From positions 163,454-227,453 of the forward strand of contig NZ_FOFB01000008.1 in NCBI RefSeq assembly GCF_900110645.1: a DNA stretch of 64,000 bases. Reading direction: 5' to 3'. The translations under genes and the position numbers were made by a program. The notes below the pieces were generated by a model. It was given only the letters and a program-made list of their open reading frames with translations. It was not told the DNA's origin and made no database searches. This DNA comes from Neolewinella agarilytica. GTDB lineage: Bacteria; Bacteroidota; Bacteroidia; Chitinophagales; Saprospiraceae. Below, one piece after another: positions 1-64,000 of the stretch (position 1 is its first letter; each line of letters begins with the position of its first letter).

Positions 1-2
1 AC

Positions 3-1352
3 TTCGGCACCTACGAAGCCGCCCGGCCCAACATTCACATCCCCCGCAATGAGGTGGTGGAGTTGACTTCCTCGTTGGCCCTCCATCCACAGCTACAACC
101 CTTGCAGGGGCTTTGGAACGACGGTGAAATGCGCGTAGTCCAAAACGTTGGTTATCCGCAGCAGAGTCTGAGTCACTTCCGCTCTTCAGACATCTGGGCG
201 TCTACTTCAGACACCGAAGAAGTCGTTACCAGTGGCATCCTCGGTCGTTACCTGAACAACCAATATCCGGACTTCCTGAGTAACCCTCCGGAGACTCCGC
301 CAGCCATTCAGATTGGTGGCCCGGGCAATCTCTTGTTCAATAACGCCGACGACTTCAACTACGCGATCTCTACGGAGAACCCTACCCAACTGTACAACAT
401 CGCCCGTACTGGCCAACTCTACGATGTAGAGGATGTACCGGACTGTACCTACGGTGAGCAGCTCGGTTACCTGCGGGCGGTGGCGAATACTACCTTCCGC
501 TACGCCGGTGTACTGGCGCAAGCCTATGACGAGGGCGCGAATACCGCTGAATACGCCAATGACCGCCTTGGGGATCAACTTGCACTCGTTGCCAGAATGC
601 TACGCGGAGGACTCAAAACCCGCCTCTTTGTAGTGGAACTCGACGGCTTCGACACGCACGCCAACCAGCCTGATGCACACGCTGCACTGATGAACAGCGT
701 GGGTGTAAACGTAAAGGCCTTCTTCGAAGACCTCAAGACTGGTGCCATTGACGATCGGGTACTGGCCATGACCTTCAGTGAATTCGGTCGCCGGATTTAC
801 CAAAACGGTTCTACCGGAACGGATCACGGTGCCGCAGCACCGATGATGCTCTTTGGCAAGGGCCTCAACGGCAATGGTACGACCGGCGGACTGGCCGATA
901 TGCACGACGTTGACGACGCCTTCAACATGAAGCAAAAGGTAGACTTCCGCTCCGTCTACGCCACCGTACTCAGCAATTGGCTGTGTATCGATGGTGACCT
1001 GGTGGACAACCTTATGGGGCAATCCTTCGCCCGCATGGATGACCTCGGTCTCTTCTGCCAGGGAACGGTTAGTGATAATAACCCTCGCGCCGCCAGCCTC
1101 GGTATGCGCGCCTATCTGAGTGGAGGCGAAGTCATCATCGATTATACCCTTCCCTCCACAGCTAACGTCGGCATCCACTTCTTTGACGTGGCTGGCCGCA
1201 AACTGAGCTCTCCCTTCCGGGGCCAGCGCAGCGCTGGCGAGAACAGTCAACGCTTCAGCCTCAACAATATTGGCTGGGCCTCCGGCGTCTACGTCGTCAG
1301 CCTCGAAGTGAACGGTCGGATGTATAGCCGGAAGTTGGGGATGTTTAGGTAA
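3..1352 (+). CDS. DUF1501 family secreted protein with T9SS sorting domain (5' truncated)
   Basis: The frame is already open at the window edge, so the true start lies upstream; the first in-frame Met (base 54) is internal. The visible part carries the DUF1501 signature: an AARPN segment, then VVQNVGYPQQSLSHFRSSDIW, and further on the metal-site-like blocks ELDGFDTHANQ and FSEFGRR...GTDHGAA. DUF1501 belongs to the alkaline-phosphatase/sulfatase-like fold and is usually encoded beside a DUF1800 protein, which would lie left of this window. The last ~80 residues (IHFFDVAGRKL ... GVYVVSLEVNGRMYSRKLGMFR) form a C-terminal sorting domain of the T9SS type, so the protein is probably exported across the outer membrane and either anchored or released. 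The exact enzymatic activity is not known. Confidence 0.85.
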   Translation, partial: FGTYEAARPNIHIPRNEVVELTSSLALHPQLQPLQGLWNDGEMRVVQNVGYPQQSLSHFRSSDIWASTSDTEEVVTSGILGRYLNNQYPDFLSNPPETPPAIQIGGPGNLLFNNADDFNYAISTENPTQLYNIARTGQLYDVEDVPDCTYGEQLGYLRAVANTTFRYAGVLAQAYDEGANTAEYANDRLGDQLALVARMLRGGLKTRLFVVELDGFDTHANQPDAHAALMNSVGVNVKAFFEDLKTGAIDDRVLAMTFSEFGRRIYQNGSTGTDHGAAAPMMLFGKGLNGNGTTGGLADMHDVDDAFNMKQKVDFRSVYATVLSNWLCIDGDLVDNLMGQSFARMDDLGLFCQGTVSDNNPRAASLGMRAYLSGGEVIIDYTLPSTANVGIHFFDVAGRKLSSPFRGQRSAGENSQRFSLNNIGWASGVYVVSLEVNGRMYSRKLGMFR

Positions 1353-1357
1353 GCTGT

Positions 1358-1467
1358 ACCCCCGGCTTCAGCCGGAGGGTGTGAGCCAATTAGGTCATCG
1401 CACGTTCCGCGTGCGAGAAGACAGATACCTTTAGATTCGGCATCTCCTGATCGGGGGGGTGCCGAAT
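1358..1467 (+). terminator. Three hairpins in a row after the DUF1501 gene
   Basis: Three inverted repeats follow the stop codon. The first is at 1358-1380 (ACCCCCGGCT / AGCCGGAGGGT). The second is at 1398-1416 (TCGCACG / CGTGCGA). The third is at 1435-1467 (ATTCGGCA / TGCCGAAT) and is followed by TTTTAGTTTT. The last resembles a rho-independent terminator for the + strand gene. Its right arm ends one base before the stop codon of the opposing gene. Confidence 0.55.
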
Positions 1468-1468
1468 T

Positions 1469-2053
1469 TTAGTTTTCAGAAACAGGTGGTAAATCATACC
1501 GATATTCGCGGTATTCATCCAAATTTTCCGGAAACTGAATGCCTAGCTCATAGGCAATGTTTACAATCGTAATGATATCCTTGTGGAGGTTAAAATACTC
1601 GGGCTCTCCGGGTAGTGGGGCTCCTTGGTCAGCACTTAGTTCAGGGCCTTTATAATATGGATCACTTACTTCAAGCGTCCTTAGATTTTGGCCGTTTTTA
1701 AAATAATAGAAGCTAAAGGACTCGTCTGAGTCACCAAATACTCCCTGGAACATTTCATTTTCTCCACCGAAGCTATCAATCTGAGCCAGCTTATTATGTC
1801 GTCGTTGATGCATCATAAAGTGATATAAAGTGTATCCCCAATTGTCAATTATAATACTCCATTCGTTATTCCGGCAAATAAAGACGGTATTTAGGATTGT
1901 GGATTCGTTCCCATTTTTTTGGACGTTAAGCAAACCACATTGTTCAAGAACAGCCTCATCGGGTAAACAACTGATATCCTTTATGGCAGCAAAGAATGGC
2001 ATGCTCGGAAAGCAACGGCCATTGTCAAGTCGGCTAATAAACTGGTGCATGTG
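1469..2053 (-). CDS. AT-rich orphan protein of unknown function
   Basis: I do not recognise this ~194-residue protein. I place the start at the Met of MHQFISRL (base 2053), because the longer reading from 2122 would overlap the end of the adenine deaminase gene by 44 bases. It has no signal peptide or membrane segment. The middle is rich in aromatic and acidic residues (NNEWSIIIDNWGYTLYHF, FSFYYFKNGQNLRTLEV) and the C-terminus is acidic (EYREYRYDLPPVSEN). The base composition is clearly richer in A+T than its neighbours, and codon use differs too, suggesting acquisition by transfer. Its size, composition and solitary position would fit a cytosolic immunity-type protein, but no toxin partner is visible. 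Function unknown. Confidence 0.55.
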   Translation of the reverse strand, partial: HMHQFISRLDNGRCFPSMPFFAAIKDISCLPDEAVLEQCGLLNVQKNGNESTILNTVFICRNNEWSIIIDNWGYTLYHFMMHQRRHNKLAQIDSFGGENEMFQGVFGDSDESFSFYYFKNGQNLRTLEVSDPYYKGPELSADQGAPLPGEPEYFNLHKDIITIVNIAYELGIQFPENLDEYREYRYDLPPVSEN

Positions 2054-2078
2054 AAATGAGTTAATTACGAGCGAGCCG

Positions 2079-3776
2079 TTACCCTTCCCACAGGTCAACG
2101 AGAGAAAAACTCTCCCCATCAAACAAGCCCTTATCCCCCAGCTTAAGCGAGGGAATAACGAGCAGCGCCAGGAAAGACAGTGTCATGAACGGAGAGTTGA
2201 GCCCACAGCGGAGCTTGCGGCGGGCGAAGCCCGACAGTTCGGCGTAGCGGGCGGCCACCTTGGGGCCGCTGTCATCGCTCATGATTCCGGCGACGGGCAA
2301 GGGTAATACTTCCAGGTACTCATCGCGGCCGGCGGCGACACCGCCGCCTTCGGCAATGATGGCGTTGGCAACCCGGCACATGGCTTCATCGTCTACGCCC
2401 ACCACAACGATGTTGTGACTGTCGTGAGCAACGGAACTGGCGATAGCCCCACGCTGTAGCTTCATCCCCGTGACAAATCCGACGGCTGGCGAGCTATCTT
2501 CATAGCGATTGATGACGGCGATCTTGAGCAGATCTCTACCGGGTTCAGAGACCGGCCGACCGGCTTCATCCAGGACGGGAGCGAGGATTTGTTTGCCCGT
2601 AACCAGTTCCCCGTCGAAGACTTCGATGACGCGCATCTTCCCGCCCTCCGGGCCGGGGGCGACGGCAAAGTCCGCCGGCGTTTTAGGCGAGCAGTTAAAG
2701 CGGTTGGGTGGTTCTTCGCGGGTGCCATCGTTGATGGGCTCTCCGAGGTTGTGATGACCGGCTTCGGCAACGAGCTGGCCCTTGATGTAGGTCGCGTAAA
2801 CGGCCATGAAGCGGAGGTCATCGACGAGGATGAAGTCCGCCCGGTCTCCAACTCTTAGCTTACCGATGTCCAATCCGTAGTGCTCGACGGGGTTGCGGCA
2901 GGCAATGCTGAGTACGTCGAAGACGTCGTGGCCGTCGCGGATGGCCCGCATGACGAGCTGGTTGATGTGTCCGGCCATGAGGTCATCCGGATGGCTGTCG
3001 TCGGTGCAGAACATGATACGATCCGGGAACTCATCGATGAGCTCGTGCAGGGCAGCGTAGTTCTTCGCGGCGGAGCCTTCACGGATGAGGATCTTCATCC
3101 CGGCATCGAGTTTGTCGCGGGCTTCACCAGCGGAGGTGCACTCATGGTCGGTGGTGATACCGGCGCGGGCATAGGCGGCGGCTTCTTCGCCGCGCAGGCC
3201 GGGGGCATGACCGTCCACGGCTTTACCCCGTTCGATGGCGGCGGAGATCTTAGCCAGCATCTCCAGGTCGCCGTGCAGCACGGCGGGGTAGTTCATTACT
3301 TCACTGAGATAGAGAATATCATCGCGCTCCAACAGGGTGACGATTTCTTTGATACCGAGCGTAGCGCCGGCCGTTTCAAAGCTGGTGGCTGGCACACAAC
3401 TCGGAGCACCGAAGTTGATACTCAGAGGAGTTTTAGCGGCGTTTTCGAGCATATATTCCACCCCGGCAATGCCGAGCACGTTAGCAATTTCATGGGGGTC
3501 CGAGACGGTGGCTACCGTGCCGTGGGTCACGGCCAGTTTGGCAAACTCCACCGGCAGGAGCATGGAGCTTTCGATGTGGACGTGGGCGTCTACAAATCCA
3601 GGGAGAATGTAGTGTCCCCGCTTATCGCGGGAAGGGTCTTTTTCGATGTTCTCGATATAGCCTTCGTCATTAACGGTAATGATGGCACCATAAATGGTGC
3701 GGGTATCGAGGTCTACTAACCGGCCTTTGATTTGCTGCATGTGATTGGGAACGGAGGAGAGAAGACGGGGGTTCAA
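2079..3776 (-). CDS. ade: Adenine deaminase
   Basis: Converts adenine to hypoxanthine plus ammonia in purine salvage. It is a cytosolic metal-dependent amidohydrolase. The metal-binding signature DAHVHIESS lies near residue 65, followed by HGTVATVSDPHEIANV, GHAPGL, the TDHECTSAGEA block and CTDDSHPDDL. The C-terminal half has the Ade-specific region ending FMTLSFLALLVIPSLKLGDKG. The length (565 residues; 554 from the second Met, MQQIKGRL at base 3743) fits the family. The second Met is a plausible real start, since the extra N-terminus is not typical. It is followed, after a 44-base gap holding a dispersed repeat, by the end of the WcaJ-type gene on the same strand, but probably belongs to a separate unit. 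Confidence 0.93.
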   Translation of the reverse strand: MNPRLLSSVPNHMQQIKGRLVDLDTRTIYGAIITVNDEGYIENIEKDPSRDKRGHYILPGFVDAHVHIESSMLLPVEFAKLAVTHGTVATVSDPHEIANVLGIAGVEYMLENAAKTPLSINFGAPSCVPATSFETAGATLGIKEIVTLLERDDILYLSEVMNYPAVLHGDLEMLAKISAAIERGKAVDGHAPGLRGEEAAAYARAGITTDHECTSAGEARDKLDAGMKILIREGSAAKNYAALHELIDEFPDRIMFCTDDSHPDDLMAGHINQLVMRAIRDGHDVFDVLSIACRNPVEHYGLDIGKLRVGDRADFILVDDLRFMAVYATYIKGQLVAEAGHHNLGEPINDGTREEPPNRFNCSPKTPADFAVAPGPEGGKMRVIEVFDGELVTGKQILAPVLDEAGRPVSEPGRDLLKIAVINRYEDSSPAVGFVTGMKLQRGAIASSVAHDSHNIVVVGVDDEAMCRVANAIIAEGGGVAAGRDEYLEVLPLPVAGIMSDDSGPKVAARYAELSGFARRKLRCGLNSPFMTLSFLALLVIPSLKLGDKGLFDGESFSLVDLWEG

Positions 3777-3801
3777 ATTATGGCTCCTAAAACTTCCCCC
3801 T

Positions 3802-3818
3802 GCACCTGCGCCCGCGCC
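3802..3818 (+). repeat. Dispersed 17-bp word, exact copy (1)
   Basis: Exact match to GCACCTGCGNCNGCGCC (NCN = CCC). It lies in the 44-base gap between ade and the WcaJ-type gene, two bases beyond the stop codon of the latter. On that gene's strand it reads GGCGC...GGTGC. Confidence 0.85.
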
Positions 3819-3820
3819 CT

Positions 3821-5284
3821 CTATTTACCTTTGCCCTGAAGCAATACCACCACGGTATAGAAGAGAATCTTGAAGTCCAGCCCCAATGATCGGTTCTCGA
3901 TGTAGAGAATATCGAATTTCAGTCGCTGGATCATCTCATCGACGTTGCTGGCGTAGCCGTATTTTACTTGCCCCCAGCTGGTGATGCCCGGGCGAACTTT
4001 CAACAGATGCCGATAATGCGGTGCCCGCGCGCTGATGAGATCAATGTAATGTTTTCGTTCAGGGCGAGGACCGACGAGGGACATCTCCCCCCGCAGTACG
4101 TTCCAGAATTGCGGTAATTCATCCAGCCGCCATTTACGCATTACGGCCCCCCAGGGGGTGCAGCGATCATCAGTGTCACTACTCAGTTGAGGGCCTCCCG
4201 CTTCTGCGTCGAGATACATCGAGCGAAACTTGATGATATTAAAGGGCTGTCCGTTAAGGCCGATTCTTTCCTGCTGATAAAAAACGGGCCCCTCACTGGA
4301 AAGCCTGACCCGAATAGCGATATAAGCCAATAAGGGGCTCAGCAAAACGAGCATGATGGCCGAGACAAGCAGGTCAATTACCCGCTTCAGGAAGCGTTGC
4401 CAACGTGGCATCATCTCCTGCCTGATCTCGATGAGAACGGCTCCGAAAACGTGGTCCATCTTTACGGAGCCGAGCATGATGTCGTACATGTCGGGGATGA
4501 TCTTGACGAGCACTTTCTCCTCATAGGCAGAGAGGACATTGAGCAGCTCCCGCAGTCGGTTATGCTGACTGGTTTCGATGGCGATGATGACTTCTTCGAC
4601 GTTGTGGGTTTCAATGACTTCGGCCAGTTTTTTAAGATTTCCGAGTAAAGGCAGGCTTCTACTCAGCAGCGGCGGCGCAGAGCGCCGCGAATCAACAAAG
4701 CCCACAAAACGATACCCCAGCCCCTTCGGCTGATCACAAATTTCCTGATGGAGGTTGACGGCCGCTTCGCTACCACCGATGATGAGGGTGTTGAAGCTAA
4801 TCTCCCCCGCTTTGAGTCTTCTGCTCGCCCGGGTCAGGAGGACCATTCGGAAAAGGGCTGTAATGGAGAAGTGGAGGCCCAGCAGCGTCAGAAAATTCTG
4901 GTAGTAGTCATGATAATCTCCCGCAGCATCATCGAGCAGAATGGCGAAGAATAACAGCAGGACACCACCCGTGGAAAGCAGCAGTGTGTGGGCCAGCGTG
5001 CTGAGGCGGCTGAGACGATAAATGTCGCGATACTGATCGAAAAGGGCGTAGCCCAAAACCCAGCCGAGGGGAATGATGATACTGCCCCAGAAATAGTTGA
5101 TATCGGTCAGGCTTTCGGGCGTAACGATATTGCCTTCCTTCCCGCTGCGAGCGAGGAAGAAGACCGTCCAGGCCAGCCAGGCAGCCAGAAAATCAGCCAC
5201 CACATACACCCTCCGGTCGCGGCGGCGACGGCGGGCCGTGTCTGGCCGAAGGCCGGGAGGTTGATTTGGTACGGTTTGGGTCAA
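3821..5284 (-). CDS. WcaJ/WbaP-type undecaprenyl-phosphate sugar phosphotransferase
   Basis: Predicted to transfer a sugar-1-phosphate from a UDP-sugar to undecaprenyl phosphate, the first membrane step of exopolysaccharide or capsule synthesis. The N-terminal ~150 residues hold several hydrophobic helices. A CoA-binding-like Rossmann segment follows (NTLIIGGSEAAVNLH). From about residue 296 comes the catalytic bacterial sugar transferase domain, with KRVIDLLVSAIML, IKFRSMYLDAE, MRKWRLDELPQFWNVLRGEMSLVGPRPE and VRPGITSWGQVKYG. Length (487) is normal for the polyprenyl glycosylphosphotransferase family. It is the last gene of a three-gene minus-strand operon, starting 3 bases after the lipoprotein gene. 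No glycosyltransferases are adjacent, so the polymer cannot be named. Confidence 0.9.
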   Translation of the reverse strand: MTQTVPNQPPGLRPDTARRRRRDRRVYVVADFLAAWLAWTVFFLARSGKEGNIVTPESLTDINYFWGSIIIPLGWVLGYALFDQYRDIYRLSRLSTLAHTLLLSTGGVLLLFFAILLDDAAGDYHDYYQNFLTLLGLHFSITALFRMVLLTRASRRLKAGEISFNTLIIGGSEAAVNLHQEICDQPKGLGYRFVGFVDSRRSAPPLLSRSLPLLGNLKKLAEVIETHNVEEVIIAIETSQHNRLRELLNVLSAYEEKVLVKIIPDMYDIMLGSVKMDHVFGAVLIEIRQEMMPRWQRFLKRVIDLLVSAIMLVLLSPLLAYIAIRVRLSSEGPVFYQQERIGLNGQPFNIIKFRSMYLDAEAGGPQLSSDTDDRCTPWGAVMRKWRLDELPQFWNVLRGEMSLVGPRPERKHYIDLISARAPHYRHLLKVRPGITSWGQVKYGYASNVDEMIQRLKFDILYIENRSLGLDFKILFYTVVVLLQGKGK

Positions 5285-5287
5285 GCG

Positions 5288-6136
5288 CTAAAAGTAAAGC
5301 AGTTTAATATTGTCGAGATAGACTTCTGCCTCCGTTTCATCAGGCGGCAGCAAAGCCGATAGGATCAGTTGAAATTCATCGAGGTTGGCCAATACAATTA
5401 CTTCACTCAGGTTGAAGTAGATTTTCGTCCATTCATTCCGCGGGGAAAATCCGGGGTCAAAGACCCGGACGTTTTCAATTCCCCGGTTACCCGTTACGCC
5501 CCAAACCACCGGTGCTTCGCTCCGGAAATCGAGTTCGAGCCAAACGTAGGGCCGAACGTCAATCAGGCCCTGCAGTTGCTGAAAGGTGGCCAGCTCAATG
5601 AGCGGCTCATCTTCATTAAGACGGAGACGACCACTAAAGCTTCCACTTCTTACGACATCCTCAACCCGCGTAAACGTGGCCTCGCCGACCACCACTTCGG
5701 TAAATGCCCGGTTAGTGCCAAGCTCAAAGTCTTCAAAAACAGCTGTCTTAACGTCGGAACGGTAAGTGATGGGCAGTACTCCAAGATCAATGACTTCACC
5801 TGGCACCAGGTCCAGCGTCCGGGTAACCGGAGTGTAGAAATCATACACGTCCGGAGTAGCGCTGATCCCATTTTGCCGTATGCCGGCTTCCAGACGGATA
5901 TTCTGACTACCAAGGGCATTAATCGGGATTCGGGCCGGAAGGGGGAAAGCCCCGATGAAGGAGTTATCATCATCGAAGAAAGCCCAAACCTCGGTTATGT
6001 TCGTAGTCTCAGGTCCGTTCCCGGCAACCGTAAAGTTGAAATCTTCCACCAGGACGAAGGCCGGAGCCACCTCCAGGTCCGGCGGGCAGCCGGTCAGAAA
6101 AATCAAAGCGGCCAGAAGAAAAAAGAGCTGTTTCAT
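5288..6136 (-). CDS. Lipoprotein of unknown function
   Basis: The N-terminus MKQLFFLLAALIFLTGC is a lipoprotein signal peptide with lipobox LTGC and Cys17. The following acidic/hydrophobic stretch gives no recognised family. The first half alternates beta-strand-like segments (VWAFFDDDNSFIGAFPLPARIPI). The second half (FEDFELGTNR ... SGRLRLNEDEPLIEL ... VYLDNIKLLYF) has the look of a jelly-roll, carbohydrate-binding-like domain ending in the usual YLDNIKL strand. It is probably attached to the outer membrane. Its place between a Gfo/Idh oxidoreductase and a WcaJ-type transferase, with gaps of 33 and 3 bases, suggests a role linked to surface polysaccharide, which is inference only. Confidence 0.75.
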   Translation of the reverse strand: MKQLFFLLAALIFLTGCPPDLEVAPAFVLVEDFNFTVAGNGPETTNITEVWAFFDDDNSFIGAFPLPARIPINALGSQNIRLEAGIRQNGISATPDVYDFYTPVTRTLDLVPGEVIDLGVLPITYRSDVKTAVFEDFELGTNRAFTEVVVGEATFTRVEDVVRSGSFSGRLRLNEDEPLIELATFQQLQGLIDVRPYVWLELDFRSEAPVVWGVTGNRGIENVRVFDPGFSPRNEWTKIYFNLSEVIVLANLDEFQLILSALLPPDETEAEVYLDNIKLLYF

Positions 6137-6169
6137 TTAGTGTTTTTGAGCGAAGGCAGGGTAACAAGC

Positions 6170-7174
6170 TCACACCGTGGGCTGGGGCAACTTCCGCTGG
6201 TTATCGTTCACCGCTTCCATAATACGATGTGCTAAGGCTAACGCACGATAACCGTCTTCGATGCTGACGGCAGCGGGTTTTCCGTTGGTTATGCTGTCCG
6301 CAAGACTTTCCAGCTCCATCTGAATCGCATTAACGGGGCCGCTATCGGGCTGATCGACGTGAATAATGCGTTTGCCCTTCGGGGTATCCAGGGGGAATTG
6401 CTGTCCAACGGCCGGTATATCCTTTGAGTTCTGCTCAAATAGGCGGACGACCTGGCTTTCCTTCTCCAGCAAATCGAGGCTGATGTAAGCGTCGGGTTGG
6501 AAGAGGCGCACTTTGCGCATATTCTTCAGGCTGATGCGGGAGGCGGTGAGGTTCGCTACGGCTCCGCCCTTAAATTCGATGCGGGCGTTGACGATGTCGG
6601 GTTGATCGCTCAGGACGGCCACGCCGCTGGCGCGCACATCGGCCACTTCATCGTCGGCCAGCTTCAGGATGATGTCCAGGTCGTGGATCATAAGATCAAG
6701 CACAACGCTGACGTCTACCCCGCGCGGGTTGAACATGGCTAAACGATGGGCTTCAATGAAGTAGGGCTTTACCGTCAGATCACCCAGGGCGAGCAGGGCG
6801 GGGTTAAAGCGCTCTACGTGGCCAACCTGCACCAGCTTGCGGGTTTTACGGCTGAGCTCAATGAGTTCTTTGGCTTCCTCCAGCGTTTCCGTAAGGGGTT
6901 TTTCGACGAAGACGTGGCAGCCCCCCAACAGTGCCTGCTTCACCAGCGCGAAGTGGGTGGGCGTTGGGGTGACGACATCGACGACATCGCTGGCGGCGAT
7001 CAGTTCTTCCGGGCTGTCGTAAGCCTTCACGTTAAACTCGGCCGCTACGTGGCGGGCCATGTCAGTATCGGCGTCGTAGAAGCCGATCAGATCGTAGTGC
7101 GCCCTGGCCAGGCGAATGCACTTGAGGTGAATTTTACCGAGGTGGCCGACCCCGAGGAGACCCATTTTTAGCAT
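6170..7174 (-). CDS. Gfo/Idh/MocA family NAD(P)-dependent oxidoreductase
   Basis: A cytosolic sugar or sugar-nucleotide dehydrogenase by family. The N-terminal Rossmann fold has GLLGVGHLGKIH (GxGxxG, residues 5-16), then DVVDVVTPTPTHF and the family-defining VEKPLT block. The C-terminal alpha/beta domain includes ARIEFKGGAVANLTASRIS. Length (334) is typical. Homologues beside polysaccharide genes often act on UDP-sugars. Here the gene heads the operon with the lipoprotein and WcaJ-type gene, which supports a role in envelope sugar metabolism. The substrate cannot be read from the sequence. A TACCTTTG promoter-like element lies only a few bases before the start codon, so the transcript may be nearly leaderless, or the Met at codon 4 is used. 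Confidence 0.88.
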   Translation of the reverse strand: MLKMGLLGVGHLGKIHLKCIRLARAHYDLIGFYDADTDMARHVAAEFNVKAYDSPEELIAASDVVDVVTPTPTHFALVKQALLGGCHVFVEKPLTETLEEAKELIELSRKTRKLVQVGHVERFNPALLALGDLTVKPYFIEAHRLAMFNPRGVDVSVVLDLMIHDLDIILKLADDEVADVRASGVAVLSDQPDIVNARIEFKGGAVANLTASRISLKNMRKVRLFQPDAYISLDLLEKESQVVRLFEQNSKDIPAVGQQFPLDTPKGKRIIHVDQPDSGPVNAIQMELESLADSITNGKPAAVSIEDGYRALALAHRIMEAVNDNQRKLPQPTV

Positions 7175-7220
7175 TAGACAAAGGTAGGAATTCTCGATTT
7201 GCTGCGCAGTACTTCGTGCT

Positions 7221-7248
7221 CTTGATTCTCGATATTTGATATTAGATT
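7221..7248 (+). repeat. Degenerate 7-bp tandem array before the DJ-1-like gene
   Basis: Four successive heptamers, CTTGATT, CTCGATA, TTTGATA and TTAGATT, end six bases before the start codon at 7255. It resembles the 8-bp-period arrays found elsewhere in this window. Confidence 0.5.
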
Positions 7249-7254
7249 TACGCC

Positions 7255-8004
7255 ATGCGTAACCTTTTACCGTTTGTCCTGCTCTTTACCTTTGCTTGCT
7301 CCTCAGAAGAGCCTTCATCCCACCTGCGCCCCGTCGCCCAAACAACGGAAGAAGTACCGGATTTCAGCGATCCCAACGAAGAAGTCTACAACGTGGCGCT
7401 GCTCATTATGGACGGCGTCTACAATACCGAACTGACGGCGCCCTATGACATTTTTCAGCACACGATTTTTCGCGACGGTATCCGGCCGATGAAGACCTTC
7501 ACCGTGGCCGCGAATCGCGAACCGGTAACGACTTTCGAAGGGATGCGAATCCTGCCCGACCTGGGCTATGAGACTGATAAATTGCCGCGTATCGACATCC
7601 TCGTGGTGCCGAGCGCGGAGCACCACCTGGACAGTGATCTGGAAAATGAAGCACTGCTCGATTTTGTCCGCAAAGTAGATGAGCAGGCTACCTTCGTTAC
7701 CAGTCATTGCGACGGCGCCTTCGTGCTGGCCAAAGCGGGTCTGCTGGACGGGCATGTGTCTACCACTTTCCCGTCCGACATCGATAAAATGCGGGAAATG
7801 TTCCCCGAGCTGGACATTCGCAAAGACGTGCTTTTCGTACACGACGGCAAGTACATCACGAGTGCTGGCGGAGCGAAGTCCTTCGAGGCCGCACTCTACC
7901 TCGCCGAGCACCTCTATGGCGACAGCATCGCCCGCTCACTGGCTGGCGGGCTGGTGATTGACTGGGAGTTGGAGCAAGTACCGCACTTAGTGGTAGGGGA
8001 GTAA
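7255..8004 (+). CDS. DJ-1/PfpI family lipoprotein
   Basis: A class I glutamine-amidotransferase-like domain on a lipoprotein. The N-terminus is a short signal peptide with lipobox FACS (Cys15), so it is predicted to be anchored in the envelope. The DJ-1/PfpI fold starts at VALLIMDGVYNTELTAPYDIF. The nucleophile elbow is FVTSHCDGAF with Cys152. IDILVVPSAEHH and YITSAGGAKSFEAALYLAEHL match the family as found in the N-terminal half of GATase1-like AraC regulators. No DNA-binding domain follows. The activity (hydrolase, glyoxalase or binding only) cannot be told from the sequence. Residues 23-28 (HLRPVA) are encoded by a degenerate copy of the dispersed 17-bp word. Confidence 0.85.
   Translation: MRNLLPFVLLFTFACSSEEPSSHLRPVAQTTEEVPDFSDPNEEVYNVALLIMDGVYNTELTAPYDIFQHTIFRDGIRPMKTFTVAANREPVTTFEGMRILPDLGYETDKLPRIDILVVPSAEHHLDSDLENEALLDFVRKVDEQATFVTSHCDGAFVLAKAGLLDGHVSTTFPSDIDKMREMFPELDIRKDVLFVHDGKYITSAGGAKSFEAALYLAEHLYGDSIARSLAGGLVIDWELEQVPHLVVGE
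7321..7338 (+). repeat. Dispersed 17-bp word, weak copy
   Basis: CACCTGCGCCCCGTCGCC, followed by CAAA. It matches the left half of the word and its CAAA flank but has an extra base and a changed right half. It is in frame in the lipoprotein's N-terminal region. Confidence 0.35.
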
Positions 8005-8049
8005 GGGAGTAAGGGAGTAAAGGGAGAAAGGGGAAAAAGGAAAAAAGGG
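7996..8049 (+). repeat. 8-bp-period array spanning the stop codon of the DJ-1-like gene
   Basis: Units GGGGAGTAA, GGGAGTAA, GGGAGTAAA and GGGAGAAA decay into poly-A/G. The first unit contains the TAA stop of the DJ-1-like gene. This is the same gene-end placement seen for the other octamer arrays. Confidence 0.7.
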
Positions 8050-8113
8050 GGGACGTGGATTGATAGGAGCTTGATTTTGCGCCAGACACAGTTCAGTTAA
8101 CACTCCCCAAAAC

Positions 8114-8151
8114 AAGAGGAGCAGACTGCAACGCGGCAATCTGCTCCTCTT
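8114..8151. terminator. Perfect 12-bp hairpin between convergent genes
   Basis: AAGAGGAGCAGA and its exact complement TCTGCTCCTCTT are separated by 14 bases, between the DJ-1-like gene (+) and the YceI gene (-). It is a likely bidirectional terminator, although the T tract is poor. Confidence 0.6.
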
Positions 8152-8167
8152 AAAGTATTCTCGTATC

Positions 8168-8227
8168 CTGCAACTTGGATCAGCCTGCAAGCCGGAATCT
8201 GCAACCTGTAATCTGCAACCTGCAGGT
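8168..8227. repeat. 7-bp-period array before the end of the YceI gene
   Basis: Heptamers such as CTGCAAG, CTGCAAC, CTGTAAT, CTGCAAC and CTGCAGG run up to and touch the stop codon of the YceI-family gene on the opposite strand. It is another gene-end tandem array with its own unit. Confidence 0.55.
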
Positions 8228-8904
8228 TACTTATTCGCTACGATCATCAGCTCCAGGCCAACGTCGTTGCTGATTACCTTATCCTTAGTCAGCCCTTCGA
8301 TGGCGCTGTTGCCATAAACGATTCCCCAGTCCAGGCGGTTAATCGTGAACTTAGGAGTAGTAGCCTTAAACTGGCCGCCATCCATGCTTACGGTAGCGGG
8401 GATCGTTACGTTACGAGTTTCCCCTTTGAGGGTAAGGTCGCCGGAAATTTCGTGGGTTGTTCCGTCAGTAGTTTCGCTAACGGGCTGGACTTTGGTGATC
8501 GTGAAAGAAGCCATGGGGAACTTTTCCACTTCAAAGAAGTCTTCGCCTTTGAGGTGACCGATGAGCTTGTCGCCTCCTTTGTCAGCAGGCATATCCGTGT
8601 TCGTAATCTGGCGGATGTCCATCGTGAATTTGCCACCAACGAGCTTACCTCCGGCGATGCGGAGCTGGCCGTCAGAAACGGGGATCGTACCGGTATGGCT
8701 GTCGCCAAGAACCTTAGCACCTTCCCAGTTGACGACACTGGCGGCGGGGTCAACAACGTACTGGGTAGCGGCTACGAGTTCAGTCGTTGCACCGGCGGCT
8801 TCACCAACGGCTTCAGAGGAGCCAATGGCTTCCCCTTCAGGGCCACCGCAGGAAGCAATAATGGTCGCAAAAGCGAGGAGATAGAAAAAGCGTTTCATAG
8901 TCAA
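8227..8904 (-). CDS. YceI family lipoprotein
   Basis: YceI proteins are lipocalin-like beta barrels that bind long isoprenoid or amphiphilic lipids in the periplasm. The N-terminus (MTMKRFFYLL..., lipobox IASC with Cys19) indicates a lipoprotein. A short acidic/Ala-rich linker is followed by the YceI domain: YVVDPAASVVNWEGAKVLGDSHTGTI, then GDKLIGHLKGEDFFEVEKFPMASFTI, ISGDLTLKGETRNVTIPA and the closing RLDWGIVYGNSAIEGL. Length (225) is normal for a lipidated YceI. The second in-frame Met (MKRFF, base 8898) may be the real start. It stands alone, convergent with the DJ-1-like gene. The ligand is unknown. Confidence 0.9.
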   Translation of the reverse strand: MTMKRFFYLLAFATIIASCGGPEGEAIGSSEAVGEAAGATTELVAATQYVVDPAASVVNWEGAKVLGDSHTGTIPVSDGQLRIAGGKLVGGKFTMDIRQITNTDMPADKGGDKLIGHLKGEDFFEVEKFPMASFTITKVQPVSETTDGTTHEISGDLTLKGETRNVTIPATVSMDGGQFKATTPKFTINRLDWGIVYGNSAIEGLTKDKVISNDVGLELMIVANK

Positions 8905-9082
8905 TGTTGGTTTGTGGAGTGGGGCAAAACACGCCCCGGTCAGATTTTATATTAAGTGAGTAACAGCAAACATAGCTCCCTTGTTAAGCCGTAAGGCAAA
9001 AAAACAGGAATTAAATGTACCAACATCAGCCAGTAGTTGCGCTGAGGCTGGGTCTTGCTTTCTGATAGTTCCACCGGGATGC

Positions 9083-10495
<1,413 letters not shown>

Positions 10496-10571
10496 TGCTG
10501 GATATATTTTGTGGTTACCGGGGTACTTCCCTTATCTGCAAAGGTAAGTCTTTCGGCTTTGTTCGTTTTTG

Positions 10572-10588
10572 GGCGCAGCCGCAGGTGC
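10572..10588 (-). repeat. Dispersed 17-bp word, exact copy (2)
   Basis: The minus strand reads GCACCTGCGGCTGCGCC with TTTG before and CAAA after. It lies about 80 bases upstream of gnd. The 22 bases centred here are identical to the copy at 15046-15062. Confidence 0.9.
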
Positions 10589-10795
10589 AAAGATTGGACG
10601 AGAAGCAGGGGTACTAAGACAGGTAGTAGGGCTAATTCCTTCCGTTCAGATTACCGGGCAAACAACCTGAAGAGAATTGGCTTTATTAAAAAATCGTTGC
10701 AACAGAATAATTTCGTTTCTACTCAACAATTGGACTTTCAGTTTGCAAAACACATTTATTAAATTCGATATAAGTTAATGTTTATGAATTGCTTG

Positions 10796-10816
10796 GTTGT
10801 TGTTGTTGTTGTTGTT
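10796..10816 (+). repeat. (GTT)7 simple sequence repeat
   Basis: Seven perfect GTT triplets lie about 75 bases before the TTG start proposed for the Cys-rich gene. Slippage here could alter promoter spacing. Confidence 0.8.
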
Positions 10817-10889
10817 AAAATTGTGGCATCTAATAAATGAGAGTAAACAATGTTAATTTTTCTCTCTTATTTTCTGCTTTGGAATAAGC

Positions 10890-11237
10890 TTGAGTTTTAG
10901 CCCTGTTACTTTCCTGAATCTTGTTTTCATAAAATTATTTTTATTGAGTTTGTTGATGACCTTTGGGTTGTCTATGACAAACACCAGTTCGCTTGCTACA
11001 GATGGTAGCGAAGAAAACCTGTGCCTGAGTGAGTACAGCTTGGTTGATTCAACCGTTCCTATGGAAGATACTCACCCTTGCTTAGCCGGTTGTGAGGAAT
11101 ATATTGTAAGGACTTACTGTGGAGCAACTGTTAGGTTTCAACATTGTCCGTGTCCGTGGTTTCCACCCTTTCAAGTCCAACGCTACAACATAATCAGGGG
11201 TATATGCGGCGATGGCAGCGGCGGAGGGGCGCCTTAA
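10890..11237 (+). CDS. Small Cys-rich secreted protein, unknown
   Basis: The 115-residue reading uses a TTG start. The N-terminal ~30 residues are hydrophobic (LVFIKLFLLSLLMTFG) and look like a signal peptide. The remainder contains seven Cys residues in about 65 positions (CLSEY, HPCLAGCEE, TYCG, HCPCPW, GICGDG), spaced as expected for disulfide pairing, and ends in a Gly-rich tail (GDGSGGGAP). I know no family for it. That it is a real gene is supported by a good rho-independent terminator starting about 40 bases after its stop. The region is AT-rich, and the next two genes form a GLPGLI/outer-membrane-barrel pair on the same strand. A role as a secreted peptide or as a substrate of that pair is speculation. 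Confidence 0.5.
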   Translation: MSFSPVTFLNLVFIKLFLLSLLMTFGLSMTNTSSLATDGSEENLCLSEYSLVDSTVPMEDTHPCLAGCEEYIVRTYCGATVRFQHCPCPWFPPFQVQRYNIIRGICGDGSGGGAP

Positions 11238-11279
11238 AATATGTATTCAGATAACTGAATGATCTAATAACAATATTTA

Positions 11280-11330
11280 TGTGGGGAAATAGCGTTTTTG
11301 CTACGTCCCCACACTTTTTTATTTTATTTA
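11280..11330 (+). terminator. Rho-independent terminator after the Cys-rich gene
   Basis: The arms GTGGGGAAATAGC and GCTACGTCCCCAC flank a TTTTT-containing loop and are followed by a T-rich tail (CTTTTTTATTTTATTT). It separates the Cys-rich gene from the GLPGLI gene. It also shows that the GLPGLI start is the later Met at 11333, because an earlier ATG at 11279 would lie in the stem. Confidence 0.8.
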
Positions 11331-11332
11331 TT

Positions 11333-12187
11333 ATGACCAAATGGATCCTATTAGCTTGTATCTCTGCATTTGGAAGTGTTTGTTGTGCGCAGTTGACTAA
11401 AACAGTCGACTATGCTTTAATCTACGACCTTTCGTACATAAGAGATACCTCTACCAACGAATACCACCATGGCTATGAATGCCTCGCCATACGGGCGGGT
11501 GATGAAGGACGTTTTCAAGATTTTAACGCTCATTTTAACGACTCCATAATCCTCTCATTTGAAGAACGCTACCCTGGTTTGAATACTGCATCACTTCCTA
11601 AGGATAAACTTAACGCAGTATTGGACGAACTCGATGCCACCATGGCAAAATGGCAAAAGCCGCATACTGATAAATACAGGATAATAAAAGATTTTGGTAA
11701 AGGTCATTCAAAAATGGTGTCGATCTACGACTTAACTCCTCAGCACCTTGAACAACCATTAGCGCAAGACTGGCAGCTAACTGCCGTTCAGGACACCCTT
11801 GCCGGAATGCGCTGTTATCAGGCAACAACATGCTATGGTGGCCGTAATTACGTGGCCTGGTATAACCCCGATATTCCTATTTCCGACGGTCCCTACGTTT
11901 TCGCTGGCTTGCCCGGCTTAATTGTGAAAATAAGCGACGAGCAAAATTGGTACAGTTTTACGCTTAAACGGGTAAGTTTAGAACCGCACGAACGCTTTTG
12001 GAATGATTACTTTATGCTGTCCGCCAGTACGCCCGTTAGTCGGGAGGTATTTGTCCAAACCATGAAAGAAAGAAAAGAGAACCCTAAGATACCTGGGCTC
12101 ATTGGACAAGAGCCAGAAGAGGTACGTCTCCGCAGGAAGAATGGATTTAAAAAACGCTTCGATTTGCTATTAGAGCAAAACAACTAG
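11333..12187 (+). CDS. GLPGLI family protein
   Basis: A secreted Bacteroidota family named after its conserved motif, present here as YVFAGLPGLIVKISDEQNWYSF. The signal peptide MTKWILLACISAFGSVCCAQ fits a start at 11333. The family region includes the TCYGGRNYVAWYNPDIPISDGP block just before the motif. The size (284 residues) is normal. It is followed after 9 bases by a large outer-membrane barrel protein, a pairing common in this phylum. The biochemical role of GLPGLI proteins is not established. They are thought to be periplasmic or surface partners of the adjacent receptor-like protein, which is an inference from context. Confidence 0.88.
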   Translation: MTKWILLACISAFGSVCCAQLTKTVDYALIYDLSYIRDTSTNEYHHGYECLAIRAGDEGRFQDFNAHFNDSIILSFEERYPGLNTASLPKDKLNAVLDELDATMAKWQKPHTDKYRIIKDFGKGHSKMVSIYDLTPQHLEQPLAQDWQLTAVQDTLAGMRCYQATTCYGGRNYVAWYNPDIPISDGPYVFAGLPGLIVKISDEQNWYSFTLKRVSLEPHERFWNDYFMLSASTPVSREVFVQTMKERKENPKIPGLIGQEPEEVRLRRKNGFKKRFDLLLEQNN

Positions 12188-12196
12188 CCCGAGCAT

Positions 12197-14818
12197 ATGC
12201 GGCACCACTTACTCCTTCTGATATTCTTTTTTGCCGCCTGTTACTTCGGTACACTTTGGGGGCAGAAAAACCAGTTGACGGGGATAGTGACGGAAATAAG
12301 CGGCGAGCCACTAGTCGGTGCCAACCTGATGGCTAAAGACGGGTTGGAGGGGAATATTTTAGCTTTTGCGATCACTGATTCCAAGGGTAGGTATCAGCTG
12401 CTCCTACCGCCTGGCCTCGACTCGCTCTGGGTGGAAGTGAAGCACCTGACCCAAAACGCTGAGGGAAAGTGGCTACCCAATCGGTCGCAGGAACTCAACT
12501 GGCAGCTCTTACCGCGCACTTACGAGCTGCCCACCATGGAAGTCACCCAGCAAGCCGTAACCCGGCGCGGCGATACGCTGATCTTTGACGTGGCGCAGCT
12601 ACGGGAGAAAAGCGACCAGAACATCGAACAGCTCCTCCAACGCATACCGGGCATCACCGTCAGTCCAGAGGGGCAGATCAGTTATGAGGACCTACCGATT
12701 TCCAAGTTCTACATTGAGGGGCTGGATCTACTGGAAGGCCGCTACGCCATCGCGACCCGCAACCTGAGCGTAGACGCCATCCGCGACGTTGAAATACTGG
12801 AACGTCACCAACCCATCCGGGCGCTGGATTCCATCATCGTGCCGCCAAACGCGGCGATCAATCTTCGTCTGAAGTCCAGTATTACGTTCGCGGGAACGAT
12901 GGAGGGTGGCCTTGGGCTTTCCCCGGCGCTCTACGACGCTCAGGGAACGGGCTTCGGTTTCACCCGCCAGCAGCAGTTCAACGCCATTGGCTCGGTGAAC
13001 AACATTGGTAAGCGACGAGCCAATGATTATCAGAACTTTTACGAGGACACGGATTTCCGCCTGCCCCTGCTGTCACCCACCCTCGCTCGCAAACCTTTTG
13101 GCTTACCGACCGAAGCCTATCTCGATAACCAGGAATATACCGGCAGCTTGAGCTTTTTACGCAAAATCAAGGACCAAAGTCAGTTCAAACTGAATGGCTT
13201 TGTCGTTACCGACGCGATAGACTTTCAGGGGGGTAACACTACTGTTTTTCGAGACGATAACAACGCGGCAACCTTCAGCGAAAGCTTAGTCGCCCGCCAA
13301 CAAATTGACCGCCTCAACGGCCGCCTGCTCTACGAAATTAACCGCAAGCGCTTTTACCTCAACAGTACGGTGGAAGTAGAAGCCAATCAGGACGAAACCC
13401 TGGGCGATAATGTTGTTAACGGCGCGTTCGTTCCGGAACAATTCGGGCAGGAAGATTGGGAGGTCGACGGAAACTTCCAGGCCATTGTACGCCATAAACA
13501 AAAAGCATTCCAACTCTGGGGCAACCTCAACTATCAGGAGCAGGATGTGGCGCTGGCCGTTGCACCACTAGTGGTTTCGGTGCCGGAGCTACCTCTACTC
13601 ACTTTGGATACGGCCCGGCAAACAGCCCGGCGTACAGCGCTGACTGGTAACGTGTACACCAGCCTGGCAACCAGGAAAGGACGATGGCAGGCCAGCGGCC
13701 GGGTGGGGCTGAAATTCGAGCGAGAAACTCTGGGCTCTATCTTGCAGGAGGACCGGTCGGGGTCTGAACGTCTACCCGCAGCCTTATTTCAAAACGACAC
13801 CCGCCAGCGGATTTTGCGCCCCTATTTCTACCAACAGCTCAAACGGGAAACTGACCGTCATTTCTGGACGCTCACGTTGCCACTTTCCCTTGACCTGTTT
13901 TCCTACGAAGACCGACTCCGACGGGGTGCCCTACGCCAAAACCTCTTGGTGACGAAGCCTGGCCTGGGCTACAGCTACCGTTTCCCGAAGGGACAATTCC
14001 TTTCCTTCGGCTACAGCTTCAACCTGGATTACCAACGCGACAACCAGTTGTTTGAGGGCTACATCCTGCGCCGCAACCGGTTTTTTGACCGCACGGCTGC
14101 CGACGTGAACCGCTCCCGGGCACACCAGCTGTCCGTAAGCTTTAGGGGGAATAACCTGGCGTCTACTCTTCGCTACCAGACTAACCTCAGCGCAGGTTTT
14201 ACGTCCACTGATCTACTCGCCGAAGCCAGCTTCGATGCCACCGGCCAGAGCCAGAGCCTTGTACAGGAACGAAATACGAGGAGGCGCTATGCCTGGGGAA
14301 ATCGACTGGTATGGGCCGTTAGTTCCGGCTTCGAATTACGGCTGAATACGGAGTATACCCTGGCGAACTACCCGATTGTGCTCAATGGCCGGGTAAGTCG
14401 TCAGTTTTACGATCAGTTTAGCCTGAAATTGGAAATGGAGCAGGTATTCTCCAGCGCGGTTTTCCGGCTGTCTCCTGAGTTGGTCCGCACTTTCAGTGAC
14501 CTGGCCAGTCTGGTGCAATGGCAGGAAAAGCTTGGGGGTAGTTACTACCAGAAGTTGCCCGATGGCTGGGGAGCTACCCGGTTACAATACACCTACCAAA
14601 ATTTTCGTAACGACGATCGGACGGCAACGACGAACCTCCTCAGCATGAGTTACGAGCGCAAGGTATTTGACGATAATTGGGAGCTGCGCCTAGTAGCGCG
14701 CAACTTACTCGGAACGGAAACTTATCAGTGGTCAGGCATTGATGTGTATGCGGTTTCTGCTTCCTCTTTCCGGCTCCGTCCCCGGCAATTATTCGTGAGC
14801 CTGAAGCGCACGCTTTGA
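12197..14818 (+). CDS. TonB-dependent-receptor-like outer membrane protein with carboxypeptidase-regulatory domain
   Basis: After a signal peptide (ending about FGTLWGQ), residues ~26-100 form a carboxypeptidase-regulatory-like beta sandwich (LTGIVTEISGEPLVGANLMAKD ... GRYQLLLPPGLDSLWVEV). A plug-like segment follows (RRGDTLIFDVAQLREKSDQNIEQLLQRIPGITVSPEGQISYEDLPISKFYIEGLDLLEGRY). The rest, to residue 873, is a beta-barrel with many alternating aromatic strands, ending FRLRPRQLFVSLKRTL. The plug lacks an obvious TonB box, as is usual for this sub-group paired with GLPGLI proteins. It is probably co-transcribed with the GLPGLI gene. The transported or bound substrate is unknown. Confidence 0.87.
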   Translation: MRHHLLLLIFFFAACYFGTLWGQKNQLTGIVTEISGEPLVGANLMAKDGLEGNILAFAITDSKGRYQLLLPPGLDSLWVEVKHLTQNAEGKWLPNRSQELNWQLLPRTYELPTMEVTQQAVTRRGDTLIFDVAQLREKSDQNIEQLLQRIPGITVSPEGQISYEDLPISKFYIEGLDLLEGRYAIATRNLSVDAIRDVEILERHQPIRALDSIIVPPNAAINLRLKSSITFAGTMEGGLGLSPALYDAQGTGFGFTRQQQFNAIGSVNNIGKRRANDYQNFYEDTDFRLPLLSPTLARKPFGLPTEAYLDNQEYTGSLSFLRKIKDQSQFKLNGFVVTDAIDFQGGNTTVFRDDNNAATFSESLVARQQIDRLNGRLLYEINRKRFYLNSTVEVEANQDETLGDNVVNGAFVPEQFGQEDWEVDGNFQAIVRHKQKAFQLWGNLNYQEQDVALAVAPLVVSVPELPLLTLDTARQTARRTALTGNVYTSLATRKGRWQASGRVGLKFERETLGSILQEDRSGSERLPAALFQNDTRQRILRPYFYQQLKRETDRHFWTLTLPLSLDLFSYEDRLRRGALRQNLLVTKPGLGYSYRFPKGQFLSFGYSFNLDYQRDNQLFEGYILRRNRFFDRTAADVNRSRAHQLSVSFRGNNLASTLRYQTNLSAGFTSTDLLAEASFDATGQSQSLVQERNTRRRYAWGNRLVWAVSSGFELRLNTEYTLANYPIVLNGRVSRQFYDQFSLKLEMEQVFSSAVFRLSPELVRTFSDLASLVQWQEKLGGSYYQKLPDGWGATRLQYTYQNFRNDDRTATTNLLSMSYERKVFDDNWELRLVARNLLGTETYQWSGIDVYAVSASSFRLRPRQLFVSLKRTL

Positions 14819-14823
14819 GGGTA

Positions 14824-15010
14824 CATTTAAGCATAGGGTGTTCCCTTTATTGAGTTACGGGCATGACGGTTTTTAGAAGCTAGCTCGCAAGAGCTTCGTA
14901 GCACAGGTCTGGGGTTTGCTTCGCAGCTGCCTCCGGCGGTTAGCCCAGATAAGGCCCCAAAAAACCGTCACGGCTCATCCCCAATAGACGGAACACCCTG
15001 CATTTAAGCA
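14824..15010. mobile_element. MITE-like element (167 bp) with 10-bp target site duplication
   Basis: The direct repeat CATTTAAGCA (14824-14833 and 15001-15010) flanks a 167-bp body. The body ends are inverted: the left end reads TAGGGTGTTCCCTTTATTG and the right end, complemented, reads CAGGGTGTTCCGTCTATTG. Similarity continues inward to GACGGTTTTT on both sides, roughly 30 of 41 positions. The interior holds no reading frame. TIRs beginning CAGGG and an 8-10 bp duplication recall elements moved by ISAs1-type transposases, but this assignment is only a guess. No transposase lies in the window. Confidence 0.85.
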
Positions 15011-15045
15011 CCAAGAATATAAACCCTGATTACCATTTACTGCAG

Positions 15046-15062
15046 GGCGCAGCCGCAGGTGC
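15046..15062 (-). repeat. Dispersed 17-bp word, exact copy (3)
   Basis: The minus strand reads GCACCTGCGGCTGCGCC, with the same flanks as the copy at 10572. It forms an inverted pair with the weaker copy at 15132-15150. Confidence 0.9.
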
Positions 15063-15073
15063 AAAGTGGATTA

Positions 15074-15114
15074 TAAAAAAGCAAGGGTAAGCTGGCGGCG
15101 CTTTTGCCCTTGCT
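15074..15114 (-). terminator. Rho-independent terminator of the rpiB/membrane-protein operon
   Basis: On the minus strand AGCAAGGGC is followed by a 17-base loop, then CCCTTGCTTTTTT. It lies about 40 bases beyond the stop of the last operon gene. Confidence 0.8.
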
Positions 15115-15131
15115 CCTTTTACCCCTTCACG

Positions 15132-15150
15132 GCACCCGCGCGCCGTCGCC
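15132..15150 (+). repeat. Dispersed 17-bp word, degenerate copy
   Basis: GCACCCGCG is intact to one base. The right half is CGCCGTCGCC rather than NCNGCGCC. It abuts the stop codon of the membrane-protein gene that ends at 15151, in the same orientation as the copies at other gene ends. Confidence 0.5.
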
Positions 15151-16506
15151 CTAATGGTAGAAATAGATGAAGGCATTGTCCCGCCAGACGAGGCTGTCGC
15201 TCACCACCCGTTCTTTCCGGATTTTCAGCAAATGCTCCCCTCTGCCCAACTGGTATGTCGGCATGGTATACAAGAGTCCCGGCTGCTCCCGCTTCGGGTG
15301 ATGATAAAACCGCCAGCTCGGTGCCACCACCAAACTATCGTCTACGTACAGCTGCAAGCCGCTCGTAAAGGCCAGCAAAAGGCTGTCCATATCCGCTTTG
15401 TCGTTTTCCTGGTCACCGATTCCCACAATCCCTTCCAGCACGAAACTGTGGATTCTGGCCGGCTCCAGCCCGGGAAACTTCTTTTCTATGCGGCGATTGT
15501 CCATCTGCCCGATGTAGGGAACGAAAACATCCAGATAATCCCTGGTAAGAATGCGTTCCCCGATGGTCGCCTGAATAACGGTTTCCGCATCAAACCCTGG
15601 TCGGGCAATGAAATTCTCTTCGTAGTTACCCGGGTTGACCCGGTCTGCGCCGTCCCTGTTTTGCAGCGGGAAATAAATATTGCGGACCAGCACTAAAGAG
15701 CTCACACAAAGCCCCGCCAGAATGATGACCCAAAGCCAGCGAACGAGTTTTCGACCAAAGGGCAGGTCGATCAGATTATAGTAAAAGGGGCGATAGAAGC
15801 GAGCCAGCGTAACCCAGCCCATGAAGCGATAAAAGGGGAAGTAGATTCTTTGCAGCCACTTTCGTTTTTTTATCCACCCGAAGGTTACAAAGTCAACAAA
15901 GTATACCCCGCCCAGCAGGTAGCCCATCAGCGCAACGAACTGAAGGGCGAAAAAAGCCAGGGATCCAGACTCCGGAAATCCACCGTTGAGTAGTACAATC
16001 AACTGGTTGATCATGCCCACAAACAGCAGGTAGGTTCCGAGGCTTATGACACAGAAAAAAAGCAGGAAGGAAAGAGAGAAGGCAATGCTGCACTGATTCT
16101 CTAAGCGCTCGATGTAGTCGTCAAATGAGCCTAGCCGTCGGCGTAGCCAGCCATCAAATCTGGGCTGAAAATTCAGTACTTCAAAGTCAAAGTCATCCGA
16201 AACAGAGCGCAGCCCGATAGCCCCGATCCATAGCCCCCGCAACAGTAAATGCAAGAGGAAAGATGCCAGCAGGGTAAAGTAGGAGATGAGGAGAATGAAA
16301 TACCCTACGGCAAACAACTGGCTCGCCATGTTGCCGCCAATCACCTTGATCAGTAAAGGTCTTTGATAGTCAACAATTGGCCCGTAGGCCCCGATCAGGA
16401 GGAAGATTACCACCCCACTAATGATAAGTTCGAGCTGCCAGCTGTCTTGCTGGATGGTATTCAGCCAGTTGGTGAGACGTTTCTTCTTTTCTTCCATTGG
16501 CAGCAT
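15151..16506 (-). CDS. Polytopic membrane protein, paralogue B of a tandem pair
   Basis: A family I do not recognise. The protein has about 450 residues with roughly six hydrophobic helices (WQLELIISGVVIFLLIGAYG, YFILLISYFTLLASFLLHLL, LSFLLFFCVISLGTYLLF and others). A ~140-residue soluble C-terminal domain follows, probably extracytoplasmic, ending in the strand LVWRDNAFIYFYH. It is clearly a paralogue of the neighbouring gene: both share WQLEL.ISG.VIFLLIG, LRGLWI.A.GLRSVS, GSFD.YI.RLE and FMGWVTLARFYRP. It follows that gene by 3 bases, and a terminator lies behind it. An alternative start (MEEKKKR) is 3 codons downstream. The operon with rpiB does not reveal its function. Confidence 0.8.
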   Translation of the reverse strand: MLPMEEKKKRLTNWLNTIQQDSWQLELIISGVVIFLLIGAYGPIVDYQRPLLIKVIGGNMASQLFAVGYFILLISYFTLLASFLLHLLLRGLWIGAIGLRSVSDDFDFEVLNFQPRFDGWLRRRLGSFDDYIERLENQCSIAFSLSFLLFFCVISLGTYLLFVGMINQLIVLLNGGFPESGSLAFFALQFVALMGYLLGGVYFVDFVTFGWIKKRKWLQRIYFPFYRFMGWVTLARFYRPFYYNLIDLPFGRKLVRWLWVIILAGLCVSSLVLVRNIYFPLQNRDGADRVNPGNYEENFIARPGFDAETVIQATIGERILTRDYLDVFVPYIGQMDNRRIEKKFPGLEPARIHSFVLEGIVGIGDQENDKADMDSLLLAFTSGLQLYVDDSLVVAPSWRFYHHPKREQPGLLYTMPTYQLGRGEHLLKIRKERVVSDSLVWRDNAFIYFYH

Positions 16507-16509
16507 AGC

Positions 16510-17859
16510 TTATTTGTAGAAGTAAATAGTGCGCCCGTCGCTCCACCGGAGCGTATCTCCCGAAATGATTCTGGTTTTGATTAAAAGCTCGTGGCGGCCA
16601 GGCGGGAGATCATGTACCGGGATCATGTAGGAGGTACCCGGTTGCTTTCGCTGATTATGAAAGTGAAAGAGCGGAGTGACATGATGGTACAGACTGTCGT
16701 TAATGTACAGCCGGGTTTTCTTCCTGAAGGCGTTGAGAATGCGTTCATAGTCCGCATCGGGGTTACTTCGTTGACCGATCGTGAAAGCCCCATTGAGCTT
16801 AGTGCCGGTGTATTGGCTTACGTCCAGCGTAGGGTCGATGAGGAGTAAGCGCGGGTCATCATTTACGGGGATATAGGGAACGAAGGCTTCGATCCAACCG
16901 CTGGGAGAGGCATATCTGCTCTTTAGGCTTGTCCGCCAGATGCGGTTGAAATCGTTGCCTTCTTCGTCGTCGTAATTATTGGCGTCTTGCCAGACCTTAC
17001 CATCACCGGTCATCACCGGAAAGTAGGCGTATTTAACCTGTTCAATGGAAGCACCTGCCAAAATCAGTACAATCACGAAGGGGAGCAGTAAGGCCAGGTA
17101 ACGACCAAACCGATGGTCGATCAGGTTGTAGTAGAGCGGCCGGTAAAAGCGGGCGAGGGTAACCCAGCCCATAAAAATGTAGAGGTAGTAGTAGGGGCGA
17201 TTTACCCAGCGGAGCTTTTTTAACCAGCCAAGGGAAATGAAATCAATGAAGTAGATGAAGCTGAATAGTATCACCACCAGGCTCATCGTTCCAGCCCCGC
17301 CCAGGATACCCGTGCCCTGCCATTCTCCCCCAACGATTAAAAGGAAGCCACGCTGGAGGACAATGGCTACCAACGACCAGCTTACTAAGGAGAGAAAACA
17401 GAAAAGGATCAGGAAAGCAATAGTGAAAGCAACACTACAGAAGCGTTCCAGGCGGTTGATGTACTCATCAAAAGAACCTATTCGCCTCTTCAGCCTTTGG
17501 GTGAAGCGAGTTTTGAAGTTTAGCGCTTCATAGTCGATCTCTCCGGAAACGGAGCGTAAACCCACCGCTGCGATCCAGAGGCCGCGCAAAACGACGTGAA
17601 TCAAGAGGCACATCAGTAAGGAAAAATAGGCGGTGCGAAGAACGTAATAAACGAAGATTACCGTTCGGAAGCTATTGGAGGTATTGGCCAGCAGCATCGC
17701 TTCGTACTCTAGCTCGGATAGCGGTTGCCACCCACCAATGAGTAAGAAGATGACGAAACCACTGATCAACAACTCGAGTTGCCAGCTTTCCTGCTGCAAA
17801 TAGTCCAGCCATGACTTGGCGGTCTGTTTGTCTTCCTGAGTATGTTTGCTCTCCTCCAT
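16510..17859 (-). CDS. Polytopic membrane protein, paralogue A of a tandem pair
   Basis: The first member of the tandem pair (449 residues). The layout is a short charged N-terminus (MEESKHTQEDKQT), TM1 in LLISGFVIFLLIGGW, a TM2 region followed by the conserved LRGLWIAAVGLRSVSGEIDYEALNFK cytoplasmic loop, TM3-TM4, the conserved IFMGWVTLARFYRPLYYNLID segment, a last TM (LLLPFVIVLILAGASIE) and a C-terminal soluble domain with FVPYIPVNDDPRLLLIDP and a final TIYFYK strand. The loop YEALNFK...GSFDEYINRLER is the most conserved part between the pair and may be the functional core. It is predicted to lie in the inner membrane, transcribed behind rpiB with a 20-base gap. No named family can be assigned. 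Confidence 0.8.
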   Translation of the reverse strand: MEESKHTQEDKQTAKSWLDYLQQESWQLELLISGFVIFLLIGGWQPLSELEYEAMLLANTSNSFRTVIFVYYVLRTAYFSLLMCLLIHVVLRGLWIAAVGLRSVSGEIDYEALNFKTRFTQRLKRRIGSFDEYINRLERFCSVAFTIAFLILFCFLSLVSWSLVAIVLQRGFLLIVGGEWQGTGILGGAGTMSLVVILFSFIYFIDFISLGWLKKLRWVNRPYYYLYIFMGWVTLARFYRPLYYNLIDHRFGRYLALLLPFVIVLILAGASIEQVKYAYFPVMTGDGKVWQDANNYDDEEGNDFNRIWRTSLKSRYASPSGWIEAFVPYIPVNDDPRLLLIDPTLDVSQYTGTKLNGAFTIGQRSNPDADYERILNAFRKKTRLYINDSLYHHVTPLFHFHNQRKQPGTSYMIPVHDLPPGRHELLIKTRIISGDTLRWSDGRTIYFYK

Positions 17860-17879
17860 AGCGAGGAGAAAGATAAGAA

Positions 17880-18323
17880 TTACTTCTCCAGATCGGCGAT
17901 TTTACCCATCCGGCGCAGCTGACGGGGAAGCGCCGCGTACTCCGCCTCCAGAAAAGCGTCTACCAATGTCTCCGCCAGCGCGATTCCGATCACGCGCCCG
18001 CCAAGGCAGATCATATTCATATCGTCGTGCTCAACGCCCTGAGCGGCGGAATAAGACTCGTTAATGAGGCAGGCCCGTACGTTTTTAATCTTGTTGGCCG
18101 CAATACTGGCCCCTACGCCCGAGCCACAGCAGGCGATGCCCCGGTCTACTTCCCCCGCGCCAACGGCGCGGGCCAGGGGGATGACGAAGTCCGGGAAATC
18201 ATCCGCCGCATCGTATTCAAAGGCTCCGAAGTCCTTTACGGTGAAGCCCTTCTTTTCGAGGTAAGCCTGAATTTGTTGCTTGAGTTCGATGCCGCCATGA
18301 TCGGTAGCGATGCCAATTGTCAT
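17880..18323 (-). CDS. rpiB: Ribose-5-phosphate isomerase B
   Basis: Interconverts ribose-5-phosphate and ribulose-5-phosphate in the non-oxidative pentose phosphate pathway. Hallmarks are MTIGIATDHGGIELKQ at the N-terminus, IACCGSGVGASIAANKIKNVRACL around the catalytic Cys, and HDDMNMICLGGRVIG. The start is set at base 18323, giving 147 residues like other RpiB/LacA proteins. An upstream in-frame Met at 18422 would add 33 unrelated residues and run through the promoter region. It is the first gene of an operon with the two paralogous membrane proteins and is divergent from zwf. Confidence 0.93.
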   Translation of the reverse strand: MTIGIATDHGGIELKQQIQAYLEKKGFTVKDFGAFEYDAADDFPDFVIPLARAVGAGEVDRGIACCGSGVGASIAANKIKNVRACLINESYSAAQGVEHDDMNMICLGGRVIGIALAETLVDAFLEAEYAALPRQLRRMGKIADLEK

Positions 18324-18351
18324 ATCGAGATAGTTGAATTTATCCGCTTGG

Positions 18352-18381
18352 AAAACGTAAATTTTACGGACTTGGGCCAAA
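18352..18381 (-). promoter_or_regulatory. Candidate rpiB promoter (Bacteroidota type)
   Basis: On the minus strand, TTTG (18378-18381), an 18-base spacer and TACGTTTT (18352-18359) match the Bacteroidota pattern TTTG / TAnnTTTG with one change. The start codon is 29 bases further on. Confidence 0.4.
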
Positions 18382-18423
18382 ATTACTTCGATTAGGGCGT
18401 AAACCTTCCTAAAAGTCGTCACC

Positions 18424-18455
18424 TTTGATAGATAAATATACCTGGCGTTACTTTG
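18424..18455 (+). promoter_or_regulatory. Candidate zwf promoter (Bacteroidota type)
   Basis: TTTG (18424-18427), a 21-base spacer and TACTTTG (18449-18455) precede the zwf start by about 35 bases. The -7 element is one base short of TAnnTTTG. Confidence 0.45.
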
Positions 18456-18489
18456 TCAGAGCCCACACGCCCCAAAATGACTTTTCATT

Positions 18490-20022
18490 ATGCCCAATAA
18501 TCTTGATCCTCACGTTCTCGTCATTTTCGGCGCTTCCGGAGATTTGGCACAGCGTAAGCTTGTTCCAGCGGTTTTTGATCTTTTCCGTGGCGGCTATCTG
18601 CCGAAAAATTTCGCCCTGCTGGGGGCGTCTCGTACGGACTTTACCGATGAAGCCTTCCGCGACAAGGTGGTCTTCAACAACGAACATTTTGATCAAAAGG
18701 ACGCTACGGACGAACAGGTAAAGGAGTTTTCAGAAATGCTCTTTTATCAGGATCTGGCTTCTTACGACAGCGAGAAAGACATTAAAGCCCTGGCGGCCAG
18801 GCTGAAAAAACTGGACAAAGAATTGAAGGTTGGCCAGAATTACATCTTCTATCTGTCCACCCCGCCAAAGCTCTACAGCACCATTCCTGCAGCACTGGCA
18901 AAGGCGGGTCTTAACGAGACTAAGGAAGGTTGGGCCAGACTCATCGTGGAGAAGCCCTTCGGCTACGACGAAGAGTCCGCCGTTAAGCTCAATCGGGATA
19001 TTCAGACGCATTTTGAGGAAAACAGTATCTACCGAATTGACCACTATCTGGGGAAAGAGACGGTGCAAAACCTGTTGGTGACACGCTTTGCTAATGGCTT
19101 CTTTGAGCCGCTTTGGAATCGTAATTACGTTCAATCTGTTCAGATTACGGCCTCAGAGACCGTTGGTGTTGGCAGCCGTGGCGGCTACTACGACGAGAGT
19201 GGCGCCATGCGGGACATGGTACAAAATCACTTGCTGCAGGTACTGGCGCACGTAGCCATGGAGCCCCCCATCCGCGCAGATGCACACAGCATCCGTAACG
19301 AAAAACTGAAGTTGTTCCAGTCGTTGCGTCCCATCACCCGTAAAGACGTGAAGAATCAGGTCATACGTGGTCAGTACACGGCCGGGGTAACGGAAAAAGG
19401 AAAAGAAATCGCTTACCGTGATGCCCCCGGAGTACCCGATGACAGTAAGACTGAAACCTACGTAGGGATGAAGTTTTTCATCGACAACTGGCGCTGGGCG
19501 GGCGTTCCTTTCTTCGTGCGGACGGGCAAATGCCTGCCGCTGAAACTGACGGAGGTGGTAATTACTTTCAAGAACCCCCCGCAGGCTATTTTTTCGGAGT
19601 ACGATGATTACGCTATGAGCTGTGACAACCAGCTCATCATCCGTATCCAGCCCGATGAAGGCATGGCCCTTGAGTTCGGAATGAAGGTACCGGGAGAAGG
19701 TTTCCGCGTTAAGAATGTGGACATGGACTTCTTCTACCGCGACCTGACGAAGAACGATGTGCCGGCGGCCTACACCCGGCTCTTGCTGGACTGTATGAAA
19801 GGCGAGCCTACGCTCTATGCCCGCGGAGACAGTGTCGAAGCCGCCTGGGCTTTCATCGATCCGATTCTGGAAGCCTGGAAGAACGACGAAGTGCCCATTT
19901 ACAGCTACCCCGCAGGTAGCTGGGGACCCTTGCAGGCGGATGCGCTCTGGATCGGTGAAGGGGCCGGTTGGCGAAATCCTACGGCTACCCTGACGGATAA
20001 AAAACACTACACGAAGCAGTAA
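18490..20022 (+). CDS. zwf: Glucose-6-phosphate 1-dehydrogenase
   Basis: Catalyses the entry step of the oxidative pentose phosphate pathway, producing 6-phosphogluconolactone and NADPH in the cytosol. The NADP-binding motif is VIFGASGDLAQRKLVPAVFDL. The catalytic and substrate-binding motif is YRIDHYLGKETVQNLLVTRFANGFFEPLWN. Further conserved blocks are GYYDESGAMRDMVQNHLLQVLA, FFVRTGKCLPLKLTEV and the C-terminal YPAGSWGPLQADAL. Length (510) is normal. It is divergent from rpiB, with gnd 8 kb to the left. No 6-phosphogluconolactonase gene is seen nearby. Confidence 0.97.
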   Translation: MPNNLDPHVLVIFGASGDLAQRKLVPAVFDLFRGGYLPKNFALLGASRTDFTDEAFRDKVVFNNEHFDQKDATDEQVKEFSEMLFYQDLASYDSEKDIKALAARLKKLDKELKVGQNYIFYLSTPPKLYSTIPAALAKAGLNETKEGWARLIVEKPFGYDEESAVKLNRDIQTHFEENSIYRIDHYLGKETVQNLLVTRFANGFFEPLWNRNYVQSVQITASETVGVGSRGGYYDESGAMRDMVQNHLLQVLAHVAMEPPIRADAHSIRNEKLKLFQSLRPITRKDVKNQVIRGQYTAGVTEKGKEIAYRDAPGVPDDSKTETYVGMKFFIDNWRWAGVPFFVRTGKCLPLKLTEVVITFKNPPQAIFSEYDDYAMSCDNQLIIRIQPDEGMALEFGMKVPGEGFRVKNVDMDFFYRDLTKNDVPAAYTRLLLDCMKGEPTLYARGDSVEAAWAFIDPILEAWKNDEVPIYSYPAGSWGPLQADALWIGEGAGWRNPTATLTDKKHYTKQ

Positions 20023-20054
20023 GAAATGGCGGTACTTCTGCAGGCTCAGCAGGG

Positions 20055-20071
20055 GGCGCGCACGCGGGTGC
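20055..20071 (-). repeat. Dispersed 17-bp word, two mismatches
   Basis: The minus strand reads GCACCCGCGTGCGCGCC. It lies about 30 bases beyond the zwf stop and 31 bases before a palindrome that has a second copy at 43761. Confidence 0.6.
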
Positions 20072-20101
20072 GATGGGAGCTTGTAAAGCAGTGGAAGCCC
20101 T

Positions 20102-20131
20102 GGATGAGGTACTGTCCACAGTACCTCATCC
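20102..20131. repeat. Perfect palindrome, copy 1
   Basis: GGATGAGGTACTGT and its exact complement are separated by CC. It lies between the convergent zwf and symporter genes. The inner part (GAGGTACTGT / ACAGTACCTC) recurs at 43761-43794. It could act as a bidirectional terminator, but there is no T tract. Confidence 0.8.
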
Positions 20132-20149
20132 GGAAATTCGCCTTATTTC

Positions 20150-21691
20150 TTATTCCTCTCCCTTCCCAAAGACCATCTCCAGATACGCTTTGCCCGGGAC
20201 TCTCTTTGGGGTGAGCTTACTAACGATGACGTAAACCAGAAAGGACATCAGGAATGCCGGGATGATCTCGTGCACGTCGCGTAATGACTCGTAATTAAAC
20301 CGGAAGGCTAATCGCCAGACGACGTTAACCACCATCCCTGCCACCATACTTGCCATGGCACCTGCATCTGTGCCCCATCGTAAGTACAGGCCTCCGAAAA
20401 TACCCGGAAAGAAACTGGCGGCAAAAACGGCACCGGCAAAAGCCGTCAGTTCTACGATACCCGCAATCGGATAAACGGACAGCAGCCACACCAGGAAAAA
20501 GGTAAAAACACAGTAGGCGAACATGGCCCACTTCGTGCGGGGGATGAGTTTGTTCTCCTCCATCGGCCGCAGCACGTGCCAAATGTCTTTCACCATGGCG
20601 GTGCCGATAATGATGATGACGGAGGCGAGGGAAGACATTCCCGCAGCAAACAGACCGGCTACACAGATACCGCTGACAATTTTGTTGTCAAATTTATCCA
20701 GCATGAAGCCAATCACCTTGTCGGTGTCCTGAATCAGGTAGGCGGCTTCTTCCTGATTAACCATACCGTGTACTAATGCTCCCAGGCCCATGACGCAAAT
20801 AAGGGAGACGCCCAGAAAGACCGGTGTCCAGATCATGGCAAACCGCATGCTTTTGGCGTTGTCTACGGAGTAAAATCGAATGAGGTTTTTGGGCTCGGAG
20901 ATCTGCTTCATCCCGATGGAAAGCCCGATGCCGAGGATGTACAGAAAAGAGACTAAATGGCCGAAGGTGACCAGCCCGTTACCCATCGGTTCTCCGCCCT
21001 TCGTTGGATGGTCGGTCTGGCTGATGACGATGAACAATTCTTCCACACCTCCGACGAAGATGAAGGGTAAAGTCAGCATAAGGATCGCCACACCAAACAT
21101 GATAATGCCCTGGATAGCATCCGTCCACAGAACAGAATACATACCTCCCCAGATCGTATAAGCGCAGGTGATGAACAAAATCGCAGCTGCACCCCAGAGA
21201 TATGGGACATCAAGGACGGTTTCGAGTACTACGGCACATCCTTTGGCAATGCCCGCCATGTACCATATGGTAGCAAATAAAATAATGACGGCTGATAGCA
21301 GCCGGATGTATCTGGCCAGGCTGCTCTGATAGCGGAGGTGGAAGTAGTCGGGGATGGTGAAAGACTGCAGCCGGGCGGTATGTAACCGCATTCTGGGGCC
21401 GAGTAACTGCCAGGAAATGATGCAGAAGACCGTCCAGATGAAGCCCATCCAGGCCCAACTCAGTCCATACTGAAAAGATTTGCCTGCCTGCCCGATGTAA
21501 GTATTGGTGCTGGCCGAGGTGGAAAAGAAGGCAAGTGAGATAACCCAACCGGGAATCTTACGTTTAGCGACGTAGTAATCTGCTACCCCGGCAGAAGCCT
21601 GTTTTTTGAAGTGCCATCCTACATAGAGGCAGCCGCCAACGTAGAGCAAGGTGAGGAAAAGGGTGAAAAAGTGCTCCTGCAAATAGTCCAT
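20150..21691 (-). CDS. Sodium:solute symporter (SSS family)
   Basis: An inner-membrane sodium-coupled transporter of about 13 helices. Family signatures are DYYVAKRKIPGWVISLAFFSTSASTNTYIG near the N-terminus, the GxxYA-like IWGGMYSVLWTDAIQGIIMFG, and MSSLASVIIIIGTAMVKDIW. Length (513) is typical of the Bacteroidota branch, which includes sugar, sialic-acid and proline carriers. The substrate cannot be deduced. It stands alone, convergent with zwf and divergent from the SNF2-family gene. Confidence 0.92.
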   Translation of the reverse strand: MDYLQEHFFTLFLTLLYVGGCLYVGWHFKKQASAGVADYYVAKRKIPGWVISLAFFSTSASTNTYIGQAGKSFQYGLSWAWMGFIWTVFCIISWQLLGPRMRLHTARLQSFTIPDYFHLRYQSSLARYIRLLSAVIILFATIWYMAGIAKGCAVVLETVLDVPYLWGAAAILFITCAYTIWGGMYSVLWTDAIQGIIMFGVAILMLTLPFIFVGGVEELFIVISQTDHPTKGGEPMGNGLVTFGHLVSFLYILGIGLSIGMKQISEPKNLIRFYSVDNAKSMRFAMIWTPVFLGVSLICVMGLGALVHGMVNQEEAAYLIQDTDKVIGFMLDKFDNKIVSGICVAGLFAAGMSSLASVIIIIGTAMVKDIWHVLRPMEENKLIPRTKWAMFAYCVFTFFLVWLLSVYPIAGIVELTAFAGAVFAASFFPGIFGGLYLRWGTDAGAMASMVAGMVVNVVWRLAFRFNYESLRDVHEIIPAFLMSFLVYVIVSKLTPKRVPGKAYLEMVFGKGEE

Positions 21692-21798
21692 GCAGTTAAT
21701 AAAATTTTTCTTTTTTTGAATGGCCAGACTTCAATCTACTTCTTTATTATTAAACCCTCAATTACAGGGAGTTGGCAAGGCTCCTCCGGTCTTCTTTG

Positions 21799-21815
21799 GC
21801 ACCTGCGTTCGCGCA
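21799..21815 (+). repeat. Dispersed 17-bp word, two mismatches
   Basis: GCACCTGCGTTCGCGCA, preceded by CTTTG. It lies in the divergent region between the symporter and the SNF2-family gene. A partial echo, CCGTTCGCGCC, follows about 50 bases later. Confidence 0.6.
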
Positions 21816-21901
21816 TGAAAGTTCCCCCAGATAAAAAAACAGTTCTAAGGGACAACTAATGCTTCCGTTCGCGCCTTTAGAAAGGGTTAACCCCCTACCG
21901 A

Positions 21902-24900
21902 ATGAACGGAGTTTTTCGCGAGATCTGGACAAACCTTTCTGCCACCGAACGAGACGTTGCCACTGCCCTGAGCGTGGTTTACGAAGAACGTTCCGTGCTT
22001 GACCTATCCCGACTTCTTAACAAAATTGGCCTGCAGCCGCCAGTTGGCGAGTCTCGTTTTACCCATGCAGTTACGGAGCAGATTGTCCATAAATTGCACG
22101 AACTGGGTATTGCCGACCGACATGACGACCGCACCTGGCGCATTGCCGAAGAGCACAGTGAGTCCATCATGCGGCGTGCCAGCCGCCGGCCGGACTTTCC
22201 TCACCTGCTCAATGAGGTCCGTCGGGAGTTACCCTACAAGACCTACTGGCAACCCTCCAGCCCATTCGCGCTGATGCGTGAAATTCGCATCGCTTTTTAC
22301 TTGCAGCAAGAGGCTAATTTTGACCGGCTGCAGAAAGAGACGGAAACCTTCTATCCCGATCAGGCAAAAACGGGTATTTTCATTAATCCGCTTTTCGCCG
22401 AGTTCGATGCCCGCTGGGTTGACAAGCTATTACCAGCCTGGCAGGAAATCAATGTCCGCAACGCTTTCCGTAAAGCAATTCTGACGTTGGAACCACTAGC
22501 TCCTTTGGTAGAATTTCTGGAACAATATGATGGCATCCGGGAACCCTCCGCCGGGATTCTCCGCGAGCTGCTCTGTGAAGCCTTCGTCTTACAAGGGGCC
22601 TGGAGCCGGCTACAACTCTGGGCTGACCTGGAAACGGAGCCCTGGCGTAAGGCCGCTATGAACCTTGTTTATCATGTTCTGCGGGACGATGATGAAGGAG
22701 CGTTGGAGCTAATTGGCGATGTTCGGAAGGGATATGAAAGAGAATTTGGCAGCAAGTTCCCCGCTCACCTGGCGGGATATTTTTATCTGCTGGCACTGCT
22801 GCGGAACGGCGGGGTTAAAAGTGCGGAAGGGATTGGTCGCCACCTGGAAAGCATTGACCCAACGCAGAACCTGCGCCTCGGAGGCACCTATCTGGTTCTG
22901 CGATCCTTATTCGCCTACCTCCGTAATGATGAGCATGCCCAACTGGTAGCAAGCGATGGGTTGATGCGGGCGGAGAAAAATGCTTTTACCCACACCTTTC
23001 AGGCGCTTTACCGGATGTGGACGGACAGTTCCACCGACCCGGTCGATACAGCCTACCTGGAGATGCTGGACGCTCTGCGGGACAAAGCCCAGGTGAACGG
23101 CTACCACTGGGTGGAGATGGAAATCACCAAAGTATTGGCTTCCCGGCATCCTGAGGAGGATGCGCGTAAAGCTTTTGCCGCCCGGGCGGATGCACTCAGT
23201 GAAAAACTGCACATCTTTTCTTTGTCCGATGCGATGCCTCGCATTGAGCCCTGGGAACGAGCGCTCGAGGTCCTGGCCAGCATGGGCCCCTCAGAACAGC
23301 GTAATGATAAGCGGTCAAAAAAGACTGCCCGTTTTGTCTGGTTCGTGGATTTTGAAAAGAAAGAGCTCGAACCGCGTGAGCAAACACTTGGTAAAAACGG
23401 GAGCTGGTCCAAGGGCCGTAAAGTTGCCCTCAAGCGCGTCAAGCAGGGAGAAGTGGCGGGCATGACTCCCCAAGACGTCAGTGTCGCCCAGGCCATTGAA
23501 GAGGATTACAGCAAGTATCACCCTAACGGCCATTATCAAATCCGCTACGAGGATGCCTTACTGGCATTGGTGGGCCACCCTAACCTATACCTCATCCAGA
23601 ACCCTGCGGTAGGCGTAGACCTGGTGCGCAGAAACCCTCAGCTTCTGATTGAAGAAGGTGATAATCGCCTTTACCTCCGTTTCGCGCAGGAATTCAGCGG
23701 TACGGGCGTTCAGGTCGTTAAGGAGACGCCTACCCGGTATCAGGTCATTGAAGTCAATGAGTCCCATGATAATATCCACCGACAAATTGGCGATGGACTG
23801 GAGATACCCAAAAGGGCCCGTCACCGCTTGCAGGAAGTGAGCAGAAACCTGAGCAAGGTTGTCGAGGTGCAAAGCACCCTGAGTGGCGTAATTGATGACG
23901 TGGATGAGGCGAAGACAGACGAGCGGACTTACGTCCACCTTCTCCCTATTGGAGAAACCTTTAAGGTGGAGTTTTTCGTAAAGCCGCTTCCGGACGATGA
24001 CCAATACTTTAAGCCTGGCCGTGGCCGCAGCAAAGTGATCGGTGAAAAAGATGGCCAGCGCCGCCTGGCTGAACGCAATATGGCCCGGGAGCTGGAGGCT
24101 GCCGAGAAAGTTATTATCGATACCCCGACGCTGCAAAAACTGGTGCACCGGGATTACGAATGGCAGGTTGATGAAGTTGAAGACTGTCTCAACATCCTGC
24201 TCGAACTGCAGCCATTACGTGCACTGGACCACATCGTATTAGAGCACCCCCGCGGAGAGAAAATACGCCTGGTGGGTAGTGTCGACTTCGGGGACCTGAG
24301 CCTCGGGGTGAAAGAGAAAGCCGGTTGGTTTGACGTGGAAGGAGAGCTGGTAGTCGACGACAATCAGGTCATCAACTTCCGGGAGCTGATGGATAAGGTG
24401 GCGGAAAACGAACAGAGCAAATTTATCCAGCTTAGCGAAGGCCAGTATGTAGCCCTTACGGAAAACCTCCGCCGCAAATTGCGCGAGATGGAAGGGCTGC
24501 TGAGCAACGGCAAAGACGGCCTGCAACTACACCCGCTGGCTGCGGGGATTCTGGACGATGTTGCCGATCAACTCGGCGGTTTTGAAGTGGACGTTGCCTG
24601 GCGGGAAAGCCTGCAACGGATACAGTCCGTAGGGCAAACCATCGCTCGTGTCCCCTCCACCTTTAAGGCGGAGCTACGGCCCTATCAGCTCGACGGTTTC
24701 CGCTGGTTGATGCGTTTGGCTGATTGGGGGGTAGGGGCCTGTCTGGCCGATGACATGGGACTGGGTAAGACCATCCAGGGATTGGCCATGCTCCAGGCCC
24801 GGGCCGAAAAAGGCCCGGCCTTGGTCATTGCCCCCGCCTCCGTTACCCGCAACTGGGTGCGGGAAGCAGCCAAATTCGCCCCAACCCTCAACCCGGTGCT

Positions 24901-26038
24901 GCTGGGAAGCGGAGACCGGGCAGAAGTCATCGCCTCCGTAGGGCCCTACGATATGCTGGTAGTGAGCTATGGCTTGCTTCCCTTCGAAGGAGAGGCACTG
25001 GCGGCAAAAAAATTCGGCTGTATCATTCTTGATGAAGCGCAGGCCATCAAAAACCGAGGCACGAAACGCAGCCAGGTAGCGATGAGCCTTCAGGGTGATT
25101 TCCGGGTTGCCACAACCGGTACTCCGATTGAAAATCACCTGGGAGAACTTTGGAACCTGTTTCAGTTTCTCAACCCGGGCTTACTGGGCACCTTCCAGCG
25201 GTTCAACGATAAGTACACCGTTCCGATCACGAAGAACAACGACAATGAACGCCGGCAACAACTCCGCCGGCTCATTCAACCCTTCATTCTTCGTCGCCGG
25301 AAGGAAGAAGTGCTCGAAGAATTGCCACCGAAGACAGAAGTTACCCTTACCGTTGAGCTTTCGGCTCCGGAACGTGCTTTCTACGAAGCACTGCGGCAGC
25401 GTGCCCTTGAGCAGATTGACGATAGCGAAGGCCCCAACAAGCGTTTCCAGATTCTGGCTGAATTGATGAAGCTGCGCCAGGCAGCCTGCCACCCTCAAAT
25501 GGTGGACCCGACGGTAAACATCGGTTCCAGCAAGCTGGAGTTACTGGCTGAAACGGTGCGGGAAATCGTGGAAAGCGGGCATAAGGCGCTGATTTTCTCT
25601 CAGTTCGTCCGCCACCTTAAACTGGTGGAAGACTGGGTTCGTGAAGAAGGAATCGAGTATCAGTACCTCGACGGTAGCACACCCGGTAAAAAACGGGATG
25701 AAGCCGTTCAGGCATTCCAGCGCGGAGATGGAGACGTCTTCCTCATCAGCCTCAAGGCTGGTGGAACAGGGCTTACGCTTACGGCAGCTGACTATGTCAT
25801 TCACCTTGATCCCTGGTGGAACCCCGCCGTGGAAGATCAGGCCAGTGACCGGGCGCACCGGATCGGGCAGCAGCGTCCCGTTACCGTTTATCGCTTCGTC
25901 AGTGAAAATACTATCGAGGAAAAGATCGTTGAATTACACCATCAAAAACGTGATCTGGCAGACAGCCTGTTGGCAGGTACAGAACAAAGTGCCAGCCTCT
26001 CCGCTGACGATCTGCTCGATCTGATCAAGTTCGGTTAA
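21902..26038 (+). CDS. SNF2/SWI2-family ATPase (DEAD/DEAH-box helicase-like)
   Basis: A 1378-residue protein with a complete SNF2 motor at the C-terminus. The Walker A segment ADDMGLGKTIQG is near residue 950. The DEAQ Walker B box is at 1044-1047. VVSYGLLPFEGE and TTGTPIENHLGELWNLFQFLNPG come next. The second RecA lobe has LIFSQFVRHLKLVEDW, YLDGSTPGKKRDEAV, GGTGLTLTAADYVIHLDPWWNPAVE and DRAHRIGQ. The first ~900 residues do not match a domain I can name, except for a SNF2-associated helical/beta region. Such proteins are DNA-translocating ATPases that remodel protein-DNA complexes. The gene overlaps the start of gldD by one base, so the two are translationally coupled, but a functional link is not known. 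Confidence 0.92.
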   Translation: MNGVFREIWTNLSATERDVATALSVVYEERSVLDLSRLLNKIGLQPPVGESRFTHAVTEQIVHKLHELGIADRHDDRTWRIAEEHSESIMRRASRRPDFPHLLNEVRRELPYKTYWQPSSPFALMREIRIAFYLQQEANFDRLQKETETFYPDQAKTGIFINPLFAEFDARWVDKLLPAWQEINVRNAFRKAILTLEPLAPLVEFLEQYDGIREPSAGILRELLCEAFVLQGAWSRLQLWADLETEPWRKAAMNLVYHVLRDDDEGALELIGDVRKGYEREFGSKFPAHLAGYFYLLALLRNGGVKSAEGIGRHLESIDPTQNLRLGGTYLVLRSLFAYLRNDEHAQLVASDGLMRAEKNAFTHTFQALYRMWTDSSTDPVDTAYLEMLDALRDKAQVNGYHWVEMEITKVLASRHPEEDARKAFAARADALSEKLHIFSLSDAMPRIEPWERALEVLASMGPSEQRNDKRSKKTARFVWFVDFEKKELEPREQTLGKNGSWSKGRKVALKRVKQGEVAGMTPQDVSVAQAIEEDYSKYHPNGHYQIRYEDALLALVGHPNLYLIQNPAVGVDLVRRNPQLLIEEGDNRLYLRFAQEFSGTGVQVVKETPTRYQVIEVNESHDNIHRQIGDGLEIPKRARHRLQEVSRNLSKVVEVQSTLSGVIDDVDEAKTDERTYVHLLPIGETFKVEFFVKPLPDDDQYFKPGRGRSKVIGEKDGQRRLAERNMARELEAAEKVIIDTPTLQKLVHRDYEWQVDEVEDCLNILLELQPLRALDHIVLEHPRGEKIRLVGSVDFGDLSLGVKEKAGWFDVEGELVVDDNQVINFRELMDKVAENEQSKFIQLSEGQYVALTENLRRKLREMEGLLSNGKDGLQLHPLAAGILDDVADQLGGFEVDVAWRESLQRIQSVGQTIARVPSTFKAELRPYQLDGFRWLMRLADWGVGACLADDMGLGKTIQGLAMLQARAEKGPALVIAPASVTRNWVREAAKFAPTLNPVLLGSGDRAEVIASVGPYDMLVVSYGLLPFEGEALAAKKFGCIILDEAQAIKNRGTKRSQVAMSLQGDFRVATTGTPIENHLGELWNLFQFLNPGLLGTFQRFNDKYTVPITKNNDNERRQQLRRLIQPFILRRRKEEVLEELPPKTEVTLTVELSAPERAFYEALRQRALEQIDDSEGPNKRFQILAELMKLRQAACHPQMVDPTVNIGSSKLELLAETVREIVESGHKALIFSQFVRHLKLVEDWVREEGIEYQYLDGSTPGKKRDEAVQAFQRGDGDVFLISLKAGGTGLTLTAADYVIHLDPWWNPAVEDQASDRAHRIGQQRPVTVYRFVSENTIEEKIVELHHQKRDLADSLLAGTEQSASLSADDLLDLIKFG

Positions 26039-26637
26039 TGCGCCATCTCTGTTACCTTCTGTTGTTTTCTTTTCTCTTTACCGCCTGTGGAGAAGAGGTT
26101 CTTCCCGTGCCTAAGCCCCGGTCTTATCCCCGGGTGAACTACCCGGTTCAGGAATATGAGTTGGCAAAAAACGACTACTGCTCCTTCAGTTTCGAAAAGC
26201 CCGTCTCGTCTTTTATGGTAAAAGAAGACACTTTTTTTGAAGAAGTTCCGCCGGACTCTTGCTGGTTTGACCTTCGTTTTGACGAGGCTCTCAACGGGAG
26301 TGTTCACTTTTCCTATTACCCCATCGACTCCTACGAGGCCTTTGAGGGGCTAAGAGATGAGGCCTTCAAACTAATGAACGTTCATAATAAACGGGCGAGC
26401 GACATCCAGGAAATTGCCATCCATCGCGATGATGCAGATGTACACGGGGTAGCTTTTGATATTGCAGGCGCAGCGGCCAGCCCGTTTCAGTTCTTCCTGA
26501 CGGACAGCACGACCCATTTCCTGCGCGGAGCGCTGTATTTCGATGCGGAAGTCCGGCCAGATTCTCTCGCTCCCATCATTGCTTACGCTAAGGAGGACAT
26601 CTTCCGGATGGTGGAAACTTTTAAGTGGGAGCAGTAA
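26038..26637 (+). CDS. gldD: Gliding motility lipoprotein GldD
   Basis: GldD is a lipoprotein needed for gliding motility and associated T9SS function in Flavobacterium. The signal peptide MRHLCYLLLFSFLFTAC has the lipobox FTAC (Cys17). It is followed by the diagnostic VLPVPKPRSYPRVNYPVQEYEL, then CSFSFEKPVSS, DSCWFDLRFDEALNGSVHFSYYPI and HGVAFDIAGAAASPFQFFLTDSTTHFLRGALYFDAEVRPDSLAPI, which is the conserved C-terminal half. Length (199) agrees with the family. It begins on the last base of the upstream ATPase stop codon. This gene, with the sorting-domain proteins nearby, supports a T9SS-bearing gliding organism. Confidence 0.92.
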   Translation: MRHLCYLLLFSFLFTACGEEVLPVPKPRSYPRVNYPVQEYELAKNDYCSFSFEKPVSSFMVKEDTFFEEVPPDSCWFDLRFDEALNGSVHFSYYPIDSYEAFEGLRDEAFKLMNVHNKRASDIQEIAIHRDDADVHGVAFDIAGAAASPFQFFLTDSTTHFLRGALYFDAEVRPDSLAPIIAYAKEDIFRMVETFKWEQ

Positions 26638-26674
26638 GTACGGTTCGCCTTAGAGCGAATTCCCAAACCAGCTT

Positions 26675-28099
26675 TTAATAATCAAAGGCCAGTTTTTCAC
26701 TTGGGTACCCGAAGAGGTTGTCCTCTTTGATGATACGCGCTACTTTCTCCGGCACCATTTTCTCCCAACCGTCTTCTCCGGCACGGATCATGCTCAGTAC
26801 ATTCTTGGAGTAAATGTCCAGGTGTTCTGCATGGAAATCCGTCAGGTCAACAATTTGCCCGCTATCCAGCAGGTGCTTGTACAGGAACTTTACACCCTCC
26901 GGAATGGGCACGTTCTGCGCCGTCATCAGGTCAGAAGACCCTTCCTGCCGGGCGGGGTAGATGTAGAGCTTCACGTTACGGGTAAAGATCTCCCCGAAGG
27001 CCGCCAACAGCCGGCCGTCCTGATTGTCCCGGAACCTTTCGTTAATGAGCTGCAGCAATTCATTAACGCCCAGCACGATGCCGACCGGGGCTACTTTATA
27101 GAGGCTGAGGTATTCGATCAAATCGCCGTACCGCTCGTAGTTGGAGATGATAACGGTTTGCCCCAGTTCATTGAGTAGTGTGGCGCGGTGCAGAAAATCC
27201 CGTTCGTTGAGCTCAGCGCTGTGCTGGAGGTTGTCCAGCGTTAGTTCTGTGAGCAGGAAGCTTTTAGTGGGGTCGATGCCCTCGGATTCCCGGAATTGTT
27301 TATAGCCCGCCCGCAGCATATCCTCGTTGACCAGGGTGGTGGGGCGGAAGCTTCCCCGAACGACCATCACGGATTTACGGTACAGAAACTCACTGGGGTG
27401 GATGCTCCGGCCTGCAGGGTTGAACATCGTGATGTCCGTCAGGCCATGCTTTACCAACCAGAGGCTCAGTAAACGGTTATCGACCGGGAAGTCTGGTCCT
27501 TCCAGCACGATCATGTCGATGGCGATACGCCCCTTCAGTCCGTCCATCAGGCTGAGGACCAAAGTCTCCGGATCGTCGTGATAATTGTAAGCAGCGTAGA
27601 TCATGTTTACCCCCAGAATGCCAATAGCCTGCTGTTGCAGCTGGTTGTCATTGTCGAGCATCCGAACGTGTAAGGCCAGGTCATTATAGGTGTTAGCGGC
27701 ACAATCCAGCTGAAAGCGAAGCCCTAACCAGCCGTTCCCCCGAATGGTCCGGCTGTAGTTGATTGCCGCTACGGTATCGGCGAAGACGAAGAAGGTGGCA
27801 TCCGGCCGGTCGTGTCGCAGCCGGTCGACCATCAATTCGTATTCGTGATCCATCATTTTGTGAATCCGGCTTTCACAAACGTAGCGCCCTGAGGGCTCAA
27901 CGCCATAAATCTGGTCGGAGTACACTTTATCGTAAGCACTCATCGTCTTGGCAATGGTGCCAGCGGCAGCGCCGACCTGAAAGAAGTAACGGGCAACCTC
28001 CTGCCCCGCACCAATCTCAGCGAAGGTGCCGTAGATTTTCGGATTCAGATTGATTTCGAGGGCTTTCTGATCGGTCTCGAGTAATTGACGTTGGGGCAT
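26675..28099 (-). CDS. Conserved Bacteroidota protein of unknown function
   Basis: About 474 residues from the start at MPQRQLLETDQKAL. A longer reading from base 28168 adds 23 basic residues but runs through an inverted-repeat promoter region, so I reject it. The strongly patterned N-terminus (NPKIYGTFAEIGAGQEVARYFFQVGAAAGTIAKTMSAYDKVYSDQIYG) is a block I have seen in a conserved bacterial family annotated inconsistently in databases. Glycines in EIGAGQE and VGAAAGTIAK suggest a nucleotide- or cofactor-binding region, but this is not proven. It lacks a signal peptide or membrane segment. It is divergent from the sigma-factor operon, sharing the palindromic control region. Confidence 0.75.
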   Translation of the reverse strand: MPQRQLLETDQKALEINLNPKIYGTFAEIGAGQEVARYFFQVGAAAGTIAKTMSAYDKVYSDQIYGVEPSGRYVCESRIHKMMDHEYELMVDRLRHDRPDATFFVFADTVAAINYSRTIRGNGWLGLRFQLDCAANTYNDLALHVRMLDNDNQLQQQAIGILGVNMIYAAYNYHDDPETLVLSLMDGLKGRIAIDMIVLEGPDFPVDNRLLSLWLVKHGLTDITMFNPAGRSIHPSEFLYRKSVMVVRGSFRPTTLVNEDMLRAGYKQFRESEGIDPTKSFLLTELTLDNLQHSAELNERDFLHRATLLNELGQTVIISNYERYGDLIEYLSLYKVAPVGIVLGVNELLQLINERFRDNQDGRLLAAFGEIFTRNVKLYIYPARQEGSSDLMTAQNVPIPEGVKFLYKHLLDSGQIVDLTDFHAEHLDIYSKNVLSMIRAGEDGWEKMVPEKVARIIKEDNLFGYPSEKLAFDY

Positions 28100-28123
28100 G
28101 GAAGGAAGGCTTGTGAAACGTGA

Positions 28124-28166
28124 GGGCAAGATACGGCGTTTGCCCTTCTTCCTCCGTATCTTGCCC
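28124..28166. promoter_or_regulatory. Symmetric divergent promoter/operator
   Basis: A perfect 13-bp inverted repeat, GGGCAAGATACGG and CCGTATCTTGCCC, has a 17-base spacer between two divergent genes. Reading outward on each strand gives CCGTATCTTGCCC, whose TATCTTG resembles a -7 element. The design may serve both as twin promoters and as a binding site for a symmetric regulator, possibly the adjacent sigma factor itself. Confidence 0.6.
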
Positions 28167-28171
28167 ATCCC

Positions 28172-28768
28172 ATGCTCCGAAACCTAAACACCGGTACGGC
28201 TAATCCAGACACGGCCGACGCCGATCTCCTCGCCCGCTTTCAGGAAAGCGGCGCGGCGGATGATCTCCTGCCGCTCTACGAGCGGCATGCGGAGCTGATT
28301 TACGCTCTGGGAATTCGTTACCTCGGCACACCGGAACGGGCGGAAGATGCAGGCATGGAAATCTGGGCCGTGCTGATGGAAAAGTTGCCGAAGCACGAAA
28401 TCAAAAATTTCAGATCCTGGCTGCAAACCACCGTCCGCAATCACTGTCTGATGCAGCTCCGTCGCGAAAAACGGGACCCGCTGAGAAATAACGACGCGGA
28501 GCTTATGCAATCCGACCGCTTGCTGCATCTATCCACTGAATCAAATCATCAAACCAACAACGATACCCGCCCGCTGTATCACTGTCTGAAGCAACTGAAG
28601 GAAGAACAAGCCCGCTGCGTGCGGATGTTTTACCTGCAGGAGGGCGAGAGCTATCAGTCCATTGCCGAAAAGCTAGACCTAAGTGTAGGCAAAGTGCGTT
28701 CTCATTTGCAGAACGGCCGCCGTAACCTTAAAACCTGCCTGGAAGGGCGGGAAAAATCAACCGAATAA
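28172..28768 (+). CDS. ECF-type RNA polymerase sigma factor
   Basis: A 198-residue sigma-70-family protein. Region 2 is recognisable in LLARFQESGAADDLLPLYERHAELIYALGIRYLGTPERAEDAGMEIW and continues to FRSWLQTTVRNHCLMQLRREKRDPL. Region 4 is in CVRMFYLQEGESYQSIAEKLDLSVGKVRSHLQNGRRNLKTCL, a good helix-turn-helix. The stop codon is immediately followed by the GTG of the next gene, which encodes an anti-sigma-like membrane protein, so the pair is probably translationally coupled. It may control its own palindromic promoter. The target genes are unknown. Confidence 0.92.
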   Translation: MLRNLNTGTANPDTADADLLARFQESGAADDLLPLYERHAELIYALGIRYLGTPERAEDAGMEIWAVLMEKLPKHEIKNFRSWLQTTVRNHCLMQLRREKRDPLRNNDAELMQSDRLLHLSTESNHQTNNDTRPLYHCLKQLKEEQARCVRMFYLQEGESYQSIAEKLDLSVGKVRSHLQNGRRNLKTCLEGREKSTE

Positions 28769-30205
28769 GTGTCCGAAACGAATCCTAACATCACCGAGTT
28801 GCTGCGTCGCTACCTGAGCGGCGCCATCACCGCCCCGGAGGAGGCGGAGCTGGAGCGGTTGGCCCGGAAGGACGAGACTTTGCGGGACGCTATGCAGGGC
28901 CTGCAGTCCGCTCCGGAAGAAGACCATCTGGCACGGGTGGAGCGGATGAAAGCCCGCGTTCGCCAGCAGGCAGGACAAGGGGCGCGGACGCCGGTGCAAA
29001 GTAAGGTTAAGGGCAGTGAAAGCCCCGCTGGAGGCGCCGTTGTTCGCCCCCTCCAACGCTATCGCTACTACGCTGCCGCCGCCGTCTTATTACTGCTCAT
29101 CTCGGCCGTTTTTCTGCTGCCCCGCTTTCAGGAAGAAGCCTTCGCAACGGATGTAGCCATGAAGACAGAGCCCATTCAGGAAACGCCCGCCCCGGAGTTT
29201 TCTCCCGCCCCGGAGCCCGACCAGGCCGCTGAGGCAGAAGCCCCGACTCCCCTTGCTGCTGAAAACGAACCATCGGACCTGCGCCCCGGCGCCGCTACCT
29301 CCGCTGCTGCTCCAAAGCCTGCCCCCCGACAACAAAAAGACGTAGTGGTAAGCTCGCCCCCACCTCCTTCGCCCCCGGTTACTGCTGAAGAGGAAGAGAT
29401 GAATGACGACATTGCGGAAGAGGTTTTCGTCGCCGCTCCTACGACGGCTGCCCCTACGGCTCCACCGGCAATCCGCCGCCCGTCCCCCGCTGCCGTGCAA
29501 CGGACTGACGAGGCTGCCGCTAAACTGGAAGCACGAGCGGAACAGGAACGGGCATCCGTTTCCCGTAGCCGCAGCCAACGCTCCCGGGCGGAAGCGGATG
29601 ATATGTCCGTTACTGCAGCTACAACTGCGGGCATTAGCAATGGTCCGTCAATACTTAGCGGTCGCGTTACCAACGAAAACGGAGAACCTGTTGCCAATGC
29701 TTTGGTACGTCAGCCTGGCCTGCCCATCGGTCAGCGAACGGATAGCAACGGTGTTTTCCAAATTTCTGCGGATGCAACAGCAACCATGCTGGATATCTCT
29801 CATCCCGATTTTAACGAGGAGCGTGTCGACGTAAAAAGCCTGGGCGCTGACCTGCAAATCACCCTGGAACAAGAAAAAAGAGTGGACTACGCAGAGTGGA
29901 AAAAATCCTGGGAATCCACTAAGATACCACTGGACGACACGCCCGGTTACGCGCTGCCCGAAGAAGGGTACAATGCCCTTCGTAAACGAATTGAGGAAAA
30001 CAAACCCGAGGGTATTCCTGCGGGTAAAATCAAGTTTAGCTTCCTGGTGGATACGGACGGAATGCTCAGTGACTTCATTTTCCGTGGCCAACCGGAGCAG
30101 GCGACGATGGATTACATCGGCACCACCATCATGAACACCTCCATCTGGAATGTAGTGAAGGGGGAGGAGCCGGTCCGGGTTTATTTTAAGGTGGTGTTTG
30201 AGTAG
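28769..30205 (+). CDS. Anti-sigma-factor-like membrane protein with carboxypeptidase-regulatory and TonB-C-like domains
   Basis: Starts with GTG directly after the sigma factor stop. Residues 1-66 resemble a zinc-free anti-sigma N-terminus (ITELLRRYLSGAITAPEEAELERLARKDETLRDAM). A single TM helix lies at about 99-117 (YYAAAAVLLLLISAVFLL). A 170-residue Pro/Ala/Glu-rich linker follows. Residues ~297-355 form a carboxypeptidase-regulatory-like beta sandwich (LSGRVTNENGEPVANALV ... GVFQISADATATMLDISHPDF). The last ~100 residues (GIPAGKIKFSFLVDTDGMLSDFIF ... VRVYFKVVFE) resemble a TonB C-terminal domain. It is predicted to hold the sigma factor at the inner membrane while sensing in the periplasm. 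Residues 71-76 (GARTPV) are encoded by a near-match of the 17-bp word. Confidence 0.85.
   Translation: MSETNPNITELLRRYLSGAITAPEEAELERLARKDETLRDAMQGLQSAPEEDHLARVERMKARVRQQAGQGARTPVQSKVKGSESPAGGAVVRPLQRYRYYAAAAVLLLLISAVFLLPRFQEEAFATDVAMKTEPIQETPAPEFSPAPEPDQAAEAEAPTPLAAENEPSDLRPGAATSAAAPKPAPRQQKDVVVSSPPPPSPPVTAEEEEMNDDIAEEVFVAAPTTAAPTAPPAIRRPSPAAVQRTDEAAAKLEARAEQERASVSRSRSQRSRAEADDMSVTAATTAGISNGPSILSGRVTNENGEPVANALVRQPGLPIGQRTDSNGVFQISADATATMLDISHPDFNEERVDVKSLGADLQITLEQEKRVDYAEWKKSWESTKIPLDDTPGYALPEEGYNALRKRIEENKPEGIPAGKIKFSFLVDTDGMLSDFIFRGQPEQATMDYIGTTIMNTSIWNVVKGEEPVRVYFKVVFE
28981..28997 (-). repeat. Dispersed 17-bp word, one mismatch, in coding sequence
   Basis: The minus strand reads GCACCGGCGTCCGCGCC with CTTT before it. 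It falls in the cytoplasmic linker of the anti-sigma-like protein, where it encodes GARTPV. A further, weaker likeness (GGACCTGCGCCCCGGCGCC) lies in the same gene's Ala/Pro linker at 29275-29293. Confidence 0.7.
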
Positions 30206-30207
30206 GG

Positions 30208-30558
30208 CTAATCTTCCAGGTCCAGTACTATCCGAAGCGCATCCACCAATTGTTCCGCTGCTGCCTCCGGCAAATCTCCCAGCTTCCGGCGGAAACGCCG
30301 GTTATCGATAGCCGTCACCTGATCCACCAGAATGTCTCCCGGACCATTAAGACCGCCATCTCCTTCATTCAGGTGAATGCGCAAGATGGTGGCTTTGGGT
30401 TTCAGATTGGTCGTTAGTGGGCAAACCATCGTTGAAGGATGGCCGGCGGCATTGAGCATATCCGATTGCACAATCACGACGGGGCGGGTTTTACCGACTT
30501 CCGTTCCGCTTTGTGGATTAAGATTCGCCAGCCAGAGCTCAAATCGTTGATAGCTCAT
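30208..30558 (-). CDS. MazF/PemK-type toxin (endoribonuclease)
   Basis: A 116-residue member of the PemK/MazF family, ribosome-independent mRNA interferases. Family features are YQRFELWLANLNPQSGTEVGKTRPVVIVQSD (SH3-like core with the RPVVIVQ strand), TMVCPLTTN, LRIHLNEGDGGLNGPGDILVDQVTAIDNRRF, and a final helix LVDALRIVLDLED. The start codon directly follows the stop codon of the antitoxin gene. The cut-site specificity cannot be read from the sequence. Confidence 0.92.
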   Translation of the reverse strand: MSYQRFELWLANLNPQSGTEVGKTRPVVIVQSDMLNAAGHPSTMVCPLTTNLKPKATILRIHLNEGDGGLNGPGDILVDQVTAIDNRRFRRKLGDLPEAAAEQLVDALRIVLDLED

Positions 30559-30801
30559 TTAGTCCTTGGGTAAAGTTTCCAGTAATGTATCGTCAAAGTC
30601 CGCCAGCACCTCCATGGAGTCTTCCCGAACGAGCTCAGACTCAAAAGCGAGTTGCTCTTTCAACAGTTTACGCCGTTGAATGCGGTTGTAACTAGCCAGG
30701 GCCTCGTTGATATAGCGGTTGCGGGCTTGCTGCAGCTCACCCACTATTTTCTCCGTCTCCTGGAAGATGTGATCATCAATTTTTAGCGAAATGGTTTTCA
30801 T
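30559..30801 (-). CDS. Ribbon-helix-helix antitoxin
   Basis: An 80-residue partner of the MazF-type toxin. The N-terminus MKTISLKIDDHIFQETEKIV is a ribbon-helix-helix DNA-binding strand and helix, followed by NRYINEALASYNRIQRRKLLKEQL. The acidic C-terminal tail (LADFDDTLLETLPKD) is typical of the toxin-binding part. It is the first gene of the pair and presumably represses its own promoter through the repeats just upstream. Confidence 0.87.
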   Translation of the reverse strand: MKTISLKIDDHIFQETEKIVGELQQARNRYINEALASYNRIQRRKLLKEQLAFESELVREDSMEVLADFDDTLLETLPKD

Positions 30802-30805
30802 GCCA

Positions 30806-30838
30806 GTATATATTTTGAGTATATCGTAAAGGTATACC
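30806..30838 (-). promoter_or_regulatory. Candidate antitoxin operator: three GTATA boxes at 13-bp spacing
   Basis: GTATA begins at 30806, 30819 and 30832, an exact 13-bp periodicity. The last copy lies inside the palindrome GGTATACC. It sits immediately upstream of the antitoxin start. Regularly spaced short boxes are what ribbon-helix-helix dimers bind. Confidence 0.55.
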
Positions 30839-30966
30839 CTGAAACCAATGTGAAGTTGTTAAAGTTTCAGCATTTGGTCGATGGATTTGCTTGGCCCGTC
30901 GTCAATCCGATCTTCCTTGTCGCCTGACCTGAAAGATACCGCTGCTCAACCTTATCTTGCGTCCCT

Positions 30967-33846
30967 ATGACGTACGAGAATTTCACTACTAAAGCTCAGG
31001 AGGCCATCATTCAGGCCCAAAAGATTGCTAAAGAGATGGATCAGCAACAGGTGGATACACCTCACCTGCTGGCCGGAATCATCACGGTTGACGAAAGCGT
31101 TGCTGATTTTATCTTCAAGAAAGTGGGCGTTGACACCGCTGCCGTCCGGCGGGAGATCAAAGAAACCCTGACGGACTATCCGAAAGTAAAGGGAGCGCAG
31201 AAGCAATTTCTGACGAATGACGCCAACCGGGCCCTGAGTCGGGCGAAGAAAATGCTGACCGATTTTGGTGATCAGTATATCAGTATTGAGCTCATGTTGC
31301 TGGGCATCATACAGGGAGCCAGTGATAAAGGAGCTCGCATTATGAAGGAGCTTGGTGCCACCAACGATGGTATCCGCGGCGCCATTCAGGATCTGCGTAA
31401 AGGGAAAACCGTTAGTGAGCCCGGAGACGACAACACTTACAATCTTTTAGAAAAGTACACGATCAACCTCAACCAGCGGGCGGAGAGTGGAAAGCTGGAC
31501 CCCATTGTGGGGCGTGACGAAGAAATCCGTCGTTTACTGCAAATCCTCAGCCGTCGCAAGAAAAACAACCCGCTCTTAATTGGTGAGCCTGGAGTTGGTA
31601 AGACCGCCATTGTGGAAGGTATTGCCTGGCGCATCGTTAAGGGCGACGTGCCGGAAAGCCTGAAGTCAAAAGAAATATTTGTGCTCGACATTGCCGGCAT
31701 GCTGGCCGGCGCGAAATACAAGGGTGACTTTGAAGAACGCCTAAAGGGCATCATTAAGGAAGTATCCAACAGTAACGGCCGCTACGTACTTTTCGTAGAC
31801 GAAATACATACCCTCATCGGTGCTGGTGGAGGCAACGGCGCTATGGACGCGGCTAACATCCTGAAGCCTGCGCTGGCCCGTGGAGACCTCCGCACCATTG
31901 GGGCAACGACCCTGGATGAATACCAGAAGTACTTCGAGAAAGACAAGGCCCTCGTGCGTCGTTTCCAAACCGTACGCATCAATGAGCCCAGTGTGGAAGA
32001 CACGATCTCCATCCTGCGGGGACTGCAGGAGCGCTACGAAGTTTACCACAAGATCGAGATCCTCGATGAAGCCCTCGTTGCTGCTGCTGAGCTAAGTAAC
32101 CGCTACATCAGCGATCGCTTCCTGCCAGACAAAGCCATCGATCTGATCGATGAGTCTGCCGCCCGTCTCCGCCTGGAGCTGGATAGCGTACCGGAGGAAA
32201 TCGACGAAGCCGACCGTAAAGTGCGCCAGCTGGAGATTGAGAAAGAAGCCATCAAGCGGGAGGGCAGTGCCCCCAAGCTGAAGTTGATCGAAGAGCAGAT
32301 CGCCAACGCCCGTGAAAGCCGTGACAGCCTGCGGGCCCGCTGGCGCAACGAGAAGGATCTGGTGGACAATAGCCAGAACCTCAAAAAGCAAATGGAAGAA
32401 CTGGAACTGGAAGCCGACAAGGCAGAACGCGCCAGTGACTTTGAGACCGTCGCCAAGATTCGCTACGGACAGTTAGCGGACCTGCAAAAGCAGATCGAAG
32501 CGGCTGAAAAGGAGTTAGAAGAACTGCCTGATGACAAGCGCTTCACCAACGAAGAAGTAACGGCTAACGACATCGCCGAAGTAGTGGGCCGCTGGACCGG
32601 TATCCCCGTTCAGCGAATGCTGCAGAGCGAGCGCGAAAAACTGCTCAAACTGGAGGATGAACTGCACAAGCGGCTCATCGGTCAGGACGAGGCTGTGCGC
32701 GCCGTCTCTGATGCCGTCCGGCGCTCCCGCGCCGGCCTTCAGGATGAGAACCGGCCCATCGGTTCTTTCATTTTCCTGGGCCCTACCGGTGTCGGTAAAA
32801 CGGAGCTGGCCAAGGCGCTTGCTGAAGTCCTTTTCAACGACGATAAAGCCATCACCCGCATCGACATGAGCGAATACCAGGAGCGGCATACCGTGAGTCG
32901 CCTGGTGGGGGCCCCTCCCGGATACGTTGGTTACGACGAAGGTGGCCAGCTGACCGAAGCCGTTCGCCAACGGCCTTACTCTATCGTTCTGCTCGACGAG
33001 ATCGAGAAGGCTCACCCGGACACCTTCAATATCCTGCTGCAGGTGCTCGATGATGGCCGCCTCACGGATAACCGTGGCCGCGTAGCCAACTTCAAGAACA
33101 CCCTCATCATCATGACCTCCAATATGGGGGCGGATAAGATTCTGGAGAACTTCGAAGACCTGGCCAGCGTCGGAGACGAGCACCGGGGCGAAATCATCGC
33201 TACTACCAAAGAGGAAGTCTTCGATACACTAAAAGAGGAGCTCCGTCCGGAATTCCTCAATCGGATCGATGAACGTATTATGTTCCTGCCTCTTTCCCGG
33301 GAAGAGATCAAGAAAATTGCCCGTCTGCTGCTGCGTAAGACGGAGAAGATGCTCGCCCGCCAGGGAATGATGATCAAGATCAGCGAACGTGCCCTGGACT
33401 GGCTTGCAGAGCGGGGCTATGACCCGCAGTTTGGTGCGCGCCCGATGAAGCGCGTACTGCAGGCTGACCTGGCCGATGAACTGAGTAAAGACCTGATTGC
33501 GGGTAACTTCGTCGCCGGAGACACCATCTACGCCGACGCTGGTAAGGACAAGCTCACCTTCAGTAAAAAGCCCTTCCCGAAGAAAGAGCCCGCTGCCGAA
33601 GTAGACGAGGAAGCCGCTGCTGAAGCCAAAGCCGTGCTGGCCGAAAAGGCTAAAGCAGAGGAAAAGGAAAAGGCCGAAAAAGCGCCGCGGAAGCGGAGCC
33701 GACGCGGAGGAAAATCCAAGCCGAAAGCAGAAGACAGCGAAAAGGCCGAAGAGGAAAGCAAAGAAAACGTGGCCGAGCTGAAGAAGGCTACGCAGGAACT
33801 GCTGGACGCTACGGAGGCGGTGAAGAAGGAGAAGAAGAAAAAGTAA
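30967..33846 (+). CDS. clpB: Chaperone ClpB with an extra charged C-terminal tail
   Basis: An AAA+ disaggregase that rescues aggregated proteins with DnaK. The N-domain begins [19 protein letters not shown]. The first ATPase domain has Walker [14 protein letters not shown] and [32 protein letters not shown] full-length coiled-coil M-domain of ClpB type (about 410-540; [27 protein letters not shown]) separates it from the second ATPase domain ([46 protein letters not shown]). No ClpP-binding tripeptide loop is apparent, supporting ClpB over ClpC. Typical ClpB ends near residue 865; here a further ~95 residues rich in Lys, Glu and Ala ([20 protein letters not shown]) are appended. Confidence 0.92.
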
Positions 33847-33930
33847 TGTAGTATTGTAGCCGGTAGTAATGTAGTGCCCGGCACACATGCTAAAAGGGAC
33901 TACATTACTACCGACTACAATACTACATTA
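33844..33930. repeat. Octamer-period inverted repeat (32-bp arms) at the clpB stop
   Basis: The left arm starts on the clpB TAA codon, and the arms match at 31 of 32 positions around a 23-base loop. Each arm reads as units of about 8 bp: TAATGTAG, TATTGTAG, CCGGTAG, TAATGTAG. The loop contains CACATGC. It is a likely strong RNA hairpin and terminator. Confidence 0.9.
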
Positions 33931-34030
33931 CTAAAAAAGCAGCCCCCATCACCCGCGAAGACGATGGAGGCCACCAAACAACATAACGTAAGTCTTGCGG
34001 TGGGATCCCCCCTGCTTTTAAGCTTTCTTT

Positions 34031-34049
34031 GGACCTGCGCTTTGCGCCC
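34031..34049 (+). repeat. Dispersed 17-bp word, variant with longer spacer
   Basis: GGACCTGCG, then CTTT, then GCGCCC, preceded by CTTT. It lies about 80 bases before the kinase-like gene. Confidence 0.5.
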
Positions 34050-34125
34050 GGAAAACCGAAAACAGCCGCAAATAGGTAACCATTCGAGCGTGGACTAAAG
34101 TTGCAGTTGTTACCTTGAGCGGACG

Positions 34126-35157
34126 ATGAAAAAGAAGCCCATCATCCCCGTACGCGAGCCACTGCGCAATTACCTGCGCCAACATCGTCGCGAGGTGAAA
34201 TTGCCGCTGCAATACGAAGACCTGGATCGGTTCAGCCAAACCGCCGCCCTGATCAACCATGAAGGGGAAGATACCCTCTGGCAGACGATTTATTACGAAG
34301 AACACGAGCGGGATTTTATCCTCAACGGCTTGCGGAAAATCTACGCTTTACTGCGGATGGATGGGGACATGACGGCCCTGGAGCACCTGGAAGTAGCCCG
34401 GGTAGATTACTGTCTGTTCGGTAACACCCGCCCGTTTCGCGTCCGGATCATCAACCGGCTCAATGATAACTACGATCACTTCTACGTTAAGAAATCTGAC
34501 GCTAACCGCGTCTACGGCCTGGAGTTGGAGGAATTGCTGAGCCCGGAAAGCGTCCGCTATCTCATCGACGGGCCGACACTGATTGAAGAGCACATTGCCG
34601 GCATCCCCGGCGATGATTTTTTCAAGGATAAGCTGGACGACATCACCTTCAACCAGATTCGGATGGCGAAGGAGTTCGTCAAGTTCAACGAGCGTTGTTT
34701 CGTGCGCCTGTTGGGCGATATGCGGGCCTATAACTACGTGATTGACATCACGCCAGACATCGAAGGAAGCCAGTTTCGTTTCCGGGCCATCGACTTCGAT
34801 CAGCAATGCTACGAGGGGAAGAAAAATTTCTACCTGCCGCAGTTTTTTAAAGAGAATAACCCCATCATTCTGATGGGTATCGAGCACATCGGTCCGCAGG
34901 CCGTCCGGCAATACCAGCTGGAAGAACGGGCCATGATCGGGGCCCGCATCAAGGCGGGTAACCGTCGCGTACGGGATTTGCTCAAGGTGATTACGGAAGA
35001 CGAAATCTCCGAGCCCGAAAAAATCCGGCAGCTGCGACGAGAGCTAAATGACCACCATCAAACGAGTCGATTCGCCCGTTGTAATACGATGGGAGACGTG
35101 CTGCAGGCGCATTTGCGGCTGGCGCTGGAGAAGGACTTCAGGCAGAGTTTTGGGTAG
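34126..35157 (+). CDS. Conserved protein with divergent protein-kinase/APH-like signature
   Basis: A 343-residue cytosolic protein without a named family that I know. The order of motifs resembles an aminoglycoside-phosphotransferase or protein-kinase fold. HFYVKKSD has a candidate ATP-binding Lys (122/123). LELEELL may supply the helix-C Glu (134/136). TLIEEHIAGIPGDDF looks like the hinge. RLLGDMRAYNYVID has the catalytic-loop pattern GD...N (Asp198, Asn203). FRAIDFDQQ gives the metal-binding Asp (223 or 225). The His usually before the catalytic Asp is absent. A basic helical region precedes the C-terminus. It stands between clpB and an ABC-F gene, with long hairpins on both sides, so it is probably monocistronic. 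Kinase activity is an inference. Confidence 0.7.
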   Translation: MKKKPIIPVREPLRNYLRQHRREVKLPLQYEDLDRFSQTAALINHEGEDTLWQTIYYEEHERDFILNGLRKIYALLRMDGDMTALEHLEVARVDYCLFGNTRPFRVRIINRLNDNYDHFYVKKSDANRVYGLELEELLSPESVRYLIDGPTLIEEHIAGIPGDDFFKDKLDDITFNQIRMAKEFVKFNERCFVRLLGDMRAYNYVIDITPDIEGSQFRFRAIDFDQQCYEGKKNFYLPQFFKENNPIILMGIEHIGPQAVRQYQLEERAMIGARIKAGNRRVRDLLKVITEDEISEPEKIRQLRRELNDHHQTSRFARCNTMGDVLQAHLRLALEKDFRQSFG

Positions 35158-35238
35158 TTAGTCTTTTGGTGCGTTGGTGTTTTGGACTGTCTCTTCCCAC
35201 ATGCGGCAGCCCAAAATACCAACGAACCAAAAGACTAA
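35158..35238. repeat. Octamer-period inverted repeat (28-bp arms) between convergent genes
   Basis: The left arm begins on the base after the kinase-like gene's TAG, and the arms match at 26 of 28 positions. Units are TTTTGGTG, CGTTGGTG and TTTTGG; on the right they are CCAAAATA, CCAACGAA and CCAAAAGA. The loop contains ACATGCGGCAG, continuing as CCC into the right arm. This 14-mer also occurs, inverted, in the hairpin at 41152. Confidence 0.9.
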
Positions 35239-35245
35239 GACATCC

Positions 35246-37123
35246 CTATCCCACCAACTCCATCCACTCCATTTCCTTCTCCTCGATCTGTTCGTTGAGT
35301 TCGGCGAGTTCCTTGCCAAGTGCAGCGATTTTTTCGTTGTCGAGCCCGGAGGGATCCAGAAACTGCTTATTGATCTTCGCTTTCGCCTCCTCCAGCTTTT
35401 TGAGTTGGCCTTCTACGCGGCGAATGGCTTTGCGTTGCTCCTGCGAAATGTGCTCCTGGGGCTGTTCTGCTTTTTTGGGCGCGGGCGCAGGTGCAGCGGA
35501 CGTTTTTTCGGCAAGGACGGCTTTCTGCTCCGCCAGTTCCTCCTTGCGCTTTTCCCGGTACTCGGTGTAAAGACCGTTCCAGTCGCGGAGGTTACCATCC
35601 TCTTCGAAGATGAAGAGGTGTTGACATATCTTGTCCAGGAAAAAGCGATCGTGAGACACGATGAGCACACAGCCGGGGAAGTCCATCAGGAATTCTTCCA
35701 ACACGTTGAGCGTCATGATGTCCAGGTCGTTCGTCGGCTCATCGAGAATGAGGAAGTTGGGGTTCTTCATCAGGATGGTGAGCAGATAGAGTCGCCGCCT
35801 TTCACCACCGCTTAACTGACTTACGTAAACCTGTTGCTGCTTCGAGTTGAACATGAAGCGCTCCAGCAGGGCACGAGCGGTCAGCTTCAGCCCCTTCGCC
35901 AGCGGAATAAACTCCGCGATCTCGCGGACCACCTCGATGACGCGCTTATCCTGGTCCAGATTAATCCCGTCCTGGGTGTAGTAACCAAAGACGGTGTTGC
36001 TGCCGTGGACGACCTTGCCGGTGTCCGGCTCCAGCTCTTTAGTGAGCATGTGCAGCAGGGTGGATTTACCCGCCCCGTTGCGGCCCACAATACCGGCGCG
36101 TTCCTTTTTCTGAAATTTATAGCTGAATCCTTTTACCAGAGTCCGGTCGCCGTAGGATTTACTGATGTTATGCGCCTCCAGAATCTTACTGCCCAGCCGC
36201 TGACCGACGATCTCCAGTTTCAGCTCTTCCTCCTGCCGGAAGGAGCCCACCTTGCTCTTCAGTTCGTGGAAGGCGTTGATGCGGCTCTTCGCCTTCGTGC
36301 CCCGTCCGCTGGGCATCCGCCGCACCCATTCGAGCTCTTTCTTCATCCGCTTTTTATCCTTGGCCAATTCGGCAGACTCGGTTTCTTCGCGGGTGGCTTT
36401 TTTCTCCAGAAACTGAGAATAGTTGCCGGTGTAGTGGTAGATGTTTCCACCGTCAAGCTCGATGATGCGGTTGCAGACCCGCTCCAGGAAGTAGCGATCG
36501 TGCGTTACCATCAGGAGCGTGAGGTTCGTTGATTGCAGCCATTCTTCCAACCACTCGATCATGTCGAGGTCGAGGTGGTTGGTCGGCTCATCCATGATGA
36601 TGAGGTCGGGCTCGTCGATGATGAGTTTGGCCAGGGCCACGCGTTTGCGCTGGCCTCCGGAGAGGGTGCTCACCCGTTGGTCAAAGCGGTCGACGTTGAG
36701 CTTGCTCAATACTTCCTTGATGCGGGCCTCGATGTCCCAGGCCTGGAGTTCATCCATCCGGGTGAGGGCGTCCTGCAGTTTTTCGGGTTGATCGCTGCGG
36801 GAGAGTGCTTCCTCGTAGTCGCGCACGGCCCTGACCATCTCATTGTCGGAGTCAAAGACGGCGTCCATCACCGTATCGTTTACGCCGAAGTCCGGCTCCT
36901 GCGGCAGGTAGGCCATCCGGGCATCTTTGTGCACGTAAATCTCTGAGCCCAGACCTTCCGGCAAGTCGATACCTGCGGCTACCCGCAGCAGGGTAGACTT
37001 TCCCGTTCCGTTCTTGGCTACCAGGGCTACTTTGGTGTTCTTCGCCACCTGTAGATTCACTTGATCAAAGAGAACCTTTTCGCCGTAGATTTTGGAGACT
37101 TTCGTGAGTTCGAGGTAAACCAA
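35246..37123 (-). CDS. ABC-F family ATPase (Uup-like)
   Basis: A soluble protein with two ABC ATPase domains and no membrane part. ABC-F proteins act on the ribosome, and the Uup branch has a C-terminal coiled coil. Walker A motifs are VAKNGTGKSTLLRV (first half) and VGRNGAGKSTLLHM (second half). Signatures are LSGGQRKRVALAKL and LSGGERRRLYLL, with Walker B segments LIIMDEPTNHLDLDMI and FLILDEPTNDLDIMT. The interdomain region carries the basic ERVCNR...RRMPSGRGTKAKSRI helices. The C-terminal coiled coil (VEGQLKKLEEAKAKINKQF ... LAELNEQIEEKEMEWMEL) is separated from the second ATPase domain by a linker in which APAPAP is encoded by an exact 17-bp word. Confidence 0.93.
   Translation of the reverse strand: MVYLELTKVSKIYGEKVLFDQVNLQVAKNTKVALVAKNGTGKSTLLRVAAGIDLPEGLGSEIYVHKDARMAYLPQEPDFGVNDTVMDAVFDSDNEMVRAVRDYEEALSRSDQPEKLQDALTRMDELQAWDIEARIKEVLSKLNVDRFDQRVSTLSGGQRKRVALAKLIIDEPDLIIMDEPTNHLDLDMIEWLEEWLQSTNLTLLMVTHDRYFLERVCNRIIELDGGNIYHYTGNYSQFLEKKATREETESAELAKDKKRMKKELEWVRRMPSGRGTKAKSRINAFHELKSKVGSFRQEEELKLEIVGQRLGSKILEAHNISKSYGDRTLVKGFSYKFQKKERAGIVGRNGAGKSTLLHMLTKELEPDTGKVVHGSNTVFGYYTQDGINLDQDKRVIEVVREIAEFIPLAKGLKLTARALLERFMFNSKQQQVYVSQLSGGERRRLYLLTILMKNPNFLILDEPTNDLDIMTLNVLEEFLMDFPGCVLIVSHDRFFLDKICQHLFIFEEDGNLRDWNGLYTEYREKRKEELAEQKAVLAEKTSAAPAPAPKKAEQPQEHISQEQRKAIRRVEGQLKKLEEAKAKINKQFLDPSGLDNEKIAALGKELAELNEQIEEKEMEWMELVG
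35478..35494 (-). repeat. Dispersed 17-bp word, exact copy, in coding sequence
   Basis: The minus strand (the gene's strand) reads GCACCTGCGCCCGCGCC, followed by CAAA. It encodes APAPAP in the flexible linker of the ABC-F protein. Confidence 0.85.
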
Positions 37124-37247
37124 ATTGCAGGTATTTTAGTCCGTCCGTTGGTTCGCTAAGCAATCACTTCGACTACCAGCAAAATCAACATCCGAACTAT
37201 TTGACTAAAGAACGGCGAAGGTACGGCGTTGTGGGTTAGGGATTGGC

Positions 37248-37700
37248 CTAAAGCTCGTCGGGGGCAGGCGTGCCGCCTTTCATTTTTTTCTCTTCGGGGA
37301 ACTGGACAATCATCATCTGGCAGGGCTTTCCGTTCAGTACACCAGAGCGGTGGCCTTTCTGGTTTGTTGTTCCCTGGTCAGCACCGAAGGAGATTTCTCC
37401 TACGCGCATCTCTGTCCGTGTTCCGTCCATAGTTTCTACCCACCAGCCTCCGCTGAGGGGAATGATCCATTGCGGCTGAGGGTTTTCATGCCAGTCACCG
37501 TCGAAGTCAGCGGGTAGCTCGCTGAAGATTATCTGGCTGGCCCCTTTCAGCCATTCATTATTCCACTGGCTACCGGAGTTTCCTCCCATGCTTTCGAGCG
37601 TAAAGCCCGTAAGTTGGCGCTTTTGCTGCCGGCTCGTTCCGGAATCGTCAGTGTATACATGCCAGTAATTAATGACGGGTTGATCGGTAGATTTGGGCAT
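37248..37700 (-). CDS. Cupin-like protein
   Basis: A 150-residue cytosolic protein. The central part, WHENPQPQWIIPLSGGWWVETMDGTRTEMRVGEISFGADQ, has the spacing of a cupin beta barrel, where bound metals normally use His/Glu residues. Here the first motif has only one His (WHENPQ) and the second ends in GHRSGVLNGKPCQMMIVQF. It may be a sugar- or small-molecule-binding cupin rather than a standard dioxygenase. It is followed on the same strand by the TPR-CHAT gene's end region and does not share an operon with it. Substrate unknown. Confidence 0.7.
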   Translation of the reverse strand: MPKSTDQPVINYWHVYTDDSGTSRQQKRQLTGFTLESMGGNSGSQWNNEWLKGASQIIFSELPADFDGDWHENPQPQWIIPLSGGWWVETMDGTRTEMRVGEISFGADQGTTNQKGHRSGVLNGKPCQMMIVQFPEEKKMKGGTPAPDEL

Positions 37701-37787
37701 GGTTTTTATTTTTCCAACGGAACGAGCAGCCCGGGAGTTTACCCACTCCGTAAGCTGGGAATAACCCGAGCCACAAAACCTTGCTTT

Positions 37788-40730
37788 TTAGCTTTTCCCT
37801 GCACCCGCGTCCGCGCCCCGCTTTTGCTTGTTATAATGGAGTACGTACCCACCCATGAGGAGGAAACCCACGAGTGCACCAGCTAAGTAGTACCAGTTTA
37901 TTCCTCCGCCAGCAAAATCAATTGCCCCGGCCTCCCCATACAGCGTCATGGCTGACCAGAAGTACGGATGCGCAAAATCCCCGCCCTCCAGCTGGGCCAG
38001 CTGAGCGGCCGACAGTGCTTCGCTGCGGTCTTTGCCCGTGGCAAGCTCCCGGTAGAAGGCCACCATCAGGTCACGGGTGGCCGCGTCGTCCACTTGCCAG
38101 AGCGTTGTCAGTGTACTCCGGGCGCCAGCGGCCGTGAAGGCTGTGGCCAGGCTGAGCGTCGTCTCTCCGGGCACGTAAGTTCCCAGGCTGGTTTCACAGG
38201 CGGAGAGGACCACTAATTCGGTCTGCAGTGGCAGCGCGGTCAGATCGTTGTAGTAGAGCAGCTCTTCCAGCTCCAGGCTGTCTCCCCGCTGGGTGAAAGC
38301 CACGAAGCTGAGCTTGGGGTCCGCCGCATTCACCATGCCGTGAGTGGAAAGGTGAAGGATTTGCCCATCCCCGAGTTCCTCGAGGAACCGACTTCGGGTG
38401 GCTTTGTCTCCGACGAAAATCCGGGTGCCAGGCACCATATCTGCGATGTCTTCGACCTCAGCCCGGTTAAAGCGAAGGGGCTGCAGCCCCACCAGCGCCC
38501 GCTCTCCTAAACGGGCGGCCAGGGAAACAGACCTGCCCACCGCCTCCGCGCTGGCCTCTCCGCCAAAGGAAGGCGCAAAGCCCAGTAAATTATGTTGGTA
38601 ACTCACCGCAGGTCGTTCGGACAGCTCCCGCAAAACAGTGGCTGAATAGGCGTAGCGGATACGATGAGCGGACTGCAAGTAAGTCAGGCCGGCGTAATTC
38701 AACGGAGGCTTCTCTTCCGTCAAAGGAAGGGCGCCAAAGGGCAGTAAGGCCAGTGGGCCGTCAGGTATTATGCAGAGGTTTTCTCCTAAATCCAGCGATT
38801 CATCAGACAGTAGTTGGCGGAGTAAAAACTGCCCTTCCCGCAGAAATACTTCATCGAAGGCACCTTGTTCTTCAGCACTAAGCAAACTCTTGCGGCGGTA
38901 AGCTCCTTCCTGGATGGAGGCCCGCCAGCGCCGGATACTCGGCGCCAGTGCAGCCGTGTTTTGGAGCGCCGTAAACTGTAGCTGCCCGTCCGTAGAAAAA
39001 TAGAAGCGGTAGCCGTCTTTTTTGCCGAGGTGAAAAGCCAAGAGGTCCGAACCCGTATCTGATAACAATGAGTGCAACTCCTGACGGTCAATCCCAAAAT
39101 CAGGGGTGACTATTTCTTTTCGCTTGCTTTGCACCAGGCGGTCAAGCTGAAGCCGGGCGGCGGCCAGGAGTTCCTCGTTCGTTGCCTTCGTGTCGAGGCT
39201 TCGCTCCAGTTCTGCGATGCGGGCTCTTAGCTCCGCTTCCTGCCGGGGCATAGCGTCCTGATTTTGTTTCAGATTAGCAAGGAGCGTGTAGGCTTTCGCG
39301 CGTTCGCTGAGTTCAAAAGCGGACCAGTCATGACCGGCAGCGGGTTCTTTTTGGTGCAGACCATAGAGCAAGGTGATGGCCTGGTCAAAGTAAGGGCGAA
39401 GGTTCTGGCTGAGGTAGCTGCGGCTTTCGTCGGCGCTGACGCGGGTGCGAAGTTGGTCTTGCAGCGCAAACAGCAGGGTGTAGTCGGTCAGGGCCGCCTC
39501 CGGCCGGCCCAGGGAAACCAGTGTCCTGGCCCGGTCACCCAGCAAATCAGCGGCAGTTTCCAGCTCATCCGCGCTCAGGCTGTCGGGGTTGGGGTAGGCC
39601 AGTTCGTCCGCGGCGTAGGGTGCCAGCAGTTGCAGGCCGGCGTTGAAGGCCGCTAAAGCTTTTTCATGGTTGCCGGTTTCCCGGAACACGACGCCTTCAA
39701 CACTAAATAGGCGGGGGAGGTAGTCTGGCGCGTCCTCTGTCAACAGCGCGCGTGCTTCGGCAACGTGGCCGAAGGCAGCCGTTATTTCGCCGGTTCCTCC
39801 CTTCGCCCGGGCGAGGTTAAAGTGCAGGCGGCCAATCTCTGCTTTCCCGACTTCGTTCTCCGTCAGGTAATTGATGGCCCGTTCCCAGTAAGCGATCTTT
39901 TCCTGGTCATTGCCCAGGTCGTCGTTTATGGCTCCCAACAGGTTGAGGGTTTGCCCTATTTCCAGCGGGTCGCCGATCTCTTCGCCGTATTTCAAGGCTT
40001 CTTTGGCGGCAGTAGCGGCTTCTTCAAGTTCCTGGAAGGTGTAGAAGGTCACCCCGGAGGTATAGTAGACGTAGTGCGCATCGTATACGTCCGCCGCTGA
40101 CGTTTTATGGAGCAGGCTAATCGCTCGTCGCGAAGCACTCACTCCCGTCTGATAATCCCGCACCTGAGCGGATACCTGAGACAAATCCTGAAGGCTCCGC
40201 AACCAGTTTACCGAATCGGTTGGCTGCACGGTTTCATAAATGTCGATGGCTTCCCGAAGCAGTAAGGTGGCAGAGTCCGTCTGCCCCAGGTAACTCAGGC
40301 AATTAGCGAGGTTTCTGCGGCTGTGGGCCTGATCTTTGTGCGCCTGGGTGAACACCTCGTCCCGGATCAGGATGGCCTTGCGGTAAGCTGATGCTGCGCC
40401 GGCATCGTCGTATTCGTTGTAATGCGACACCCCGATTTTATGCTGCGCCAAACCGCTTAAGCTATCGATGATGGGCGTACCATTGTCCTCTTTCATCAGG
40501 GCTGCATAGGCCTGTCTTGCGGGCAGAAAACTATCTACTGCTGACCAGGCTTCTCCGGCCTTCAACAGGTCCGTACGGCTACCTCTTTGCCAGAAAGCTT
40601 CCGCAGCAGCTGCGTACTCTTCTGCCTCAAGCAATTGCTCAGGGCTTTGGCCCGACAGTGTAGCGCTGACGGCGATTAAAAAAAAGAGGAGAGCTCCCCA
40701 GCGAGAACCGGTGCAACGGTGGTAATTCAT
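37788..40730 (-). CDS. TPR-CHAT protein (caspase-like), secreted or membrane-anchored
   Basis: CHAT is a caspase-fold cysteine protease domain (the separin/caspase clan). This 980-residue protein has a signal peptide (GALLFFLIAVSATLSGQ), about ten tetratricopeptide-type repeats across residues ~30-450, a helical region, and a CHAT domain at the C-terminus. The catalytic pair appears intact: His797 in HLSTHGMV and Cys845 in VLSACETSLG, followed by FTAAGARSTLTTLWQVDD. A single TM helix near 946-966 (YYLAGALVGFLLMGG) and a short basic tail end the protein. With a cleaved signal peptide the CHAT domain would face the periplasm. The last residues (GADAGAG) are encoded by a near-match of the 17-bp word, and a second copy lies mid-gene. 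Its substrate is unknown. Confidence 0.88.
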   Translation of the reverse strand: MNYHRCTGSRWGALLFFLIAVSATLSGQSPEQLLEAEEYAAAAEAFWQRGSRTDLLKAGEAWSAVDSFLPARQAYAALMKEDNGTPIIDSLSGLAQHKIGVSHYNEYDDAGAASAYRKAILIRDEVFTQAHKDQAHSRRNLANCLSYLGQTDSATLLLREAIDIYETVQPTDSVNWLRSLQDLSQVSAQVRDYQTGVSASRRAISLLHKTSAADVYDAHYVYYTSGVTFYTFQELEEAATAAKEALKYGEEIGDPLEIGQTLNLLGAINDDLGNDQEKIAYWERAINYLTENEVGKAEIGRLHFNLARAKGGTGEITAAFGHVAEARALLTEDAPDYLPRLFSVEGVVFRETGNHEKALAAFNAGLQLLAPYAADELAYPNPDSLSADELETAADLLGDRARTLVSLGRPEAALTDYTLLFALQDQLRTRVSADESRSYLSQNLRPYFDQAITLLYGLHQKEPAAGHDWSAFELSERAKAYTLLANLKQNQDAMPRQEAELRARIAELERSLDTKATNEELLAAARLQLDRLVQSKRKEIVTPDFGIDRQELHSLLSDTGSDLLAFHLGKKDGYRFYFSTDGQLQFTALQNTAALAPSIRRWRASIQEGAYRRKSLLSAEEQGAFDEVFLREGQFLLRQLLSDESLDLGENLCIIPDGPLALLPFGALPLTEEKPPLNYAGLTYLQSAHRIRYAYSATVLRELSERPAVSYQHNLLGFAPSFGGEASAEAVGRSVSLAARLGERALVGLQPLRFNRAEVEDIADMVPGTRIFVGDKATRSRFLEELGDGQILHLSTHGMVNAADPKLSFVAFTQRGDSLELEELLYYNDLTALPLQTELVVLSACETSLGTYVPGETTLSLATAFTAAGARSTLTTLWQVDDAATRDLMVAFYRELATGKDRSEALSAAQLAQLEGGDFAHPYFWSAMTLYGEAGAIDFAGGGINWYYLAGALVGFLLMGGYVLHYNKQKRGADAGAGKS
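37801..37817 (+). repeat. Dispersed 17-bp word, one mismatch, in the last codons of the TPR-CHAT gene
   Basis: GCACCCGCGTCCGCGCC on the plus strand. On the gene strand it encodes GADAGAG, about nine codons before the stop. The orientation is the same as at other gene ends. Confidence 0.75.
39432..39448 (-). repeat. Dispersed 17-bp word, one mismatch, mid TPR-CHAT gene
   Basis: The minus strand reads GCACCCGCGTCAGCGCC. It encodes TRVSAD in a region linking the TPR part to the helical part. Confidence 0.65.
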
Positions 40731-40786
40731 AGCTTATGGGGTGTAGGGACGACCCCAAAGATAGGCCCAAGGGAGTATAACTATCG

Positions 40787-41146
40787 TCAGCTAACATCCT
40801 CCATCACAAAAATAGCGTTGTTGTTCAGGTCGTAGAAGCCAAACTCGTTCGTACCCCAGGGAGTGTTCATCTGAAGTTTTTCCGGCCCGACGGTTCCTCT
40901 TTGCACAAACTCTTCGAAGAGTGGCAGAATGCCCTTCACCCAGATACGCATGACGCCCGCCAGCACGGGGTCGTCTTCCGTTCCCTGGTGCCATTGCAGG
41001 TGAAACTCCATGTTCTCCCGCTGCAAGATGGCATAGCCTTCCTGCTCCGTCACGTTCTGGAAACCCGTCTTCTCCGCATACCAGGCAATGTCACGAGCAA
41101 GGTCTCCGGAGGAAAGGACGGGGATGGTGGCGAGGAATTTGGTCAT
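40787..41146 (-). CDS. VOC (glyoxalase/bleomycin-resistance) superfamily protein
   Basis: A 119-residue single VOC domain. Its beta-alpha-beta-beta-beta units are seen in FLATIPVLSSGDLARDIAWYAEKTGFQNV and in NTPWGTNEFGFYDLNNNAIFVME, the latter being the characteristic second module. VOC folds include lyases, dioxygenases and antibiotic-binding proteins. The sequence does not tell which, and the family's metal residues are only partly visible. It lies between the TPR-CHAT gene and glyS on the same strand, with a long inverted repeat just upstream. Confidence 0.85.
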   Translation of the reverse strand: MTKFLATIPVLSSGDLARDIAWYAEKTGFQNVTEQEGYAILQRENMEFHLQWHQGTEDDPVLAGVMRIWVKGILPLFEEFVQRGTVGPEKLQMNTPWGTNEFGFYDLNNNAIFVMEDVS

Positions 41147-41151
41147 GGGGG

Positions 41152-41276
41152 AGTGTAGTAATGTAGTTTTGTAGGGCTGTAGGGCTGCCGCATGTCATAG
41201 GCGGCAAGACATTATTTTCTCCGATATGCAGCAGCCCTACTACATTACTACCGGCTACAAAACTACAGTACTACCT
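41152..41276. repeat. Octamer-period inverted repeat between glyS and the VOC gene
   Basis: The left arm is built of AGTAATGT, AGTTTTGT, AGGGCTGT and AGGGCTGC. The right arm, complemented, begins on the glyS stop codon as GGTAGTACTGTAGTTTTGTAG and continues with AGTAATGT and AGTAGGGCTGC, with a small indel. The inner part GGGCTGCCGCATGT (41182-41195) is shared, inverted, with the hairpin at 35158-35238. It probably terminates glyS. Confidence 0.85.
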
Positions 41277-42847
41277 CACTGCGCCGCAGCCAGCAACGCT
41301 CCCATATCCACTTTGGGGCCGATGAAAGCCGCCAGGTCTTCGATCTTAATTCGCGTCTGTTCGAGGGTGTCGCGATCGCGGACGGTGACGGTGCCCTTGT
41401 TTTCGCCTTCTTCGATGGTGTCAAAGTCGACGGTGATACAGAAGGGTGTACCTACGGCATCCTGCCGGCGGTAGAGCTTACCGATTGCACCGGTGTCATC
41501 ATACTGCACGTCGAAGCGGAAGCGCAGGTCGTTGAAAATGTCTTTAGCTACCTTCACGATCTCCGGCTTATTTCGCTTCAGGGGCATGATAGCCGCCTTG
41601 ATGGGGGCCAGAGCAGGGTGGAGCTTCATCACGTCGCGTACGTTGGTCGGGTCATCCTGACCGGGAACCTGCTCCGTGCGCAGCGCATGGCTCATAGTCG
41701 CCAGGAAGAGGCGATCAGCACCGATGGACGTTTCCAGCACGTAGGGAACGTAGCTCTCCTTGGTCTCCGGATCGTGGTAGGTCATCTTCTTGCCGGAGAG
41801 TTCCATGTGCGCGCCAAGGTCAAAGTCGGTGCGACTGTGGATACCTTCCAGCTCCTTGAAGCCGAAGGGGAAGTCGAACTGAATATCAACCGCAGCATCA
41901 GCGTAGTGTGCCAGGTTGTCGTGGTCGTGAAATCGCAGCTTCTCTGCCGGGTGACCAAGAGCCAGGTGCCACTTCATGCGGGTCTCTTTCCACTTGTTGT
42001 ACCATTCTTTCTGCGTGCCGGGCTGAATGAAGAATTGCATCTCCATCTGCTCAAACTCCCGCATGCGGAAGATAAACTGGCGGGCAACAATTTCGTTGCG
42101 GAAGGCCTTACCGATCTGGGCAATACCGAAGGGGAGCTTCTGCCGCGTGCTCTTCTGCACGTTCAGGAAGTTGACGAAAATACCCTGCGCCGTTTCCGGG
42201 CGCAGGTAGAGTTTGCCCTCCTCGCCGGCAATGTTACCGAGCTGGGTGGAGAACATGAGGTTGAACTGTCGTACGTCCGTCCAGTCTGCTGCACCAGACT
42301 CCGGGTCTTTGATCTCCAGGTCAATCAGCATCTGCCGTAGCTCTTCCATATTGCCATCCGTCATGGCGGTAGCAAGGCGCTGATTGATCTCGTCCATCTG
42401 GCCCAGGTAGCGCTTCACGTTGCCGTTCGTTGCCCGGAACTCCGCTTCGTCGAAGGCATCACCAAAGCGTTTTTTAGCCTTAGCGATCTCTTTATTGAGC
42501 TTACCCTCGATTTTTGCCACGTGATCTTCAATCAACACATCAGCACGGTAGCGCTTCTTACTTAACTTATTGTCTACCAGCGGATCATTGAAAGCATCGA
42601 CGTGACCGGAAGCTTTCCAGGTTTTCGGGTGCATGAAGATCGCGGCATCCAGGCCAACGATGTTGTCGTGCAGCTGCACCATGCTGCGCCACCAGTATTC
42701 CTTCAGGTTGTTCTTCAGCAGTACGCCGAGGGGACCGTAATCATAAGCGGCACTCAGGCCGTCATAGATCTCACTACTTTGGAATACGAAGCCGTAGTCT
42801 TTAGCGTGGGAGGTCAGTTTCTTGAAGTCAGCGAATACAGTAGACAT
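41276..42847 (-). CDS. glyS: Glycine-tRNA ligase (dimeric, class II)
   Basis: Charges tRNA-Gly in the cytosol. This is the eukaryote/archaea-type homodimeric enzyme used by Bacteroidota, not the alpha2beta2 form. Motifs: FKKLTSHAKDYGFVFQSSEIYDGLSAAYDYGPLGVLLKNNLKEYWW at the N-terminus, TAQGIFVNFLNVQKSTRQKLPFGIAQIGKAFRNEI (motif 2 region), RMREFEQMEMQFFIQPG, and the anticodon-binding domain from LHPALAPIKAAIMPL to DAVGTPFCITVDFDTIEEGENKGTVTVRDRDT. Length (523) is somewhat longer than the minimal enzyme because of an insertion with VDNKLSKKRYRADVL. A TATCTTTG element 25 bases upstream is a good -7 box. Confidence 0.96.
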   Translation of the reverse strand: MSTVFADFKKLTSHAKDYGFVFQSSEIYDGLSAAYDYGPLGVLLKNNLKEYWWRSMVQLHDNIVGLDAAIFMHPKTWKASGHVDAFNDPLVDNKLSKKRYRADVLIEDHVAKIEGKLNKEIAKAKKRFGDAFDEAEFRATNGNVKRYLGQMDEINQRLATAMTDGNMEELRQMLIDLEIKDPESGAADWTDVRQFNLMFSTQLGNIAGEEGKLYLRPETAQGIFVNFLNVQKSTRQKLPFGIAQIGKAFRNEIVARQFIFRMREFEQMEMQFFIQPGTQKEWYNKWKETRMKWHLALGHPAEKLRFHDHDNLAHYADAAVDIQFDFPFGFKELEGIHSRTDFDLGAHMELSGKKMTYHDPETKESYVPYVLETSIGADRLFLATMSHALRTEQVPGQDDPTNVRDVMKLHPALAPIKAAIMPLKRNKPEIVKVAKDIFNDLRFRFDVQYDDTGAIGKLYRRQDAVGTPFCITVDFDTIEEGENKGTVTVRDRDTLEQTRIKIEDLAAFIGPKVDMGALLAAAQ

Positions 42848-42871
42848 GGGGTAATTACTTTAATCAGGGCG

Positions 42872-42879
42872 CAAAGATA
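42872..42879 (-). promoter_or_regulatory. glyS -7 promoter element
   Basis: On the minus strand TATCTTTG matches TAnnTTTG exactly, 25 bases before the glyS start. No clear -33 TTTG was found at the expected distance. Confidence 0.45.
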
Positions 42880-42950
42880 ATCAGATCAACGGCATAAGAA
42901 GTTGCGGACGAAGGTGTTTCTATTAGAGGGATTTTGGGCTTGATTCATCA

Positions 42951-43598
42951 TTATCCCTCCGCAAAGAGAAGATCATACAACTCACGGTGATGGTGGTAGA
43001 CCGTAGCCCCGGCGTCTGCGAGCAATTGTTCGTTCCCGTGCCGACTCAGCGCATAGGTCCGGAAGCCTCCGGCGATGGCGCCCCGTACGCCGGTGGGGCT
43101 GTCTTCAATGACAACACATTGCCCGGGGCGGTAACCCATCGTTTGGGCGGCATGCCGGAAGATGGCGGGATCGGGCTTCCAGCGCTTCAGGTCGTAGCAG
43201 CTGAAGACCTTATCGCCAAAATAATTTGTTAGCCCGGTGAGGGCTAAATTCATCTTGATTTTCGCTGGCGGGCCGCTGGAAGCAACGCAAACCGGCACCC
43301 GTATTCTGTCCAGCAATGCACTGATACCATCGACTGGCTGAAGATCCGTTTTAAACCGATCAAACGTGCGCTGCCGGAATTCTGACTCGAAAGTGTCGGC
43401 CAGGTTTTTTCCGGTCTCTTCCCCGAGAAAACGGATGATACTGTTCAGGGACTTACCCAGGAAATGATGTTCCAGTTCTGTTTCGGTGAGTATTACCCCG
43501 ATCTCCCGGCTCATCTCTGACAGTACCGAAAAGGTGATCTGCTCGCTGTCCACCAGGATACCGTCGCAATCAAAAATTATACATTCGGGTGTTGGCAT
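42951..43598 (-). CDS. HAD superfamily phosphatase/phosphoglucomutase-like
   Basis: A 215-residue haloacid-dehalogenase-fold enzyme of the beta-phosphoglucomutase/phosphatase branch. Motif I is CIIFDCDGILVDSE (Asp10 nucleophile, Asp12 acid/base). Motif II is in VPVCVASSGPPAKI. Motif III/IV is KRWKPDPAIF followed by CVVIEDSPTGVRGAIAGGFRTYAL. A helical cap lies between motif I and II. It probably acts on a sugar phosphate or nucleotide, but the substrate is not evident. It is a single gene on the minus strand, downstream of an intergenic region with an inverted pair of the 17-bp word. Confidence 0.9.
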   Translation of the reverse strand: MPTPECIIFDCDGILVDSEQITFSVLSEMSREIGVILTETELEHHFLGKSLNSIIRFLGEETGKNLADTFESEFRQRTFDRFKTDLQPVDGISALLDRIRVPVCVASSGPPAKIKMNLALTGLTNYFGDKVFSCYDLKRWKPDPAIFRHAAQTMGYRPGQCVVIEDSPTGVRGAIAGGFRTYALSRHGNEQLLADAGATVYHHHRELYDLLFAEG

Positions 43599-43630
43599 GG
43601 ACGAAAGTAGTAAATCAGTTCTTTAAGGAT

Positions 43631-43647
43631 GGCGCGGCCGCAGGTGC
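43631..43647 (-). repeat. Dispersed 17-bp word, exact copy
   Basis: The minus strand reads GCACCTGCGGCCGCGCC, preceded by CCTT, about 30 bases upstream of the HAD gene. It forms an inverted pair with the copy at 43717-43733. The 103 bases between the outer ends have no reading frame. Confidence 0.9.
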
Positions 43648-43716
43648 AAGGAAGAGCTGAAAGAGCAATGCTGGAAGAAGCACGGTCTTAGCTGGCTGTC
43701 ATTATGAAGGTTGTTT

Positions 43717-43733
43717 GCACCTGCGTCTGCGCC
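43717..43733 (+). repeat. Dispersed 17-bp word, exact copy
   Basis: GCACCTGCGTCTGCGCC with TTT before and CAAA after. It is the right member of the inverted pair and lies about 30 bases before the palindrome at 43761. Confidence 0.9.
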
Positions 43734-43760
43734 CAAATAACACCAATTAATGAGCGAAAC

Positions 43761-43794
43761 CCGGCTGAGGTACTGTGGACAGTATCTCAACCGG
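43761..43794. repeat. Palindrome, copy 2
   Basis: CCGGCTGAGGTACTGT and ACAGTATCTCAACCGG around GG, pairing at 14 of 16 positions. The core GAGGTACTGT / ACAGTA is shared with the perfect palindrome at 20102-20131. Both copies lie close to a copy of the 17-bp word. Confidence 0.8.
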
Positions 43795-43836
43795 GATCGG
43801 CACCTGCCACCAGTGCTATCGCGACTACCCTGCTAT

Positions 43837-45528
43837 TCAAGTAACCGACCAGGTGCCCACCGGCCCCCGGTAGTAAACCGAGTCATCATAGTATTTATGT
43901 TCCGGAATTTGCTCCTTAAGGTTGGCCGCAAATTCCTGCATTTTCTCCATGCCTTCGGCGTTGGTTAGCCGGGAGACGAGCACCTGGCCCCGGCTGAGGA
44001 CCATGGTTACTAAATCTCCACCGAAGACGGGCTCCAGTTTTTCCCAGAAGGCGGGTAACAACATCGTGGCTGCTTCGTAGTCTCCCGTGCCCTCCACAAT
44101 GCCGAAAAGATCTGGAGAACCCCGGAAGGAGATGTTACCGCTGATCTCATTGGCCAGATTCTCCAGGGCAACTTCATGCAGGCGTTCCTGATCTGCGGGC
44201 GTCATGGCCGTAAAATGACTTTTGTTGACGTAGGTAAAATGATCGCCCCGGTCTACTGCATAAGCAATGTGGAGCTGCCCGACGAATGGTACGGAATAAA
44301 CCTCCGCCTCCAGGGGTTTACCATCATTCGTACCTACCCGAATGTTTGAGGTTTGTGGATTAACGTCTTCCGCCCTGAGGTGAATGACGCGCGGGAAGAC
44401 GAAGGCCATCGGGATATCATCGACATCATACTGCATGTCAGAGGAGAAGGCCTCCACCTTATCCCCCAGTTGAAAAGGAACAATGATGTGGGCGCCCTGG
44501 TGGCGGGTAATGATCTGTTCTTGCAGGTCCTTAAACCATTTTAGGGGGTATCCGCCAGCGGGCTCCGGGTCTTTTTCCAGTCCTTCTTTTTGGTCCATCA
44601 TGTCCGCAAACTGGACGGCAAAGTCCATATAGTGTTTATGCAGCCGATTTCGGTAGGTCGGACTGACGGAAGTCGGGGTACTGAACACAATTCCCCGCGT
44701 TTCGCTGAAGGTAACCAGCGTAGGCACTTTCTCCGGGCCAATTAGTGCCATGGTAAAATCTTCCTGCGGCAGTTGCATTCTGCCATCCAACTCCTTACGT
44801 TGCCAGGAGGACATCAACAGGCCGGCAAAAAGACTTTCGTATCCGGCCAGTCGGGTGTAGATGACGTCCAACATGGGAAGCAACGGGCTGTTGGGCAGGA
44901 AGCTCTCACGGCTTGTCCGGTTCCAGAGTGAGTAGTTGCCCTCCGGTGGCTGAAAATCCTTTTTTAGCTCAAAAAGATCGATGAATCCGATGGGTTCCGG
45001 GCGGGGTAGTTCGTCTCCCGCAGGCAATTCTTCAAAGGGAACAATTCCGTAATAGTGGGCGGCACCCCAGCCGTCTTCTTTGGCCATTTCCCGGGCATAA
45101 TAAGGAAAGTAAGCGGCCTCCTCCTCCGTGTAGGCGAAGAATACGGGGTGTTTCAGCCCCGTTTGTTTATGGGTCAGTACCATCGGGATCAGAATGGCGT
45201 TATCGTCCGTCATTTTTCGGATCAACAGATCTTCGGGGCCACAGTCAAAGTCATGCTCTTCGCCGGTGTAGTGAGCCATGGTCAGGATGGCATCGATGCG
45301 CAGCAGGTTCGTGGTCTCCTTGAGCGTGGGCTCCGGCGTTCCTTCGGGAAGGTGGTGGTAGAGGGGCCTTGCTGCAGCACGAGACTGCCCTGGCACGAAG
45401 GGCTCCTCGACTTTTGGGTTCGATGCGGGCTTAGGAGGTTTTGGTGTGGAAGCAGGAGTAGAATCAGTAGGCCGCCGCTCAACTTTCGGTTCTTTCTTCC
45501 GGCCGAAAAGTCTTTTGAAAAAGGACAT
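43837..45528 (-). CDS. Cytosolic protein with C-terminal DUF1444-like domain
   Basis: A 563-residue protein. A basic N-terminus (MSFFKRLFGRKKEPKVERR) is followed by a Pro/Ser-rich linker. The C-terminal ~250 residues resemble DUF1444 (YVNKSHFTAMTPADQERLHEVALENLANEISGNISFRG, then GTGDYEAATMLLPAFWEKLEPVFGGDLVTMVLSRGQVLVS). The middle (LLRIDAILTMAHYTGEEHDFDCGPEDLLIRKMTDDNAILIPMVLTHK) may be a second, related domain. No membrane segment or signal peptide is visible. The basic, FxRLF-like N-terminus recalls proteins that bind membranes peripherally. It is a single gene on the minus strand. Function unknown. Confidence 0.7.
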   Translation of the reverse strand: MSFFKRLFGRKKEPKVERRPTDSTPASTPKPPKPASNPKVEEPFVPGQSRAAARPLYHHLPEGTPEPTLKETTNLLRIDAILTMAHYTGEEHDFDCGPEDLLIRKMTDDNAILIPMVLTHKQTGLKHPVFFAYTEEEAAYFPYYAREMAKEDGWGAAHYYGIVPFEELPAGDELPRPEPIGFIDLFELKKDFQPPEGNYSLWNRTSRESFLPNSPLLPMLDVIYTRLAGYESLFAGLLMSSWQRKELDGRMQLPQEDFTMALIGPEKVPTLVTFSETRGIVFSTPTSVSPTYRNRLHKHYMDFAVQFADMMDQKEGLEKDPEPAGGYPLKWFKDLQEQIITRHQGAHIIVPFQLGDKVEAFSSDMQYDVDDIPMAFVFPRVIHLRAEDVNPQTSNIRVGTNDGKPLEAEVYSVPFVGQLHIAYAVDRGDHFTYVNKSHFTAMTPADQERLHEVALENLANEISGNISFRGSPDLFGIVEGTGDYEAATMLLPAFWEKLEPVFGGDLVTMVLSRGQVLVSRLTNAEGMEKMQEFAANLKEQIPEHKYYDDSVYYRGPVGTWSVT

Positions 45529-45722
45529 AACAGGGTCTTTGAAGTTTGATTGAGGTAAGGTAAGGGCAATGGCAAACAGAAAAAAGCGGGACGCAGAGAA
45601 AGTGTTTTGATCACTAATCCGAGACGAGGGAGTAGTGTGTAAAACACGGAGAGAATGTTAAAAGGTCCATCGTTCCTGCAGTTGAGTACGTTATTTTGGC
45701 GTAAAAGCCGAAATTGCCGTTT

Positions 45723-46784
45723 ATGGAAGTCAGCCAACAGCTCCTCTTTTTTTTCTCCGCTCTCGGAGCCTTTAATGGTTTGGTGCTCTCCATCTATCTC
45801 CTGTTTTTTCTGCGACCCGGGCGTTTGAGCAACCGGCTGCTGGGCCTCTTGCTGCTGGCCCTGAGTATCCGTATCGGGAAATCTGTTTTCTTTCACTTTG
45901 ACCGGACGCTGGCAGCGGAGTATCTGCAGTTTGGTCTGACGGCCTGCTTCTTCATCGGCCCTTTGCTGTGGGCGTACCTGAAGGCCAGCCGGGACGGGCT
46001 GGAGCGCATCCCCCGTAGCTGGTGGTTTGGCTTTGTCACCCTGGCAGTCATAATTCTGGGAGTGGGCTACTGGCGGCCCTATGCGCAATACCCCGCTTTT
46101 TGGAATGGAGAAACAAATCTCATTGGTTACGGCATTTATAATGTCTGGTCTCTGGGGATACTGGCAAGTGCCTATGTACTCTGGCCGATTTTCCGGAAAG
46201 GGGAGAAGTGGTCAGTCATCGAATTGTGGTGGGTGAATGTATTTGCCGGCAATCTAATTGTCCACCTGGCCTTTCGTTTTGGGGCCTATGCGGGCTACAT
46301 TGCCGGGGCGCTGTCTTTTTCATTGGTGTTTTATCTCTTCATTCTGTGGTTTGTGCTTCAGCGCCGGCAGGCCGGCTTTTTGGTGAAAGAACGACCCAAA
46401 TATGGAGACCGTAAAATTGAGGCCACCGAAGCAGAAGACTTACTTCAACGTTGTCAGACACTGATGGAAACGGAGCAGCCTTATCTGGACCGGGGCTTTA
46501 AGCTGGTTGATCTCGCTAAAGCGGTGGATAGTACGCCGCACCAAATTTCTCAATTGCTGAACGATAATGCTGGCCAGAGCTTCGCCGCTTTTATTAATGC
46601 TTACCGGGTGAAGCATGCGCAGCGATCCATTTTGACGGAAGACCACCTTACCCTGGAAGCGATTGGCGAAGAATCGGGCTTCGGCTCCAAATCCGCCTTT
46701 TACTCGGCTTTCAAAGAAGAGACCGGAACAACGCCGGCCCGGTACCGAAAGCAACTTCTGACCGTTACCCGCCCCCAGGAGTAA
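45723..46784 (+). CDS. Membrane-anchored AraC-family transcriptional regulator
   Basis: The N-terminal ~220 residues carry about seven hydrophobic helices (LFFFSALGAFNGLVLSIYLLFF, FFIGPLLWAYLKA, FGFVTLAVIILGVGYW and others), followed by a DNA-binding AraC domain of two helix-turn-helix units (FKLVDLAKAVDSTPHQISQLLNDNAGQSFAAFINAYRVKHAQ, LTLEAIGEESGFGSKSAFYSAFKEETGTTPARYRKQLL). The start is set at the ATG of MEVSQQ; an upstream TTG at 45714 is less likely. It is a membrane-bound sensor-regulator architecture, with signal unknown. Downstream lies a sugar dehydrogenase gene on the same strand after a ~140-base gap, so co-regulation is possible but unproven. Confidence 0.9.
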   Translation: MEVSQQLLFFFSALGAFNGLVLSIYLLFFLRPGRLSNRLLGLLLLALSIRIGKSVFFHFDRTLAAEYLQFGLTACFFIGPLLWAYLKASRDGLERIPRSWWFGFVTLAVIILGVGYWRPYAQYPAFWNGETNLIGYGIYNVWSLGILASAYVLWPIFRKGEKWSVIELWWVNVFAGNLIVHLAFRFGAYAGYIAGALSFSLVFYLFILWFVLQRRQAGFLVKERPKYGDRKIEATEAEDLLQRCQTLMETEQPYLDRGFKLVDLAKAVDSTPHQISQLLNDNAGQSFAAFINAYRVKHAQRSILTEDHLTLEAIGEESGFGSKSAFYSAFKEETGTTPARYRKQLLTVTRPQE

Positions 46785-46922
46785 AAGAACGGTTACGGGC
46801 TAAAACCCGGTAAAACACCACGAAAACCTCCAGAATTATGATTCTGGACCTTTGGACGACCCAATTATTAGGGAACTGTGCTGCCTGACCGGTCCTTTGT
46901 GGAAACAACTCCACAATACCCC

Positions 46923-48206
46923 ATGAAGGCATTGCTTACCGGATTCTCTTTGCTGCTGCTACTTTCCTTTTGCACCTGCGACCGCGCTTTTGATAGTCAA
47001 GGAGTCAAACAGTCAGGGAGTCAAGTAGTCAGGGAGTCAGATAGTCAAGTAGTCAAACAGTCCGGGAGTCCGGGAGTGGCGCGGCCGGTGAAGGAAACCG
47101 TAATGGCCGGGCTGCGCCGGCCCTGGTCGATGAAGTTCCTGACGGAAGACGAAGCGCTGCTCAATGAAAAAGACGGACAACTGCTGCGGGTGAACCTGAT
47201 GACGGGCGATCGGATACCCGTCAAGGGTCTACCTGCGGATCTGGCCGATAGCCTACTGTTTGACACCCTGGCCCTGCCGCCGAATTCAGCATTCAACAGC
47301 GCCCATGGTAAACGGGTAAAGTTCAATGCCGGGCTGTTCGATATCTGCCTCGATCCTGAATTTGAGCAAAACCAATGGGTGTACCTCTCCTACGCTGCGC
47401 AGGAAAGCATCCACGGCTATGGCCTGCGGGTGGTGCGGGGCCGACTGGCAGACGATGCGCTGACGGGCCTGGAAACGCTGCTTACCGTTGGTCCGTTCAC
47501 ACCGGTTCTTTTTCATTTTGGAGGTGGCCTCACCTTCGGCGCTGACGGGAAACTATACGTCACCGCCGGAGAACGACTCTTCTTCGACAGTGAGCAACCC
47601 GCAGAAACGGTGGCGCAGAACGTTGCGGACCGGCGGGGCAAAATCTACCGGATCAATCCGGATGGTTCCATTCCGGCGGATAACCCGGGTTTCGGCCCTG
47701 ATGCAGTTCCCGGCCTCTACGCCAGGGGCATTCGTGCGGCGCAGGGGCTGGCCCTGCATCCACATACCGGTGATATCTGGTTTACGGAGCACGGCACGAT
47801 CCAGGGGGATGAGATCAATGTCCTGCGTGCTGGCGCTAACTACGGCTGGCCACTGGAGACCACGGGCAAATACCGCGGCGGCTATTCGCCGCCGGAGCTG
47901 GACGTAGTAACCACCCGCCCGGCCTGGTACTGGCTACAGACCGTAGCGCCTACCGGTCTGGCCTGGTACTTCGGTGATGAGTTTCCTTCCTGGCGGGGTG
48001 ATCTACTGGTGCCGGGGCTCTCGCGCGGCAGCTTGTGGCGCGTCCGCACTGAAGGGCGAACGGTTAAAAGCCTGGAGGAGCTGCTGGTAGATGATCGCTC
48101 CCGAACCCGTAAGGTCGTCATTAGCCCGGAGGGGAAAATCTATCTGCTGACGGACGAAGAGGACGGCAAAATCATTCGCGTCCGAAACAAGAATAACGAA
48201 CAATAA
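46923..48206 (+). CDS. PQQ-dependent sugar (sorbosone-like) dehydrogenase lipoprotein
   Basis: A soluble-aldose-dehydrogenase-type beta propeller. After a lipoprotein signal peptide (MKALLTGFSLLLLLSFC; Cys17 or Cys19), residues ~25-52 are a low-complexity linker made of octapeptide repeats (SQGVKQSG, SQVVRESD, SQVVKQSG), encoded by an 8-bp tandem array. The propeller follows: LRRPWSMKFLTEDEALLNEKDGQLLRVN, LFDICLDPEFEQNQWVYLSY, GGGLTFGADGKLYVTAGERL, RGKIYRINPDGSIPADNP, RGIRAAQGLALHPHTGDIWFTEHGTIQGDEINVLRAGANYGWP and MAP-like C-terminal blades. The start is the ATG at 46923; the GTG upstream is unlikely. It is predicted to oxidise sugars in the envelope with PQQ supplied from elsewhere. Confidence 0.9.
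   Translation: MKALLTGFSLLLLLSFCTCDRAFDSQGVKQSGSQVVRESDSQVVKQSGSPGVARPVKETVMAGLRRPWSMKFLTEDEALLNEKDGQLLRVNLMTGDRIPVKGLPADLADSLLFDTLALPPNSAFNSAHGKRVKFNAGLFDICLDPEFEQNQWVYLSYAAQESIHGYGLRVVRGRLADDALTGLETLLTVGPFTPVLFHFGGGLTFGADGKLYVTAGERLFFDSEQPAETVAQNVADRRGKIYRINPDGSIPADNPGFGPDAVPGLYARGIRAAQGLALHPHTGDIWFTEHGTIQGDEINVLRAGANYGWPLETTGKYRGGYSPPELDVVTTRPAWYWLQTVAPTGLAWYFGDEFPSWRGDLLVPGLSRGSLWRVRTEGRTVKSLEELLVDDRSRTRKVVISPEGKIYLLTDEEDGKIIRVRNKNNEQ
46972..46988 (+). repeat. Dispersed 17-bp word (16/17) inside a signal peptide
   Basis: GCACCTGCGACCGCGCT encodes part of CTCDRA, overlapping the lipobox Cys of the sugar dehydrogenase lipoprotein. Only the last base differs from the consensus. Confidence 0.85.
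46995..47077 (+). repeat. In-frame 8-bp tandem array (10 units)
   Basis: Ten consecutive octamers beginning AGTC run without a gap: AGTCAAGG, AGTCAAAC, AGTCAGGG, AGTCAAGT, AGTCAGGG, AGTCAGAT, AGTCAAGT, AGTCAAAC, then AGTCCGGG twice. Since 8 and 3 share no factor, every 24 bases give eight residues, hence the octapeptide repeat in the protein. Gain or loss of one unit would shift the reading frame. Confidence 0.95.
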
Positions 48207-48229
48207 TTAATCACCAAACCACCGTACTA

Positions 48230-48658
48230 ATGAAAAAAGTACTTCTTTTCACCCTTCTTTTCTTTGCCGTTCTGGCCACCACCAACGCGCAGGATACCTC
48301 ATCAGACTACGCCCTCGTGGAGCAAACCGTAGGCTATTACCTCGACGGCGGCACGAACCGCGATTTCGAAACGCTGAAAAAGGCTTTTCACGAGTCGGCT
48401 AAAATCCGCTACCTGAAAGACGGTGTTTACCATGAGGCCAACTGTCTGGAATTTTTTGGCAAGATGAAACCGGGAGAGAAACAAGACCGGCAGACACGTA
48501 TTGTCAGCATTGACGTGTCCGGCTATGCCGCTTCTGCGAAATTAGAAATTGAATACCCCACCTTCACCTTCGTCGATTATATGACGTTGATGAAAATTGA
48601 CGGTAAGTGGCTGATCATGGCGAAGGTTTCTTACGCTCGCCAGCACCCCGCAAAATAA
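48230..48658 (+). CDS. Secreted NTF2-like (lumazine-binding type) protein
   Basis: A 142-residue protein with a cleavable signal peptide (MKKVLLFTLLFFAVLATTNAQ). The mature part has the cone-shaped NTF2-like fold: helices with DYALVEQTVGYYLDGGTNRDFETLKKAFHESAKI, then strands RYLKDGVYHEANCLEFF ... RIVSIDVSGYAASAKLEIEYPTFTFVDYMTLMKIDGKWLIMAKVSYA. It belongs to the Putative lumazine-binding group, small periplasmic proteins whose ligand is not known. It starts 24 bases after the sugar dehydrogenase gene and ends in a strong terminator, so the two are likely co-transcribed. Confidence 0.88.
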   Translation: MKKVLLFTLLFFAVLATTNAQDTSSDYALVEQTVGYYLDGGTNRDFETLKKAFHESAKIRYLKDGVYHEANCLEFFGKMKPGEKQDRQTRIVSIDVSGYAASAKLEIEYPTFTFVDYMTLMKIDGKWLIMAKVSYARQHPAK

Positions 48659-48666
48659 ACAGGACC

Positions 48667-48735
48667 ATGTTCCCCGGCCTTCAGAGCTCTTAGGTTACAC
48701 TGCGCTAAGCGCCGGGGAACATTCCTCCTTTTTTT
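48667..48735 (+). terminator. Strong rho-independent terminator
   Basis: ATGTTCCCCGGC and the exact complement GCCGGGGAACAT flank a 32-base loop and are followed by CCTCC and seven T. Confidence 0.85.
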
Positions 48736-48862
48736 GAAAATGAGCCCAACGATCGGGCCGCTTGACGGCGTCTGTCCCGTTAAGGAAAAGTAAAGCTTCT
48801 GCCAATGTGCCAACCCTTTGAGCATCTCTCACTATCTTTCTACTAACCTGAAACACAGCAAA

Positions 48863-49444
48863 ATGACTACACCTTATCTCCGCTTTGGCCTTTTTCTCGC
48901 CCTGCTACTTTGCCTCCTGGCCTGGGCCTTTGATCCGGGATTCCGGTGTGGTATGTCCGCTTTGGAAAACCTGCCGCCGGAGGGAGACCTTCATGTGGAC
49001 GCCTATGGCCCGTCGGCGGCTAACTACCTTAATCAACTGCCTGCGGAGCTGCCTACGTTTCCAGGCGTGGAGTCGGCTGAATACGCTGAGCGGGCGATCC
49101 GAAGTCAGAAAAACCTGGCCCATTACCTGCGCACAAACATTAATGAGCAAGCCATTGCCGGCAAGCGAGGCCGGGTGGGCATTACGTTTACGGTTGATCA
49201 GGGAGGGGAGGTTCGGGAGGTTAGCCCAACCCGACTTACGGACCCGGCTCTCACGGTTGAAGTGATGCGGGTCTTTGGCTTAATGCAGGGCAAACGCCTG
49301 CGTTGGAATCCCGGAAAAATTGATGGTAAAACGAGAGCCATGGAGTTAAAACTGCAGCTTTCTTTTGGCCTCCGCTGCAGCGATTGCGAAGGGCTGGATC
49401 AGGAGATGGCGATCAATCAGATGGACGCCGACCATTTCGGATAA
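48863..49444 (+). CDS. Secreted TonB-C-like domain protein
   Basis: 193 residues from the ATG at 48863; the longer reading begins with TTG and adds 15 unlikely residues. The N-terminus (MTTPYLRFGLFLALLLCLLAWAF) is a signal peptide or anchor. The remaining part contains a region like the C-terminal domain of TonB (RAIRSQKNLAHYLRTNINEQAIAGKRGRVGITFTVDQGGEVREVSPTRLTDPALTVEVMRVFGLM), with a Cys pair CSDC near the end. It lacks the Pro-rich linker and the TonB-typical helix start, so it may be a structural relative rather than an energy transducer. It stands alone on the + strand after a terminator. Confidence 0.7.
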   Translation: MTTPYLRFGLFLALLLCLLAWAFDPGFRCGMSALENLPPEGDLHVDAYGPSAANYLNQLPAELPTFPGVESAEYAERAIRSQKNLAHYLRTNINEQAIAGKRGRVGITFTVDQGGEVREVSPTRLTDPALTVEVMRVFGLMQGKRLRWNPGKIDGKTRAMELKLQLSFGLRCSDCEGLDQEMAINQMDADHFG

Positions 49445-49678
49445 AAAGGGTGGGGCGACGGAGCGCAGGGTGCCAGCTAAGGGATAAAAAGCAATGGTTC
49501 TTCCGTCAATAAGCTGTTAATGCGTTGAACCCGTCACCGGGCTTTTAACATCAGGTTTAAGGCCTCCTTTGGTAGGAATTGCGGCGATCGTGATGAGGTG
49601 ACGGTGAATGTTGTAGAATGGTAATGTGGTGCAACCCTAGGCTCCCTTAAGCGTTGTAGCAATTTCTGAACTTCCTTT

Positions 49679-50437
49679 ATGCTCGCCAAACGTATCATTC
49701 CCTGCCTGGATATCAAAGACGGCCGTACCGTTAAGGGTGTCAACTTCGTTAACCTCCGCGACGCGGGCGACCCCGTTGAGCTGGGCGCTAAATACTCGGT
49801 GGCTGGCGCTGACGAGTTGGTCTTCCTCGACATTACGGCGACCCACGAGCGCCGAAAGACGCTTGCTGATTTAGCCCGGGACATTGCGCGTCATCTCAAC
49901 ATTCCCTTTACCATTGGAGGCGGAATCAAGGCGATTGAAGACGTCGATGTTTTACTGAACGCTGGTGCGGATAAGGTGAGCATCAACTCGGCCGCCGTCC
50001 GCCGCCCGGAACTGATCGATGAGCTGGCCTACGGCTTCGGTAATCAGTTCGTAGTGGTCGCCATCGACGCGAAAAACGTGGAGGGCGAATGGTTCGTTCA
50101 CCTCAACGGCGGGCGCATCAAAACGGAGCATAAGCTCTTCGACTGGGCTAAGGAAGCTCAGGAACGAGGTGCCGGAGAAATCCTCTTCACGAGCATGGAT
50201 CACGACGGCACTAAGGCTGGCTTCGCCAATGAGGCTCTGGCCCGGATGAGTGACCTGCTGAGTATCCCCATCATCGCCAGCGGCGGAGCGGGTAACAAGG
50301 AGCACTTTGCGGAGGTGTTCACCACCGGCAAAGCGGACGCTGGCCTGGCGGCCAGCATCTTCCACTTCGGAGAAGTGGGCATCAAGGAACTAAAGGATTA
50401 TTTGGGAGAGGAAGGTATCCCGGTGCGGCCGGTGTAG
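49679..50437 (+). CDS. hisF: Imidazole glycerol phosphate synthase, cyclase subunit
   Basis: The synthase subunit that joins ammonia from HisH to PRFAR, giving imidazole glycerol phosphate and AICAR in histidine biosynthesis. It is a (beta/alpha)8 barrel. The catalytic Asp11 lies in [16 protein letters not shown] and the second catalytic Asp (near 130) in [12 protein letters not shown]. Phosphate-binding loops include [10 protein letters not shown] and [11 protein letters not shown]. Length (252) is standard. hisIE lies 690 bases further on the same strand, but a convergent membrane-protein gene interrupts them; the remaining his genes are not in this window. Confidence 0.96.
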
Positions 50438-50457
50438 GGGCGGCCGACTAACGAAAA

Positions 50458-50477
50458 CGATGGGCTAAAGCCCATCG
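50458..50477. terminator. 9-bp perfect hairpin between hisF and the DUF5362-like gene
   Basis: CGATGGGCT and AGCCCATCG around AA. It probably terminates hisF, but there is no T tract. Confidence 0.45.
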
Positions 50478-50572
50478 CTGAACCGAATGACCCTCCGGGT
50501 CTCGTTACGTAATCACCTGCTAGTGGCCTGTCATTTACGGATGATTCCTTTGCTACGAATCCCCCCCCCACT

Positions 50573-50589
50573 GCACCTGCGTCCGCGCC
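50573..50589 (+). repeat. Dispersed 17-bp word, exact copy
   Basis: GCACCTGCGTCCGCGCC, five bases beyond the stop codon of the minus-strand membrane-protein gene. A run of nine C lies just to its left. Confidence 0.9.
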
Positions 50590-50594
50590 GGCTC

Positions 50595-51065
50595 CTAAAT
50601 CATCGAAGCGACGCCACCAAGGAGTGCCAGGATGAAGAATAATGCATACAACCCAAGTATAATGGCCAGAAGGATACCCATAAACTTGAACATGCTCTTC
50701 AGGGAAGCAAAAGCTTCGCTGGCTGCAGTAGGGTTTCCATTATCTGCTGCCTTAATGACATTAGTGGAAAACTTATACAGCATAACCGTAGGGTAGATGT
50801 AGAGAGCGAATAGCAAACCGTAAAAAATAAGGATGGCGGTACCTCCCAATGCTCCGGCAGCGCCTAGATCAGAACTCGCCAGGGCCATCATTGTACCTCC
50901 AAAGAAAAGCAGGCCTAGCATCATCAACCCGATGGAAACGAGGCTAACGATGGAAATGAACCGACCCCATTTGCCCGCAGTTTTGAGGTTGATGAGGTCA
51001 GTAGAGGTAAGCTGAATACCAGTTGTGCTCATGCCGGCATCAATAGTTCCGTAATCATCAGTCAT
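50595..51065 (-). CDS. DUF5362-like small membrane protein
   Basis: A 156-residue protein with about four hydrophobic helices. After an acidic N-terminus comes the region LINLKTAGKWGRFISIVSLVSIGLMMLGLLFFGG, then ILIFYGLLFALYIYPTVMLYKFSTNVIKAADNGN, then FMGILLAIILGLYALFFILALLGG. It resembles the DUF5362 family. It is inserted on the opposite strand between hisF and hisIE. Its role is not known; the single-gene setting gives no clue. Confidence 0.75.
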   Translation of the reverse strand: MTDDYGTIDAGMSTTGIQLTSTDLINLKTAGKWGRFISIVSLVSIGLMMLGLLFFGGTMMALASSDLGAAGALGGTAILIFYGLLFALYIYPTVMLYKFSTNVIKAADNGNPTAASEAFASLKSMFKFMGILLAIILGLYALFFILALLGGVASMI

Positions 51066-51094
51066 AAGGTGGGTGTTTAGTTAAGTGGTTTAGG

Positions 51095-51102
51095 TAATTT
51101 TG
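51095..51102 (+). promoter_or_regulatory. hisIE -7 promoter element
   Basis: TAATTTTG matches TAnnTTTG exactly, 21 bases before the hisIE start. It shows that hisIE has its own promoter rather than depending on read-through from hisF. Confidence 0.45.
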
Positions 51103-51123
51103 TGCCCCTAAAGTAAATAAGTA

Positions 51124-51738
51124 ATGTTGGTATCCCCAAACAAAGTTGCGGAGTTGAATTTTGCCAAGAGCCCTGACGGTCTTCTCCCGGCCATCGTACA
51201 AGACGCCACCACCCGAGTGGTGTTGATGCAAGGATATATGAATCAGGAAGCGGTCGATAAGACCTTGGCGACGGGTAAGGTTACCTTCTTCAGCCGCTCG
51301 AAGCAGCGGCTCTGGACAAAGGGTGAAACCAGCGAAAATTACCTCCATCTTGTTAGCATTTCGGCGGACTGCGATAAAGACAGCCTTCTCATTCAGGCTC
51401 GTCCGGATGGCCCCACCTGTCACACCGGTAGCGATACCTGCTGGGGAGAAGCTAACCAGGGAGAGTTTCTCGATCACCTGGAACGAACCATTCAGCATCG
51501 TCGGGATAGCCCCAGCGAAAAAAGTTATACCAGCCAGCTCCTGGCCCGGGGCATCAACAAGGTTGCTCAGAAAGTAGGCGAGGAAGCCGTTGAACTCGTA
51601 ATCGAAGCCAAAGACGACGATCGTGACTTGTTCCTCGGCGAAGCCGCTGATCTGATGTATCACTATATTGTACTCCTGGCTGCTAAAGGATATTCGCTGG
51701 AGGATGTACGGGAGGTTTTACGTTCACGACATAAGTAG
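51124..51738 (+). CDS. hisIE: Bifunctional phosphoribosyl-AMP cyclohydrolase / phosphoribosyl-ATP pyrophosphatase
   Basis: Catalyses steps 2 and 3 of histidine biosynthesis. The N-terminal cyclohydrolase domain has VVLMQGYMNQEAVDKTLATGKVTFFSRSKQRLWTKGETSENYLHL and the metal-binding CDKDSLLIQARPDGPTCHTGSDTCW. The C-terminal pyrophosphatase domain shows SQLLARGINKVAQKVGEEAVELVIEAKDDDRDLFLGEAADLMYHYIVLL. Length (204) is typical of the fused enzyme. Located 690 bases after hisF, separated by a gene on the other strand. Confidence 0.96.
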   Translation: MLVSPNKVAELNFAKSPDGLLPAIVQDATTRVVLMQGYMNQEAVDKTLATGKVTFFSRSKQRLWTKGETSENYLHLVSISADCDKDSLLIQARPDGPTCHTGSDTCWGEANQGEFLDHLERTIQHRRDSPSEKSYTSQLLARGINKVAQKVGEEAVELVIEAKDDDRDLFLGEAADLMYHYIVLLAAKGYSLEDVREVLRSRHK

Positions 51739-51939
51739 ACGGTGCTGCGCGCCTTTTAGACGCGGCTTCGCCAGCTTTTAGACAGGAAAAATCGCTTCGC
51801 TCTTTTCCTTTTCAGACGCTTCGCTTTTAAACTCCCCAAAGATTATAACCGAAGCCCTGAAAGGCGAAGCCGTTTGATAAAGCGCAACCTTCCCCGCCCA
51901 CTAAAACGTTCTCTTTAAGAATCAAAACATTCCCCACCC

Positions 51940-52386
51940 ATGACGCTAGAAGAGCGCATCACCGCCGACATGAAAACGGCCATGAAGGCAAAAGACAAAG
52001 TAAGCCTGCGCGGTATCCGCGCCATCAAGAGTGCGATTATGCTGCAGAAGACGGATGGCTCCGGTACGGTGCTGGACGCCGACGGAGAGATCTCCCTGCT
52101 GCAAAAGCTCGTTAAGAGCCGGCAAGACAGCCTGGATATTTACACCAAACAAAACCGGGAAGACCTGGCCGTTACGGAACGGGAAGAGATCGAAGTGATC
52201 AGTAAGTACCTCCCCGAGCAACTCTCTGAAGACGAACTCGGTGCCCTCATCGATGAGGTGATCGCCAAAACCGGTGCCAGCTCCATGAAAGACATGGGTA
52301 AGGTGATGGGCATGGCCAATAAGCAGGCCGCTGGCCGGGCGGATGGCAAAACCATCGCTTCACTCGTAAAGCAAAAACTGGGATAA
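51940..52386 (+). CDS. GatB/YqeY domain protein
   Basis: A 148-residue cytosolic protein of the YqeY family, related to the tail domain of GatB, which binds tRNA in the amidotransferase. Hallmarks are LEERITADMKTAMKAKDKVSLRGIRAIKSAI, LLQKLVKSRQDSLDIYTKQNREDLAVTEREEIEVISKYLPEQLSEDEL and GKVMGMANKQAAGRADGKTIASLVKQKL. Its physiological role in bacteria is unclear. It stands alone and ends in a strong terminator shared with the opposing peptidase gene. Confidence 0.92.
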   Translation: MTLEERITADMKTAMKAKDKVSLRGIRAIKSAIMLQKTDGSGTVLDADGEISLLQKLVKSRQDSLDIYTKQNREDLAVTEREEIEVISKYLPEQLSEDELGALIDEVIAKTGASSMKDMGKVMGMANKQAAGRADGKTIASLVKQKLG

Positions 52387-52407
52387 ACCTCACGGTTTAG
52401 TGTCCCG

Positions 52408-52458
52408 AAAATAAAAAAGGCCCGCCTCCGAGTAATTCGGGGCGGGCCTTCTTGTTTT
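52408..52458. terminator. Bidirectional terminator between YqeY and M36 genes
   Basis: AAGGCCCGCC and GGCGGGCCTT are separated by 14 bases, which themselves form an inner TCCGA/TTCGG pair. A-rich sequence lies on the left and TCTTGTTTT on the right. Confidence 0.85.
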
Positions 52459-52517
52459 AGCTGGTCGGGACCTGGTACTTCGGCTATGCTCAGCAACCAA
52501 GGTCCTCCCCCTAAGAG

Positions 52518-55500
52518 TTACTGAATGGTCACTTTAGTCGTACTTACCCGGCTATCACCGGTTACCTGAACAACGTAGACACCTGCGGGAAGCGAGGAGG
52601 TATTGATCGTTGTCAGCGTAGCGCCAGGTGCGAGATTAAGGGTGTTGGTGAATACGGCCCGGCCATCAATGCTGAAGAGCTGTACGGTAGCCTCACCGGC
52701 ACGTTCAGCGGTGATGTTGACGTTGACGACTTCGTTGGCCGGGTTGGGGAATACACTCACCTGCGTCTGCCCGAGTTGCGGATCATCCGTGTCCGTAGCG
52801 TCTCCGCCGAGTGCGAGTACACCAAGGTTGCCCACTTCGGCCCGGAAGTTATCTCCCTGGTCAGAAGTAAGGATGGCGGCGCTCTCATAGTTTACTACAT
52901 CGAGGAGTTCAATGTTATCAATCCACCAGCCTCGTGCGTTTACCGCAGCATCTGAGATGAAGCGGAAGCGGAAGTAAATACTCTGGTTAGCGTAGGCACT
53001 CAGATCAATGATGTTCTCTACGTAGCCCCCACTGTTGCCCCAGAATGAGGTCGTACCCTGCAGAGCCGCAGAGCCATCTGCAGATATTTCACCCCGGTAA
53101 CCACCCCGGACGAAATTGTCCGGAACGCGGGTCCAGGTTGAGTTGTCCGTACTGACTTCCACGATACCGGCATCCCAGCCTGCTTCGGTTTCGTACTTTG
53201 TGAAGAAGCGCAGCGCGGGATTGTCACCGGTTACGGGAACAGGCTGGAAGGTGCGCAATACCTGATCCTGAACTGAAGGAACGTTAACGATGTACCAGGC
53301 CAGTACGCCTTCGTATGGGGTCGTGTCTGTTTGCTCCCAGAGAACGTTGCCGTCCAGGCTTTCCAGTTCCCAGTTATCATCTCCGTCTTCGGAGCCGTCA
53401 AAGAAGTAGCTCGTGGAGCCCAACTCGGGGTCAGAGGTGACGGAGTAGATGATCGTCTCTTCGTCTTCGAATTCCATTTCGCCGACGTTAAAAGTAATAG
53501 TGTTGCCTTCAACGGTGAAGTTGTCGTTGCCACGAACGGAGCCTTCTTCGAAAGTCATACCTGCTGGGATCTGGTCGGTAATGGTTACGGTAGAAGTTAC
53601 CGAGTCCCGAAAGTTGGTAGCTTTCAGGGTGTAGGTAACGCCCTCGCCGGCATTGATAACGTCTACGTCAGCGGTCTTCGTCAGGTGTACCCCACCAATA
53701 CAGTAGGGGCTCAGGTCAAAAGCCTCGACGTTGTCCGTGGGGTCCTCTGCGCTACCCTGGTCGGCGGAAAAGCCCATGCCGCGACGGGCGAAGACTTCCC
53801 AGATCAAACACTGGTTAGCACCATCGTTGATCAACTCGTCTGCCTGAAGGATCCCATCACGGGCATCAATGGCACCGGGGCCACATCTGGTGGCTTTCAT
53901 CCCTTCAATCACCAGCTCAACGGCCTTGTTATTGCCGCCCGTTCCGTGAATCAGATCATCATCATAGCCGTATTCTTCGGTCATGGCCCAGTAGAGATCC
54001 CACAGGGTGACGGCCCAAACTTCTCCCCGGTTATGGGGCGAGGCATTATTGGCCGTAATGAAATTATCGTAGGTGAAGTCATTAATGGCAAAATCGGTAG
54101 AGTAGCGTTTTTCGCGAATTCCTGCACCGTCAATAGCCCCACGGGTAGAGTAGTTGCCAATGCCCCTTGGCTCGCTTCCGTCGGGGTTGTCCACCAGGGT
54201 CTGTGGGGTGGAGGCCAGCGTAAAGAAGTCAGACCAACCCTCTCCCAGAGATTCACCATTAAACACACAGCCGATGTTACTGGGGCCACCAACGAGACGG
54301 TTACTGACACCGTGACCGATCTCATGTGCTACAATTCCATTATCAAAATCACCATCGCGCGGAGGCGGAGCAGTAGACCGGAAGGTAACGGAGATGCTGT
54401 CATTAGCGGCCAGTGATACGCGCAGGGGCTGGCAGTTTTCAAAACTCAGGAAAACACTCGGGATGGTGACAGTAAGCTCAGGGTTGCCATTGGACATGCC
54501 GATCGTGCCACCACGACCGTCTGGGGAACCTTCCATTGCATCATTACAGATGACAACACCGACGGCACCAGCCTCTTGTGCATTAAAAACTTTCAGGGAG
54601 AAGTTACAGGTCCCCCGGGTAATCAATGCCATCTTACCGGCTATTTCATTTCCGTTAGTCACGGGGTCACAAGCCAGTGCCGGAGCAACTTCCACTAGCT
54701 GGCCTGTAGTGGGTATAGAGCCGATTACCGGACCGAAACCAGCCGTTCCGGTAGTGTATGGGCCGGAGACAGAAGCGGGCTCGGTTACGGTCATTATATT
54801 ACCTGTTTCCTCCCACAAGAACATCTGCATTACACCCGACTGCCCGTCCTCAGGAGTGAAAAAGTTGGCGTTGTTAGTGCCGGAGCCATCCTGGGCTTCT
54901 GCCATGATCGGGTCGCGATCTACGCCGCCACCCTTATAGTTATTACGCTGAAAATTGCCGCCTTCTTCGTCAAAGCCAGCATGGTAAAGCCAGTCGTGAA
55001 CTTTGTTGGTGGTATAGAAAACCTGGGTCAGAGAGGCGTTGAGGATGGTGTCTTCGTTTTCCTCATCGGCAAAGTAGTAGTCAAAAACGAGTTCGTCGCC
55101 ACCATCGGCAAAAATGCCGGGATCGGGTGTGTCGTCGTTGTCGTCGCGGTCCGGGTAGGCATAAACGTTGTTGCCACGGGTAATGGTGAATTCCGGGCCG
55201 TCCAAACCGTTGGTGTCGTGCCAGCCGAAGGGAGAGGCAATGGAGTCCGCCGGGTCAACTTCCAGCACGCGGCCATCACTGTGTAACGGAGATTCTTCGC
55301 CGAAGGGGAAGACCCGGTAGCTGGCACCGTCAGCAACAGTAGTTGTTTTGGCAAACGACTCGATGAGTTGCTCATGTACGGGCAGCTCGGCGGTAGCGTC
55401 GGTTTTGGCGCAGGCCGTATTGTAATTGTGTGTGTGATGCGGGGTGCCGAAATCACACTTCAGCACCAGATTGTCTTTATCCAGAATACGGCCATCGGTG

Positions 55501-56075
55501 GCATCGATCATCATCAGCCAGTAGTCGGCCCGGTCAGCGTGCTGGTCGATAACGATTCGCCAGGCGAGGCGCGCGCCTTCGTCAGTAGGGAGGATCATCA
55601 GTTTGGCCAGAAGCGGCTTTTGGGAGACGGCGGACCAGCTAAAGCTCATCTCACCATCCGTTTCGCTGAGCAGTACGGCGTTGCCGAAGGTGGGGGAGAC
55701 CGTGTTGACCGCTTCTGAGATGGCTTGTTGGGCGCTCACCGCAGGTGCAAGGGGGAGGCCGTAATCAGCCAGGTTGGCCACAAAACCATTGTTGCTGGCT
55801 ACCAGCTGGTCTCCGCGAAAGTGGAGAATGACCTGAGCATTGTTCACCGAAAGGCCACGGTACTGTTGGTTGACGTAGATGTGGCGGACGCCTCCGGGGG
55901 AGACATAGTTGTCAGTGATTTCCAGCTCCGCAACATCCTCCGCCGTCAGGCCAAGGTCTTCATGCTTATTGCGGAGATAGTCGATGGCCGCCTGGCCATC
56001 GTTTTGTGCTACTAGCGTAGCGGTTCCCAGCAACAGGAGCAGGGAGAAAAGGGTAGGAAATATTCTCATGTTCAA
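52518..56075 (-). CDS. M36 (fungalysin) metallopeptidase with PA, DUF11-like and T9SS sorting domains
   Basis: A secreted zinc protease of 1185 residues. A signal peptide is followed by an FTP-type propeptide (residues ~25-200). The catalytic part has HEIGH at 584-588 (AHEIGHGVSNRLVGG) and the downstream glutamate in ESLGEGWSDFFTLAS. A protease-associated (PA) domain lies in ALITRGTCNFSLKVFNAQEAGAVGVVICND. A DUF11-like repeat (AGEGVTYTLKATNFRDSVTSTVTITDQIPAGMTFEEGSV) and a jelly-roll segment follow, and the protein ends with a sorting domain (VSVFPNPANEVVNVNITAE ... LPAGVYVVQVTGDSRVSTTKVTIQ). Predicted to be exported by T9SS and to digest extracellular protein. One variant of the 17-bp word is in the propeptide coding region. 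Confidence 0.93.
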   Translation of the reverse strand: MNMRIFPTLFSLLLLLGTATLVAQNDGQAAIDYLRNKHEDLGLTAEDVAELEITDNYVSPGGVRHIYVNQQYRGLSVNNAQVILHFRGDQLVASNNGFVANLADYGLPLAPAVSAQQAISEAVNTVSPTFGNAVLLSETDGEMSFSWSAVSQKPLLAKLMILPTDEGARLAWRIVIDQHADRADYWLMMIDATDGRILDKDNLVLKCDFGTPHHTHNYNTACAKTDATAELPVHEQLIESFAKTTTVADGASYRVFPFGEESPLHSDGRVLEVDPADSIASPFGWHDTNGLDGPEFTITRGNNVYAYPDRDDNDDTPDPGIFADGGDELVFDYYFADEENEDTILNASLTQVFYTTNKVHDWLYHAGFDEEGGNFQRNNYKGGGVDRDPIMAEAQDGSGTNNANFFTPEDGQSGVMQMFLWEETGNIMTVTEPASVSGPYTTGTAGFGPVIGSIPTTGQLVEVAPALACDPVTNGNEIAGKMALITRGTCNFSLKVFNAQEAGAVGVVICNDAMEGSPDGRGGTIGMSNGNPELTVTIPSVFLSFENCQPLRVSLAANDSISVTFRSTAPPPRDGDFDNGIVAHEIGHGVSNRLVGGPSNIGCVFNGESLGEGWSDFFTLASTPQTLVDNPDGSEPRGIGNYSTRGAIDGAGIREKRYSTDFAINDFTYDNFITANNASPHNRGEVWAVTLWDLYWAMTEEYGYDDDLIHGTGGNNKAVELVIEGMKATRCGPGAIDARDGILQADELINDGANQCLIWEVFARRGMGFSADQGSAEDPTDNVEAFDLSPYCIGGVHLTKTADVDVINAGEGVTYTLKATNFRDSVTSTVTITDQIPAGMTFEEGSVRGNDNFTVEGNTITFNVGEMEFEDEETIIYSVTSDPELGSTSYFFDGSEDGDDNWELESLDGNVLWEQTDTTPYEGVLAWYIVNVPSVQDQVLRTFQPVPVTGDNPALRFFTKYETEAGWDAGIVEVSTDNSTWTRVPDNFVRGGYRGEISADGSAALQGTTSFWGNSGGYVENIIDLSAYANQSIYFRFRFISDAAVNARGWWIDNIELLDVVNYESAAILTSDQGDNFRAEVGNLGVLALGGDATDTDDPQLGQTQVSVFPNPANEVVNVNITAERAGEATVQLFSIDGRAVFTNTLNLAPGATLTTINTSSLPAGVYVVQVTGDSRVSTTKVTIQ
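55731..55748 (-). repeat. Dispersed 17-bp word, variant with longer spacer
   Basis: The minus strand reads GCACCTGCGGTGAGCGCC: both halves are intact but the spacer is GTGA instead of NCN. It encodes LAPAVSAQ in the M36 propeptide. Confidence 0.65.
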
Positions 56076-56298
56076 CTAGTCTTTAACGGAAGGTTTGATT
56101 GACACAGATGAGGAAAACAACAAATCATCCAGGTCGTAGTACAGTGATAGTTCATGTGCTCAGGGCACAATTCAAAACGTAAAAGTGAAGAAGGAGACCC
56201 TCCTCAATAGCTGTCAAAGCTAATCAATCGGGAGAAATTTGTCCTGACAAGCGCCCCAACTGTCGCCTAATGTTAATTTTTTGTCGGTAATTGGGAAT

Positions 56299-57807
56299 AT
56301 GGAAGACATATCCCGCTTGCCAGCCTTGCTGCTTTTAGCCCTTCTTTGCACCTGCGTCAGCGCCCAAAACACAGACCGTGATCTGCGCGGCGTCTGGATG
56401 GCCACTGTTCTCAACATCGATTATCCCCAAAATCCTACCGTTAGTGCAGCTACGCTGCAGGCTGATTTTAACTCCCAGCTCTTCCGCCTTCGGAAGGCGG
56501 GGATGAACACCATCTTTGTGCAGGTTCGCCCGGCCGGAGACGCCATTTATCCCTCTAAGCTGGCGCCCTGGTCTGAGTGGCTCACCGGCGTCCAGGGCAA
56601 AGCCCCGGTCAGCAATTTTGACCCCCTCGCCTACATGATAGAAACGGCGCATAAACAGGGCGTCGAAATTCATGCCTGGGTAAACCCCTACCGGGTCGCT
56701 ATGTCGCTGGACTCGACGAACTTTGCCCCCAACCATCTTTATCATACTCATCGGGATTGGGTCCGTACTTACAACGGACGCCGATACCTCGACCCCGGCT
56801 TGCCCGACGTGCGCGCCCACCTCGGTGAAGTAATTGATGAGCTGGTAGCCAACTATGACATCGACGGGGTTCACTTTGATGACTACTTCTACCCCTATCC
56901 CGCCGCCGGAATCCCCTTCCCTGACCAGGCCACCTGGTATCGCTACGGACAGGGCCGGCCGCTGGCCGACTGGCGCCGGGAGAACGTTAACACCTTCGTG
57001 GCCGAAACCTACCGCCGGATCAAGGCCGCCAAACCATGGGTACAGTTCGGCATCAGCCCCTTCGGGGTCTGGCGTAACCAAAGCCAGGACCCGCTGCGGG
57101 GCAGCGCCACCCGGGCCTCCGTTAGCAGCTATGATGACCTCTACGGAGACGCCCTGGCCTGGGCCGAAGCAGGCACCGTTGACTACCTCTTGCCACAACT
57201 CTACTGGAGCATGGATTATCCTCCCGCCAGTTATCGGGTGTTGGCCAGCTGGTGGGCGGGCAATGTTCCGCCGGGCGTGCGGATATACATCGGCCATGCC
57301 GCCTATAAAGTGGCTAGTAACGATGACCAGGCCTGGCATGACCTGGAAGAAATGCCCCGACAGCTTTCCCTGAACGAACAGCTTGGGCGAAGTAGCGGGA
57401 GTGTTTATTTCAGCACGAAATCCATCCTCAACAATCCCTTTGGGCTGGCCCAAAGATTGGCAGATCTTTATCCAACTATGGCGCTGCCTCCGGCCCGTAA
57501 CACTACCGTCCCGGTGGTGGCCACCAAAGTGAAACAATATAAACAGAAGCGGACGGAAAAGGGGAATCTCGTCGTTTGGGAAGTGAACAAGAAAACGCCG
57601 AAAGACCAACTTCCTCACTACTACGCCATTTACCGGGGGAGCGATTCAACCCCGATGACACTGCTGCATCGTACCCCTTATCATCAGGGGTGCCACCGAC
57701 TGCACTATTATGATAAACTGGCGGACCCATTGGTGCAGTATGTCTACCGTATAGTCCCGATGGATCGTTTTCACCGGAATATGTCCGTTGCCAAAGTAGC
57801 CCGTTAA
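56299..57807 (+). CDS. GHL10/family 10-like glycosyl hydrolase (DUF187)
   Basis: A secreted TIM-barrel protein of about 502 residues. The start is the ATG of MEDISRL; the TTG at 56281 is less likely. The signal peptide ends at ...CTCVSAQ, the CTCVSA part being encoded by a 17-bp word copy. The GHL10 region shows DLRGVWMATVLNIDYPQNPTVSAATLQADF, AGMNTIFVQVRPAGDAIYPSKLAPWSEWLTG, VEIHAWVNPYRV, YDIDGVHFDDYFYPYP and ISPFGVWRNQ. It ends with a fibronectin-III-like part (VYRIVPMDRFHRNMSVAKVAR). Predicted to act on cell-wall or other polysaccharides in the periplasm or outside. The substrate is not assigned. Confidence 0.9.
   Translation: MEDISRLPALLLLALLCTCVSAQNTDRDLRGVWMATVLNIDYPQNPTVSAATLQADFNSQLFRLRKAGMNTIFVQVRPAGDAIYPSKLAPWSEWLTGVQGKAPVSNFDPLAYMIETAHKQGVEIHAWVNPYRVAMSLDSTNFAPNHLYHTHRDWVRTYNGRRYLDPGLPDVRAHLGEVIDELVANYDIDGVHFDDYFYPYPAAGIPFPDQATWYRYGQGRPLADWRRENVNTFVAETYRRIKAAKPWVQFGISPFGVWRNQSQDPLRGSATRASVSSYDDLYGDALAWAEAGTVDYLLPQLYWSMDYPPASYRVLASWWAGNVPPGVRIYIGHAAYKVASNDDQAWHDLEEMPRQLSLNEQLGRSSGSVYFSTKSILNNPFGLAQRLADLYPTMALPPARNTTVPVVATKVKQYKQKRTEKGNLVVWEVNKKTPKDQLPHYYAIYRGSDSTPMTLLHRTPYHQGCHRLHYYDKLADPLVQYVYRIVPMDRFHRNMSVAKVAR
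56348..56364 (+). repeat. Dispersed 17-bp word, exact copy, inside a signal peptide
   Basis: GCACCTGCGTCAGCGCC with CTTT before and CAAA after. It encodes CTCVSA at the signal-peptide cleavage region of the GHL10 protein. Confidence 0.9.
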
Positions 57808-57896
57808 CAGAACTCAGGTTAAACCTTTTGGCAGGCTCCTGCCTTACTGTTAAGTGTCCTGTAGGGCACAGCTAATTAAACCAATACCATCATACT

Positions 57897-58751
57897 ATGC
57901 GCAAGCAATTATTCACACTCGCAGTAGCCGTTTTCGCGTTGCTGTTCACCGTTTCCCTGGAGGCTCAGATCAAGACGCCCCCCGCATCCCCTACCGTTAA
58001 AATGAAAACCACCATCGGCCTGACCGATGTACACGTAGAATACAGCCGCCCCGGCATGAAGGGCCGCAAAATTTTTGCTGCAGACGGACTCGTTCCCTTC
58101 GGCGAAGTGTGGCGCACGGGCGCTAACCAGGCGACCAAGCTCACCTTTGGCGGAGACGTCATGGTCGGCGGTGCAGAACTCAAGGCCGGTAGCTACGCCG
58201 TGCTCACCAAACCAATGGCGGATAGCTGGGAGGTAATGCTATACCCCTACGAAAGTGGCAGCTGGAACAGCTACACCAGCAAAGATCCCATCGCTGTTGC
58301 CAAGGCAATGAGCAAAAAAAATGGTTCTAAGGTGGAAACCTTCACCATTGAAGTACAGAACTACACTATGGAAGGTGCCGACATCATTATGAAGTGGGAC
58401 GAAACCATGGTTGCTCTGCCCGTAAAAACTAAAGTGAAGGAAGCCGTTATGGCTAACATCGATCAGGTAATGGCCGGCCCGAGCATGAACGATTACTACC
58501 AGGCAGCTTCTTTCCTCGCGGACAATGGCGACAAGAAGAAAGCCCTTGATTACATCAACAAGGCTGTTGAAATGGGTGGTGACACTCCTCGCTACTGGAT
58601 GGTACGCCGCCAGGCACTCATCCACGCTGACCTTGGCATGAAAGAAACGGCCATGGCTGCTTTCAAAAAGTCTATGGAGCTGGCCAAGAAGGCGGGTAAC
58701 ATGGACTACGTTCGCATGAACGAAAAGTCGCTCAAAGCCATGATGAAGTAA
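57897..58751 (+). CDS. DUF2911 secreted protein
   Basis: A 284-residue protein with a signal peptide ending ...VSLEAQ. It matches DUF2911: SPTVKMKTTIGLTDVHVEYSRPGMKGRKIFAADGLVPFGEVWRTGANQATKLTFGGDVMVGGAELKAGSYAVLTKP, then WEVMLYPYESGSWNSYTSKDPIAVAKAM. The C-terminal ~90 residues form tetratricopeptide-like helices (QAASFLADNGDKKKALDYINKAVEMGG, RRQALIHADLGMKETAMAAFKKSMELAKKAG). The function of DUF2911 is not known; it is usually periplasmic. It is followed by a good terminator, and stands alone between GHL10 and the sulfoxide reductase gene. Confidence 0.92.
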   Translation: MRKQLFTLAVAVFALLFTVSLEAQIKTPPASPTVKMKTTIGLTDVHVEYSRPGMKGRKIFAADGLVPFGEVWRTGANQATKLTFGGDVMVGGAELKAGSYAVLTKPMADSWEVMLYPYESGSWNSYTSKDPIAVAKAMSKKNGSKVETFTIEVQNYTMEGADIIMKWDETMVALPVKTKVKEAVMANIDQVMAGPSMNDYYQAASFLADNGDKKKALDYINKAVEMGGDTPRYWMVRRQALIHADLGMKETAMAAFKKSMELAKKAGNMDYVRMNEKSLKAMMK

Positions 58752-58783
58752 GGTTCTCCCGTAGAATTTTAATTCCTGAAAGA

Positions 58784-58819
58784 ATGGGGCCGTAGAGAAA
58801 TCTGCGGCCCCATTTTTTT
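58784..58819 (+). terminator. Rho-independent terminator after DUF2911
   Basis: ATGGGGCCG and CGGCCCCAT flank a 12-base loop, followed by seven T. Confidence 0.9.
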
Positions 58820-58857
58820 ACAAAAGGCTTGCATCTAATTTTTGACTCAGGGGTTAA

Positions 58858-58897
58858 TACTATCCTACTATCATTACTATCCCACTACCAAACTAAC
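58858..58897 (+). repeat. 8-bp-period array just before the sulfoxide reductase start
   Basis: TACTATCC, TACTATCA, TTACTATCC, CACTACCA and AACTAACC end one or two bases before the start codon at 58899. It is the only octamer array placed at a 5' end without an inverted partner. Confidence 0.6.
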
Positions 58898-58898
58898 C

Positions 58899-59426
58899 AT
58901 GTCCGCTACCGCTGAAATGCCCTACTTCATCAAGCCTTCTCAAAATCTGAGCGGCCCGGAGAAAAGAACGGCCTACGCCGAAGCACGTGCCGCCATTCTG
59001 GCAACGATTGGTGACGAGCAGAACGAAACGGTCAAAATGGTGACCATCAATTGCTTGCTGAAAACCTATCTGCCCTATTATTATTGGGTAGGCTTTTACC
59101 TCGTTCGCGGAGAAAACCAGCTCGTCGTTGGTCCTTATCAGGGGACACTGGGCTGCCTTTACATAGAATTTGGTCGGGGAGTATGTGGAACAGTTGCCGC
59201 GAGTGGTGTCACCAAAATAGTAGACGATGCTCACGCTCTGAAACAAGGAACGGAACATATCGCCTGCGATCCCAACAGCCGCTCAGAAATTGTTGTGCCC
59301 GTTCGCAGAGCAGATGGCTCCCTGATGGGGGTCTTTGATGTGGACAGCACGCTAAAGGCTTCATTCGATCAGGTGGATCAGGAAGAGCTGGAGCAACTGC
59401 TGATAGCCGTTTTTACCAAGGCATAA
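58899..59426 (+). CDS. msrC: Free methionine-(R)-sulfoxide reductase (GAF family)
   Basis: Reduces free methionine-(R)-sulfoxide in the cytosol. A 175-residue GAF-domain protein, started at MSATAEMPYF; a longer reading begins with TTG inside a tandem array. The three Cys of the family are present: Cys86 and Cys96 in GCLYIEFGRGVCGTVAAS (ten apart, as in E. coli 84/94) and Cys123 in HIACDPNSRSEIVVPVRR (E. coli 118). The GVFDVDS C-terminal motif is also conserved. These cysteines form the redox pair and resolving residues. The gene is followed by a long inverted repeat before the convergent rhodanese gene. Confidence 0.93.
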   Translation: MSATAEMPYFIKPSQNLSGPEKRTAYAEARAAILATIGDEQNETVKMVTINCLLKTYLPYYYWVGFYLVRGENQLVVGPYQGTLGCLYIEFGRGVCGTVAASGVTKIVDDAHALKQGTEHIACDPNSRSEIVVPVRRADGSLMGVFDVDSTLKASFDQVDQEELEQLLIAVFTKA

Positions 59427-59468
59427 TGATGGTGTTCTATCGAAATAGACCAGTGTACTAGCACTAAA

Positions 59469-59582
59469 GTGCTTTTTTTGACACAAAGAAGCACAAAGGC
59501 ACAGAGATCACAGAGAGACCGTTTATTATCGGAAAGACTCTCTGTGAACTTTGTGCCTTTGTGCCTTTGTGTCAAAAAGCAC
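59469..59582. repeat. Octamer-period inverted repeat (~43-bp arms) between convergent genes
   Basis: The left arm reads GACACAAAG, AAGCACAAAGG, CACAGAGAT, CACAGAGAG. The right arm, complemented, reads GACACAAAGG, CACAAAGG, CACAAAGTT, CACAGAGAG. They match except for a two-base indel and a few substitutions, around a ~20-base loop, and an outer GTGC...GCAC clasp closes it. It is one of the longest hairpins in the window and a likely bidirectional terminator. Confidence 0.9.
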
Positions 59583-59591
59583 GTAGCGCCT

Positions 59592-59888
59592 CTATCCTTG
59601 GTAAGCCAACATGCCTCCTTCCAAATTACGAACGTTGGTAAAGCCCGACTGCTGTAATAGATGTTGGGCCATGCCGGAGCGTTTGCCAGAGCGGCAGTAG
59701 ACGATGATCTCGTCATCCTTGTGGTTGGCCAGCTTATCGAAAGAAGCCGTAAGTACGCCAAGGGGGATATGAATACCTCCTACATTGAATTCAGCTCGTT
59801 CGTAGTCTTCGCGTACGTCCAGCAATACATAATCGTTCTTGCCTTCGGCTTCGCGTTGCTTGAGTTCCTGAATAGTTACGTCCATCAA
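59592..59888 (-). CDS. Single-domain rhodanese-like protein
   Basis: A 98-residue rhodanese fold: VTIQELKQREAEGKNDYVLLDVREDYERAEFNVGGIHIPLGVL, with the active-site loop VYCRSGKRSG carrying the catalytic Cys65 and ending HLLQQSGFTNVRNLEGGMLAYQG. Such proteins carry sulfur as persulfide and serve in sulfur transfer or cyanide detoxification; the acceptor is unknown. It is convergent with the methionine sulfoxide reductase gene and lies between it and a T9SS-exported protein. Confidence 0.92.
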   Translation of the reverse strand: MMDVTIQELKQREAEGKNDYVLLDVREDYERAEFNVGGIHIPLGVLTASFDKLANHKDDEIIVYCRSGKRSGMAQHLLQQSGFTNVRNLEGGMLAYQG

Positions 59889-59932
59889 TTTATTGTTGTT
59901 TGTGTGGGAAACACCCCGTTAGCGGAAATGGA

Positions 59933-62428
59933 TTAACGGCGAACGATTTTATGATGGCTCCAGCGTGTTCCGTCACTGGCTTCGAGCAGGTAAATGCCGG
60001 CGGGCAGGTCGCCGAGCTCCAGCCGGTCTGCGTTCGAGACTTCCCGCAGCAGGGCGCCGCTGAAAGAGAAAAGCCGGTAGCGGAGCACTTGGGTAGCGGA
60101 AAGCTGGCGCGGCCGCAGGTGCAAGGTTCCGTTCGTAGGGTTCGGGAAGACCTCGATGAGGGGCTCCTGCTGGGCGGGGTCATCGGTATTGGTCTGGAAG
60201 CCGGCAAAGCCAGCCAGGAGTGGGCGTAGCATGATGGCACCCGTAGTGGTGCCGCCCAGGCGCTGAAATCCGTTGCCAACGTCGAACCACTGTACTTCTT
60301 CAGGGCTGTTGTTCCGATCGAAACCCACGCCAATGGACCGGCTGGCGCTTTGCTGCTCCCAGCCTACCCAGAAGGCACCGGTGATCAGGTCAACGGGCGC
60401 ATCGAAGGTGTAGGTCGTGTAGCCCTGCAAGCTGTCGAGGTGGAAGTCTTCTGCGTACAGGATGGGGAAGTCTTCGCTGTAGATCAGGTCTGTCGGCATC
60501 GTATCTCCTGAATAGACAACGAGACGAATGTCCTGATCGCCCAGTCCACCTAACCCGCGCGGGATGCGTACCTGGATGCCCGTCAGCTGATCGTCCACAA
60601 AGGCATTGTATTCCTGCAGGATGGTGGTGCCGGACTGCCCTTCCAGCGTTACCTCAGCCGTGCCGTCATCGTAGGCCATGTATTCGCCGAAGCAGGTGGT
60701 GACGGAGGAGAAGTTATTGTCCGTAATACCGGGTTCGTAGGCACCTGAAGTCTCACCGTTGTTGTTGAAAAGATAAATGGTCTCCAGCTTGTGGGTCAGG
60801 TTTTCGTCGGCAACGGTCAGCAGATACCCGACAATGTCAGTATAAACCTTTCCTAGTTTTGAAAAGAGAATGGTCCGATCAAGTCGCTGCCCGGGAGCGA
60901 ACTCATTGTCGCCGGAGCCACCCGTTCCAAAAGCAGATGGTAGCAGTGGACTGGCCGCCACGGTAATGGGGTCATTACTGCCGCCCTGAACACGCAGCCT
61001 GGACAAACCATTGTCAACAGTAATATCATCCGTAGCCCCGGCGCTAAGGTTCTCCAGTATGAGGGTAATGGAATCACGGAAGAGCGCTTCGCCCCCAGCC
61101 TGCAGGTGCCGCATCGGGATGGCGGTGTAAGGCTCCGTCAGGTAAAAGGCCTCCGCCTGCAGGGCCAAATCCCGTGGTGGATTCTGTTCTGCGTCGAGCC
61201 TTACGTAGTCGAGGTGCCACATATCGACGGCGCCCACTTCGCTGCTTTTGTTGGCGAAGCGGAACTGAAAACCGTTGTAGAGCATCTCGTCAGGGATCGT
61301 CAGGGTGTACGACTCAAAGGGAAGGGGAGTGTTGTTTCCCGTCGTGATGGGGACGCCCTCTATTCGCAGGGCGGTAGACCAGTTGCCCTCCGGCGAAAGG
61401 AACTGCACGAGGAAACTGTCCTGTCGTTCGGGCCGGTTGCCCAGCCCCCGGGGCTGGAGCTGGAAGTGCAGGTTAACGCCGCTTTGGCCGGCCATGTTGA
61501 TGGGCGTGGAGGTCAGGTAATCCCGCGGAACGGGCGTACTGCTGCCGCTGGCGTAGGGCTTTCCGTCGAAGTCAACCGCGTCGAAGGTGGCCACCCCAAT
61601 GGAGGGTGGGCCGACGGCGAAGTTGCGGTTAATCAACACATCTTCGTTTTGCCACAGGTTGGCGGCGGGGCGGAAGTCGTTGTAGCTGAAATCATCGAAG
61701 AAGGGCAGGTCAACGGCTTCCCGGTCAATGGTAAAAGTAGCGCGGTAAACATCGCAGAGGCCGAAGGCGGTGCAGACGGTGACACAGACGGCGTCTTCGC
61801 CGCCGGCACGGGCGGCGACGTAGCGGAAATCATTGCCGCGGTCCATCCCTTCCAGGAAGGCGACGCGTTGCTCCCGGCCAGCGTAATCCGTTGCGCAGGT
61901 CTCGATCGTCCGGCAAATAGCCTCCGAAGGCAGCATCTCCCGTGGGACGCCAACTTCTACCACTCCGCCAGGCAGAACGATCCGGTTACCCAGGTCGATG
62001 GTCCGGCTATCGCGCCGGACAAGAATGCTAAGCGGAATGACTATGGCGCACTCGCCGGCTGCATTACAGGCGGTGAAACTCAGCTCATCTACGCCTTCCT
62101 CTGCACCTGCGTCCGCGCTATAGGTTAATGTGTCGTTGGCAAAAACGGCGGTACCGAAAGCGGCTTCCGCACAGCCTTCACAACTGTAGGTTATTCCGGG
62201 ACCGAGGCCGATGGTGTCCAGGTCCAGTTTAATGGTACGGCTTTCTCCCGCCTCGAATAACTCGTAAGCGTCGAGGCCAAAATCACCGCAATTTACTTTT
62301 GGCGTCAGGGGTGCCGGCAGGCTGTTGTCGGGGAAGTCGTAGCCCGAAAGCGGGACGAACTGCTGGGCAAAAAGAGGAGAAAAACCCAGCCCGAGGAAGA
62401 GGACCGGTAAGAGTAGTCGTACGTTCAT
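59933..62428 (-). CDS. Large T9SS-exported surface/secreted protein
   Basis: An 831-residue protein with a signal peptide (LLPVLFLGLGFSPLFAQ) and a C-terminal sorting domain (LIEVFPNPTNGTLHLRPRQLSAT ... LPAGIYLLEASDGTRWSHHKIVRR). Between them are several jelly-roll-like segments (for example FFDDFSYNDFRPAANLWQNEDVLINRNFAVGPPSIGVATFDAVDF) and proline-poor beta-rich stretches; no catalytic motif is visible. Cadherin-like or Ig-like repeats near the N-terminus (ANDTLTYSADAGAEEGVDELSFTACN) are suggested. Likely exported by T9SS and either attached to the cell surface or released. Two exact copies of the 17-bp word lie in the coding sequence. Confidence 0.88.
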   Translation of the reverse strand: MNVRLLLPVLFLGLGFSPLFAQQFVPLSGYDFPDNSLPAPLTPKVNCGDFGLDAYELFEAGESRTIKLDLDTIGLGPGITYSCEGCAEAAFGTAVFANDTLTYSADAGAEEGVDELSFTACNAAGECAIVIPLSILVRRDSRTIDLGNRIVLPGGVVEVGVPREMLPSEAICRTIETCATDYAGREQRVAFLEGMDRGNDFRYVAARAGGEDAVCVTVCTAFGLCDVYRATFTIDREAVDLPFFDDFSYNDFRPAANLWQNEDVLINRNFAVGPPSIGVATFDAVDFDGKPYASGSSTPVPRDYLTSTPINMAGQSGVNLHFQLQPRGLGNRPERQDSFLVQFLSPEGNWSTALRIEGVPITTGNNTPLPFESYTLTIPDEMLYNGFQFRFANKSSEVGAVDMWHLDYVRLDAEQNPPRDLALQAEAFYLTEPYTAIPMRHLQAGGEALFRDSITLILENLSAGATDDITVDNGLSRLRVQGGSNDPITVAASPLLPSAFGTGGSGDNEFAPGQRLDRTILFSKLGKVYTDIVGYLLTVADENLTHKLETIYLFNNNGETSGAYEPGITDNNFSSVTTCFGEYMAYDDGTAEVTLEGQSGTTILQEYNAFVDDQLTGIQVRIPRGLGGLGDQDIRLVVYSGDTMPTDLIYSEDFPILYAEDFHLDSLQGYTTYTFDAPVDLITGAFWVGWEQQSASRSIGVGFDRNNSPEEVQWFDVGNGFQRLGGTTTGAIMLRPLLAGFAGFQTNTDDPAQQEPLIEVFPNPTNGTLHLRPRQLSATQVLRYRLFSFSGALLREVSNADRLELGDLPAGIYLLEASDGTRWSHHKIVRR
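60106..60122 (-). repeat. Dispersed 17-bp word, exact copy, in coding sequence
   Basis: The minus strand reads GCACCTGCGGCCGCGCC, preceded by CCTT. It encodes LHLRPRQ at the beginning of the sorting domain of the T9SS-exported protein. Confidence 0.85.
62103..62119 (+). repeat. Dispersed 17-bp word (16/17), in coding sequence
   Basis: GCACCTGCGTCCGCGCT on the plus strand, coding on the minus strand for SADAGA near the N-terminal part of the T9SS-exported protein. Confidence 0.85.
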
Positions 62429-62567
62429 TATTTCACTTGGTATAGCGCCTGCCGGAGAATGGCCCCACGCGCAAGCTCTTAAACAACGCAGGAACGCGCA
62501 CTTTGGTGCGTGTTAGCAGATCATTGGCCTGAATTGAGAAGGAGGATTTCCTTAGCGCATTAATTAC

Positions 62568-62602
62568 GTTACCATCTACCGCCTACAACACTACCGACTA
62601 AT
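62568..62602. repeat. Degenerate 7-8-bp-period array at the clpX stop
   Basis: Units such as TTACCATC, TACCGCC, TACAACAC and TACCGAC run up to the stop codon of clpX. No inverted partner is seen. Confidence 0.45.
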
Positions 62603-63880
62603 CTACGCCGCCACTTTCAACATCTCCAGCATGCCGCCTTCAAGCTTGGCCTGGGCGTATGCCTTGTCGATGGTGAAGTGCTTGACGTCCTTCAGGCCGG
62701 GCATTTCGTACATCGCGTCCGTCATAACGGCTTCGCAGATGGAGCGCAGGCCGCGGGCACCGAGCTCGTATTCCAGGGCGGTAGCCGCCAGGTATTCGAT
62801 CACGTCTTCGGAGAAGGTCAGGTTGATACCTTCCAGGCGGAAGAGGTGCTGGTACTGACGCAGGAGGCTGTTGTGAGGCTCTACGAGGATGCGCTTCATG
62901 GCCTCCAGGTCGAGGGGCTTGAGGTAAGTAACCACGGGGAGGCGGCCGATCAGTTCGGGGATCATCCCGAAACGGCGTACATCTTTGTGGGTTACGTACT
63001 TCAGGAGGTCTTCTTCTTCGATCCGCTTCTGGTCGTTGCTGCCGAAGCCGATTACCTTGCTGTTCATCCGGCGGGCAATCACCTTTTCGATACCATCGAA
63101 GGCTCCGCCACAAATAAAGAGGATGTTCTCTGTATTAAGTTTTACGAGCTTTTGCTCAGGGTGCTTGCGGCCACCCTGGGGTGGGACCATCACGTCAGTC
63201 CCTTCCAGCATTTTAAGCATGGCTTGTTGTACGCCTTCTCCGCTTACGTCACGGGTGATGCTGGGGTTATCGCTCTTGCGGGCCACCTTGTCCATCTCGT
63301 CGATGTACACGATGCCACGCTCCGCAGCAGCTACATCATAATCACAAACCTGAAGCAAACGGCTCAGGATGCTTTCCACATCTTCCCCAACGTAACCTGC
63401 CTGCGTGAACACCGTAGCGTCAACGATGGCGAAGGGTACATCCAGAAACTTGGCGATGGTTTTAGCCAGCAGGGTTTTACCCGTGCCGGTACGACCGACG
63501 AGCAACAGGTTGCTTTTCTCAATTTGCACCTCATCGTCACTGGTGGGTGGGTGGCTGAGGCGCTTGTAGTGGTTGTAGACCGCTACGGAAATGATTTTCT
63601 TTGCTTGCTCCTGGCCGATTACGTACCGGTCCAGGTGTTCTTTGATGTTGCGGGGGGTAACGCCTTTGGGTAAGTTGAACTCCTTTGGAGACTTCATCTC
63701 CTCGACGGGTTCTGTCTCTTGTCTTACACCACCATACAGTTCCTCCTCTACAATCTCCTGAGCCTGCTCAACGCAGACTTCGCAAATGTGAGAATTCAGG
63801 CCGGCAACGAGCACCAGGGCTTCGCTTTTTCCGCGGCCGCAGAAGGCACAGTATACGTCTTGTCGTTTGCCTCGCATCAT
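62603..63880 (-). CDS. clpX: ATP-dependent Clp protease ATP-binding subunit ClpX
   Basis: The AAA+ unfoldase that feeds substrates to ClpP. A zinc-binding domain at the N-terminus uses Cys11, Cys14, Cys33 and Cys36 (YCAFCGRG ... HICEVC). It is followed by GVTPRNIKEHLDRYVIGQEQAKKIISVAVYNHYKRL, the Walker A GRTGTGKTLLAKTIA, the pore loop AGYVGED, Walker B GIVYIDEMDK, the SREGVQQAML-like GEGVQQAMLKMLEGTDV, and the C-terminal YELGARGLRSICEAVMTDAMYEMP. Length (425) is standard. The ClpP gene is not seen in this window; it may lie beyond the right edge. Confidence 0.97.
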   Translation of the reverse strand: MMRGKRQDVYCAFCGRGKSEALVLVAGLNSHICEVCVEQAQEIVEEELYGGVRQETEPVEEMKSPKEFNLPKGVTPRNIKEHLDRYVIGQEQAKKIISVAVYNHYKRLSHPPTSDDEVQIEKSNLLLVGRTGTGKTLLAKTIAKFLDVPFAIVDATVFTQAGYVGEDVESILSRLLQVCDYDVAAAERGIVYIDEMDKVARKSDNPSITRDVSGEGVQQAMLKMLEGTDVMVPPQGGRKHPEQKLVKLNTENILFICGGAFDGIEKVIARRMNSKVIGFGSNDQKRIEEEDLLKYVTHKDVRRFGMIPELIGRLPVVTYLKPLDLEAMKRILVEPHNSLLRQYQHLFRLEGINLTFSEDVIEYLAATALEYELGARGLRSICEAVMTDAMYEMPGLKDVKHFTIDKAYAQAKLEGGMLEMLKVAA

Positions 63881-63888
63881 AGTTTTAT

Positions 63889-63904
63889 AGTCAAGTAGTC
63901 AGAT
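63889..63904. repeat. Two octamers identical to units of the 46995 array
   Basis: AGTCAAGT and AGTCAGAT occur just upstream of the clpX start, the same two units (in swapped order) as at 47035-47050. It suggests that the octamer sequences travel between loci. Confidence 0.7.
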
Positions 63905-64000
63905 ACTGGACTTTAGCCATTTTTAAAGTAGAAACTCCGGCGAGTTGCATCTTCGAGGTATCTGACCACTTCGATTATGACAACCCTTCCTCCGGAGTTT

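Follow-up and report, generated by a model that had tools for sequence, protein, structure and literature searches.

A dispersed 17-bp word in Neolewinella, spelled differently by related species, is a likely DNA uptake sequence

Copies of the word in the window and in the genome

Why does one 17-bp word recur along a contig of Neolewinella agarilytica, in genes as well as between them and on both strands? The word was noticed in the window, the whole 64-kb stretch of DNA analyzed here, and a sequence-only reading of that stretch claimed eleven copies matching the first 16 positions. All eleven are present, and nine match at all 17. Four of the exact copies lie outside called genes, at 3802..3818 (+), 10572..10588 (-; with TTT before and CAAA after), 15046..15062 (-) and 50573..50589 (+), and two form a divergent pair with a spacing of 86 bp, at 43631..43647 (-) and 43717..43733 (+). 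The other three are at 35478..35494 (-), in the linker-coding part of an ABC-F-like ATPase gene (APAPAPK), at 56348..56364 (+), where the word codes for the end of an apparent signal peptide (CTCVSAQ), and at 60106..60122 (-), in the C-terminal sorting domain of gene 59933-62428 (LHLRPRQ). The remaining two copies deviate at base 17 only; one is antisense within this same gene (62103..62119, +; SADAGAE), and the other (46972..46988, +) is 5′ of called gene 47088-48206 or, should translation begin at the GTG at 46878, lies early within that frame.

Seven weaker copies had also been claimed. Three were recovered at one mismatch, at 28981..28997 (-; antisense within gene 28769-30205, GARTPVQ), 37801..37817 (+; antisense at the 3′ end of gene 37788-40730, GADAGAG) and 39432..39448 (-; sense within the latter gene, RTRVSAD), and two at two mismatches, outside called genes, at 20055..20071 (-) and 21799..21815 (+). 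The last two are degenerate copies with a spacer indel, at 34031..34048 (+; 5′ of gene 34126-35157) and 55731..55748 (-; within gene 52518-56069). A further two-mismatch match within a gene (20358..20374, +), absent from the earlier list, is weak and possibly due to chance. At up to two mismatches the window holds 17 matches against 0.28 expected, a number reached in none of 100 dinucleotide shuffles. No known RNA family was found in the 64-kb window, and a blastn synteny comparison with four loci, two of them named Neolewinella loci, returned proS only.

The full genome (6.2 Mb) contains 623 exact copies, about one per 10 kb, of which 289 are forward and 334 reverse (p 0.08), whereas a reversed-pattern control gave 1. 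A mismatch profile gave 50, 42 and 13 copies at 0, 1 and 2 mismatches, compared with 0, 0.12 and 1.7 for 200 permuted patterns; a steep graded excess of this kind is likewise described for known uptake sequences in the cited part of PMC1939737. Chance or composition is rejected by both the window and the genome counts. The copies are far above what composition predicts, the first of two outcomes that the sequence-only reading had said would overturn it otherwise, and its description of the dispersed word was correct and understated. The extension to TTTG and CAAA is also real and the motif runs further upstream, to about -24. Copies within genes share this extended motif with those between genes. 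The signal in the flanks fades with no sharp boundary.

A Chi-type recombination or replication signal would likewise be overrepresented and present in coding sequence, and biased recombination would spread such a signal too. However, the strand of the word alternates from copy to copy within contigs, transcription direction is ignored, the species spellings described below include changes of spacer length, and 17 bp with a flank of about 24 bp is far above the length of known Chi sites. We consider this explanation very unlikely.

Placement, pairing and gain of copies

The claim that about half of the copies are coding holds in a 460.7-kb sample of genome G000, in which 43 of 92 copies (at up to one mismatch) lie within genes called by a home-made gene caller; among 250 classified copies, 117 are coding and 133 intergenic. 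Intergenic density is 3.2 to 7.2 times genic density in five genomes. Between same-strand genes, 33 intergenic copies run with and 36 against transcription, and mid-gene copies divide into 39 sense and 40 antisense. A promoter or RNA element is rejected, since the word is unlinked to gene direction.

At gene starts, the first 25 codons (6.3% of codons) hold 33 of the 117 coding copies, 29 sense and 4 antisense, and 26 of these 29 sense copies use the signal-peptide frame; the last 30 codons hold 5 of 117, against a share of 7.6%. The concentration at gene starts favors reading the word as a by-product of common protein segments, such as signal peptides ending in CTCVSAQ and Ala-Pro linkers. 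Against this, the 133 intergenic copies carry the same extended motif and the word encodes, on both strands and depending on frame, five unrelated peptides. Two orientations, a roughly half-genic placement and five unrelated peptides together mean that no common protein motif explains the word; such a motif, the second explanation by which the sequence-only reading would have been overturned, is rejected, and the by-product explanation is scarcely credible. Placement is permissive, encompassing intergenic DNA, linkers and signal peptides.

The copies are also paired. Divergent pairs 78-92 bp apart number 11 against a null of 0.49, and convergent pairs 30-60 bp apart number 7 against 1.04; equally high counts arose in 0 of 500 simulations, and same-direction neighboring copies are few. 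An excess of inverted pairs is also a mark of REPINs, and the sequence-only reading had offered a mobile micro-repeat as its other option; the form weighed here is a REP/REPIN or MITE element mobilized by a Y1 transposase and later fixed. Like REP/REPIN elements with a RAYT, the word is a short dispersed repeat with inverted pairs; Y1_Tnp proteins are present in 20 of 21 genomes of the genus, and two of the 13 interiors of divergent pairs are mutually related. In addition, at an amidohydrolase site the loop of the genus is 4 residues (12 nt) longer than in G204 and outgroup genera, so a length change is involved at that site, and several orthologous pairs in which the partner lacks the word have a gapped alignment there and are compatible with insertion.

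In contrast to such elements, however, the word is about half genic, its degenerate copies are few, 11 of the 13 pair interiors are without a close relative, and the flanks fade gradually. Y1_Tnp presence does not track copy number: G208, an assembly of 880 contigs that is 95% complete, carries 639 copies but lacks any Y1_Tnp match, and G206 combines 4 such matches with a single copy. Comparison of orthologous sites revealed no clean empty site of the length of the word, no core gaps occur in 9 chosen site pairs, and ABC-F linkers of equal length carry the word or forms with one or two mismatches. A RAYT-driven repeat is rejected as the main explanation because copy number does not follow Y1_Tnp presence, and a mobile micro-repeat more generally is disfavored and, in our judgment, distinctly unlikely.

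Distribution and species dialects

Among 198 genomes of the order, the word is abundant in one genus only, whose nearest named relatives are Neolewinella maritima and litorea. All six genomes of that genus in this sample have 10-692 copies; 7 of the 192 others have one copy and 185 have none. Stretches of 46-100 kb from each of four other genera of the family yielded no comparable dispersed word. A looser pattern found between 1 and 1102 copies in each of 21 genomes of the genus, in which reversed controls gave 0-2, and 19 of the 21 have 21 to 1102; G204 is nearly without the word.

Related species spell the word differently around a shared core, and some of these dialects change the spacer length. 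G206 has 1 copy of the looser form but 251 copies of its own spelling, TACCTGCGCTCCGCCGC, which occurs 0-4 times in each of the other 20 genomes of the genus. At the ABC-F and amidohydrolase sites G206 has this spelling, with a spacer one base longer, and its relatives have theirs. Own spellings were not established for G192 (38 copies) or for G212 (21 copies), whose k-mers resembled a different repeat. In 9 hand-picked site pairs the core is kept above the flanks (136/153 versus 288/421). A phage-borne word was considered and rejected, one viral contig having a longer form, TGCACCTGCGNCNGCGCCCAAA.

These features bear on a further explanation, in which the word is the dispersed binding site of a chromosome-organizing or nucleoid-associated protein whose recognition sequence changed between species. 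The motif is long, asymmetric, well conserved and genus-specific, has structured flanks and lies on both strands, all of which would suit such a site. However, a new spelling would require concerted selection at hundreds of sites, copies within conserved genes would be costly, and the chromosome-organizing sites known to us are fewer or regionally clustered. We therefore regard this explanation as unlikely; it, the mobile micro-repeat and the Chi-like site all fit less well than an uptake sequence.

A putative uptake label and the machinery that may read it

The sequence-only reading had likened the word to DNA uptake sequences, and this option fits best, supported by abundance, the lack of orientation bias, permissive placement, inverted pairs, dialects and competence genes. 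We propose, with a probability of roughly 0.7, that the word is a genome-wide, species-spelled motif acting as an uptake sequence for own-kind DNA.

The cited part of Frye 2013 (PMC3630211) describes Neisseriaceae DUS that resemble the word in several respects: hundreds to thousands of copies (about 1900 DUS 10-mers in Neisseria), on both strands, genic and intergenic, with permissive placement, variant spellings among related species and inverted pairs that are common in all DUS-bearing Neisseriaceae. Unlike these DUS, the Neolewinella word is longer, unrelated in sequence, in another phylum and of lower density. The density comparison with Neisseria takes the Neisseria genome at its generally known size. 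The USS of Pasteurellaceae consist of a core with flanking T/A-rich segments, a layout shared by the Neolewinella word, and like the word they include intragenic copies. According to the cited part of van Passel (PMC2346458), one orientation of USS is commoner in the reading frame and copies lean to gene ends, which resembles the sense copies of the word at gene starts. In contrast, the word has an unrelated sequence and is enriched at gene starts only, and the pilus machinery was not found.

Of the com and pil competence genes that the sequence-only reading had suggested looking for, the former were found and a credible pilus ATPase was not. ComEC is present in 21/21 genomes of the genus, and DprA and HHH_3 (helix-hairpin-helix) each in 20/21, the genome missing from these two counts (G210) being 55% complete; in the G000 HHH protein, which is of ComEA type, three HHH stretches were verified and the ComEA-repeat model scores above its cut-off. 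For a type IV pilus-type uptake apparatus, a PF00437 search of the 21 genomes found no credible ATPase: matches occur in 20/21 but all are marginal, 11/21 reaching the 24.9-bit cut-off with a maximum of 25.5, and the best G000 match lies within a ClpB-like protein. A ComP-type pilin receptor is therefore not expected in Neolewinella. Having ComEC, DprA and HHH proteins is not specific to the genomes that carry the word, as these proteins occur widely and are found in G204 as well, which nearly lacks it.

Several observations were made around these genes. ComEC loci contain 19 words versus 5.5 expected, although many are sites common to related species and the 19 are thus not independent. The G000 HHH locus has 6 words in 16 kb versus 1.67 expected, four HHH loci elsewhere having none, and a carboxypeptidase-regulatory barrel gene adjoins the G000 HHH gene but had no counterpart in the other loci compared. 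Among comparison loci, those chosen for Y1_Tnp contain 3 words in 26.7 kb, and those chosen for T2SSE matches (13.0 kb) and for HHH (12.7 kb) contain none.

A pilus-free precedent exists within the phylum. As described in the cited part of PMC8459023, Riemerella anatipestifer lacks pilus homologues and is nonetheless competent, using a triple HHH protein, ComEC and DprA as well as other factors. R. anatipestifer also requires a DUF5689 surface protein. R. columbina favors its own DNA, and in the part of PMC7965970 cited here a convincing label was not found, the candidate labels for Riemerella being AT-rich k-mers only. Neolewinella shares with Riemerella the phylum, ComEC, DprA, the triple HHH protein and, judging by the PF00437 search, the lack of a pilus; unlike in Riemerella, the family of the DUF5689 surface protein (RA0C_RS04920) is absent from 20/21 Neolewinella genomes. 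No receptor candidate for the word was found.

On the best reading, the word is likely an uptake label with species dialects that a pilus-free uptake machine of Bacteroidota would read. We envisage that an outer-membrane or surface receptor would bind the core, GCACCTGCG, and its flanks and would pass the DNA to a Riemerella-like machine of HHH protein, ComEC and DprA, after which the fragments taken in would recombine. Because uptake would favor labeled fragments, label-like alleles would spread and copies would build up by drive, accumulating where they are tolerated, in intergenic DNA, signal peptides and Ala-Pro linkers. A shift in receptor preference would then cause copies to drift toward a new spelling. 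We lean, by a little over even odds, toward the wider proposal of a genus-wide self-recognition code in Bacteroidota, with a long species-spelled label, a pilus-free machine, a new kind of receptor and a genome-wide switch in at least one species.

Our literature search found no reports of transformation or uptake for Neolewinella and no description of such a self-DNA label in Bacteroidota. To our knowledge, uptake labels are experimentally known in just two proteobacterial families, both having type IV pili. If the proposed reading is true, the word would represent a third, unrelated origin of self-DNA labeling, in Bacteroidota and without a pilus, and such labeling would have evolved independently. 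It would also offer a handle on the DNA receptor of Bacteroidota and a practical tag for Neolewinella transformation, and about twenty labeled species in one genus would allow the rise and switching of dialects to be traced site by site.

Abundance and distribution of the word

Within the window, the 17-bp word GCACCTGCGNCNGCGCC occurs 17 times at up to two mismatches, nine of these exact, where dinucleotide shuffles gave 0.28; two further copies, at 34031 and 55731, carry spacer indels. Immediately downstream of the copy at 46972 lies a tandem array of AGTCAAGG-type units (46995-47070). The exact word occurs 623 times in the genome containing the window (G000; 6,220,808 bases in 74 contigs), at 289 sites on the forward strand and 334 on the reverse, and the control, the pattern read backwards, once. 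The core, GCACCTGCG, was the top 9-mer by excess under an order-4 Markov model (93 versus 5.7 in 460.7 kb of G000). At 0, 1, 2 and 3 mismatches we counted 50, 42, 13 and 43 matches to the word and 0, 0.12, 1.7 and 19.7 to permuted patterns, which shows that decayed copies are few.

Among 198 genomes, all sampled from the one order, every one of the six same-genus members carried exact copies (10 to 692); seven of the remaining 192 had one copy and 185 had none. The looser pattern GCACCTGCGNCNNCGCC was counted in 21 genus genomes (reversed controls, 0 to 2 each). Counts were G123 (1102), G200 (1099), G199 (802), G000 (648), G209 (640), G208 (639), G143 (590), G207 (459), G211 (426), G210 (332; 55% complete), G203 (203), G167 (200), G198 (193), G205 (160), G068 (158), G201 (77), G202 (66), G192 (38), G212 (21), G204 (4) and G206 (1). 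Judged by the window's prolyl-tRNA synthetase (81-82% identity), the closest named relatives are Neolewinella maritima and N. litorea, from which the genus name is taken. We built a tree from ABC-F and ComEC proteins and rooted it on G204, the most divergent of the genus; in it, a clade of nine genomes (support 100/100) carried 1 to 426 copies and a clade of 10 (93/94) carried 193 to 1102; the position of G167 was unsure, and G206 and G212 were sisters (100/100). Stretches of contigs G204:C60 and G200:C123 align over 6751 bp at 77.6% identity, the genomes being otherwise distant, and the G204 stretch holds a near-word; transfer between the two genomes is a possible explanation of this sequence likeness. 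The same G204 stretch has 26 copies of TGCTACTTTG in 120 kb versus 0.4 expected, which may be a promoter element.

An extended motif, its spellings and the origin of copies

In aligned copies from G000 (n=91), G143 (n=43) and G123 (n=50), the shared information spans positions of approximately -24 to +23 relative to the core. Positions -23 to -14 are pyrimidine-rich and A-poor; then come C and T runs near -11 to -6, a prominent C at -4 and a T at -1 except in G143; downstream, a C at +17 precedes A-rich DNA. Because intergenic copies analyzed alone gave a similar extended profile, this profile is a DNA-level signal.

Spelling differs among species. G000 uses GCACCTGCG[T/G]C[C]GCGCC; in G143, 95% of 43 copies have A at position 11, and in G123, 62% of 50 copies have G at position 9; G068 reads GCACCTGCG[GT][CT]CCCGCC in 7 of 16 core matches, and in G167 a variable-length spacer precedes CGCC. 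A stretch of contig G143:C11 holds a second overrepresented family, AGTCTGTAGTC/AGTCTATAGTC. G206, with its single copy of the looser word, instead carries 251 copies of TACCTGCGCTCCGCCGC, which occurs four times in its sister G212, once each in G201 and G208, and in none of the other 17 genomes. At an ABC-F linker and an amidohydrolase loop, sites where relatives have their own word, G206 shows its own spelling, lengthened in the spacer by one base: TTTACCTGCGC(C)xCCGCCG. From these two sites, we take G206 to represent an apparent concerted respelling at old sites. A chromosome-organizing site would account for the abundance of the word, but genome-wide respelling is hard to reconcile with such a role.

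The word and near-words occupy equal-length ABC-F linkers in several species; other linkers vary in length. The amidohydrolase loop is four residues longer in genus members than in G204 and nine outgroup genomes (the exceptions within the genus being G204 and a shorter G192, with G210 lacking sequence at the site), and this site therefore arose with a 12-nt length change, less than the word. Across nine orthologous pairs chosen by hand, no gaps fell in the core, which was identical at 136/153 positions versus 288/421 in the flanks. No clean empty site, word-sized or larger, was found in any pair compared; gapped orthologous pairs without the word in the partner do exist.

Placement and inverted pairs

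With genes called by a simple home-made dicodon script, which makes coding fractions approximate, 117 of 250 copies (at most one mismatch, five genomes) were coding, and intergenic density was 3.2 to 7.2 times genic density. Depending on strand and reading frame, in-gene G000 copies encode APAxAPK-like linkers, the CTxVxAQ ends of signal peptides, LHLRPR, GAxAGA or GAxTQVQ. The first 25 codons, 6.3% of all codons, held 33 copies (29 sense, 4 antisense) and the last 30 codons held five. Mid-gene copies were 39 sense and 40 antisense, and between same-strand genes 33 ran along transcription and 36 opposed it. A Chi-like site would be expected to be oriented, and also shorter.

Neighboring copies were strongly skewed toward inverted pairs (325 copies at up to two mismatches, five genomes; 500 simulations preserving genic or intergenic class). 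Divergent pairs 78-92 bp apart numbered 11 versus 0.49 simulated, convergent pairs 30-60 bp apart seven versus 1.04 expected, and divergent pairs 110-200 bp apart nine versus 2.63, with none of the 500 simulations as high in each case; same-direction neighbors 30-200 bp apart numbered two. A terminator-like inverted repeat of 17 nt, its arms 2 nt apart (window 43760-43795), adjoins a divergent pair. Inverted pairs are reported as common among Neisseriaceae bearing the DNA uptake sequence, DUS (PMC3630211). They are also a mark of REPINs. A mobile repeat would be expected to come as a unit with a boundary and to have its enzyme; Y1 transposases do not track word copy number. Of 13 divergent-pair interiors of 60-110 bp, two were clearly related, G000:C24:83171-83271 and G000:C20:26337-26438, both with a CCGGCTTCAGCCGG palindrome and perhaps a copied composite unit; no comparable likeness was found among the rest.

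Candidate uptake machinery and a probable uptake label

ComEC was found in all 21 genus genomes, and DprA and an HHH_3 (helix-hairpin-helix) protein in 20 each, the miss for both being the 55% complete G210. In G000 this HHH protein contains three HHH stretches and scores above the cut-off of TIGR00426, the ComEA repeat model; a protein encoded two genes beyond it matches the CoiA N-terminus. The locus of the HHH gene (G000:C27:272001-288000) has six words in 16 kb, two within that gene, with the CoiA-like protein and a Cas10-palm-domain protein nearby. The comEC loci of the 21 genomes hold 19 words, not independent of one another, versus 5.5 expected, with at least one word in 14 of 21, some inside comEC at positions common to related species. 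Matches to PF00437 (pilus/type II secretion ATPase) were marginal, 11 of 21 genomes being at or barely above the cut-off, and the best in G000 falls inside a ClpB-like protein within the window itself.

A study of Riemerella anatipestifer describes no pilus homologues and a requirement in transformation for ComEC, DprA, ComF, RecA and a triple HHH protein, and also for carboxypeptidase-regulatory outer-membrane, DUF5689 surface and DUF1343 proteins (PMC8459023). The set found in the genus, ComEC, DprA and an HHH protein with no credible pilus ATPase, resembles that of R. anatipestifer; DUF5689 was not found in 20 of 21 genomes. R. columbina favors its own DNA, the only candidate labels given by the authors being AT-rich k-mers (PMC7965970).

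A search of largely open-access literature by title and abstract opening found no description of an uptake label in Bacteroidota. The word would work in the manner of a DUS. It belongs to neither the Neisseria DUS nor the Pasteurellaceae USS (uptake signal sequence) family, being unrelated in sequence, and their pilus ATPase was not found in the genus. The word is in excess, randomly oriented and permissively placed; it forms inverted pairs, has dialects and shows few decayed copies. Together these features match the Neisseria and Haemophilus labels, which are reported with this combination (PMC3630211; PMC1939737). Because the alternatives fit less well, the organizing site with respelling, Chi with orientation and length, and the mobile repeat with unit, boundary and enzyme, we propose, with a probability of roughly 0.7, that the word is a DNA uptake sequence.
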